33,206 bases of DNA from a virus, in the IMG/VR virus record IMGVR_UViG_3300009152_000124, positions 1 to 33,206 of that record, one strand, 5' to 3'. The notes beneath the pieces were generated by a model, which was not told the origin of the DNA, ran no database searches, and saw only the letters and a program-made list of their open reading frames with translations. Made by a program: the position numbers and the translations under genes. Each line of letters starts with the position of its first letter. The first letter of the stretch is position 1. Of the stretch, positions 1 to 33,206 are shown piece after piece.

Positions 1-142
1 CAAACTGGGGGCCAGTCATGCTAGTGCCGGGTACGCCGTTAATTCCACCAAGGACAACTTGCGAATTATCTGCATTAATGCCAGACATTAAAGAACCAAG
101 ACTCATCATGCCGCCATTCGCCATTTTTTGAATTTTCGCCAT
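1..142 (-). CDS. Small virion-block protein, 3' end outside window
   Basis: Only the first 47 codons are visible; the gene runs off the left edge. It begins MAKIQKMANGG and is rich in Gly, Met and Ser, with no recognisable domain. The start ATG is preceded by AAAGGA at good spacing and follows the previous gene's stop by 10 bases, so it is the next gene of the leftward virion operon. Its KMANGG stretch matches the Gly-Gly motif shared by its neighbours. Function unknown; probably a minor structural or particle-associated protein by context. Confidence 0.7.
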   Translation of the reverse strand, partial: MAKIQKMANGGMMSLGSLMSGINADNSQVVLGGINGVPGTSMTGPQF

Positions 143-152
143 GACTCATCCT

Positions 153-551
153 TTACCAGTTGATGTTTTTCTTGGTTGCCTTGCCACCCTGCTTGAACCC
201 AGCCTTCTTGATGGCGCTGATTCTGTTGCCAAGCTGGTTCATCCCGTATTCCATGTCGCGGGCCTCACGCTCATCACCCGACATGTTTTGATCACGGTCA
301 GCGTATTGGTAGCCAGAGCCGCCAAGCTTGTTGAACTTCTCAGTCATTTCGGTGTGCTGTTTCTGGAGCTTTGCAAGGTTGGGGGCGTCTTTCTTCGCGG
401 AATCCAAGGCTTGTGCTTGGCGATCTTTCTTTCGAGCCGCAAGCTTGGCATCGGTTTCGGCGCGAGTTGGGCCCCTCTCAGACTTGCCCGACTTGATGCG
501 CTCCATCGCCTCTTTGACGGCTCTTTTGACTGCTGGGCTTGATTCAAACAT
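153..551 (-). CDS. Small Lys-rich Gly-Gly-motif protein ending in Trp
   Basis: A 132-residue, strongly charged protein, mostly helical, with many Lys/Arg and Glu residues and a possible coiled coil around residues 45-75. It ends in GFKQGG followed by a Lys-rich tail and a C-terminal Asn-Trp. The start has an AAGGAAA ribosome-binding site. The next two genes upstream in the operon (561-767 and 778-1290) also end in Trp, and 561-767 shares the aromatic-K-x-GG-K pattern. I recognise no enzyme family. Position after the capsid genes suggests a virion-associated or assembly role, which is inference. Confidence 0.75.
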   Translation of the reverse strand: MFESSPAVKRAVKEAMERIKSGKSERGPTRAETDAKLAARKKDRQAQALDSAKKDAPNLAKLQKQHTEMTEKFNKLGGSGYQYADRDQNMSGDEREARDMEYGMNQLGNRISAIKKAGFKQGGKATKKNINW

Positions 552-560
552 GATGTTTCC

Positions 561-767
561 TTACCAGTTGGGAGAAGATTTGCTCTTCTCGTGTGTTGAT
601 ACCTTGCAAGAACTCAGGTTGACCTTGCCGCCATTTTTGTAAGCTGTGTTTTGACCAGCGGAGCCAACAATCAAACCGCCAACATTTTGTCCATTGGCGC
701 GGGGTACATCGCTCTCTTCGATTGATGGGCCGCCAATTGCATTTGGAGTTCCTTGACTTGGAGCCAT
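561..767 (-). CDS. 68-residue Gly-Gly-motif protein ending in Asn-Trp
   Basis: A short Gly/Asn/Ser-rich protein. Its second half reads AYKNGGKVNL, then a Cys-Lys-Val-Ser-Thr-His run, and ends in Pro-Asn-Trp. It has an AAGGA ribosome-binding site about 6 bases before ATG. The pattern of a Gly-Gly motif, a Cys/His-containing basic tail and a terminal Trp resembles small hypothetical proteins I associate with environmental phage genomes, but I cannot name a family. It probably works with the neighbouring small proteins in the particle; this rests on context only. Confidence 0.7.
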   Translation of the reverse strand: MAPSQGTPNAIGGPSIEESDVPRANGQNVGGLIVGSAGQNTAYKNGGKVNLSSCKVSTHEKSKSSPNW

Positions 768-777
768 TTTGATTCCT

Positions 778-1290
778 TTACCAGCCGGGGCAGTCCCAGC
801 GCTTCAACGATGCCTTGGCCCTTGGCGCGTCACCCTTTGAATGCTCCACCACGCCACTCATTCTGGCGCAAAATGAATCTTTCCGTGCGCCGCCCTTGGG
901 CTGAGGAGCCTTCAAATGAGACCCAGTCTCTCTGTTGTACTTCTCGCGGCCTTTTTGGGTCAATCCAGCGCCTTTGGAGACCGGAAGCTTCTCACCCCTG
1001 CCGACAGCAAGAGAGACGCCTCCATCCTTCATTTTGGCTGTTTTGGCTGACTCTCTGAAGGCTTCAGCAGTTGGAGCGCCTTTTGCACCCGGCTTACGCA
1101 TGCGCTCACCAGAGCCTTCAGCGATTCGTTCACGTTTTGCATTGATATTTTCATATAGTCCGCCATTCTTCATTTGTTTGTCGGCCTTGACAAATTCTTT
1201 GCCGACCTTTTGAGGTACACCACCAAAGCCACCCTTGGTGTGGGCGGCGGCTTCCATCAAACGATGTTGGGCAGGTGATTTGCTTGGCAT
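778..1290 (-). CDS. DUF6321-like phage protein, 170 aa
   Basis: The C-terminal half carries the pattern I associate with DUF6321: GLTQKGREKYNRETG near residue 110, then SFCARMSG, then a Lys/Arg-rich stretch ending in RWDCPGW. The N-terminal half begins MPSKSPAQHRLM and contains two Gly-Gly motifs (QMKNGG, KMKDGG). The protein is very basic. The conserved Cys residues and basic character suggest nucleic-acid or metal binding, but the family has no assigned function that I know of. There is no clear ribosome-binding site. The start lies 2 bases after the previous stop, so translation is probably coupled. The family call is from memory of the motif, not a search. Confidence 0.7.
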   Translation of the reverse strand: MPSKSPAQHRLMEAAAHTKGGFGGVPQKVGKEFVKADKQMKNGGLYENINAKRERIAEGSGERMRKPGAKGAPTAEAFRESAKTAKMKDGGVSLAVGRGEKLPVSKGAGLTQKGREKYNRETGSHLKAPQPKGGARKDSFCARMSGVVEHSKGDAPRAKASLKRWDCPGW

Positions 1291-1292
1291 GA

Positions 1293-2066
1293 TTAGTCAG
1301 GGTTCTTGATTATTACAACGCTGAAGTTAGCAGAAACACTTGATGCTGTTGTTGCACTTGCACGAACCTCAAGGTCAGTTTTCTCAGGAAAACTTAGTGG
1401 ATAGTTCAAAGGAATCGCAAAAGCACCACCATTGGCACAACGACCTTGTAATGTATTGTCAAATACACCGCCTAAAGGTCTGTTATATAAACCAAGGTTT
1501 GTAAACGCATTAGCCGTGGTACATCCTGTTGCAACAAGGAAGTCAAAAATGTAACCCGTATAGCCAGCAGGAATGGTGTAAATGCAAGCAGTTGAGCCAC
1601 CATTGACAGTATAAGTGCCATATAACGTTGCAGGAACACCAGAAGTCACGGTTCCAACACCAGCGTAGATAGTTCCAGCCGCCGCACCACCAGAACCTGC
1701 CGTATTGACCATTAGATGAAATACACGCAAGAAAGTAGCAGTTGTAGTAACGGCAGTTTGACCGTTCAACGAAACTGTTTCACTGATTTGGTTGTAACTG
1801 CCATCAAGCCCAACAATTGTAACGGTTCTTGCGCCAGTTCCAGCCGCAGTGTCATTTGCATCTGAACTTGAAATTTTTATTGCAACTGCACTTGTAGGGT
1901 ATACATAAAGATTACTTCCAGTCCATATCGTTTCATATGAAGTGCCAACATCTCCGTTATACCCAGACACCAAAGTCTGCGAATGCCCGTCAACTTGACC
2001 ACGAGCAACCTGCAAATCAAAAGGTTCAAACGCGCCTTGACGGGTCGCGGAAGAATAAGTTCCCAT
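1293..2066 (-). CDS. Virion structural protein (beta-rich), 257 aa
   Basis: Rich in Thr, Gly, Ala, Ser and Val with almost no Lys, alternating short hydrophobic and polar segments: the look of a beta-sandwich or fibre-like surface protein. It begins MGTYSSATRQGAFEPF, with GGAG six bases before this ATG. An in-frame TTG four codons upstream is less likely. No enzyme motif is visible. Residues 60-150 contain repeated T-V-T-[IV] segments like those in 3541-4536, so the two may share a fold. Likely a head decoration, head-fibre or tail-associated protein; which of these cannot be told here. Confidence 0.7.
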   Translation of the reverse strand: MGTYSSATRQGAFEPFDLQVARGQVDGHSQTLVSGYNGDVGTSYETIWTGSNLYVYPTSAVAIKISSSDANDTAAGTGARTVTIVGLDGSYNQISETVSLNGQTAVTTTATFLRVFHLMVNTAGSGGAAAGTIYAGVGTVTSGVPATLYGTYTVNGGSTACIYTIPAGYTGYIFDFLVATGCTTANAFTNLGLYNRPLGGVFDNTLQGRCANGGAFAIPLNYPLSFPEKTDLEVRASATTASSVSANFSVVIIKNPD

Positions 2067-2086
2067 TTCTTTCTCCAATTAGAAGC

Positions 2087-2102
2087 GGGGGCCGAAGCCC
2101 CC
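2087..2102 (-). terminator. GC hairpin with TTCG loop, weak terminator or processing site
   Basis: Minus-strand GGGGGC-TTCG-GCCCCC between the 472-residue gene and the 257-residue structural gene. The stable UUCG tetraloop is notable, but only a poor T-rich tail follows, so full termination is doubtful. Confidence 0.5.
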
Positions 2103-2109
2103 ACTGGAT

Positions 2110-3528
2110 TTAGCAGACTTTGCCGCCACGCTTTTTGCCGGGGGACACCGTGACAGATTTCTCGGTCTTGGTGACGCTACCAGCAGGCGTCTCGAAGTAG
2201 TCTTTGCCCTTGTTGTAAAGCTCTTTTACCATGCTCAATGGATTCATAGCATCTTCAAGTTCACGGCTCGCCTTGTCAGACACAGCCTTGGGATTCTTGA
2301 CTGTGTACTTGTCATTGGTAGAGCCGCCTTCAGCAAAAGTGCCAGACTGCAAGTTATTCGCCACAGGACGGGAAACAGGCTTGGAAGGCATTTTTACTGC
2401 CTTACCTTGACTGTTAACATTCCCCCCCGTGGCGTAGGCTTTTTTTGAGGCATTGCCTCCAGCCTTGTAGCCACCAGCGTTGCCGTTGCGGACTTCACCT
2501 GTAGTGGTGTTGACTTTGCCGGGCTTGGCAGTATCGGCAGGACGGTTTTCCCAGCTTACATCGCCACCCTTAGCGTAGCCACCAGCATTGCCCATACGAA
2601 CGCCACCAGTGCCTTTAGCACGATCATGCTTGTTTCCGTCATGCATCTTGGTGTTTTTGTATTGAGCTTCGTTGCCGTTGATAGTGCCACCAGCGGCATA
2701 GCCACCAGCGTTACCCATCGTGACGCCACCAGTCTTGAGCTTGAGGCTTGTACCCTTGCCGCCCTTATGCTCCTGCATGTCGTGCTGTTTAAAAGCCTTC
2801 TTGATCATGGCCTTGTCTTGCGACTTGTCAGCCTTGCCACCCTTTTTGTAGGGGACCATAACTGGGTCTGGGTAGTCAAAAACTGGGCTTGGCTCTGATT
2901 TGCCGGGCATGCCGGGCCTTGGGTAGTCCATAACTGGGCTTGGCTCTGATTTGCCGGGCATGCTGGGCGTTCCATAGCTCATTCCACCGCCGCCGGGACT
3001 CATCATTTGTGGTGTTGCGCCAGCCGCTCCTAATCCAGCCATTGGCGCGGCTGTTTTTTTCTTTATGTTGTCTATGGCGCTCATAAAGGTTTTACCAATT
3101 GGGCTAACGACTTTATGCATTGGGTTCGCCGATGTTAATGCGGCGAATGGTGAAACTGATTGAATTTTTTTGTTTGGAATGCCCAAAAATTTTCCAGCTT
3201 TTTGCAACTCAGGCTTGACTTTATTAGCTATGCGACGCAAAGCACCGCCAAGACCCATGTGAGGCACTTTACCGCCGCCTTTGAAGTTGGGGTTCATTGC
3301 CTTCTTGCGATCAGCCATAGAGGGCTTCTTGGGGGCGCTTCCGCTCTCGCCTTCCATAGATTCACGATACTTGGCATCGCTGGACATTGGTGAATGACCG
3401 TGTTCACCCTTTTCAAGGTGCTTGGTATTCACATGACCACCCTTTTTCATCTTCAAGATGACTGTGGGTTCGGTGGTCTCCATCTTGGGCATCTGCTTGA
3501 AGCCCCCTACATTGTTTTTAGTAGCCAT
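2110..3528 (-). CDS. Repeat-rich Gly-Gly-motif virion-block protein, 472 aa
   Basis: A Lys/Gly-rich, probably largely disordered protein with at least ten Gly-Gly motifs, for example KMKKGGHV (27-33), PYKKGGKA (226-233), GYAAGG (276-281), GYAKGG (317-322), AYATGGNV (364-371), and KKRGGKVC at the C-terminus. Three GNAGGY units (272, 313, 349) form an imperfect repeat of about 36-41 residues, and MPGKSEPSPV occurs twice (190, 207). A short Ala/Gly hydrophobic section lies near 90-175. The start has a perfect AGGAGG ribosome-binding site, so it is likely well expressed. No family recognised. It may be a linker or internal particle protein; this is inference from neighbours. Confidence 0.75.
   Translation of the reverse strand: MATKNNVGGFKQMPKMETTEPTVILKMKKGGHVNTKHLEKGEHGHSPMSSDAKYRESMEGESGSAPKKPSMADRKKAMNPNFKGGGKVPHMGLGGALRRIANKVKPELQKAGKFLGIPNKKIQSVSPFAALTSANPMHKVVSPIGKTFMSAIDNIKKKTAAPMAGLGAAGATPQMMSPGGGGMSYGTPSMPGKSEPSPVMDYPRPGMPGKSEPSPVFDYPDPVMVPYKKGGKADKSQDKAMIKKAFKQHDMQEHKGGKGTSLKLKTGGVTMGNAGGYAAGGTINGNEAQYKNTKMHDGNKHDRAKGTGGVRMGNAGGYAKGGDVSWENRPADTAKPGKVNTTTGEVRNGNAGGYKAGGNASKKAYATGGNVNSQGKAVKMPSKPVSRPVANNLQSGTFAEGGSTNDKYTVKNPKAVSDKASRELEDAMNPLSMVKELYNKGKDYFETPAGSVTKTEKSVTVSPGKKRGGKVC
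2870..2962. repeat. Direct 42-bp repeat in the 472-residue gene
   Basis: Copies at 2870-2911 and 2921-2962 differ at two positions and encode the MPGKSEPSPV repeat. Likely an internal duplication. Confidence 0.85.
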
Positions 3529-3540
3529 GAAAACCTCCTA

Positions 3541-4536
3541 TTAGGAAACCAAGTTTTGGTTCACGCCAACTGCGCCAACACGAGTTGCGTTGGGGCCAAC
3601 AGCGATGCCGGGCAACAAAACACCCATCACTGTACGAACAATGCCGTTCGATGCAGTGGCAGGGGCGTATGTACCGCGAACATCACCAGTGGTGGTTGTG
3701 GCAGTAGCAGTATCAGCGGCAACAAAAGTTCCAGCATCTTGAGCCAATGTGTTATTGCTCTTGACGCCCACAACATACGCCACGTTAAACACGCGAACAG
3801 GCAAGCCCAGAACGTCGGTAGTGCCAACAGTGATTGCTACTGGCAATGCGCCACTGACTGCAATGCTGGTAATTTGGAAGAACGCTTTTTTGCCAGCGAC
3901 GTTTGCCACAGCAGAAGAGGTTGTACCTGTTGCAATTGCTTCGCTCATTGGCTGGCCGTAATAGTCATAACCAGACACGGTCAAGGTACGGCTGGTAGAG
4001 ATCGTGCCAGAGGCGGTGGTCAACTGAACTGCGCGAGGCAGGTCAAGTTGCAACACAGTAGTGCCATCATTGCGAACAACAGATCGTACCGAAGTGCCAG
4101 CAGTTAAGGTCAATGAACCAGCGGCGGCAGGAGTTTGAGATGCGGCAATGTTGTTGGTAACCAATGCTTGTGGAACAACGTCCCAAACATAGATGCGACC
4201 AAGGGGGCCAATACCCAAGTCCATAGGAGCAGGGTTATCAAACTGAATGTTGCCATGTGCAGTCATTGCGGTGCTAGACGCAGTCACAGACTGATTGATG
4301 GTGTATGTACCAACACCACCATTACCAGTACCAAAACCAGTAATGTATGTGCCGTCGGTCACGCTTGTGCCGTCAACATACAAGCCAACAACAATTGGTG
4401 CGCCTTGCAACAGTGCAGTCACGGTTAATGTCGTTCCAGACATTGAACCAGTAAATGTGGTGGTGTAGGTGCGAATACCCGTACCCATGTAAGTTTGGGC
4501 AGGGCCTAAGAAAAGGTCATCTGAAAATTGAGGCAT
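3541..4536 (-). CDS. Virion surface/decoration-like protein with Ig-like insert
   Basis: A 331-residue Thr/Val/Gly/Ala-rich protein with little charge, consistent with a beta-sandwich structural protein. Residues about 29-93 form a module with L-T-V-T, G-x-x-I-x-x-G and GTYTINQSV segments, a pattern common in phage tail fibres and decoration proteins. The rest has repeated T-V-S/T-V-G segments. AAGGAG lies before the start. It is directly downstream of the capsid gene but separated from it by a terminator hairpin (4564-4600), so it may be made at a different level. Best guess is a capsid decoration or head-fibre protein; receptor-facing function is possible. Confidence 0.7.
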   Translation of the reverse strand: MPQFSDDLFLGPAQTYMGTGIRTYTTTFTGSMSGTTLTVTALLQGAPIVVGLYVDGTSVTDGTYITGFGTGNGGVGTYTINQSVTASSTAMTAHGNIQFDNPAPMDLGIGPLGRIYVWDVVPQALVTNNIAASQTPAAAGSLTLTAGTSVRSVVRNDGTTVLQLDLPRAVQLTTASGTISTSRTLTVSGYDYYGQPMSEAIATGTTSSAVANVAGKKAFFQITSIAVSGALPVAITVGTTDVLGLPVRVFNVAYVVGVKSNNTLAQDAGTFVAADTATATTTTGDVRGTYAPATASNGIVRTVMGVLLPGIAVGPNATRVGAVGVNQNLVS

Positions 4537-4563
4537 CGTCTTCTCCTTGAAAAGTTTGACGAA

Positions 4564-4600
4564 GATTTAAAAATGGGGAGGAGCTTTTGACCCCTCCCCA
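4564..4600 (-). terminator. Intrinsic terminator after major capsid gene
   Basis: On the minus strand an 8-bp GC-rich stem (arms 4593-4600 and 4574-4581, TGGGGAGG with CCTCCCCA) encloses an 11-nt loop. It is followed at once by TTTTTAAAT. It begins 13 bases after the capsid stop codon. Stem plus T-tract is the classic Rho-independent form. It would make the capsid transcript end here in part, with readthrough into the genes beyond. Confidence 0.8.
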
Positions 4601-4612
4601 GCTTGGCGTTGA

Positions 4613-5527
4613 TTAAGCGCCGGGTGTGCCGTACATGGCACGAGGGTCAGTGAAGCCAACGTCGTAACGCTCTGTCGCCTTGTAGCGCATAGAGTCAGTC
4701 TCGAAGTCACCTTCCATAGTCTTCTCCAAACGACGGCGCATCAGGAGCTTCATGCCCTCTGGAGCGTCGGTCTGAACCCACCATGCGGTGCTGGAAGACA
4801 AACGTGACAACACAGCCGCGCCTTCGTCCAACAGGCCGATAGACTTAACTGGGTTGATGTCGTTGTTTGCGTTACCAGTACGCAGAACAGACTTCAACAA
4901 CACTTCGGCTTGGAAGATATTGCCGGGGGCCACCACCAATTGGCGGGGAACCAGACGAATACGCTTGCCGTTGTTGTCAACTGCTTGGCGGATCTGAATC
5001 AACATCTGCTCAAGAGATGTTTGAGACAAAACAGCGGCTGTAGCCAACTGGTTGCTGAAAGTACCGTTCACGATGGGGTGAGCAGTGTTGATCAGAGACA
5101 CGCCATCGCCGCCGGGGTAAGCCGAGTTGAAGGCAGTGTTCAACACGTTTGCTGACAACAATTCCTTGGTTTCCACCAAAGATTGAGCCAAGTGACGTGC
5201 ATAAGTCTGACCGATACGGATGTGGTCACCGTCCTCGTACAGCACTTTGGTCAAAGCGAAGGCCAAGCCATACACCTTGTACACATAGCGCTTGAGGAAC
5301 AGGACACCACCTTGTTGGTAAGTCACTGGAGTACCGTCGGGCAACTGGGGAGCGGCTCCGAAACCGTACAGAACAGGTTCTTCGTGGTAGTTGCGTGGGA
5401 TGCCGTCTTGTTCGCGGAACACACGGCTCCACTCGTCGGCACGTTGGTCATAGACTCCATCGAAGCATTCGTTGAGGATTGGTTCAACAATACTTCTAAA
5501 GTCCGTACTGCGCATTGGGGCGGCCAT
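4613..5527 (-). CDS. Major capsid protein (HK97-fold, Mu gpT-like)
   Basis: A 304-residue protein with features of the phage major head protein group related to Mu gpT. GGDGVSLINTAHP (139-151) is followed by a loop, LSQTSLEQ (about 167) and IRLVPRQLVVAPGN (190-203). In this group the P-x-x-LVV-x-P segment belongs to the A-domain. It lies in the expected place after portal, scaffold and a small head protein, has an AAGGAG ribosome-binding site, and is followed by a strong terminator, fitting a highly expressed gene. It self-assembles into the icosahedral shell. No N-terminal cleavage domain is evident. Family call is by eye. Confidence 0.88.
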   Translation of the reverse strand: MAAPMRSTDFRSIVEPILNECFDGVYDQRADEWSRVFREQDGIPRNYHEEPVLYGFGAAPQLPDGTPVTYQQGGVLFLKRYVYKVYGLAFALTKVLYEDGDHIRIGQTYARHLAQSLVETKELLSANVLNTAFNSAYPGGDGVSLINTAHPIVNGTFSNQLATAAVLSQTSLEQMLIQIRQAVDNNGKRIRLVPRQLVVAPGNIFQAEVLLKSVLRTGNANNDINPVKSIGLLDEGAAVLSRLSSSTAWWVQTDAPEGMKLLMRRRLEKTMEGDFETDSMRYKATERYDVGFTDPRAMYGTPGA

Positions 5528-5542
5528 AATTTAGCTCCTTAA

Positions 5543-6142
5543 TTAAGCAATAGCAGTAAAGCTACCGAAGAGTTGAGAATGTGAGCACACAACACGGACA
5601 ACCGTATATGCGTCACCCCATGCGTTATCAACGTATGGTGCGAGGTCGACAACACGCATTTGACCCTGTGTGCCGTTACCAGCGGCTGTCGCAGAGCCAA
5701 GAGTGGCTTGAGACAGACCAGTGGTGTTGGAACCAGCAGTCACGTTGGTGAAGTTGTACTCGTTACCAATAGTGGTTTGAGCCATCGAGCCATCAGCTTG
5801 GATTTCATAAACGATGTTGTTGTCGTTGTAGAAATAAGCAACGCATGAACCAGTCTGGAATGCAGTGCTTGCAGGCCAGTAGTTGGACACGCGACGACGA
5901 CCTGTGGTGTCAGTGAATTCAACACCAGCAAATGCACCAGACCAAGCAACTGAAGAGCCAGAAGCAGGGTTGGTTGTGAGGGCGACAATTACACCTGCCG
6001 AAGCAGAGTAGGCGACAGGTTGACCCTTCAGAATTTGAGTGGAATAACCTGATGTGATACCGTTAGCAAGCGCTTGGGCGCGATCCAGACCAGAAGGGTG
6101 GAACGCAGGGCGCAAACCAAACGGAGCGGATGTACTAGACAT
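5543..6142 (-). CDS. Small head protein upstream of capsid gene, probable decoration
   Basis: 199 residues, beginning MSSTSAPFGLRPAFHPSG and rich in Gly/Ser/Thr/Ala, with no cysteine-rich or catalytic signature. An AAGGAG ribosome-binding site precedes the start, and the gene ends 16 bases before the capsid start. Proteins of this look directly before the capsid gene are typically head decoration/stabilisation or minor head proteins, so that role is inferred. Its tail segment (residues about 150-199) contains several short hydrophobic strands that could mediate trimerisation. No other evidence. Confidence 0.65.
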   Translation of the reverse strand: MSSTSAPFGLRPAFHPSGLDRAQALANGITSGYSTQILKGQPVAYSASAGVIVALTTNPASGSSVAWSGAFAGVEFTDTTGRRRVSNYWPASTAFQTGSCVAYFYNDNNIVYEIQADGSMAQTTIGNEYNFTNVTAGSNTTGLSQATLGSATAAGNGTQGQMRVVDLAPYVDNAWGDAYTVVRVVCSHSQLFGSFTAIA

Positions 6143-6163
6143 ATGAAACTCCTTTTTGTTGAA

Positions 6164-6712
6164 TTACCCGTAAAAGACGGGTGTTTCTCTTGGTTGCCGA
6201 TCAAAATTGCCCAATCCTTCGCCTTCAATACTCACAAGCGACTTGCCGTTACTGTCTCGCTGACCCTGCAAACTCTCTAACTGGATTCGGACTTTGTCCT
6301 CTTCCTCACGAGGAAGATCATGATGCATGTGCGTCATGTATTCCTGATAGATTTCCATAGGAATCTTGAAAAGCAACAACTCATTGCATGAGATGTAGCC
6401 AACATGTTCTCCAGCCTTTACACGGTAATTTTCAAATCCGGGGAACTCATCCGATTTAACGGGAACGTAACCCAGATTCATCCGCTTATCAATGCTGTCG
6501 TAAGTGTTGGTTGTTGAAAGCCAGCAAAGATGCCACCCATCTAAATTAGGTGTCTTGGGCATTGCTGATTGCGTCCACTCTTCAGTCCACATCTTGCGAC
6601 GTTCATCTTTGGAGGGGAACTTATCTTCTGGTGATTGGCGGTTGGCGTCCCCACTTGAGCGGTCATTGCGTCCACCAGCATTCAAAGATTTTTTCAAACG
6701 AGATTCAGTCAT
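6164..6712 (-). CDS. Hypothetical protein between scaffold and head genes
   Basis: 182 residues. The N-terminal 45 are polar and basic, probably disordered. The middle (60-130) looks globular, with WHLCWLSTTN and a segment rich in aromatic residues. The C-terminus is acidic/polar and ends in FYG. No family recognised. It starts two bases after the scaffold gene ends, and AAGGT lies about nine bases before ATG. Operon position between scaffold and small head protein suggests an assembly or minor head role, by context only. Confidence 0.65.
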   Translation of the reverse strand: MTESRLKKSLNAGGRNDRSSGDANRQSPEDKFPSKDERRKMWTEEWTQSAMPKTPNLDGWHLCWLSTTNTYDSIDKRMNLGYVPVKSDEFPGFENYRVKAGEHVGYISCNELLLFKIPMEIYQEYMTHMHHDLPREEEDKVRIQLESLQGQRDSNGKSLVSIEGEGLGNFDRQPRETPVFYG

Positions 6713-6714
6713 GA

Positions 6715-7698
6715 TTATCTACCTTCCATGTTTCGGCTTTGTTGTGCATATCTACGGATCATTCGGTTGCGGGATTCAACGTTGTCCCACATTCCCGCCT
6801 CTTTAATTGCATTCACTTGTTGAGGTGAAAGCGTAAAAGTGCGATTTGAACCACCGTAAGATGCTGACGCTTCGCGTCCTGAACTTGCCACTACATTCCT
6901 TGGTTTTCTAACAGACGAACCTTGTTCTGCGTTACCATTATAACGATGTGGCAAATACTTTTGCAAGCGATTGTCAAGTTCATCCCAGTAATCGCCATCG
7001 TTTGGATTCCAACCCTCCTTAACCAACTCCTCGTCAATCGTTTTGGCGATGCGACTATCGGAATCAGACAAGTCTGGCTTGTACCATTCATTGCGTTTAA
7101 TCCACTGCGTGGCCTGATGTTGCACCCGAGGATCAGGCGCATCAGACCGTTGCTGTGGTCGGGAGGCTTGGTTCTTAACTCCAGATAAATGACTCAAGCG
7201 TTGACGGGCCTCGAACATGGCCTCTTGGGCTTGGATCATGGCGTCGCCGTCACCAGCCTGAGTCGCTTCAGAGATCTTCATCTTGGCGTACTCAAGGCGC
7301 AGGCTCTCGTCCTCAATCTGCTTGTCAAGCTGGCTCAACTCGGCATAACGAGACTTTTGTTCCAACTCGGCCATGCGGCGGGCCATCTCGTCGTTTTGGC
7401 GCTTGAGTTGCTGGAGTTGCAGTTCACGCTCACGGCTGTTTTGCTTGAACATCTCCTTCTTGGCGCGGCGTTTGGCTCGTTTTGCGGCCCTTACAGCGTC
7501 CGAGTCATCTGGATGATCTGGTTCATCACCGTCGTCAACAGAACCGCCTTCTGCGGCCTCCTGAACGGTTTCTGAGGGCGTATACGACTCATCCAAGTCA
7601 TCGCCCATGTCCAAATCATTGGGAAGATCAACAACAGCGGAGCCGTCCTTCTCTTCCTTAACGTTTAATTCAATATCTTGCTTGTCTTTTTCTGCCAT
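6715..7698 (-). CDS. Probable capsid scaffold protein
   Basis: 327 residues in the classic scaffold layout. Residues 1-70 are very acidic. A strongly basic patch (about 70-90) is followed by a long charged coiled coil (about 85-175), rich in Gln, Glu, Lys and Arg. The C-terminal part is polar and basic, with NAIKEAGMWD and a closing RRYAQQSRNM segment that could bind the capsid. The gene lies between portal and capsid genes, as scaffold genes do, and has an AAGGAG site. Residues 17-30 (KDGSAVVDLPNDLD) resemble two segments at the portal N-terminus. No protease motif is seen, so it is probably released intact or cut by another enzyme. Confidence 0.7.
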   Translation of the reverse strand: MAEKDKQDIELNVKEEKDGSAVVDLPNDLDMGDDLDESYTPSETVQEAAEGGSVDDGDEPDHPDDSDAVRAAKRAKRRAKKEMFKQNSRERELQLQQLKRQNDEMARRMAELEQKSRYAELSQLDKQIEDESLRLEYAKMKISEATQAGDGDAMIQAQEAMFEARQRLSHLSGVKNQASRPQQRSDAPDPRVQHQATQWIKRNEWYKPDLSDSDSRIAKTIDEELVKEGWNPNDGDYWDELDNRLQKYLPHRYNGNAEQGSSVRKPRNVVASSGREASASYGGSNRTFTLSPQQVNAIKEAGMWDNVESRNRMIRRYAQQSRNMEGR

Positions 7699-7707
7699 GA
7701 TGGCTCC

Positions 7708-8154
7708 TTAAACGAAAGCTTTGAATGACAGAGGGTTGTCTGTGACCTTGGCGATCAACTCGTGATCATTGATGGTCATAAACAAGACGGGATCTTCGTC
7801 GTCGGTAACAGGGCGCTCCCAACGGTCTCCGCCCCACTTGGGAACTCGGACATAGTCACCAATTTCAGCCCATGTGCCCTCGGGCCAAGGTTGCATGGTG
7901 TCGCGGTTCTTGAAGGCGAGAGGGCCGATAGCCACAACCTTGCCAATCATGTTGTTCCACTTTTCGTTTTCTTTGGTTTCTTCGACCAGTACGATCTTGC
8001 CAGCGTACTTTTGCTTGATTCGGCGTAGTTGGACAATGACTCGTCCACCGAAAGGGCTTTGGCCCGACTCAACTTCTGGGAAGGCCCATGCAAGTTCATC
8101 TTGGTTCGGCAAGGTTTTATCGCCTCCGAACATAGAGATCACGTTTTCGCTCAT
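7708..8154 (-). CDS. GroES-like co-chaperonin, 148 aa
   Basis: The middle matches the bacterial GroES pattern. GGRVIVQL (36-43) corresponds to DRVIV. AGKIVL (51-56) corresponds to the AGGIVL mobile-loop segment whose IVL tripeptide binds GroEL, and the spacing from RVIV to IVL is the same 12 residues as in GroES. GKVVAIGP (71-78), GDYVRVPKWGG (99-109) and the C-terminal VLFMTINDHELIAKV follow in order. The protein has about 30 extra N-terminal and 10 extra C-terminal residues. The start at 8154 has GGAG at good spacing; 13 in-frame codons upstream are excluded for lack of a site. It probably helps host GroEL fold the capsid protein, as T4 gp31 does for gp23; this is by analogy. Confidence 0.75.
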   Translation of the reverse strand: MSENVISMFGGDKTLPNQDELAWAFPEVESGQSPFGGRVIVQLRRIKQKYAGKIVLVEETKENEKWNNMIGKVVAIGPLAFKNRDTMQPWPEGTWAEIGDYVRVPKWGGDRWERPVTDDEDPVLFMTINDHELIAKVTDNPLSFKAFV

Positions 8155-8162
8155 ATTTTCTC

Positions 8163-8204
8163 CAAAACGCGCATGTTTCAGCGCAAAACGCACATATTTC
8201 AGTG
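8163..8204. repeat. Tandem 21-bp repeat, two units
   Basis: Two adjacent 21-bp units (8163-8183, 8184-8204) differ at three positions. They lie in the gap between the 58-residue gene and the GroES-like gene, just upstream of the latter's start. Each holds a CAAAACGC block and a TTTCAG block. The role could be a binding site or simple expansion. Confidence 0.6.
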
Positions 8205-8223
8205 CAACGGATTCAGGGGTATC

Positions 8224-8400
8224 TCAACCCCTGTCTTCTTCTTCCAACTTCTGGTTGATCATCTGCAAGACCCATGCGAGTCCCACGTTTTCACCAACCA
8301 TCCTTTGATAAGACTCCCACGTCGAGGCGTTTCCACCCGCCAGTGAGACCCCTATCTCAGCCTGCCGAAGCTTGATCATGTGGATCAGTTCGGATGTCAT
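8224..8400 (-). CDS. 58-residue hypothetical protein downstream of portal
   Basis: A tiny gene that overlaps the upstream stop codon by four bases (ATGA), so it is translated by coupling; this supports its reality. The product begins MTSELIHMIKLRQAEIG, contains an SLAGGNASTWESYQRM segment, and ends in an acidic EEEDRG tail. It looks like a single helical domain. No family is recognised, but the site beside the portal gene suggests a head-assembly or portal-associated role. Confidence 0.75.
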   Translation of the reverse strand: MTSELIHMIKLRQAEIGVSLAGGNASTWESYQRMVGENVGLAWVLQMINQKLEEEDRG

Positions 8401-8564
8401 TTTTTCTTCAGTGAAGACAAGCCGCCTTGGGGCTTGCCAGTGTTCTTGACGGGTGTTGGCTCGCCTTTGGCCTTCAATGATGTGCCATCAAGCTTTGCGC
8501 CCATTGCCATGCGAGTGTGATAGTTCACGTTTTCGCCCATTTGCTCTTTATCCGATGTTGCCAT
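8397..8564 (-). CDS. 55-residue hypothetical protein overlapping portal end
   Basis: It starts at MATSDKEQMGENVNYH, with AGGAG seven bases upstream inside the portal gene, and overlaps that gene by 17 bases. It continues through a Lys/Gly/Pro-rich segment to a Leu-Lys-Lys-Lys C-terminus. It is basic, polar and probably disordered. It is coupled to the next gene by an ATGA overlap. Function unknown; perhaps a small particle component. Confidence 0.7.
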   Translation of the reverse strand: MATSDKEQMGENVNYHTRMAMGAKLDGTSLKAKGEPTPVKNTGKPQGGLSSLKKK

Positions 8565-11010
8565 TTGGCACTCCTTGTGGTGGTTGTGGTAATTGTGGTT
8601 GTTGCGGTGCAACGGGTTGCGCCATTGGTTGAGGCATGTTCATTGGAGGGATCGCCTGATGCATCAACTTTGCATTTTCGATGGCAATCTTGACTTGACT
8701 GTCCATCGCATGCTCCTGTTGCTCCGCTTGCAGTTTTTGGGCCGCAAATTGAGCGTCTGCTTGGTCTTTTTGGGTCTTGCGCTGGGTCTCTGCCATGCTG
8801 GTGTCCTTGACAACCTGCGCATCTGGCGGCAACTGGGGTGGCTGACGGAATTGATCGGCACTTTGCATCAGTTGTTGCAGTTGCGGCATGATCTGCTGGA
8901 ACACTTCCTGCGTATCCAAGCTCACATGCTGTTGGACAGAAGCAAAAATTTGGTCAATGATGCCAGTCAGCTTCGGATTCTCGTAGTTGTCCACAGGTTT
9001 TCCACCGCGAGCTTGGGTTACATAACCGTTCATGCGGTTCAAGTACCACAGTGTCATGTGTTGCTTGATGTGTTCAATGGCGTTTGGCGTGAATTGAGGG
9101 GCAAAGAACGGGTTTGCACCGTATGCAGGGTCGTTTGCAAACTGCAAGTGGCCTTGGATGTGGGCAATATGGTCTTGCTGGATGTACGCATAGGCTGGTT
9201 GGCCGATGGACATGGCCGCATTCTCGTCTGCCACTGTGCGCATCTCTGGCGCGGGCACGTCAATCATCAGTTCGTTGATGGCTGGAACCTTCATTTGCTT
9301 CAAAAACCGCTCGATGACCTTCTTTTTCTGGAAAACATCGGGGTTATCCTTCATCAGAGCCATCACAGCCTGCATCTGAGCCATACGCTGGGTCTCAGAG
9401 AAGATGTGCGGGTCGCTGACAGGGACAACGTCGGTGTTGGTGGCAAAGTCTTCGCGGCTGATTTCAAGGTCAGCAACCACCTCGCCCTTGCGCTGTTCGT
9501 CCAGATGCCAGCGGTTCAGGCGTCCAAGGATCTTCAGCACCCGTGCTTGGCTGTCGTGCAGTCGTGCGTGGATGGCAGAGAACACCACAGCGCCCTGCTC
9601 GATCAAGGCTTGGGTTGTGCCCACTGGCGCGTTGGCGTTGACGTCGGCAATCTTCTCTTCTGCGGTGGTAACCACGCCCTTGGCGGCTGAATCCAGCCAA
9701 CCCAACAACTGGAACAGCACTGCTGAAGGCGGGTTGAACGGCATTGGCATGGCAATCTTGCGGATGTCGTCGACACCGGGAGCCGCCTCGATCTCCGCCA
9801 CCTGAGTCACGTCCACCTGCTGGGACTGACCAGACATCTTCGCGCCCTTGAGCTTGAGCATGGTCGCGGCATTGTTGATGTGCGCAGAGTCCAGCAACGC
9901 CCGCAAAGAGCCCGTCAAGGCCGCTGAAAGTCCACCGATGAGGTGAGGTAGCCCGATGGCGTACACACCCCTCCAAGGGATGAATTTGAACTCAACGATC
10001 CAATCCAGCTTGGTCATTGTCTCGTCGGTCTCTTCCCAATTGCGATACAAACCAACCACCTCGGTGGTGATCTCATCAATCATCAGGATGTAGGGGGCGG
10101 ATTCTGCGTCAGAGAACTTGTCGTCTTCCAGTTCCAGCCATGTGTAGATGTGGAACACCTTGCGGACGCCGTCCTCGTTGTCATCCCACTGCTTGCCCTC
10201 GATCTTGTTGTTGGCCTTCTGGGCGGCGGTTGGCTCGACCTCTTGGGTGGCGCGGACAAAGTCGACGTCACGGTACATGCCCGACTTGACTCGGCGCTTG
10301 AACTCCCACTGGGTGATCTCATTCACGTCAGCCGCACGTTGGGCTGTATAGAAGTTGGTGGCCGCAAAGGGCAGGATCACACGGTCAATGGGCAGGAACT
10401 CAACGCATGGGCGCTTCTTGTTCTCGTCGTACCAGATCTTGAAATACTGGGAGCCGCCAAGTGGAAGCTGGGTCAGCAACTGCTCTTGCTCGTCACGGAA
10501 CTCTTCGATCTGCTCGGTGATCTGCCAGTTCATGTAATCGCGCTTGCGTTCGGCACGTTCGGTCTTTTCGTCGTCAACCTTGCCAAGGATCTTGGTGCGC
10601 ACTGGGCCGTCGGGTGGGAACAACTCCTTCATGGCGCGGGCGGCAAAGTCAACACAACCCTCAGCCATTGCGGGGTGGACGACCTTGGAGGCTCCAGCGA
10701 AGGTAGCACCGCCGGGGGCGTCATTGCCCATACCCGTGCGCTTCAGGCCCTCTTCGTACTTCTTGTCCCGCTCCTTGCGGGCCTCCTTGTCCTTCTCCAG
10801 CAGGTCAAGATACCGCATAGAGATGGAACTTAATTCGCTTGGGTTGATGGACTCAGCCAAGTTCTCATAGAAGTCGGGCGACTCTTGGGGGCCCTCGACG
10901 TCTTCCATTGTCACCACGGCAGACCCGTCAGGCATCTCCTGAACCTCGGTTGTCAGGTCAGGCATGTCGACATCAACTGAGCCGTCTTCGTTTTCTTGGA
11001 ATTCATCCAT
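8548..11010 (-). CDS. Portal protein, 820 aa
   Basis: A large portal with an acidic N-terminal tail (1-50), then a wing/stem region with GASKVVHPAMAEGCVDFAARAM (about 105) and PLGGSQYFKIWYDENKKRPC (about 180). A central hydrophobic section follows, with FKFIPWRGVYAIGLPHLIGG and GSLRALLDSAHINNAA, and a PFNPPSAVLFQLLGWLDSAA segment that probably contains the stem and crown. The last 130 residues are Gln/Pro-rich coiled coil. The portal dodecamer forms the DNA entry vertex and docks terminase. Length and layout resemble P22-type podovirus portals. Gene position between terminase/polyvalent genes and scaffold fits. The N-terminal DGSVDVDMPDL and DGSAVVTMED tags resemble one in the scaffold. Confidence 0.85.
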   Translation of the reverse strand: MDEFQENEDGSVDVDMPDLTTEVQEMPDGSAVVTMEDVEGPQESPDFYENLAESINPSELSSISMRYLDLLEKDKEARKERDKKYEEGLKRTGMGNDAPGGATFAGASKVVHPAMAEGCVDFAARAMKELFPPDGPVRTKILGKVDDEKTERAERKRDYMNWQITEQIEEFRDEQEQLLTQLPLGGSQYFKIWYDENKKRPCVEFLPIDRVILPFAATNFYTAQRAADVNEITQWEFKRRVKSGMYRDVDFVRATQEVEPTAAQKANNKIEGKQWDDNEDGVRKVFHIYTWLELEDDKFSDAESAPYILMIDEITTEVVGLYRNWEETDETMTKLDWIVEFKFIPWRGVYAIGLPHLIGGLSAALTGSLRALLDSAHINNAATMLKLKGAKMSGQSQQVDVTQVAEIEAAPGVDDIRKIAMPMPFNPPSAVLFQLLGWLDSAAKGVVTTAEEKIADVNANAPVGTTQALIEQGAVVFSAIHARLHDSQARVLKILGRLNRWHLDEQRKGEVVADLEISREDFATNTDVVPVSDPHIFSETQRMAQMQAVMALMKDNPDVFQKKKVIERFLKQMKVPAINELMIDVPAPEMRTVADENAAMSIGQPAYAYIQQDHIAHIQGHLQFANDPAYGANPFFAPQFTPNAIEHIKQHMTLWYLNRMNGYVTQARGGKPVDNYENPKLTGIIDQIFASVQQHVSLDTQEVFQQIMPQLQQLMQSADQFRQPPQLPPDAQVVKDTSMAETQRKTQKDQADAQFAAQKLQAEQQEHAMDSQVKIAIENAKLMHQAIPPMNMPQPMAQPVAPQQPQLPQPPQGVPNGNIG

Positions 11011-11013
11011 GTC

Positions 11014-14000
11014 TTACTTTCGGTTGGAATATCGTTTGGCCTGCATAAGCTCAAGCATCATGGCATCTGGGTCTGAATTGTATGCAACACGCCTTGTTGT
11101 GCCGCCCCTTGCCATACCTTGCGGCTGTGGGGCAGGTGGAGTCATTGCACTCATAGCTTGTCCCTGTCTTGTCATTTGCAAGATGTTGCTTGGAGATTGT
11201 TGTTCTGGCGCTCCTTGGGGAGGCATACCCTGCGGCATACCTTGTGGAGCGGGTGCACCCTGCTGGGGTTGTTGTGGAGCCTGTTGTGGAGCCTGTTGTG
11301 GAGCCTGTTGCACTCCACCAACAGGCAAAACATTACCTTGACGCACGGGCTCGGGCGGGAAGTACGCCTTGATGTCCATGTTCGGGGCTTCTTGCACACC
11401 AATATTCTTGATGTTGACTGTGCCACCATCGGCTCTGCGCATCAAATGTTTGGTTTTGAATTGCTCAAAATCATCGCCAAACTTAACTTTTTTTGCAGTA
11501 GGCTTTGAGCTTGCATGCTCATCGCGCATAGCCAAGTGACGTTGGGCAACAACGTTTTGCTCAGGGAATGCATGGAAGTTATCGTCGCTAAAGCCGATAT
11601 GACGATTGCCGCCAACACCACCACCCTCTGCGTAGAACTTGATGGGTTGAGGCGGGCTGTATTCTTTGCCTGCCGCCTTCAGTTGGTCTTGTGGCTTGTC
11701 GATCTCATACTCGCCCTTGTTTGCGATTGCATGATCAATGTGCTTGTCGCTCACGTTGTGGGTAAACGATGTCTGGTGACCAATGTTGCTGGTGGACTCG
11801 GTGGGCGTGGTCATCAAGATATGACCAGCTTCTTTTCCATTCTTGGTCTTGAAGCGGTTCTTGGGCAAAAACTCCTCATCCTTAAACCGTGAATCGGTTG
11901 GGATCATGTGAGGTGTGCCATCCTTGTTCTCGCCAACTTGAACCAAGCGCGGGTGCAGGATGTGTTGCTTTTGGTAGTCAAAACGTTTGCCGGCCACAGT
12001 GGTGTGACCGAAGTGAGCCTTGTCAGGTGTGGTGGGCTTGCCGTTGCCACCAAAGTGGCCTTCTGGGCCCTCTGCCTTCTCTTCTGGGGTCAACTCATGC
12101 TCTTCGCGTCCAGTCGTCCAATACTTGGCGTGAGTGATGTGCGCTTCCATCTTCTTCGACATAGGCGATCCGCGCTTTACGTCAGTCACCATGTAAGAAC
12201 CTTTGGGCGGGGTCTTGTTGCCCTGCTCATTGCGGAAGTCGCCCTTATTGTCAGCGGCCATGATGGTGTTGCGCACACGGGCTTTATCGCGGCCAATATT
12301 CTCAGAAATTGACTCGCCCTTCTTAACCTTGGGGCCAACGTTGGAGTGAGTGACGTAGTAGCCATTCTCAGGGTCGTGCAACTCGTTGGTCTTGCCATAT
12401 GAGTTGGCAATGATTGGTGGCTTGCCTTCAGCCTTGCGCTGGTCGTTCAGGTGACGGATCACATGGCGTGAAGTCACGTCAGTCTCATCCACTACGTTGG
12501 GACGAAACAGTAAGCGCTTGTTGCCCTTGTCTGCCAGACGTGCGGCATTACGCAATGAGCCAGTGTGGGCCAATATCCAGTCGTTGGTCATGGCTGGGTC
12601 GTGTTTGGCTTGCGCGTGAGCGGCACGTCGCACAGCGGCGGCGGCATATTGGGACTCAGCATTTGGAGCAAAGCATGTGCCCTTCTTGGTGTCCACAATA
12701 CCTTGCGCGTCTTTGCCGCCACCACAACCTTCGGTCTGGCCGGGGCAAGTATTGACAACGTTGTACTTGGTGTCATTGCCGTGTCCAGATGTGTACAGGG
12801 CATGACCTGCCACGCCTTTGGATGCATAACCAACGTGGGTGCGGCCTTGCGCATCTTCCTCATGGCGAACAGTGTCAAGCTTCTCGGACTCATCCAACGT
12901 GTTTGCTGTCCTGCCAATGTGCTTGGCTTCACGCAAACGGTTCAATGCGGCCTCTTCGGCTTCGTGTTGCTCTTCAAGTGGCTTTGCAAAGTGATCGGCC
13001 AATGTCTTCTTGTGCATTGAAGCCATCTTGTTCAAAGTCAAAGGCTCTCGATGCTCTTCTCCATACACTTTGGCGCGAGCCTCATTCATCTCGTGTAAGC
13101 CAATAGCGCCAGCCTTGGGATTTCCTTCCAACGTGTGGCGGGGAACAACAATACCTTTCACGCCGCCAGAACCTTCAGCATGAATGGTTACACGCTTACC
13201 AGTATCTACAGGCTTGGCAGAGCCACCCGTTGCCATATGCCTGCGCATCATCTCAAGCTTCATTGTGTCCATGTCGTCGCCCTTTGCCATGTGTACTGTG
13301 CCGCCTTGAGCATACAAGGGCAGGCCATTGGTTAATACGTCTTTGCGCATCTCTTCTGTGATGGGGAAGTAATGCACAGCTTTTGTTTGGGCTGGCTCAA
13401 CAACAGGCTCAGGAAAATGACCGATGCCGGGAGCGGCAATCTGCGGAACCGTTTGCGCTGGCTTGGTTTCTATTTGATGACCATGCAGGTGAGTCTTTAC
13501 GCCGTACTTCTTGCCGATGCTGTTGAGGATGTTGGGAACCTTCTTGTCGTAGAAGCCCTTCATGCCTTCACCGCCAACGTGGATGTCTTCACCTTCAAGC
13601 TGGTGAGTGCCCAATACTTGCGGGGCTTTCAGGAGGCGGTCGGCAACTTCTTTGCCAATGTGACTGGGCAAGTCTTCTTTTTTGATGCCAGTCTGGTTCA
13701 TTACCTCGCGGCGGTCGTGACCATAAGCCTTCAGGCGCTCTTCCTCTGGGTGATAGCCAAGGTAGCCAATGCGATTGCCAATGTTGTATCGGCTTGCCTG
13801 CTCTTCACCGGGAGTCACCACGATGCCGTGATAACCCTTCTCTGCGGCGTGGTGGATCAAACGCTTGAGCGCCATCTCTTCCCAGTTCTTTTTGAATGGG
13901 GCATCAGGGATGTTGCCTTTTTTAATCTTATGATATTCCAATAATTCATCATTAAGCTTCATTATTTGCGGAGAAAGACTATTTGCTTCATCCATGAGTT

Positions 14001-14919
14001 GAGTGAACTCTGGCCCATGAGTGGTCATATTTCTTGCTTCATCAAGCAAGCTTGTTCTGCGCATATTTAAATCATAAATCTTTTGATTGGCATCTTGGAA
14101 ACGTTGTTCTAAATCAGAAGACTTATATCCCTTCTCACGCCCCTGCTGATGCCAATCGGACTGCAACTCTTCAAGGTGCAATAGCTTCTCACCGTTGGGG
14201 CCAGTGCGGTCTTTAAGGCGCATGCTGGCAAGAATGTCGGGCTCCCCGCCAAAGTGGCCTGAAACGCCTTTGAACTGCTCTGGCGATGCCGCTTGTTGCG
14301 CCTTCAAGTCTCTTATTTGTCCGTAGAGCTTATTCCATTGATCTTGCTCTTCATTGTTTGTGTTGGGGGCTCGACGAAGCTTGGCCTCCAACTCCATGAT
14401 CTTTTCTTGGTTGTCAACGCCTTTGGGGGCTTTGATCAGCATCTCACGGTAGTTACTGCCGCCGGGCAATGTCCATTGACCGTGATGCGTTGGATATTCT
14501 GGTTCTACATTTTTTGGCAAATACTTATGCAAATATTTATCAGCATATTCCAATGCAAGTTTTCTTGCATGGTCTGGCGTAAATCCATTGTCTAAATAAT
14601 GATTAATTCCATTTTCATAAGCTTGATCCCAAGCTTGATTGCGCACTTTAGTGTCTTGAATTTGTTCTCCCAGAACCTTTTCACCAATAGCTGGCGCAGG
14701 TCGGATAGACAAGTTTGCCATGAACTGGTCGTGCGTCATGCGGGGCATGCCCATAACTTCATTGAGGCCACGCTCTTGGATCTCAGTAGGCTTGATGCCA
14801 GTTATGCCCATGAGTTCCTTCATGAACTCTGCGCCTGTGCCCACCTTGCGCTTCAAACCCTTAGCGGCCCTGTCAACAGCAGAGTGCAGTGGCTTTCCTT
14901 CGCCGACCAGCTTCTTCAT
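11014..14919 (-). CDS. Polyvalent virion-block protein, 1301 aa, with three-Cys domain
   Basis: A giant multi-domain protein. Residues 140-470 contain the block seen in large phage 'polyvalent' proteins: WTLPGGSNYREML (149-161), HLEELQSDWHQQGREKGY (248-265), PDAPFKKNWEEMALKR (338-353), and GIVVTPGEEQASRYNIG. After LYAQGG/HMATGG motifs (535-566), residues 570-1090 form a second large domain with CPGQTEGC and GTCFAPN (Cys 725, 732, 749) and RPNVVDETD. FYAEGG (1095) and RRADGG (1161) motifs follow, then a Gln/Pro/Gly-rich linker (1200-1270) and a basic tail. Amphipathic D-x-D-x-M-x-LE-x-M occurs twice (549-558, 1283-1292). The gene overlaps its upstream neighbour by ATGA. Such proteins in other phages are thought to be carried in the virion and injected; this is inference here. 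Confidence 0.7.
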   Translation of the reverse strand: MKKLVGEGKPLHSAVDRAAKGLKRKVGTGAEFMKELMGITGIKPTEIQERGLNEVMGMPRMTHDQFMANLSIRPAPAIGEKVLGEQIQDTKVRNQAWDQAYENGINHYLDNGFTPDHARKLALEYADKYLHKYLPKNVEPEYPTHHGQWTLPGGSNYREMLIKAPKGVDNQEKIMELEAKLRRAPNTNNEEQDQWNKLYGQIRDLKAQQAASPEQFKGVSGHFGGEPDILASMRLKDRTGPNGEKLLHLEELQSDWHQQGREKGYKSSDLEQRFQDANQKIYDLNMRRTSLLDEARNMTTHGPEFTQLMDEANSLSPQIMKLNDELLEYHKIKKGNIPDAPFKKNWEEMALKRLIHHAAEKGYHGIVVTPGEEQASRYNIGNRIGYLGYHPEEERLKAYGHDRREVMNQTGIKKEDLPSHIGKEVADRLLKAPQVLGTHQLEGEDIHVGGEGMKGFYDKKVPNILNSIGKKYGVKTHLHGHQIETKPAQTVPQIAAPGIGHFPEPVVEPAQTKAVHYFPITEEMRKDVLTNGLPLYAQGGTVHMAKGDDMDTMKLEMMRRHMATGGSAKPVDTGKRVTIHAEGSGGVKGIVVPRHTLEGNPKAGAIGLHEMNEARAKVYGEEHREPLTLNKMASMHKKTLADHFAKPLEEQHEAEEAALNRLREAKHIGRTANTLDESEKLDTVRHEEDAQGRTHVGYASKGVAGHALYTSGHGNDTKYNVVNTCPGQTEGCGGGKDAQGIVDTKKGTCFAPNAESQYAAAAVRRAAHAQAKHDPAMTNDWILAHTGSLRNAARLADKGNKRLLFRPNVVDETDVTSRHVIRHLNDQRKAEGKPPIIANSYGKTNELHDPENGYYVTHSNVGPKVKKGESISENIGRDKARVRNTIMAADNKGDFRNEQGNKTPPKGSYMVTDVKRGSPMSKKMEAHITHAKYWTTGREEHELTPEEKAEGPEGHFGGNGKPTTPDKAHFGHTTVAGKRFDYQKQHILHPRLVQVGENKDGTPHMIPTDSRFKDEEFLPKNRFKTKNGKEAGHILMTTPTESTSNIGHQTSFTHNVSDKHIDHAIANKGEYEIDKPQDQLKAAGKEYSPPQPIKFYAEGGGVGGNRHIGFSDDNFHAFPEQNVVAQRHLAMRDEHASSKPTAKKVKFGDDFEQFKTKHLMRRADGGTVNIKNIGVQEAPNMDIKAYFPPEPVRQGNVLPVGGVQQAPQQAPQQAPQQPQQGAPAPQGMPQGMPPQGAPEQQSPSNILQMTRQGQAMSAMTPPAPQPQGMARGGTTRRVAYNSDPDAMMLELMQAKRYSNRK
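11271..11310. repeat. Tandem 12-bp repeat within polyvalent gene
   Basis: Three perfect copies of a 12-bp unit (GTTGTGGAGCCT) plus four more bases encode a Gln-Ala-Pro-Gln repeat in the linker near the C-terminus of the 1301-residue protein. Copy number may vary by slippage. Confidence 0.9.
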
Positions 14920-16652
14920 AGGGGGCGCTCCTCAATCTCTAAGTGGTGGGCGTGGGTGATGCCGCCCTTGGCCTTGGATATAGCAGACTTTGTCTTTGTG
15001 CCTTTGTTCCAAGCGTAAATATCGCTTGGGTAGCTGTACAGCTTCTGCGGGTCTGTCTTTGTGCTGGCGCGTGAGCCATAGTCAATAACTTGCCTAGCCA
15101 CCAATGCATGACCCGGCTGAAGTTGTCTCGCATGTCGATCAAATGCAAACTTATCAAACCTACGGGAGCCATGCTTGTCAACAGTAACAGGAAACTCGTG
15201 CAAAGTATGAACGTTAATGTGCATGGGGGCAATGCCGCCAGCAAATTCAGATTCACCTTCATCAGTATGGGCATAACTTCCAGCCACATGCGGCGACGTG
15301 GAAGCAAAAGTAGCGTAGCCAACACGAGGCTTGCCTTCCAAGAATTCAGTTGGCAATTCTTTGTGGCCTATGCCGCCACGGTACAAAACATCTTTGACCT
15401 TACTGCCTTCAAGAAACTTGGCCTTGTCGACATCGCCACCCTTGGCATACAGTGATGGCTTGCCATACTTTGGATTCTTTGCCAGCACCAGTGGGCCGAT
15501 CTGAACCACATGCTCAGAGTGCGTGATGGGTTGCATGGTCTCGCGGTCATAGAAGTCACCATGACGGCGTGGGTCGTAACCTACTTGGCGGTAGTCAGGA
15601 TGGTTCAGATACTTCTTGAAATGCTCGACGGCCTGCTCTTCGTTGATGTGTTCAAGCTCACCCTTGATCCGAGCAAACGAGTTTTTGTTTTGTTCGCCAG
15701 TAGCAACTCGGATGGCCTTGTCAGGGGAACCCTCAAAAGTTGCGTTGCGCACTGAAGACACTGGGCCGTATGAGTTGGGGAGCTTGTGTTCGCCACTACC
15801 CTCTTCGTCGTGTACTGAATTGACCCACACGCCATGACGCTCGTATGCTGGGATGTCCAAGCGGAGACCAACACGGCGACCAGCAGGCCAGCTTTCATGT
15901 GCCCGCCAGTTTTGCTTCTGGCGAGGAAGCAGTATGTCCATCGCCCTCTCATTGGTTGCAGGCTGGGGGATGAAGTCATACTTCTTGACGGGCTTCTCTT
16001 TGGCGACCAGCTTGGCATAAGCCTTCTGCTTCAGTTCGCCCTCCATCAAGGCACGAGCGGCGGCTTCAATGCTGGGGTTACGGCGGCTGGCGGCATCATC
16101 AAAGACGGTAGGACGCACCTCAACCTTGCCACCCTTGTTCTTTTTATCAGTGGGCAACTTCACTGCGCCTCCATCGGCTCTTCTGTATGGGCGGCGCAGA
16201 ACATCACCGTCCTCATTGAACCCATGCTGACCGTAAAAATCTGACAAGCGCTCTCTCTTCGATTCGTCGCCTGCCGGGATTAGCATGAGGTTGATTTTGT
16301 GTTTGTCAGCCGCCTCGGTAATCTTGCGCATTGCTCTTGTGCCGTGTCCCTTGCCTTGCTCGTGCGCCTCAAGGTTTACCAACTCAACTTCGTTTGGAGC
16401 GTAATCTTCAAAACTTAAACTCTTGATGCCATGAGGCCTGCCAACTTCTTGGCTCATCTTGACGGAACCGCCTTGGGCTTGGCCCTCAACAGATCCACCC
16501 TTGGCCTTCTTATCAGTGGGCAACTTCACAGGGCCAGCAATCCTCTCAAGGTTGGCTAAAGCCTTCATGCGGCGATTGAACTCATCGTTGCCGGGTTTGA
16601 GCGAGTCTCTCATACGCTGAAGCTCAGCAAGTTGCGCGGGTGTTAAAGCCAT
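14916..16652 (-). CDS. Polyvalent protein with GNAT and ART-like domains, 578 aa
   Basis: Domains in order: a short helical N-terminus; Gly-Gly motifs KAKGGSV and QAQGGSV (49-64); a GNAT acetyltransferase-like domain (about 65-158) with the acetyl-CoA loop EQGKGHGTRAM (98-108) and the closing FYGQHGF; RRADGGAV and KNKGGKV (157-177); a third domain (about 180-400) with VGYDPRRHGDFYDRETM, typical of large polyvalent phage proteins; LYAKGGDV (401-408); and an ADP-ribosyltransferase-like domain (about 410-555) with DVLYRGG, FASTSPHVAGSYA and SDIYAWNKG. KAKGGIT closes it. The third ART catalytic Glu is not obvious. It may modify host proteins early after injection. First gene after the promoter at 16678-16705. 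Confidence 0.72.
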   Translation of the reverse strand: MALTPAQLAELQRMRDSLKPGNDEFNRRMKALANLERIAGPVKLPTDKKAKGGSVEGQAQGGSVKMSQEVGRPHGIKSLSFEDYAPNEVELVNLEAHEQGKGHGTRAMRKITEAADKHKINLMLIPAGDESKRERLSDFYGQHGFNEDGDVLRRPYRRADGGAVKLPTDKKNKGGKVEVRPTVFDDAASRRNPSIEAAARALMEGELKQKAYAKLVAKEKPVKKYDFIPQPATNERAMDILLPRQKQNWRAHESWPAGRRVGLRLDIPAYERHGVWVNSVHDEEGSGEHKLPNSYGPVSSVRNATFEGSPDKAIRVATGEQNKNSFARIKGELEHINEEQAVEHFKKYLNHPDYRQVGYDPRRHGDFYDRETMQPITHSEHVVQIGPLVLAKNPKYGKPSLYAKGGDVDKAKFLEGSKVKDVLYRGGIGHKELPTEFLEGKPRVGYATFASTSPHVAGSYAHTDEGESEFAGGIAPMHINVHTLHEFPVTVDKHGSRRFDKFAFDRHARQLQPGHALVARQVIDYGSRASTKTDPQKLYSYPSDIYAWNKGTKTKSAISKAKGGITHAHHLEIEERPL

Positions 16653-16677
16653 ATTGACCCCAAGGTAGGACTGCCCG

Positions 16678-16705
16678 ATTATAGAGATAGCGCCCGTTTA
16701 ATCAA
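16678..16705 (-). promoter_or_regulatory. Sigma70-like promoter for the virion block
   Basis: Minus-strand TTGATT (16700-16705), a 16-base spacer, and a perfect TATAAT (16678-16683). The predicted start near 16671 gives a leader of about 20 bases before the 578-residue gene. The -35 box abuts the 3' CCA of the tRNA gene. It is likely recognised by the host sigma70 holoenzyme. Confidence 0.7.
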
Positions 16706-16706
16706 C

Positions 16707-16781
16707 TGGTTGCAGGGGCTGGAGTCGCACCAGCGGTCTTCTGGGTATGAGCCAGACGGGATACTGCTTCCCCACCCTGCG
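16707..16781 (-). tRNA. Divergent tRNA-Met (CAU), initiator-like
   Basis: A cloverleaf of 75 bases with an encoded 3' CCA. Acceptor: CGCAGGG pairs with CCCTGCA except the first pair, C1-A72. D-stem GGGA/TCCC with a 7-nt loop; anticodon stem TCTGG/CCAGA with loop CTCATAC (anticodon CAT); variable loop AGACC; T-stem GCTGG/CCAGC with loop TGCGACT. The C1-A72 mismatch and the purine-11:pyrimidine-24 pair are marks of bacterial initiator tRNA. Only two of the three usual G-C pairs at 29-31:39-41 are present. The D-loop lacks the G18G19 pair and position 55 is G rather than T, so the normal elbow is weakened. It could be an initiator mimic, a decaying gene, or an Ile-CAU form. Confidence 0.75.
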
Positions 16782-16790
16782 GTATAGGTT

Positions 16791-16880
16791 GTTGGCAATG
16801 CGCCCACATAAAGCAGTGTTCATGCACTTTGCGTTTCAGACTGAAAACAATCGGCGCTAACCCGATTTCGCATTACCAAC
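16791..16880. ncRNA. Structured four-way-junction element beside the tRNA
   Basis: A 12-bp inverted repeat (16791-16802 with 16869-16880, one G-T pair) encloses three smaller stems: AGTG/CACT with loop TTCATG (around 16815-16828); a TTTCAG-A-CTGAAA dyad (16834-16846); and AATCGG/CCGATT with a 7-nt loop (16849-16867). This gives a cloverleaf-like topology but no plausible anticodon loop, T-loop or CCA on either strand. It starts 12 bases after the terminase stop. It could be an RNA processing site, a small RNA, a packaging signal, or a tRNA relic. The fold is by eye. Confidence 0.45.
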
Positions 16881-16892
16881 GCATTAACTTTA

Positions 16893-18320
16893 TCACACCG
16901 CATACGGGTTCTCGCGCTTGTTCTGATAGCCCGCATCAATCACATCCTCTGGGTCATAGTCTTCCCTTGGTGGCGGGTCAATGTTCAGCCATCCATAGTC
17001 CCGCAGATACCGCAGGCCCTGCGACAGGGCATCCACATAGTCATCATGGACGGTCTCAGGGAACGCGCAGACTTGACTCACCATGCCCTCGGCCCAGTCC
17101 CTCACAAAGCCCTTCTTGACGCCGCTCTCAGGAACCCATACACGGCCCGCCTTGATGATGTTGGACACAATGTTAAGGCGTTGCATTTTGTCGGCCTTCC
17201 CGGGGTTGTAGGCCAGCACAGGCAGGTGCGCACGGGCCAAGTCTTGGATCAGGCTGATGCCCGCTGACTTGTCCTCAACAATGATCAGGTCAACACGCTT
17301 CTTGCCCTTGCCCTCGCCGTATACAAGCTCGTACTCCTCGATCACCTTTGGGCGCAGGTCAGGGTACTGCATATGATCCTGCCAGCAGTCCAGTATCAGG
17401 ACGCTCATGGGGCCATCCAGCGGTTTGTACACACCAAGCGTTATGGCCGCAGTCGGGTCGTTGGCCGTCTTGTCTGAACTGGCGCAGTCATAGGACTGGA
17501 TGATGTACTCCAACGGAGGAATAGGCTTGCCATCGGGCCACAGACGGAACCAATCGCGCTTGATGATGCCAGACTCCTCGGGATCAATGATCTCGGCATA
17601 GATCTCCTGCCTGCCAATCTTAGTACCTTCGTATTGCAGGATCTGCTTCTGGAAGGTGTCAGCAAGGTTGGCAATGTTGTCGTATGTGGATGCGGTCACC
17701 ACGGCCACATCGTCACCGTCCCTGCCGATCAACTCCATGATCAGGTCTTTGGGCTTGGGTGTGGTGGTGCAAATGATCTTTGTATGCTTGCCCAAGCGGA
17801 CGCCGAACATGATCTGATCCCACGCCTCTTGCAGGTATTCCCACGCCGCAAGCTCATCGCACCACGCACCGTGGAACTGCGGGCCTCGGAACCGCTCAGG
17901 CTCTGATGCAGGAATGCCCTTGATCAGGCTCCCGTTGGTCAGGCGTATCTCGTGCAGGGCCTTGTTGTAGTCCTCAACGAACTCCTTGGGGATGATGGAT
18001 TGCAGTCCAGAGTCGCCCTCAAAGCAGGTTGCCCGCACGTCAGCGGACGTTGGGGCCGCTACCAGCCATCGGGTGTTGGGTTGCTTCCATGCCCACCAAG
18101 CGATCTGCTCAGCCGCTGTACGGGTCTTTCCAGCCCCTCGGCCAGCCAGTAGTAGCCATATCGTCCACCAGTCACCAACAGGCAGGATTTGGTGCTTGTG
18201 GGCCTTTGACAGCCATCCTGTGCGCCAAGCCCACTCAAGCTTGTAGTTGGTGTCAGGGATGGCGTCGAACTTGGCCCTTATCTCAGGGTCGGCCAGCAGG
18301 TCAAGGACGTCCTCAGACAT
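16893..18320 (-). CDS. Terminase large subunit
   Basis: A 475-residue packaging motor. The ATPase half has Walker A LLAGRGAGKT (57-66), Walker B WCDE (153-156) and the coupling motif ICTTTPKP (183-190). The nuclease half has acidic residues D278 (SYDCA), E349/D350 (IVEDKSAG) and D426/D427/D430 (HDDYVDA), the RNase H-like cluster. Length is normal. It cuts concatemers and drives DNA through the portal. It overlaps the small-subunit gene by 8 bases and has a purine-rich AAGAGAAGA site. It is the last gene before the tRNA/promoter segment. Confidence 0.95.
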   Translation of the reverse strand: MSEDVLDLLADPEIRAKFDAIPDTNYKLEWAWRTGWLSKAHKHQILPVGDWWTIWLLLAGRGAGKTRTAAEQIAWWAWKQPNTRWLVAAPTSADVRATCFEGDSGLQSIIPKEFVEDYNKALHEIRLTNGSLIKGIPASEPERFRGPQFHGAWCDELAAWEYLQEAWDQIMFGVRLGKHTKIICTTTPKPKDLIMELIGRDGDDVAVVTASTYDNIANLADTFQKQILQYEGTKIGRQEIYAEIIDPEESGIIKRDWFRLWPDGKPIPPLEYIIQSYDCASSDKTANDPTAAITLGVYKPLDGPMSVLILDCWQDHMQYPDLRPKVIEEYELVYGEGKGKKRVDLIIVEDKSAGISLIQDLARAHLPVLAYNPGKADKMQRLNIVSNIIKAGRVWVPESGVKKGFVRDWAEGMVSQVCAFPETVHDDYVDALSQGLRYLRDYGWLNIDPPPREDYDPEDVIDAGYQNKRENPYAV

Positions 18321-18927
18321 TCTTCTCTTGCTTCTTTAGCTCAATGTTCTGCATGATGGCGTCAAACAGGGACTTGGACTCCACATGCACCTCGACGGGC
18401 TCTTCCTTTGATCCAGTCAATTGGACGCGCTCGCCGTACTTCTTGGGGTTGAACTTGGCTAACAGCTTCAGGCGCGTCTCGATCTGTAGCTTGCGGTGGC
18501 CCAGCATGTCCTCAACGGTGGTGCTGGAGCCCTTGTTGCTCATGTGTTGAACCTGACCAAACTTGGGCGTATCAGCGATTACCAAGCATTCCTCGGCCAT
18601 TGCATCGTACCCAAGATCCCTAGCTCGCGCGATGGCTCTGGAAAGCCCCACGCCCTTCTCGCCCAAAGCATCATCACGGTACATCCAGTCATACACCGTC
18701 TGCCAAGCTGGCATGTGATCATCCCTGCATATCTGCCTCAATGGCTCCCCCTCACTTAGCCTCTTACATATCTCTGTTGCAAGCTCAGGGGTGTACTTGG
18801 ATGGCCTACCAATCTTTTTTGTTGTCGGCGCAACGGCTACTACTTCTGTTGTATTGTTGTTATCGGCGGCGTCAGGCTCCCCAGAAGGGGTAATCTGCTC
18901 TCCTTGGCTTTTCTTCTTGGTCGCCAT
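18313..18927 (-). CDS. Terminase small subunit
   Basis: 204 residues. After a disordered polar N-terminus, a helix-turn-helix region with GRPSKYTPELATEICKRL (40-57) and VYDWM (78-82) is followed by a helical segment with AIARARDLGYDAMAEE (99-114), and LAKFNPKKYGERVQL (147-161), a typical end of this terminase family. It recognises the packaging start site and loads the large subunit. The second of two near ATGs is preferred, because GGAG then sits six bases upstream. The gene's 5' end overlaps its upstream neighbour by 56 bases. Confidence 0.88.
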   Translation of the reverse strand: MATKKKSQGEQITPSGEPDAADNNNTTEVVAVAPTTKKIGRPSKYTPELATEICKRLSEGEPLRQICRDDHMPAWQTVYDWMYRDDALGEKGVGLSRAIARARDLGYDAMAEECLVIADTPKFGQVQHMSNKGSSTTVEDMLGHRKLQIETRLKLLAKFNPKKYGERVQLTGSKEEPVEVHVESKSLFDAIMQNIELKKQEKNV

Positions 18928-19378
18928 TGGCATCTCCGTTGGTATCGCTTCCCTCGATTTTAACTTTAAGTTTGTTCTTTTTCAATCCGTGCGGCTTTTT
19001 CTGCATCAGATCAATGGAATCGTCGTCCCGTTGCATCAGTGCCTTGTCCGACACCTTCCAAGATATTCTCTGCCTGATTGCCCTGAAGTCCATGTCAGTG
19101 ATGCGCTTGCCCGCGCTCAGGTTTGTGCCGTATTTTAACCTCTGGAGGAACTGATTGTGGTCTATGCCTATCAGGTGGCAGTAAGCAATGAACGTCTTGG
19201 AATTGAAGAACACCACGGACTTTGCGGCGGCTGGATTGATGTTCGTGCGCATCTGCCCCTCCAACTCGCTTGGCCTGATCATCAGATCCCTCAAAGCGTT
19301 GGCAACAATCGCCGCGATCAGGTGCGCCGACCTTCTTGCCTGCTCATCACTGATAGATTCGCTATAAAAGTTAATCAT
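18872..19378 (-). CDS. Hypothetical protein upstream of terminase, 168 aa
   Basis: A mixed alpha protein beginning MINFYSESISDEQARRSAHL. Residues 85-125 (QFLQRLKYGTNLSAGKRIT, AIRQRISWK) look like a compact helical domain. The C-terminal 40 residues are Lys/Asp-rich and disordered. GGAAAG lies just before the start. Its long 56-base overlap with terS suggests the two are co-translated. No family recognised; position hints at a packaging or late-regulatory role. Confidence 0.7.
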   Translation of the reverse strand: MINFYSESISDEQARRSAHLIAAIVANALRDLMIRPSELEGQMRTNINPAAAKSVVFFNSKTFIAYCHLIGIDHNQFLQRLKYGTNLSAGKRITDMDFRAIRQRISWKVSDKALMQRDDDSIDLMQKKPHGLKKNKLKVKIEGSDTNGDANGDQEEKPRRADYPFWGA

Positions 19379-19559
19379 TACTTTCCTTTTTTGGCCTGTT
19401 GATAAGTTGGCCGCACTCGTGGGCCTCAGCATTGGCCTTCGTTAAAAAAACAAACCCGCACTCCTTGCACCGCCAGATCAATCCCTCCACCACCTCGATC
19501 CGACGATCCCCGTGCAGGCCACGAGCCCTTCCCCAAAATGTTTTGATTGCCTCAAGCAT
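19371..19559 (-). CDS. Small zinc-finger-like protein, 62 aa
   Basis: Begins MLEAIKTFWGRARGLHG. Residues 31-49 carry a C-x2-C ... H-x-C arrangement (CKECGFVFLTKANAEAHEC) expected to bind one zinc ion. It is too short for a catalytic domain, so DNA, RNA or protein binding is most likely. The ribosome-binding site lies inside the previous gene, with 8-nt overlaps on both sides. Family not assigned. Confidence 0.7.
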   Translation of the reverse strand: MLEAIKTFWGRARGLHGDRRIEVVEGLIWRCKECGFVFLTKANAEAHECGQLINRPKKESND

Positions 19560-19752
19560 TGTGATGCCCCCACCTTGTGCATATCTCCTTGACCGTCTCT
19601 GACTTTTTCTTTTTTGCGCACAACTTGCTGATGGATCTCTCTTTGGCTTTAACTTGCAGTTGAGATGCCGTCATTGGGACTGGCTCTGCGGGATACAGGC
19701 CATTCAGGCCAGTGATACCCAGCGCGGCGCTAAGGATCAGGCGGTCAATCAT
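19552..19752 (-). CDS. Small exported or membrane-anchored protein, 66 aa
   Basis: The N-terminus MIDRLILSAALGITGLNGLYP looks like a signal peptide or single anchor, followed by a basic tail with two cysteines (Cys-Ala-Lys and Ile-Cys-Thr) that could form a disulfide. No lipobox is evident. AAGGAT lies upstream of the start. It could be an Rz1-like or cell-envelope protein, but nothing specific supports that. Confidence 0.6.
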   Translation of the reverse strand: MIDRLILSAALGITGLNGLYPAEPVPMTASQLQVKAKERSISKLCAKKKKSETVKEICTRWGHHNA

Positions 19753-20164
19753 TGTTCTTATCCTTCAAGGCTTGCTCGATGGCTTTGTACAAAGTTGGTG
19801 GAAACATCATTGTTGTACCGCCACTCTCCCAATGTTCATTAACTTTTTTTTCTGTCTCCGCATAAACCTCTGTGGCTTCCTCATCCGTCAGCCCTACCCA
19901 TGTGCGCCGTGTTGGGTGGGTGTAGAGTTTATGAACGCCGACTGGTAAATTGACTTCTAAAACATAAGCAACTTTGCCCACAGGCTCATGCCATCGAACT
20001 GCTATCGTCGCCATAGGCTCTTGGCTTTCCAACTCTGCAATGGCTTTGATTGCATCTTCTGCCAAGAGTTTGTATTGCTGTAACCAATATTGAGTTTCAG
20101 CATGATTTAAATGCCGCTCATCTTTTTTAAATGAAACAAGCGCCTGTTTCAACACTTCAATCAT
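19745..20164 (-). CDS. Hypothetical early protein, 139 aa
   Basis: Helical N-terminal half, then a middle strand region (IAVRWHEPVGKVAYVLEV, residues 54-71), then RRTWVGLTDEE. That last motif recurs in short phage hypothetical proteins without known function. The start overlaps the upstream stop by ATGA and has AGGAG. Expected to be cytoplasmic. Confidence 0.7.
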   Translation of the reverse strand: MIEVLKQALVSFKKDERHLNHAETQYWLQQYKLLAEDAIKAIAELESQEPMATIAVRWHEPVGKVAYVLEVNLPVGVHKLYTHPTRRTWVGLTDEEATEVYAETEKKVNEHWESGGTTMMFPPTLYKAIEQALKDKNND

Positions 20165-20433
20165 GCTTGTTCTCCTCTGGCTCTGATGGCATTGGCAATT
20201 CCAACTGCCGTTCCATTCTGTGCAGGGTGAGAAGTTAAACTAATGAACATCGCATAGCGTTGCTTTTCAGCAATTTCTGCACAGGCTTCACGTTCTTTGG
20301 CGGCTACCAGTTTGGCTACCAGTTTGGCAAACATCTGCAAAGGTTCACCAACACCCGCCCAACACCATTCGGTGTCATTACATAATTCTTTTGAGACTTG
20401 CAGATACATCTCGATGATTTCATCTTGTGTCAT
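20161..20433 (-). CDS. Hypothetical MTQDEI-type protein, 90 aa
   Basis: Begins MTQDEIIEMY and contains LQMFAKLVAKLVAAKEREACAEIAEK, a helical segment common in small phage proteins that end in a short ARGE-type tail. It is the longer of two tandem paralogues; the next gene upstream (20430-20609) begins MTQDEIVNLA. Joined on both sides by 4-nt overlaps. Function unknown. Confidence 0.75.
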   Translation of the reverse strand: MTQDEIIEMYLQVSKELCNDTEWCWAGVGEPLQMFAKLVAKLVAAKEREACAEIAEKQRYAMFISLTSHPAQNGTAVGIANAIRARGEQA

Positions 20434-20609
20434 TCTTGTCTCTCTTGAAGTTCCATAACCATGTTTTTAAGGTCTTGAATTTCTTGTTCATATTTTGACG
20501 TTATCAGTTTGGCAAAGACGACCAACTCTTCTGAATACATAAGCCAAAGTTTTTCATCAGGTGAAGCACCAGCTTGTATAGCCAAATTAACGATTTCATC
20601 TTGTGTCAT
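20430..20609 (-). CDS. Hypothetical MTQDEI-type paralogue, 59 aa
   Basis: Starts at ATG after GAGGGAGGC; a longer in-frame reading is rejected because this ATG overlaps the upstream stop (ATGA). MTQDEIVNLAIQAGASPDEK is followed by a FAKLI segment and a charged coiled-coil tail. The first residues and the FAKL segment match 20161-20433, so the pair probably arose by duplication. Function unknown. Confidence 0.7.
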   Translation of the reverse strand: MTQDEIVNLAIQAGASPDEKLWLMYSEELVVFAKLITSKYEQEIQDLKNMVMELQERQE

Positions 20610-20818
20610 GCCTCCCTCGCTTTCAGCATTGCGTCTGCCATTTTGTACGCAGAAATTGCAGTATCTTCTTGACCGCAATCTTTTTTGTAGTCTGGGTCAG
20701 AGCAATATCCTTGCATTGCCTTTGCCGCAAAATAGTCACGCAATGTCATGCCTCGGAATGCCGTCGCATGACCTGCGCCTGTTTCTGGAAATACTGGGAA
20801 TGCTGGTGGGTTGTTCAT
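20606..20818 (-). CDS. Hypothetical MTLRDYFAAKAM protein, 70 aa
   Basis: A Pro-rich N-terminus (MNNPPAFPVFPE) precedes GMTLRDYFAAKAMQG, a signature I know from many small phage hypothetical proteins. It ends with a helical AISAYKMADAMLKAREA. Linked to both neighbours by ATGA overlaps. Role unknown. Confidence 0.78.
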   Translation of the reverse strand: MNNPPAFPVFPETGAGHATAFRGMTLRDYFAAKAMQGYCSDPDYKKDCGQEDTAISAYKMADAMLKAREA

Positions 20819-20937
20819 TCCTTACCTCCGTTTTGCATCTTCTCAACTGCGTACAAGAACACCGCGATGGCTATACCACCGAGGCCAAGGCCAAGGAACA
20901 TCGCGGCCACCAAAGCAAATACATCAAGCAACATCAT
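20815..20937 (-). CDS. 40-residue single-span membrane protein
   Basis: MMLLDVFALVAAMFLGLGLG begins a hydrophobic segment of about 30 residues, followed by a short polar tail. AAGGAGAA precedes the start, and ATGA overlaps on both sides support translation. The size and composition are compatible with a small membrane effector or holin-like peptide, but no lysis gene is adjacent. Confidence 0.7.
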   Translation of the reverse strand: MMLLDVFALVAAMFLGLGLGGIAIAVFLYAVEKMQNGGKE

Positions 20938-21140
20938 TTCTCCTTCGAGGGCCACTCAGCCCAAAAAATAGGACGACCAACCAACCCAGCATTCTTTGAC
21001 GCCTGCTGGATGAACTCCTCGGGGCTAACCTTGACAGGGAAAAGCCCCTGCCTCTCGGACAACTCCTGCAAAATTTCGTAAGCGGCCTCGGTGTACCCAT
21101 CACGCAGATAAGACATGGCCTTGAGTATTTTTTCATTCAT
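20934..21140 (-). CDS. Hypothetical protein, 68 aa
   Basis: Begins MNEKILKAMSYLRDG, mainly helical, with a FIQQASKNAGLVGRPIFWAE segment. The ATG at 21140 lies within the previous gene's end. A GTG at 21152 is an alternative start that would add four residues, and which is used is uncertain. Ribosome-binding sites for both are imperfect. No family recognised. Confidence 0.65.
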   Translation of the reverse strand: MNEKILKAMSYLRDGYTEAAYEILQELSERQGLFPVKVSPEEFIQQASKNAGLVGRPIFWAEWPSKEK

Positions 21141-21315
21141 CTTGGTGCTCACTCCTCATGATGCGGCGCTCCATCTGGCGCACCGTCCGTTTCAGATTGG
21201 CGTTCTCGGCCTTCAGGCGCTCTATTTGGGCCTTGTAGGCGGTCAAACTGGCCTGAGCAAGGGCAAGGGTGCTTGCCCCGCCCTGCTGGCCTTCTTGGGG
21301 CTTATTTGGCTCCAT
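21133..21315 (-). CDS. Small coiled-coil protein, 60 aa
   Basis: Residues 14-55 form an amphipathic helix of heptad type (LALAQASLTAYKAQIERLKA then NLKRTVRQMERRIM), so it probably dimerises. It is strongly charged and cytoplasmic. It overlaps both neighbours. No further function evident. Confidence 0.65.
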   Translation of the reverse strand: MEPNKPQEGQQGGASTLALAQASLTAYKAQIERLKAENANLKRTVRQMERRIMRSEHQDE

Positions 21316-21490
21316 TGAGAACCGCCGTCAAAGCCTCGATCAGTTCTTGGGCCTCGTCTTTGGTCATGGATGTGTAGGAATTGCACCCAGACATGGACAT
21401 GCTCAGCCACACGCCATCGTCGTAGGGGCTGACACGGATGTCACGGGTTCCATCCTTGGTCTTGATGACAAAGTCCAAATCGTCGCTCAT
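21302..21490 (-). CDS. Hypothetical protein, 62 aa
   Basis: MSDDLDFVIKTKDGTRDIRV is followed by a beta-like region with SMSMSGCNSYTSM and a C-terminal helix KDEAQELIEALTAVLNG. Helical end and short strands suggest a small alpha/beta fold. Coupled to the upstream gene by a 4-nt overlap. Function unknown. Confidence 0.7.
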   Translation of the reverse strand: MSDDLDFVIKTKDGTRDIRVSPYDDGVWLSMSMSGCNSYTSMTKDEAQELIEALTAVLNGAK

Positions 21491-21666
21491 GATTGCTCCT
21501 TGTTGGTCAGGTGATCCTGCACAGCATTTTTGATGTTTTGCAGGTACTGCAACTCAGCCGCCAATGCGCCGATACCCTCGAACTTGGTATCGCACTGCTC
21601 ATTCACAAAGGTAAGGACAAAGTCCAGACCAGCCTCAAATCCTTCTTTCCACTCGTTCTTTGACAT
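21487..21666 (-). CDS. 59-residue helical protein downstream of operator module
   Basis: MSKNEWKEGFEAGLDFVLTF then a helical acidic region and a tail KNAVQDHLTNKEQS. It begins after a 48-base module that is also found before 22861-23136 and has GGAG before the ATG. It ends in an ATGA overlap with the next gene. It opens the run of overlapping small genes at 20161-21666. Function unknown. Confidence 0.75.
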   Translation of the reverse strand: MSKNEWKEGFEAGLDFVLTFVNEQCDTKFEGIGALAAELQYLQNIKNAVQDHLTNKEQS

Positions 21667-21675
21667 GATTTTCTC

Positions 21676-21723
21676 CAGTTACCCTGCTTGTTGCAGTGAT
21701 TGTTATCTTAACACAGAATTAAG
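21676..21723 (-). promoter_or_regulatory. Regulatory module copy A
   Basis: About 48 bases, matching copy B (23149-23195) at roughly 39 of 47 aligned positions. It includes the dyad CTTAACACAGAATTAAG (21707-21723) and a short CTGC-N5-GCAG hairpin. It lies just upstream of 21487-21666 and partly within the end of the 88-residue gene. Probably a promoter/operator; no clear -10 or -35 box was found. Confidence 0.55.
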
Positions 21724-21969
21724 AAGTGGTTTGTTTTCTTTGATCTTGGCTTCAAACAAACGCAAAACCATTTCGCGGAACAACAGGCGGTTTTGGCCTT
21801 GTTTGTAGGCGTTGTACACGTGGCTGTCCTCCATGTCCTTGATGGCTATTTCACGCCCATCCTTTGTTGTCCAAATCTCTGTGCGGAAGTTGCGTCTTGC
21901 TTCGCGCTCTTCCCATGCTCGCTCGGCAAGGGCGATGTCGCCAGCCATCTCATCGTAGTATTCGCTCAT
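21703..21969 (-). CDS. Hypothetical acidic protein, 88 aa
   Basis: Starts MSEYYDEMAGDIALAERAWE after AAGGGGAA. It has an acidic N-terminal helix, then IWTTKDGREIAIKDMEDSH (39-57), a short beta-like unit, and a helical tail. IWTTKDGREIAIKDM is typical of small phage proteins of unknown function. The gene's last codons lie over operator site A. Confidence 0.7.
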   Translation of the reverse strand: MSEYYDEMAGDIALAERAWEEREARRNFRTEIWTTKDGREIAIKDMEDSHVYNAYKQGQNRLLFREMVLRLFEAKIKENKPLLNSVLR

Positions 21970-21983
21970 GTTTTTCCCCTTTT

Positions 21984-22835
21984 TTATGCCGCGATCAACT
22001 CTTCGATCTCTACCACGTTGGACTTCAACTTGGCAAACTCGTCGGCCAGCGTCCACAGGGCACGGTTCAGCTTGACGTTCTCGTTCACGCCAGCCACGCC
22101 ACGGGTAGTCATGCGACGACCACGGGCGGTGCGGCCAGCCACGCCACCCTTGATCATGTTCTCCTGCACACGGTTGAATGTCGTCCACAGGTCAGGCTTC
22201 ACATCTTGGTGGCGGTTTGCGCAGAGCAGGTTCTCTGCATCAACAGGCGGCTTGTCACCGTCCCAGCGCAGTTGCAGGGCGGCATTGGCAAACACCGTTG
22301 CCTCTGCTGGGGCCAGCGTGATGGACTTGTAGGTGTCGATGCGGCTCATGATTTGTTCGGTGTTCTCCAACACTCGGGTTGCGCCCTCGATTACGTTATC
22401 CACGACGTTGCCATGATGGCGCACACGGATGTCGCTGAAGATGTCGCCAGCGATCAGGCCGTTGGAGCACACAAAGCGGAACACACCCGACAGCAGTTGG
22501 TAGCTGGATGAACCGTCGTGGCTGTTGACCAACACGATCTCTGGCACTTCGTCGCCCATCAGGCTGGAGGCGTGACGCATGCGCACCATGTGCTTGGTGT
22601 GGTCGCGCTTGGTAATGTCACGCACCTTGGTCTGGCGCACTTCAAAGGGCTGAAAGCCCTCAACGCGCAGGGCGTCGATCACCTTGATGGTGGGAATGAA
22701 TGTGTACTTCTCGCCACGACTGCTGTGGGCCTCGTCAGCCAACACGCTGGGGGCGTAGCGGGCAATAAGGTCGTTGGACAACTCGGTTTGTGAGCGGAAG
22801 GCGGTTTGGTTGGAGTTACGAGCAAAACGGTACAT
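21984..22835 (-). CDS. DUF932/YubP-like phage protein, 283 aa
   Basis: Begins MYRFARNSNQTAFRSQTELS after AAAGGAAA. It contains KYTFIPTIKVIDAL, GFQPFEVRQTKVRD, MRHA, PEIVLVNSHDGSSSYQLLSG and FRFVCSNGLI, a run typical of the DUF932 family found on plasmids and phages. The C-terminal half is helical. Its biochemical role is not established; it is commonly found near recombination or antirestriction genes. Here it follows the nuclease group and the 91-residue gene after module B. Confidence 0.85.
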   Translation of the reverse strand: MYRFARNSNQTAFRSQTELSNDLIARYAPSVLADEAHSSRGEKYTFIPTIKVIDALRVEGFQPFEVRQTKVRDITKRDHTKHMVRMRHASSLMGDEVPEIVLVNSHDGSSSYQLLSGVFRFVCSNGLIAGDIFSDIRVRHHGNVVDNVIEGATRVLENTEQIMSRIDTYKSITLAPAEATVFANAALQLRWDGDKPPVDAENLLCANRHQDVKPDLWTTFNRVQENMIKGGVAGRTARGRRMTTRGVAGVNENVKLNRALWTLADEFAKLKSNVVEIEELIAA

Positions 22836-22860
22836 GATGATTTCCTTTGAAGTTGACTGA

Positions 22861-23136
22861 TTAGCGTGAGGTGACTTTGACAGAGAACACAGCGGTAGTG
22901 CTGGTGTACTTGGCGACGACATCGTCGGTGATTCCGAGATCAGCAAACAGCTTCTTGGTGTCAACAGACTTGCGGTTTGCTTCAATGTAGGTGGCCTTGA
23001 AGAACATACCTTCGACGGTTTGGCCGCCGTCTTTGATGCTGTCCTTGATGGCGTCAGCTTGTTTGGTCAACTCAGCAATTTGAGCCAACAGGTTGCCAAG
23101 GTGGTCGACTTGGGAGAGGGGCAGATCGTTTTTCAT
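22861..23136 (-). CDS. Hypothetical protein, 91 aa, upstream of DUF932 gene
   Basis: MKNDLPLSQVDHLGNLLAQI is a helical N-terminus, then a central Lys/Asp-rich helix, then FKATYIEANRKSVDTKKLFA (45-64) and a C-terminal strand VFSVKVTSR. YIEANRKSVDTKKL resembles a widespread phage family of unknown function. It is the first gene after module B and probably in one transcript with the DUF932 gene. Confidence 0.75.
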   Translation of the reverse strand: MKNDLPLSQVDHLGNLLAQIAELTKQADAIKDSIKDGGQTVEGMFFKATYIEANRKSVDTKKLFADLGITDDVVAKYTSTTAVFSVKVTSR

Positions 23137-23148
23137 TTCAGTGTCTTT

Positions 23149-23195
23149 CAGTTACCCTGCGTATTGCAGTGACGCTATCTTAATTCAAAATTAAG
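23149..23195 (-). promoter_or_regulatory. Regulatory module copy B
   Basis: A 47-base near-copy of 21676-21723, just before 22861-23136 in an 89-base intergenic gap. It holds a perfect dyad CTTAATT-CAA-AATTAAG (23179-23195) and the CTGC-N5-GCAG hairpin with a different loop. A possible weak -35/-10 pair (TTGCGC, TAAGAT) would put the dyad in the spacer. Probably a repressible promoter. Confidence 0.6.
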
Positions 23196-23225
23196 ATCAT
23201 GCGCAAGCCCCCCAAATAATGTCCC

Positions 23226-23504
23226 TCAACTTTTGTTGGTTATTATCAATTTCAGGGTGTCGGCAAGGATGTCCAACTCATCTACGCCGTGGCGTTTGAA
23301 GTCGTCCCTCGTCCCGTGCCAGCCCTTGGAGCCCGTATGGTGGGCAGGGCACAGGGGGATCACAAGCCAATTGCTTTGGCGTTGCGCCATACCAACACCC
23401 TCCCGTGGGTGATGCAGGTGGGCAGGGGTCTCCCCGTACCCCATGCGCCTGCACATGCCGCACCCAAGCTCGGCCACGGCATTCATCCACTCCTTCTCGG
23501 TCAC
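23226..23504 (-). CDS. Ref-like HNH nuclease, 92 aa
   Basis: A GTG start overlaps the previous stop (GTGA). CGMC (15-18), HLHHP (29-33), LCPAHH (51-56) and a following WHGTRDDFKRHG give a metal-binding His/Cys set like the P1 Ref/NinG-type group of HNH proteins. Its Cys pairs suggest a zinc site, and the His residues the catalytic site. Such proteins enhance recombination in other phages. Next to RusA and helicase genes, a recombination or repair role is likely. Confidence 0.75.
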   Translation of the reverse strand: MTEKEWMNAVAELGCGMCRRMGYGETPAHLHHPREGVGMAQRQSNWLVIPLCPAHHTGSKGWHGTRDDFKRHGVDELDILADTLKLIITNKS

Positions 23505-23842
23505 AGCGTCAGCTTCTCTACGGTGCGATTGGACGCCTCTTGGCTACGCCACACGTCCACCCTTGCCTGTGCGGCAATCAGCATCCACCGAAGCTTTTCT
23601 TCGGCCTCCACGGCCTGTTTGATCGCCAGCAGGTGCTTTCTGTAGTTGGGGTCGCTGTAGGCTTCGCGCTCTTGGGCGTTGACCGCCTCAAACCCGTGGT
23701 GCAGGGCCGTCTTGCAAAGCTCTGCCTTGATGGTCTTGCGAAGCTCCTCCATGTAGATGCGCTCGGCACGGGCTTGGGCGTACTCGCCCGACTTGGCAAT
23801 GATGTAATCAATGGCTTGGTTTGGGTCGATCATGTCGCTCAT
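23501..23842 (-). CDS. Hypothetical early protein, 113 aa
   Basis: A highly helical protein beginning MSDMIDPNQAIDYIIAKSGE. The end region AEEKLRWMLIAAQARVDVWR (80-99) followed by an SQEASNR segment is typical of a widespread phage family found beside recombination genes. Expected cytoplasmic and perhaps DNA-associated. It overlaps its neighbours by four bases on both sides. No catalytic motif visible. Confidence 0.75.
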   Translation of the reverse strand: MSDMIDPNQAIDYIIAKSGEYAQARAERIYMEELRKTIKAELCKTALHHGFEAVNAQEREAYSDPNYRKHLLAIKQAVEAEEKLRWMLIAAQARVDVWRSQEASNRTVEKLTL

Positions 23843-24240
23843 ACAACCCCCACGCTTCCATCGCGGTAGACCAAGCGATTGTTGAATCGGCTTGGCAACC
23901 GCAAGAACTGTTCTGCGTTTGGACGCACTGGGGCCCTTGCAAGCTCAGCACCGTCGTAGTGTGTCTTCACGAGGTACGCGCCAGCAGTTTCCTGCGGCTT
24001 GCGCATTTTCATTCTCCCCAGTTCGCTCAAGTAATCTTCACCGCTTTTGGTGATGCTGTACATCTTGTTTTTGATGGCAACTCTTCCATCACTCAACATC
24101 GTTGCTATCACCCTGTTTTGGAAAAATGACATTGGCTTGTGAGTAACCTCATCCTTCCATTCTTCTGCGCTCATAATCTTTCTCGAAATTTTCTCAAGTG
24201 CTTTGTGGAACATTGACCCACGGGTATATGTGGACTTCAT
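23839..24240 (-). CDS. Hypothetical, possible winged-helix protein, 133 aa
   Basis: Residues 30-80 (VIATMLSDGRVAIKNKMYSI then TKSGEDYLSELG) resemble a winged helix-turn-helix unit that could bind DNA; this is a weak visual match. The C-terminus is basic and contains Arg-rich segments. GGAG lies nine bases before the start, and the start overlaps the RusA stop by ATGA. Could regulate or assist recombination. Confidence 0.6.
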   Translation of the reverse strand: MKSTYTRGSMFHKALEKISRKIMSAEEWKDEVTHKPMSFFQNRVIATMLSDGRVAIKNKMYSITKSGEDYLSELGRMKMRKPQETAGAYLVKTHYDGAELARAPVRPNAEQFLRLPSRFNNRLVYRDGSVGVV

Positions 24241-24650
24241 AACATCTCCAATTGGACAATTAAACTCCCCGGCTTCTCGCCAGAGACACGATAGATGGTG
24301 ATCGGTTGGAATCGCTTGTCATCAACAATCAATGCATCAGCAACCCCATCCAACCCCGCCTTTGATGCCGCCAAACAATTGTCAGCATCACGATGCCTCT
24401 TATCGGGCATTACATAAACCAAGGTCACGCGGATGTCTCCGTCCTTCCAAATAAATTCTTTGAGTTGTACCTTGGTCAAATAAAAACAATCCTCCTTGTA
24501 CTTGTGCTTGATCTTGTGCGTCGCCGCCCAATGCGTACCGTTCTTGCGGTTGGGAAACAACTCCGCAGGCGGGAACGGAAGCTTGATAGTCAGTGCATGG
24601 GGCTTGTATGCATCAAACAGTGCGGGCAATTGCTCAACTTGGAACATCAT
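24237..24650 (-). CDS. rusA: RusA-like Holliday-junction resolvase
   Basis: 137 residues. The catalytic acidic cluster is visible: RDADN (87-91), LDG (100-102) and VDD (109-111), as in RusA endonucleases that cut Holliday junctions as dimers. An N-terminal LPFPPAELFPNRKNGTHW region, the usual substrate-facing beta part, precedes it. Length is near the 120 of E. coli RusA. Its neighbours are helicase and recombination genes. It starts at tandem ATG codons after GGAG. Confidence 0.88.
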   Translation of the reverse strand: MMFQVEQLPALFDAYKPHALTIKLPFPPAELFPNRKNGTHWAATHKIKHKYKEDCFYLTKVQLKEFIWKDGDIRVTLVYVMPDKRHRDADNCLAASKAGLDGVADALIVDDKRFQPITIYRVSGEKPGSLIVQLEML

Positions 24651-24825
24651 TTTTTTTCAACTCCTCCATGCGTTTTTTGACCCGTATGCCCAAATCGGCA
24701 TACATCTTGTCTTCCTTCTGAAGCGCGGACACCCTGTGCCTTGCGTAATCAATCCAGCCCTTTTGAAGAGCCATGTACGCATAATGCTCGACCATTTGTG
24801 CAACATGCTCATCAGGGAATGGCAT
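24634..24825 (-). CDS. Small protein between helicase and RusA, 63 aa
   Basis: MPFPDEHVAQMVEHYAYMAL, mainly helical, with a Lys/Glu-rich end. A TGATG stop-start overlap with the helicase and GGAG about six bases before ATG support this start. No conserved motif seen. Being between helicase and resolvase suggests a partner in replication; this is inference. Confidence 0.7.
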   Translation of the reverse strand: MPFPDEHVAQMVEHYAYMALQKGWIDYARHRVSALQKEDKMYADLGIRVKKRMEELKKNDVPS

Positions 24826-25784
24826 CAAAACTCCGTGTAAAACTTCATTGGTTGGTCGCCCTCGTTACCGATGTACTGCTGGGCATCATTGTTGTACCAA
24901 AGCGCGATTGATGGCTCATGCTCACCATTGCGTTGCTTGCGGCACAGCAGTCGTGCGTCAGGTTCGGTCTTGTGGTTGGATCTGTCACCCTTGACCTTCA
25001 CATCGTCTTCCTTGCGCTTGTTGCGCCACACCAGCATGACGTTGTCCACCTGATCAGTGATCGAGCCTGAGCCCTTGTTGTCGTGCTTGTCAGGAACCTC
25101 GTTCTCATCCTTGGGCTTTCGCAGGTGGTGGACAAGATGAATGTGGCAAGAATAATCACGGGCAATCGCTGTGATGGTGTCAATAAAAAGCTTTTGACCG
25201 TTGTAGTCGTCCTCGCCCTTCACGCACTTCATCAGGCTATCAACGAAGATGTGCTTTATCTTCAACTCCGACGCGCAATACTTCACCATGCCAAGAACAG
25301 TCTCTGTATCAGCACTGCCCTGCTGGTCGTAGAACCATAACCACTTGCTGATCCAGCTTCCAAACTCGTCGTACATGTCCTTGAGAGTTGCAATGCCCTC
25401 GTCACCCTGAAACTCTTCGGCGTATGGGTTCATGCCAATGAACTGGCGTGACATGCGCTTGAGGGTCGTCAATGGCTTCATCTCAAAGCTGGCAATGCAG
25501 ACGCTTTGGTCTTGGCCAATCAGGCTCAAAGCAATCTGGCTTGTCAACAAGGACTTGCCATGACCGTTCTGGCCAGACCACAGTGTTACCTCACCCTCTC
25601 GGAAGTGAAACTGGGTCTTGGTCTTCTCCCACGGCAGGTAGATCAGCTTTTGAGTCGCGTTTTCAATCAACCCTGCCTTCAGGTCGTCAATCCATTGAGC
25701 CGCAGGCTTTACCTTGGCCGATGCGTCGGTCATCTCAAGGTAGTTGGCGAAATCAATATCGTCGGGTACAAAATTAAGATTCAT
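24825..25784 (-). CDS. DnaB/gp4-like replicative helicase, 319 aa
   Basis: A RecA-fold motor with Walker A SGQNGHGKS (70-78), Walker B HIFVDSL (178-184), and HLVHHLRKP (216-224), the sensor region of T7 gp4/Twinkle-type helicases. It lacks a primase domain and the DnaB N-terminal domain. FREGEVTLWSG begins the core. It would unwind the fork as a ring. The start at 25784 is used because it has the shortest overlap with the previous gene. Its neighbour 26130-26789 may load it onto origins. Confidence 0.85.
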   Translation of the reverse strand: MNLNFVPDDIDFANYLEMTDASAKVKPAAQWIDDLKAGLIENATQKLIYLPWEKTKTQFHFREGEVTLWSGQNGHGKSLLTSQIALSLIGQDQSVCIASFEMKPLTTLKRMSRQFIGMNPYAEEFQGDEGIATLKDMYDEFGSWISKWLWFYDQQGSADTETVLGMVKYCASELKIKHIFVDSLMKCVKGEDDYNGQKLFIDTITAIARDYSCHIHLVHHLRKPKDENEVPDKHDNKGSGSITDQVDNVMLVWRNKRKEDDVKVKGDRSNHKTEPDARLLCRKQRNGEHEPSIALWYNNDAQQYIGNEGDQPMKFYTEF

Positions 25785-26130
25785 AGCGGTGCTTGTCCTC
25801 GGTTGTCTTGTCAAATCCACTCTTGGTGAACATGCGGAAATAGTTTTCGTGGTCGTTTGGGTAGAAACAAGTTGATACCGTGGAAGCTCCAGCGGCCTTG
25901 CAAGCCTCAAAAAACGCCTTTGCGCGACCCTTTGTGCTGGCGGTGATGCAGACGTTCAGGTTGACCAGAAAACGCAAATCAGCCCGCTCAGGCACATCGT
26001 GATAAATGCAGATCTCGGGATAGTCACCCTCCTCCCACCATTTGCCCACGACCGGGAAGTCGGTCAGGAAGACCATTGTTGGCTTTCCGCCAGCAACACG
26101 GATGTCGATCAGTTGTTCGTGGCCCTTCAT
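25774..26130 (-). CDS. Hypothetical protein before helicase, 118 aa
   Basis: MKGHEQLIDIRVAGGKPTMV is followed by FLTDFPVVGKWWEEGDYPEI and LRFLVNLNVCITAS. This alpha/beta pattern is seen in phage genes near replication modules, but no activity is known. It begins with a TGATG overlap with the upstream gene. Could be a helicase partner or loader; this is inference. Confidence 0.7.
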   Translation of the reverse strand: MKGHEQLIDIRVAGGKPTMVFLTDFPVVGKWWEEGDYPEICIYHDVPERADLRFLVNLNVCITASTKGRAKAFFEACKAAGASTVSTCFYPNDHENYFRMFTKSGFDKTTEDKHRYES

Positions 26131-26789
26131 CAGATGTCTCCAGCAAAACGAGCCGCAGGGGCGGCGGTGATGGGGTTGTCCTTCAGCCAACTGACCTTGA
26201 ATGCCGCCCAGCCTCGCAGACAACACTCTTTAATGACCACATCCACGGGAAACCCAGATGCGTCAATCTCGCCTTGGATTTGTGACCATGCGGTTTCTGT
26301 GAGCGGTAGTTTCTTTGCTCTTCGAATAGCCAGCCAGTCATCCCAGATTTGTTGATCAACAGATGATGGACGAGCCACCTTGGTGGCGACTGTCTTCTTT
26401 TGGTTCTTGGTTATTGGTTCTTGGTTAGGGTTTGTTTTGGAAACCGTCTGGGTTTCTTCTGGGTTGGCTTTGGGTCTACCCCCAAGCCTTCCAACAGCCC
26501 GATTTCTCTCAACTTTCGCCTGATAAATCGAAATTGTTTCATCACATCGCTTTTGAAACCAAAAATCACCTTCCCTGTCATACATAAAAAACTCCTCCAA
26601 AACAGTCTGCACTGCGGAAATGTTTTTACCCATACGGATTCGTCTGGCAACCTCATGGGTTTTGTTTGGGATTGGTTTTTCTTGCGTGTAATACAAATCC
26701 AAAAGACGGCGATAAGCCAAATCTTCTTCATTGCTTAAATGGGCGGTGTCGTGAATATAGTCACTAACGTGAAAAGAATAGTAGTGCAT
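26130..26789 (-). CDS. DUF1376 replication-type protein, 219 aa
   Basis: The N-terminal domain (1-90) MHYYSFHVSDYIHDTAHLSN, EEDLAYRRLLDLYYTQEKPI and RRIRM is characteristic of DUF1376, a DnaT/O-like winged-helix domain found in phage replication proteins. A disordered Pro/Thr/Asn linker (about 110-140) leads to a C-terminal helical domain with VDQQIWDDWLAIRRAKKLPL and LRGWAAFKVSWLKDN, which resembles helicase-loader ends. The start at 26789 has AAGGAAAAC. It probably binds the origin and recruits the helicase at 24825-25784. Confidence 0.82.
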   Translation of the reverse strand: MHYYSFHVSDYIHDTAHLSNEEDLAYRRLLDLYYTQEKPIPNKTHEVARRIRMGKNISAVQTVLEEFFMYDREGDFWFQKRCDETISIYQAKVERNRAVGRLGGRPKANPEETQTVSKTNPNQEPITKNQKKTVATKVARPSSVDQQIWDDWLAIRRAKKLPLTETAWSQIQGEIDASGFPVDVVIKECCLRGWAAFKVSWLKDNPITAAPAARFAGDI

Positions 26790-26831
26790 GTTTTCCTTCG
26801 CTGTCCTCCACTGACAAAGAAACAATCGGCA

Positions 26832-26873
26832 GGCGGGGAGGCTCGCTTTTCGGTGGGTTCATGACTCCCCACC
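26832..26873 (-). promoter_or_regulatory. Leader with alternative hairpins before DUF1376 gene
   Basis: On the minus strand GGTGGG (26868-26873) can pair with CCCACC (26852-26857). Alternatively, the longer GGTGGGGAG (26865-26873) can pair with CTCCCCGCC (26832-26840, one mismatch). The two hairpins share one strand and exclude each other. No T-tract follows. It could switch expression of the DUF1376 operon. Confidence 0.4.
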
Positions 26874-26893
26874 TAGCCGTGTTTCAAAACATC

Positions 26894-27106
26894 TTACAAC
26901 AAAAAAATATCAGGACGCAAGCTTTCTTTTTTGACCAACCCCTGAGTTGCCGCTTCAATCTTCTTTGCCAACTGCGGGGATGGGCGCTTACGGGCGTGGA
27001 TGAGCAGTGACAACCACGTCGGCGTGATGCCCAGAAAAGCCGCCATTTCGTTCACAGCGCCCGATGGCTCAGTCCTGAAGTATTCTTTGAGTGTCAAGTT
27101 TTCCAT
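26894..27106 (-). CDS. Cro/YdaS-like small repressor, 70 aa
   Basis: Residues 16-50 form a helix-turn-helix with AAFLGITPTWLSLLIHARKR, then QLAKKIEAATQGLV, ending in the LRPDIF motif typical of YdaS/Cro-type phage regulators. It would bind operator DNA as a dimer. No ribosome-binding site precedes the ATG, and the -10 box TATACT ends only eight bases before it, so the transcript is almost leaderless, as for lambda cI. An operator-like dyad (27122-27138) lies in its promoter spacer, suggesting autoregulation. Confidence 0.85.
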   Translation of the reverse strand: MENLTLKEYFRTEPSGAVNEMAAFLGITPTWLSLLIHARKRPSPQLAKKIEAATQGLVKKESLRPDIFLL

Positions 27107-27114
27107 TTTGGTGG

Positions 27115-27143
27115 AGTATACCTTAATTGTGAATTAACAAAAA
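27115..27143 (-). promoter_or_regulatory. Promoter of the Cro-like repressor
   Basis: Minus-strand TATACT (27115-27120), 17-base spacer, and a weak -35 TTTTTG (27138-27143). Expected start about 7 bases below the -10, at the edge of the ATG. The dyad 27122-27138 fills the spacer, so repressor binding would block polymerase. Confidence 0.6.
27122..27138. promoter_or_regulatory. Operator-like dyad in early control region
   Basis: CTTAATT-GTG-AATTAAC, a palindrome with 6-bp arms, related to sites at 23179-23195 and 21707-21723 (CTTAA...TTAAG). Likely bound by the Cro-like protein; the binding protein is inferred. Confidence 0.6.
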
Positions 27144-27155
27144 AACCACAAAATC

Positions 27156-27185
27156 TTTACTCCAAGTTAAATTCTGTGCCATAAT
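27156..27185 (+). promoter_or_regulatory. Rightward early promoter
   Basis: TTTACT (27156-27161), an 18-base spacer, and CATAAT (27180-27185), a fair sigma70 match. It would transcribe 27225-29499. The spacer has a TTAAATTCTGTG stretch similar to operator A, perhaps a half-site. Confidence 0.6.
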
Positions 27186-27224
27186 CCAAGCACACCGATG
27201 TTGGTGTTTTACAAGAAAGAGCCC

Positions 27225-27371
27225 ATGAAAACCACCCAAGAGTCTGTTGACTACGCCTGCTCAGTCGAGCGATACACCCCAAAAACCACGATTGCTGATG
27301 CTGTCCTCTACGCCGTAGTGGCTGTGGCGGCTGTTGTTGTTTTTTTGGATGTGTTCGTATGGAGGGCATGA
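27225..27371 (+). CDS. 48-residue membrane-span protein
   Basis: MKTTQESVDYACSVERYTPK, a polar N-terminus, precedes a hydrophobic run of Ala/Val residues (about 25-46) that would span the membrane, ending WRA. First gene of the rightward early operon. Purine-rich AAGAAAGAG precedes the start. Could be a small superinfection or membrane modulator; function unknown. Confidence 0.65.
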   Translation: MKTTQESVDYACSVERYTPKTTIADAVLYAVVAVAAVVVFLDVFVWRA

Positions 27372-27493
27372 CCGACCAAGAATATCAGGATTGGCTTGCC
27401 GACCCTGAAGCCCAAGCGGAGTACCTGCTGTGGGCATTAACCCAAGAACTTTCACAAACCTTACAGAAAGAAAACTATGAGCTTTATTGTTGA
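27368..27493 (+). CDS. 41-residue acidic helical protein
   Basis: MTDQEYQDWLADPEAQAEYL, then LWALTQELSQTLQKENYELY and a final Cys. It starts in an ATGA overlap with the upstream gene, with GGAGG just before ATG, and overlaps the SSB-like gene by 17 bases. It is acidic and helical, small enough to be an inhibitor or adaptor peptide. No family recognised. Confidence 0.65.
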   Translation: MTDQEYQDWLADPEAQAEYLLWALTQELSQTLQKENYELYC

Positions 27494-28127
27494 ATCATCT
27501 GGCGACGACTTTATTCCAGTACCCGCTGGCTCCCACCTTGGTCGGTGCTACCGCATCATTGACTTGGGCACACAAAAGACCGAGTACATGGGCGAGACCA
27601 AGTTCCTGCGCAAGGTTATGTTTGCTTGGGAACTGCACGGCGAAGACGAGGCAGGCAAGCCGCTGGTCACCGCCGATGGCAAGCCAATGGCAATCTTCAA
27701 AAACTACACCCTGTCACTCAATGAAAAAGCAAACTTGCGCCTTGACCTCCAAGCTTGGCGAGGAAAGCCCTTCACAGACGAAGAGGGCCGACGTTTTGAC
27801 ATCTCCGCCGTACTTGGGCACTGGTGCATGCTTAACGTTATCCACCGCCCCGGCAAAGAAGGCAAGATCTTCGCCAACGTCTCTGGCATATCTCCTGTCC
27901 CCGCGCTCGTAAAGAAGGCTGGCCTGCCAGATGGCGTCAACACTGTGCAGATGTTTCGCTTGGCAGACCCTGACCACGAAATGTTTGAGACCTTCAGCAA
28001 GGGCCTTAAAGCCAAGATTGAAGCTTCCCCTGAGTGGAGGGCATTCAGCACCGAAAAGGCCCCCGCAAAGGCGTCTGCAAAGCCTTCCAGTGGGTTTGAT
28101 GACATTGATAGTGACGTGCCCTTCTGA
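27477..28127 (+). CDS. SSB-like protein, 216 aa
   Basis: MSFIVESSGDDFIPVPAGSH leads into an extended beta-rich region compatible with an OB fold (residues about 15-135). The protein ends in a Lys/Pro/Ala linker and an acidic GFDDIDSDVPF tip, matching the DD-x-x-PF tail by which SSB proteins recruit partners. It would coat single-stranded DNA. The partner exonuclease gene lies two genes downstream in the same operon. OB fold assignment is by eye; the acidic tip is the best evidence. Confidence 0.7.
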   Translation: MSFIVESSGDDFIPVPAGSHLGRCYRIIDLGTQKTEYMGETKFLRKVMFAWELHGEDEAGKPLVTADGKPMAIFKNYTLSLNEKANLRLDLQAWRGKPFTDEEGRRFDISAVLGHWCMLNVIHRPGKEGKIFANVSGISPVPALVKKAGLPDGVNTVQMFRLADPDHEMFETFSKGLKAKIEASPEWRAFSTEKAPAKASAKPSSGFDDIDSDVPF

Positions 28128-28137
28128 GGATAAAGAC

Positions 28138-28341
28138 ATGACAGCCAAAAAATCCATAACCAAGTTTCCGCGCACCCAAAACGCTGAAAAGCAAGACAGC
28201 TTTGCTATCGGTGTGTCTGCACCCCATTACTGGATGATCACCGCAATGGCAAAGACTCAAAACTTCAGCCGCACTCAGGCGCTTGAGGGCATCATTGAGC
28301 ATTACATCCACACGGTCTTGGCAAAGGGCGGGACGAAATGA
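28138..28341 (+). CDS. Small unknown protein, 67 aa
   Basis: MTAKKSITKFPRTQNAEKQD, a basic disordered N-terminus, then a helical domain with FAIGVSAPHYWMITAMAK and a basic end. It starts after GAGG and is coupled to the exonuclease by an ATGA overlap. Could be an SSB or exonuclease cofactor, or a small DNA-binding protein. The longer upstream reading in this frame lacks a ribosome-binding site. Confidence 0.7.
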   Translation: MTAKKSITKFPRTQNAEKQDSFAIGVSAPHYWMITAMAKTQNFSRTQALEGIIEHYIHTVLAKGGTK

Positions 28342-29108
28342 CCAGCATCATTGCACGAGCCAGCGAGTCCCAGCACTGGTACGACCAGTCTGGACGACCC
28401 ATGTACACCGTGAAGGCCAAGGATGGCACAGACCGTCCCACGACCCTCAGAGACGCCCGTAAGCACGGGTATCTGCCCTCGGTGACCACCATCATGAGCG
28501 TGATGGCAAAGCCCGGCCTTGAGACGTGGAAGATGAACCAAATGATGATGGCCGCATTGACCCTCCCACGGGCCGATGGAGAGCCAGAGGATCAGTTCAT
28601 CTCCCGCATCCAGAAGGACGCCAAGGAGCAGACCAAGCAGGCGGCAGAGCGCGGCACAGCCGTCCACGAGTCGCTTGAGAAGTTCTACAGCGGAATAATG
28701 ACCGCAACCCATGCCGAGCATCAGGTGGGTGTCGATCAGGCCGTCAGAGCCCATTTTGGCGATCCTGAGTGGCATACCGAGACCGCCTTTGCATCCAAGT
28801 ACGGGTACGGTGGAAAGATCGACCTGTACTCCAAGGATGGCGATGGAATCATGCTGGACTTCAAGACCAAGGAGTTCACCAAGGGCGAGGACATTGTCCT
28901 GTACGACGAGTTGCCCATGCAGTTGGTGGCATACGCCAAGGGGCTGAAGATCCCGAACGCAAGATGCGCCAATGTGTTTGTGTCGGTCACCCAGCCCGGC
29001 CTCGTTCACATCAAGGAGTGGAGCCGCGAGGAGCTTGATCGGGCGTGGAAGATGTTTGATGCACTGCTCGTGTTTTGGTACGCAAAAACTGGACTGGATA
29101 AGGATTGA
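28338..29108 (+). CDS. PD-(D/E)XK exonuclease, RecB/Cas4-like, 256 aa
   Basis: RGTAVHESLEKFY (105-117) carries the N-terminal His. GGKIDLYS supplies D162. LDFKTK (173-178) is the D-x-K catalytic core, and MQLVAYA (194-200) the Q-x-x-x-Y motif of RecB/Cas4-like nucleases. It would degrade DNA ends during recombination or repair. It follows the SSB-like gene, as in two-component phage systems, although no annealing protein is seen in the window. Confidence 0.88.
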   Translation: MTSIIARASESQHWYDQSGRPMYTVKAKDGTDRPTTLRDARKHGYLPSVTTIMSVMAKPGLETWKMNQMMMAALTLPRADGEPEDQFISRIQKDAKEQTKQAAERGTAVHESLEKFYSGIMTATHAEHQVGVDQAVRAHFGDPEWHTETAFASKYGYGGKIDLYSKDGDGIMLDFKTKEFTKGEDIVLYDELPMQLVAYAKGLKIPNARCANVFVSVTQPGLVHIKEWSREELDRAWKMFDALLVFWYAKTGLDKD

Positions 29109-29110
29109 TC

Positions 29111-29260
29111 ATGCTACATATCATTGGCTGGGCCTGCCTTGCGGCATGGTTGACACACATCTTTACCTGCTTCGCTCATGCGATGTGGGGGTTCTTGGTC
29201 GCTGGCGCAATATTCTTCCCCATCGGGATATTGCACGGCTTTTATCTTTGGTTCAATTGA
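29111..29260 (+). CDS. 49-residue two-span membrane protein
   Basis: MLHIIGWACLAAWLTHIFTC and AMWGFLVAGAIFFPIGILHG give two hydrophobic segments separated by a short loop, with a polar end. It begins two bases after the exonuclease stop. Small size and two spans would fit a holin-like or exclusion protein, but no endolysin is in the window. Confidence 0.65.
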   Translation: MLHIIGWACLAAWLTHIFTCFAHAMWGFLVAGAIFFPIGILHGFYLWFN

Positions 29261-29268
29261 AAGAAAAC

Positions 29269-29499
29269 ATGAACAATCCATACCTGACAGTAGAAGAGAT
29301 CAACAAAGCCTTCCACGAGGTGTACCTTGAGGAGAACTACAACTTCCTTGAGGATGACCTTGTGAAGCTTGCCAGCGCCTTTGTGATGGCCGCAATGCCA
29401 GCCATTGTCCGCACCGAGCGGGAGATGTGCATTGAGTTTGTCAACAGCCTAAACACGGAAGTTGGCAAAGCCTTGCAAGAGAAGCGCGGCGGGCTTTAA
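29269..29499 (+). CDS. Hypothetical protein at end of rightward operon, 76 aa
   Basis: MNNPYLTVEEINKAFHEVYL, then acidic helices (LEEN, FLEDDLVKLASAFVMAAM) and a closing basic stretch. It is entirely helical by appearance. Its stop codon shares bases with that of the opposing gene 29496-30737. No family recognised. Confidence 0.7.
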   Translation: MNNPYLTVEEINKAFHEVYLEENYNFLEDDLVKLASAFVMAAMPAIVRTEREMCIEFVNSLNTEVGKALQEKRGGL

Positions 29500-30737
29500 C
29501 GGCGATATTCGGGGAACGCAGGCTCTAAGGCATCAGTTCCACCAAATACGGTGGGATTGATGTCCGACATTGTCATGCCGCGCAGTACTTCATCCGAGTG
29601 CTTGACGGCATAAGGAATCTGCATTCCCATACCAATTGGCCCAAGAATTTTTTTGCCGAACATTGCCAGCGGGCCACCGCCCAACGCAAGATAATCCGTC
29701 CAATCAAGTGGCCTGTTGTGCTTGGGATCTTTTTTGTGAGCCTCGTACACCTTGAGTGCATTCAGAATATCAAGGCCAGTCAATGCGCCACCAACAGCGC
29801 CCATGCCAATCTTGCCCGCTCCTGCACGGAAGCCGCGAGATTTATTTAATTTCATCTCTTGGTTCAACTGGTCTTCGCCAATCTTCATGCGGTTCATTTC
29901 AGACTGGCGCTGAAGCTCCAATGCCTGACGTTGCGCCATAGCCTGTTTTGCCGCCTCGTCTTGAGCTATTTGGGCCGCAGTGGCTGTTGGCACTTGGATG
30001 CCGCTTCGCAATGGCACGACCTGACCAGCACCAACAATAGGATCTGGCAGGTTTGGGTTGGCGCTACGAATGTTGCCCTCTAACTCAGATTGAACCCGAG
30101 CCCTGCGCTGTTGCTCACCTTTGTAGCCAAAGTCCCTCTGAGCGCCTGTAGTCCCCATAGTAGAGCCATCTCCACCTTGGAGGATGCGGTTGATCTGCTC
30201 TTGCGTCAACTCGCCAGAGCTTGCTGTGGGGCTTCTGGTGATCTGACGAATCTGGTCATCAATCTTGTCAAGCGCCGCTTGTCTTGCCTTCATGTCCTCA
30301 GATATGCTGTTGTATACCTGAGATGTTTGGTTCATGGATGCTTCGCTTGGCTGGAACACGCTACGCCCGGGGGACAGCAAGTTTCCTTCAAAATCTACAC
30401 CCTTGTATCGAGCCAACGCGCCAGTCGCCGCCCCAGCACCAGCGGCCATTGCCTTTTGAGCGGAGCTTTCTTCTTGTTCTTTTTTCTTGCTTTCGGCCTT
30501 TGATTCTTGTTCTGCTCTTTCCAAAGCATTGAAGACATCATCGTTTGCCTCGCCAGATGAAGATTCGGCCTCAACATTTGGCATGGCAGGCTCTGTAACA
30601 ACAGAATCAATATGGGCAGGTGGCCTTGCACGGCGCATAACGGGCGCAGAAGGTTGCTCAGAAGGCTTTTCATCCGAGTCAATGCCCTCTTCTTTCAGGC
30701 GGGCCTTAATCCTTGCTTGAATTTCTTCATCCGTCAT
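29496..30737 (-). CDS. Ejection-type internal virion protein, 413 aa
   Basis: Glu/Lys/Ala-rich N-terminal coiled coil (1-90), then a region rich in Gln and Ala helices, and from about residue 300 Gly-rich hydrophobic segments (FRAGAGKIGMGAVGGALTGL, LALGGGPLAMFGKKILGPIG) that could insert into a membrane. This resembles DNA-ejection or internal-core proteins of podoviruses. It overlaps 30734-32269 by four bases. It lacks recognisable catalytic motifs; role by composition. Confidence 0.55.
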   Translation of the reverse strand: MTDEEIQARIKARLKEEGIDSDEKPSEQPSAPVMRRARPPAHIDSVVTEPAMPNVEAESSSGEANDDVFNALERAEQESKAESKKKEQEESSAQKAMAAGAGAATGALARYKGVDFEGNLLSPGRSVFQPSEASMNQTSQVYNSISEDMKARQAALDKIDDQIRQITRSPTASSGELTQEQINRILQGGDGSTMGTTGAQRDFGYKGEQQRRARVQSELEGNIRSANPNLPDPIVGAGQVVPLRSGIQVPTATAAQIAQDEAAKQAMAQRQALELQRQSEMNRMKIGEDQLNQEMKLNKSRGFRAGAGKIGMGAVGGALTGLDILNALKVYEAHKKDPKHNRPLDWTDYLALGGGPLAMFGKKILGPIGMGMQIPYAVKHSDEVLRGMTMSDINPTVFGGTDALEPAFPEYRR

Positions 30738-32269
30738 GGCTGAGTGCCTTTCAATCTGGCTTGATATTTTTTGCCCTTGTCTCTCAAGATGGCCTCATAC
30801 ACACCATTCTCAATTTTGATGTTTGGATCTTGGCGGTAGATGTCAAAGTGTGGGGACAGGCTTCCAGCCGCAATTGCTTGCGGCAAGCCATCAGAGATCA
30901 CATCATGCAAACGCCTTGCATGCTTCAACTGTTCTTTGTTCAGGTCAACCTGATGAGCAATTGCTTTTGGACTTTTGTCGATGTGCATTTCTTGAGCAAT
31001 AAGTTGGGCCATCTTTCCTTCACCAGCCTTGCTCGGATCAATGCCCCTTGCCAACAAGCCATAGTAGGCACTGGTAGCAAGGTTGTTTATCAGGGTGTCC
31101 CTGTATGCCTGCTCATTTTCATTCAGACTTGCATCCAACCCAGCAGAGATGGGAATGCCAACGTTGACGCCGTAGCCATTCCAATTGACCGACAAGCCCT
31201 TTTCAAGCATTGCAGGCAAGCCGCCAGCCTGACGAATCAAATTTGTCACCTTCACAAAAGTTGTTGGCTGTGCCCTGATCGCGTCTTCAACAGACTCGTT
31301 GGCATGCATTGCGATTGCATAGTTTTGTGGGTCATTGACCTGTTGCAGTGCCCTGTATTGACGCGCAGGTTCGGCATTGGCTTCTGTTGCGCTTGCAAGG
31401 ACACTGGCATTTGCCGCCTTCTCATCTTCAGTGGCGGCTTGTTTGTACTTCAAAGCAAACGAGGGCTTGATCTTGAAATCAGATACGGGCGCCGTGGCTG
31501 GGCTTGGTTCGGTAGCAGGCGCGGCAGAAAGATCTTTCATGACTGCAAGCGCATCAGATCCTGCGGCTGGAGTTTGAACACCCATGCGTTCGCTTGCATT
31601 GCCTGTGGTTCCTGTTGGGAACACGGGAGGTCTTTCAGCCTGACGGCCAACAATTGCCTTCAAGCCTGCCCTATATTGGTTTTCATCAATCATGCCAGAC
31701 TTGCGTTGCGCATCAAGCAATGCAAAGTCTTGTTGCTGTTGTTTGACCAGCAAATCATTCTGCGAGACACGCAATGTTTGATTGGTTTTTTCGGCATCGA
31801 ATGCGGCCTTTGCGGCGGCGGCAACGGCTGAGTTTGGAGCCAGTCCAGCAATTTGGCTATAAACATTTTCGTCCATTGGTTTGCCAGATTTTTTCCATTC
31901 AGAAAAAACTTGTGCGGCTTCTTGAGATTGCCCCATGCCAATCTTTGACAAAGCAAGCTGTGCCCTGAGTTGCGCAATAGGCAGTTGTGCGGCACGTTGT
32001 TGCTCAATGTTTTCGCCCATAGCTTCAGCGGCACTTCCAAGGCCAGCCATGAATCCACCAAGCTGTGGCTTAGCAAAGCCAGCGGCAATCTTGAACCAGT
32101 TTGGTTGAGCATATCTTTGCTCAAGAGCATCTATGCTCTGCTGAAGCGCGTCTCGATACTCTTGTGTGTCCTGATCTCTGGCATTAAAAAAATTCAACTT
32201 GCTTGGGTCGCCAAAAGAGGCGGCCGATAACGGATTTGCCGCAGATGTTTCAACTGGATTAGTAACCAT
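30734..32269 (-). CDS. Ejection-type internal virion protein, 511 aa
   Basis: Ala/Gln-rich, helical throughout, beginning MVTNPVETSAANPLSAASFG after AAAGGAATAAATC. An N-terminal region with WFKIAAGFAKPQLGGFMAGL (57-76) has hydrophobic Gly-rich character. The middle is Ala/Glu/Lys coiled coil. The end has mixed globular segments. It sits between two other proteins of this kind. It could form part of a trans-envelope channel after adsorption, by analogy with P22 gp7/gp16/gp20; this is inference. Confidence 0.6.
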   Translation of the reverse strand: MVTNPVETSAANPLSAASFGDPSKLNFFNARDQDTQEYRDALQQSIDALEQRYAQPNWFKIAAGFAKPQLGGFMAGLGSAAEAMGENIEQQRAAQLPIAQLRAQLALSKIGMGQSQEAAQVFSEWKKSGKPMDENVYSQIAGLAPNSAVAAAAKAAFDAEKTNQTLRVSQNDLLVKQQQQDFALLDAQRKSGMIDENQYRAGLKAIVGRQAERPPVFPTGTTGNASERMGVQTPAAGSDALAVMKDLSAAPATEPSPATAPVSDFKIKPSFALKYKQAATEDEKAANASVLASATEANAEPARQYRALQQVNDPQNYAIAMHANESVEDAIRAQPTTFVKVTNLIRQAGGLPAMLEKGLSVNWNGYGVNVGIPISAGLDASLNENEQAYRDTLINNLATSAYYGLLARGIDPSKAGEGKMAQLIAQEMHIDKSPKAIAHQVDLNKEQLKHARRLHDVISDGLPQAIAAGSLSPHFDIYRQDPNIKIENGVYEAILRDKGKKYQARLKGTQP

Positions 32270-32280
32270 GATTTATTCCT

Positions 32281-33206
32281 TTAAGGCTCAACTGGTTGGT
32301 CTGTATAAGCGCCATTGTTGTTGTAATCAAATGAATTATTTGGATAGTAAGTTTCATTACTATTGACGTTATCCCCCGGCCCAAAATCATAGCCACCGCC
32401 CAATGGGTCATTGACAACCGCACCGCCACCATAGATTGGATTGCCCTTTGCATCAATTGTTGCGTTGTTTGCTGGAGTGCCCGGTGGCGTAGACTTAGAC
32501 CCAAATGACTTCAGCCATGAACTCAAGTCGGTATAGCCAGTCAATCCTTCAAACGGAGATTTTCCTCCTGTTGAGGGCTTTGCAAAGATACCAGCCGTAG
32601 TAGCACCCAAGGAAGAAATAGCACTCAATGGCGAGCCCTTGAAAGTGTTGACTGTCGATGTTGGGATGGTCAATCCACGCATCAACTCAGCCTGCTTGGA
32701 CAGCGCTGTCAGTGGGAACATTTGTTCGTTTTGCTTGATGGTCTGCTGTTGACCACCAAGGGTAGCCAAAGCGTTGGTGTCATTAAGACCCAATGTTTGG
32801 GTCTGACCAGACAAGTTGCCGCCAGCGGTTGACGCATTGATAAGGTTGGCTTGTTCTGTGGCAGACAAGTTGCCAGCGGTCTGGCCCAATTGGGCTTGCA
32901 GGGCCTGTTGTTTCTGCGCGTTTGCCATCGCGTTTTGATAGCCAGCCTGCAATGCTTGGTTCTGTTGGGCCAAGATGTCAGTGTTGGCGTTTTGGATGGT
33001 CTGACCAAGCACCTGAGCGCCACGCTGGGAGCCAAACTGACCAGAGCCAACTGCGGCGGCAGTAGCTTGTGGAGCCAAGTTCTGCTGGATGTTGCGCTGG
33101 CCCAAAGTGCCAATTGAATTCTCCACATCCTGTGTGTATGGATTCATGTACTGCTTAGCCAACTGTGACTGGTCAACATTGGCGTTGCTCAGGTATTGAT
33201 TGGCGG
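32281..33206 (-). CDS. Ejection/transfer-type virion protein, start outside window
   Basis: The reading frame is open to the right edge, so the true start lies beyond it; no good start is seen inside. The visible part contains LAKQYMNPYTQDVENSIGTL, GQFGSQRGAQVLGQTI and a long Gln/Ala/Asn-rich coiled coil, a composition like podovirus DNA-injection proteins. The C-terminal 60 residues are Gly/Asn/Tyr-rich and disordered. It ends 11 bases before the next gene of the operon. Confidence 0.6.
   Translation of the reverse strand, partial: ANQYLSNANVDQSQLAKQYMNPYTQDVENSIGTLGQRNIQQNLAPQATAAAVGSGQFGSQRGAQVLGQTIQNANTDILAQQNQALQAGYQNAMANAQKQQALQAQLGQTAGNLSATEQANLINASTAGGNLSGQTQTLGLNDTNALATLGGQQQTIKQNEQMFPLTALSKQAELMRGLTIPTSTVNTFKGSPLSAISSLGATTAGIFAKPSTGGKSPFEGLTGYTDLSSWLKSFGSKSTPPGTPANNATIDAKGNPIYGGGAVVNDPLGGGYDFGPGDNVNSNETYYPNNSFDYNNNGAYTDQPVEP

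Follow-up and report, generated by a model that had tools for sequence, protein, structure and literature searches.

The proteins that a family of freshwater phages presumably injects as cargo bear one Gly-Gly peptide at their joints and tail ends. Judged from sequence, this peptide is probably a short linear element at the protein level, [Y/F/M/K]-[A/K]-x-G-G-x-[V/I/A], often followed within ~12 residues by a short predicted amphipathic helix that fits [D/E]-x-M-[R/K]-x-[E/A]-[L/M]. An earlier note on the window, the whole 33,206-nucleotide stretch of viral DNA analyzed here (IMG/VR record IMGVR_UViG_3300009152_000124), had drawn attention to the motif; its C-terminal placement, the Met helix, the basic 472-aa family and a similar seam in roseophages are additions to that note.

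A Gly-Gly motif confined to non-shell late proteins

In the window proteins the pattern [YFKR][AKM]xGGx[VAIT] matched 17 times, compared to ~0.6 matches expected from composition-preserving shuffles, and a slightly looser pattern raised the number to 26, in agreement with the about 25 copies reported in the earlier note. Seven proteins had been named as carriers; five of these contain strict copies (one each in the products of 153-551 and 561-767, eight in 2110-3528, three in 11014-14919 and four in 14916-16652), whereas the products of 2-142 (MANGGMM) and 778-1290 (MKDGGVS; by eye also MKNGGLY) qualify under the looser pattern only. A scan of all other window proteins gave no strict copy, and the motif is confined to these non-shell late proteins. 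Among 81 related loci we counted 560 copies where 25 were expected. Homologues of shell and other proteins (47 MCP, 18 portal, 10 TerL and 19 GroES) had none. The motif is confirmed as real and far above chance, and the shuffles, for window and relatives alike, rule out a chance product of Gly/Lys-rich composition. The carriers were assigned to a virion block on the basis of gene order and homology. The genes of the two large proteins, P1 and P2, lie between terminase (16893-18320) and portal (8548-11010), and the gene order is the same in MW202545. Promoter and terminator scans stayed near the shuffled expectation, and an NCBIfam search returned one match, to SMC, which is meaningless.

The carriers and their motif copies are listed in Table 1. 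Comparison with relatives divided P2 into three separable modules, and seven further contigs share this protein only roughly from motif to motif. The names that the earlier note had given to the flanked domains stand at reduced strength: the GNAT-like module has Pfam matches below cut-off (a sequence search of the PDB with P2 yielded weak GCN5-type matches alone, E 0.19 or worse), the ART-like module has a weak PARP-type fold match (Foldseek E 0.018, probability 0.93), and the three-Cys region of P1 overlaps a PF17338 GP88 match just below cut-off. With P1, a sequence search of the PDB gave no match and a fold search nothing convincing. GG472 is a member of a basic family in which each protein has many copies; its homologues contain 451, compared to 11 expected. 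The parts of the 170-aa protein are separate genes in other phages, and in the fusion the motifs lie at the joints. The P2 tail ending in EERPL was considered as a tag of its own and rejected, because its final codons resemble a ribosome-binding site and the overlapping start of P1; only the preceding part of the tail is therefore informative.

Table 1. Motif copies, modules and genes of the Gly-Gly proteins in the window
Feature	Position	Strand	Remark
Protein truncated by window end, N-terminal motif MANGGMM	104..124	-	looser pattern
132-aa protein, C-terminal motif FKQGGKA	177..197	-	strict pattern
68-aa protein, motif YKNGGKV	621..641	-	strict pattern
170-aa fusion of mini-proteins (phrog_16028 + DUF6321 parts)	778..1290	-	Gly-Gly motifs at joints
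Joint motif MKDGGVS, residues 87-93 of 170-aa protein	1012..1032	-	looser pattern
Joint motif MKNGGLY, residues 40-46 of 170-aa protein	1153..1173	-	by eye
GG472, 472-aa basic Gly/Lys-rich protein	2110..3528	-	8 strict (10 loose) copies, last one C-terminal
P1, 1301 aa, modular late protein	11014..14919	-	five copies of the motif, three of them strict
C-terminal helix element PDAMMLE(L), P1 1284-1290	11050..11070	-	helix pattern match
C-terminal motif MARGGTT, P1 1269-1275	11095..11115	-	looser pattern
Motif RADGGTV, P1 1162-1168	11416..11436	-	strict pattern
Motif YAEGGGV, P1 1096-1102	11614..11634	-	strict pattern
GP88-like / three-Cys module, P1 569-1095	11635..13215	-	PF17338 GP88 match just under cut-off
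Motif MATGGSA, P1 562-568	13216..13236	-	looser pattern
Helix element DTMKLEM, P1 551-557	13249..13269	-	Met553 invariant
Motif YAQGGTV, P1 536-542	13294..13314	-	strict pattern; natural swap breakpoint in L004; pLDDT drops to <50 at residue 539
Folded N-terminal domain, P1 1-535	13315..14919	-	AlphaFold model
P2, 578 aa, modular late protein	14916..16652	-	six motif copies (strict 4)
Conserved P2 tail (T)HAHHLEIEERPL	14919..14954	-	last codons probably double as P1 ribosome-binding site
C-terminal motif KAKGGIT, P2 560-566	14955..14975	-	strict pattern
ART-like module, P2 409-559	14976..15428	-	weak PARP-type fold match
Motif YAKGGDV, P2 402-408	15429..15449	-	strict pattern; pLDDT dip 399-413
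L5 gp82-like module, P2 178-401	15450..16121	-	moves motif to motif in other contigs
Motif KNKGGKV, P2 171-177	16122..16142	-	looser pattern
Motif RADGGAV, P2 158-164	16161..16181	-	strict pattern
GNAT-like module, P2 65-157	16182..16460	-	Pfam match below cut-off; missing from relative L004
Motif QAQGGSV, P2 58-64	16461..16481	-	looser pattern
Motif KAKGGSV, P2 49-55, ahead of GNAT-like module	16488..16508	-	strict pattern

Module borders and C-termini in related phages

The placement of the motifs at domain borders, which had been claimed from the window alone, was borne out in three independent ways: by modules gained, lost or swapped among relatives, by drops in AlphaFold confidence and by the joints of the mini-protein fusion. 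Homology breakpoints among relatives were enriched near the motif: 1,410 of 3,051 lay at most 20 residues from a copy, compared to 366 under the null, and after clustering the same held for 160 of 627 homology ends, compared to 75 (sd 7). In the relative L004 the breaks left by domain losses and by one domain swap fall inside the motif codons or a few residues from them, and P1 is common to MW202545 over residues 544-1132 only. Varied neighbours were found for 16 of the 17 clusters of inter-motif modules with at least three members. In the AlphaFold models of P1 and P2 confidence falls low at the motifs, collapsing in P1 at the first Gly of its first motif.

Border enrichment would also result from a flexible joint alone, that is, if a Gly-Gly turn were tolerated between domains and the seam reused by late-gene recombination, with neither a partner nor a packaging role. 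We regard this as somewhat unlikely, even though the motif is present at nearly all module seams, lies in low-confidence and probably disordered stretches, and is carried by the mini-protein fusion joints but not by separate mini-proteins elsewhere. A plain joint does not account for the many copies near C-termini, which have no domain after them, nor for GG472, which has many copies and no clear domains to join; furthermore, the residues at -3, -2 and +2 and those of the Met helix show conservation, in places invariance, beyond the needs of a spacer.

Of 78 cargo proteins with the motif, 55 carry it 10-35 residues before the C-terminus, compared to 6.5 under the null. A single C-terminal peptide was found behind 14 upstream module clusters, and Gly-Gly stood directly ahead of the shared C-terminal peptide in 36 of 44 unique tails. 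This placement favors a tag, because a mere linker does not predict it. Against a tag count the roughly twelve of 90 cargo homologues, including several fragments, that have no strict copy, as do the mini-protein homologues of cyanophage S-RIP1 and phage DSL-LC05, in which the motif is absent and which thus indicate that those modules do not generally require it. Every protein with the motif is basic (pI 8.9-10.2), in contrast to the acidic MCP, portal and 327-aa scaffold-like protein, and several C-termini of the motif proteins are Lys-rich. Both observations would fit an ejection or nucleic-acid-packing element that helps basic proteins lie along DNA or thread unfolded through the portal channel with no docking protein; we consider this improbable, since in P1 and P2 the variable residue ahead of Gly-Gly is frequently Glu or Asp, so that the motif is not uniformly basic in itself.

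Selection on the peptide and the question of processing

The short Met-containing helix that often follows the motif, DxMxxEL, was found in 48 of 156 downstream flanks, compared to 3 upstream and 0.3 in shuffled sequences. In an alignment of P1, with rows 35-75% identical to the window, Gly539, Gly566 and Met553 are invariant, and positions -3, -2 and +2 stand out in GG-aligned profiles of GG472-like proteins, which were selected independently of the motif pattern that surrounds the GG. Gly codons are varied among the window copies, the GG hexamers match in only 15% of the pairs formed by two motifs of the same protein (10% expected), and one orthologous motif exists in 33 DNA versions. As synonymous codons vary, selection acts on the peptide. 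The same variation has already largely refuted a recombination seam at the DNA level, in which the codons would be retained as a brief stretch of homology that serves module exchange, with the peptide a by-product; we give this very little credence, although module exchange does break at motif codons and the codons chosen for the first Gly and for Ala differ from the background. TRF gave five short arrays, none corresponding to motif copies, and together with the codon variation this rules out spread by copied repeat DNA. Thus, of the linker spread by duplication suggested in the earlier note, the joint between swapped modules survives; the copies are not duplicated DNA, and C-terminal copies and invariant residues stay unexplained by it.

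A processing site that releases domains had been suggested as well. A phage or host protease would then cut after Gly-Gly in head maturation or post-injection and free single domains, which is consistent with motifs at domain borders and with the processing of some phage head and polyvalent proteins (PMC5512222, PMC9026906). This idea is disfavored, and we judge it hardly probable: no matching protease was found, and cuts at C-terminal copies would release no domain, just tails of 14-25 residues. In 14 related records we detected neither the HK97-type prohead protease PF04586 (positive control worked), nor the C39 double-glycine peptidase PF03412, cognate to C39 leader-type Gly-Gly cleavage sites (control positive in 8 genomes), nor the Clp-type protease PF00574 (positive controls elsewhere); a search for the T4-type PF03420 was uninformative, as its control gave no match either. 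The zincin motif HExxH is absent from P1 and P2 of the window, ruling out zincin self-processing of these proteins.

A candidate docking or packaging tag

Of the three suggestions a sorting or packaging tag fits best, given the C-terminal copies and invariant residues. Our preferred reading, tentative and a little short of an even chance, is a modular docking or packaging tag that doubles as a flexible joint and has a putative partner. The motif brackets swappable domains of large late proteins and lies near the C-terminus of many. Its carriers would ride inside the particle and then be injected; if the element is a docking tag, a domain spliced between two copies would be loaded, and the Gly-Gly turn may act as a flexible joint, allowing separate folding and exchange of domains. 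Given the number of copies per protein, the basic 472-aa family could be a multivalent partner or a competitor at the same binding site. More broadly, one cargo-loading code might be common to many aquatic phages, with a Gly-Gly turn and Met helix after each domain, a common procapsid docking site and a multi-copy hub protein that organizes loading. Whichever domain lay between two tags would then become injected cargo; we find this extension distinctly doubtful. A similar Gly-Gly/helix seam, AxGGxV ... DDIPAxLSxGEYV, occurs in cultured HMO-2011-type roseophages, and Gly-Gly element and Met helix precede the GEYV module in CRP-207, CRP-9, CRP-13, CRP-2 and MW202701; none of the window proteins showed that module, and the link is one of seam similarity only. 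Cultured carriers include CRP-207 (gp58), CRP-9 (gp54) and Caulobacter phage RW.

P1 and P2 resemble the polyvalent proteins of phages and conjugative elements, which are large, multidomain, late, highly mosaic and presumed to be packaged and injected (Iyer et al., 2017, PMC5512222). The likeness extends to genes beside terminase and portal among the virion genes and to multiple domains in varied combinations, as seen for the module clusters above, and it may extend to effector-type enzymatic domains, given the weak ART-like fold match and the GNAT-like Pfam matches below cut-off. Polyvalent proteins often have a zincin-like HExxH peptidase linked to processing (PMC5512222), which P1 and P2 lack; as this peptidase is frequent but not universal, its absence is not decisive. 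The words "glycine" and "linker" do not occur in that paper. In phages T4 and P1, N-terminal capsid targeting sequences, short peptides separable from folded cargo, direct proteins into the head (PMC9026906, PMC9024508). The same role, a short separable peptide directing varied cargo into the head, is only proposed for the Gly-Gly element, which is internal and C-terminal and repeated. The T4 signal is removed by the gp21 protease; here, the 14 related records gave no HK97-type prohead protease.

Encapsulin cargo-loading peptides are short C-terminal tails behind a flexible stretch, borne by unrelated cargo, that dock to a groove of the shell. The Gly-Gly element shares this arrangement on unrelated cargo but differs in sequence and in having copies between domains, and its docking is putative. 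In the open literature we found no report of phage cargo being tagged by a Gly-Gly or short linear motif. To our knowledge, few signals are known for loading changing sets of injected proteins into a closed phage head, the N-terminal targeting sequences of T4 and P1 being examples. A seam element that is conserved while the flanking domains swap would offer a concrete, testable loading code, and it may provide a simple means of locating module borders, and of discovering further injected domains, in phage genomes that lack annotation.

Abundance of the Gly-Gly motif and its carriers

The Gly-Gly motif, written as [YFKR][AKM]xGGx[VAIT], occurred 17 times in five proteins of the window against about 0.6 expected from shuffles, which confirms that it is present above chance. 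The earlier note had placed it in seven virion-block proteins; all seven were reached only with a looser pattern (26 copies). A closely similar pattern gave 560 copies against 25 expected in 81 related or annotated loci (1,241 ORFs), and five relatives whose nearly complete genomes were read piecewise had 15-20 copies each against 1.2-1.6 expected, mostly in small late proteins and in proteins like P1 (the 1,301-aa product), P2 (578 aa) and GG472 (a basic 472-aa product). A second group of loci yielded 451 copies in homologues of GG472 (11 expected) and none in homologues of MCP (n = 47), portal (18), TerL (10) and GroES (19). In an alignment of all Gly-Gly pairs regardless of their surroundings, information was high at positions -3, -2 and +2 in GG472-like proteins, a set biased by selection for at least five motifs each; in P1/P2-like proteins, picked by homology alone, it was more modest.

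The 33,206-base virus record carries its terminase, portal, GroES-like protein and major capsid protein genes all on the minus strand. The nearest annotated portal relative belonged to an uncultured phage from Manatee Spring (MW202545, 72%); Caulobacter phages RW, KcrB, RLK and GB2A followed at 49%, and Roseobacter and Pelagibacter phages were also among the nearest. A single tRNA-Met (CAT) gene lies between terminase and P2, and phage RW has a tRNA-Val close to the equivalent place. A strong terminator-like hairpin stands immediately 3' of the major capsid protein gene.

Coordinates of features in the window and in two related loci
Feature	Coordinates	Strand
170-aa fusion protein	778-1290	
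GG472	2110-3528	-
Terminator-like hairpin	4574-4600	-
Portal	8548-11010	-
P1	11014-14919	-
P1 tandem repeat	11270-11310	
P1 residues 1-535	13315-14919	
P2	14916-16652	-
P2 last codons/P1 start	14916-14975	
tRNA-Met (CAT)	16707-16781	
Terminase	16893-18320	-
P2-type homologue, locus L062	7080-10004	
Phage RW gp66, locus L083	4433-6175	

Module borders and swaps

Independent evidence strengthened the earlier note's claim that motifs fall at domain borders. In 90 dereplicated P1/P2-type proteins, 1,410 of 3,051 homology breakpoints lay within 20 residues of a motif against 366 (sd 62) expected from rotated motif positions; with neighbouring ends clustered, 160 of 627 were near a motif (75 expected, sd 7). 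A homology border accompanied 178 of the 223 motifs. All of these counts come from related sequences, which are not independent.

Individual swaps were clearer than these counts. In the related locus L004, DNA similarity to the window set in within YAQGGTV of P1: beyond that point identity was 97%, and the sequence before it was unrelated. Its P2 lacked the window's GNAT-like and ART-like modules and retained residues 1-57 and 162-407, both stretches ending in or beside motifs. Seven other contigs shared P2 only over 153-412, 403-564, 189-406, 397-558, 157-409, 190-406 and 391-567. For P2, internal segment ends fell within 10 residues of a motif in 20 of 23 cases against 5.1 expected (P = 0.028 by rigid rotation, a test limited by clustering of the ends). 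Among 17 clusters of at least three inter-motif segments, 16 had more than one kind of neighbour. The 170-aa protein consists of fused mini-proteins, separate genes in S-RIP1 and DSL-LC05, with MKNGG and MKDGG at the joints, and three relatives (L007, L010 and L016) encode P1 as two genes divided at the Gly-Gly/helix seam. In AlphaFold models of modest quality (mean pLDDT 56 and 61), pLDDT dropped below 50 at P1 residue 539, the first Gly of the first motif, and at P2 residues 399-413 and 559-578.

The N-terminal part of P1 (residues 1-535) is well conserved and forms a folded domain that includes a long helical insert; Pfam, NCBIfam and PDB sequence searches gave no convincing match, and its modelled fold had very weak acetyltransferase-like matches only. 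A perfect 12-base tandem repeat (3.4 copies) before the C-terminal motif of P1 encodes a Gln/Pro-rich stretch of APQQ repeats. The P2-type homologue in L062 has two HExxH sequences, HEAAHEYSRKH and HEVQHAVQDIE, possibly a zincin peptidase module of the polyvalent-protein kind.

A peptide-level element at seams and C-termini

Four features go beyond the earlier note. A helix element, [DE]xM[KRMT]x[EAM][LIM], followed the motif in 48 of 156 unique downstream flanks, against 3 upstream and 0.3 in shuffles. Furthermore, 55 of 78 proteins (6.5 expected) had their last motif 10-35 residues short of the C-terminal end. Gly539, Met553 and Gly566 were invariant in the P1 alignment. In HMO-2011-type roseophages, whose portals were absent from matches to the window portal, YAEGGSVMDKQMEMAF-like sequences come after another module or one related to part of P2; the HMO-2011 and CRP-1 proteins start at the helix of the seam. 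Phage RW gp66 ends exactly in YMDGGRV; it also has MARGGYAVKGPGTGRSDSI...GEYVI, a tape-measure-like C-terminal module adjoining a similar Gly-Gly peptide.

The P2 tail THAHHL(E/D)IEERP was found in 76 IMG/VR contigs behind 14 upstream module clusters, with Gly-Gly directly before it in 36 of 44 unique tails. The last P2 codons appear to give both the peptide EERPL and the P1 ribosome-binding site with its overlapping ATGA start, so part of the tail's conservation may act on DNA; THAHHL, upstream of EERPL, is conserved in the 76 contigs without obvious reason. Glycine codons at the motif were variable, one orthologous motif had 33 DNA versions, and identical GG hexamers occurred in 15% of motif pairs within a protein against 10% expected; the codons chosen for the first Gly and the Ala departed from background usage. 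To judge from these sequences, the motif is conserved at the protein and not the DNA level.

Late proteins other than shell components thus carry a peptide-level element at their C-termini and where modules join, and the readings offered by the earlier note (processing site, sorting or packaging tag, duplicated linker) can be narrowed. Proteolytic processing at Gly-Gly is among the less likely readings: 14 related records held no HK97-type prohead, C39 or Clp-type protease (PF04586, PF03412, PF00574), window P1 and P2 contain no HExxH peptidase sequence, and copies near C-termini also speak against it. A plain flexible joint is the next most probable reading after the one favored below; copies near C-termini, residues that do not vary and the many motifs per GG472-family protein count against it. 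We tentatively favor a docking tag combined with a flexible joint, against which stands the observation that mini-protein modules do without the motif in other phages. Short peptides can direct cargo in phages T4 and P1, but theirs are N-terminal, whereas the Gly-Gly element is internal and C-terminal. Polyvalent proteins have been argued to be packaged and injected (PMC5512222); by analogy, P1, P2-type proteins and other motif carriers would be packaged and injected, and the Gly-Gly element would dock them inside the procapsid.
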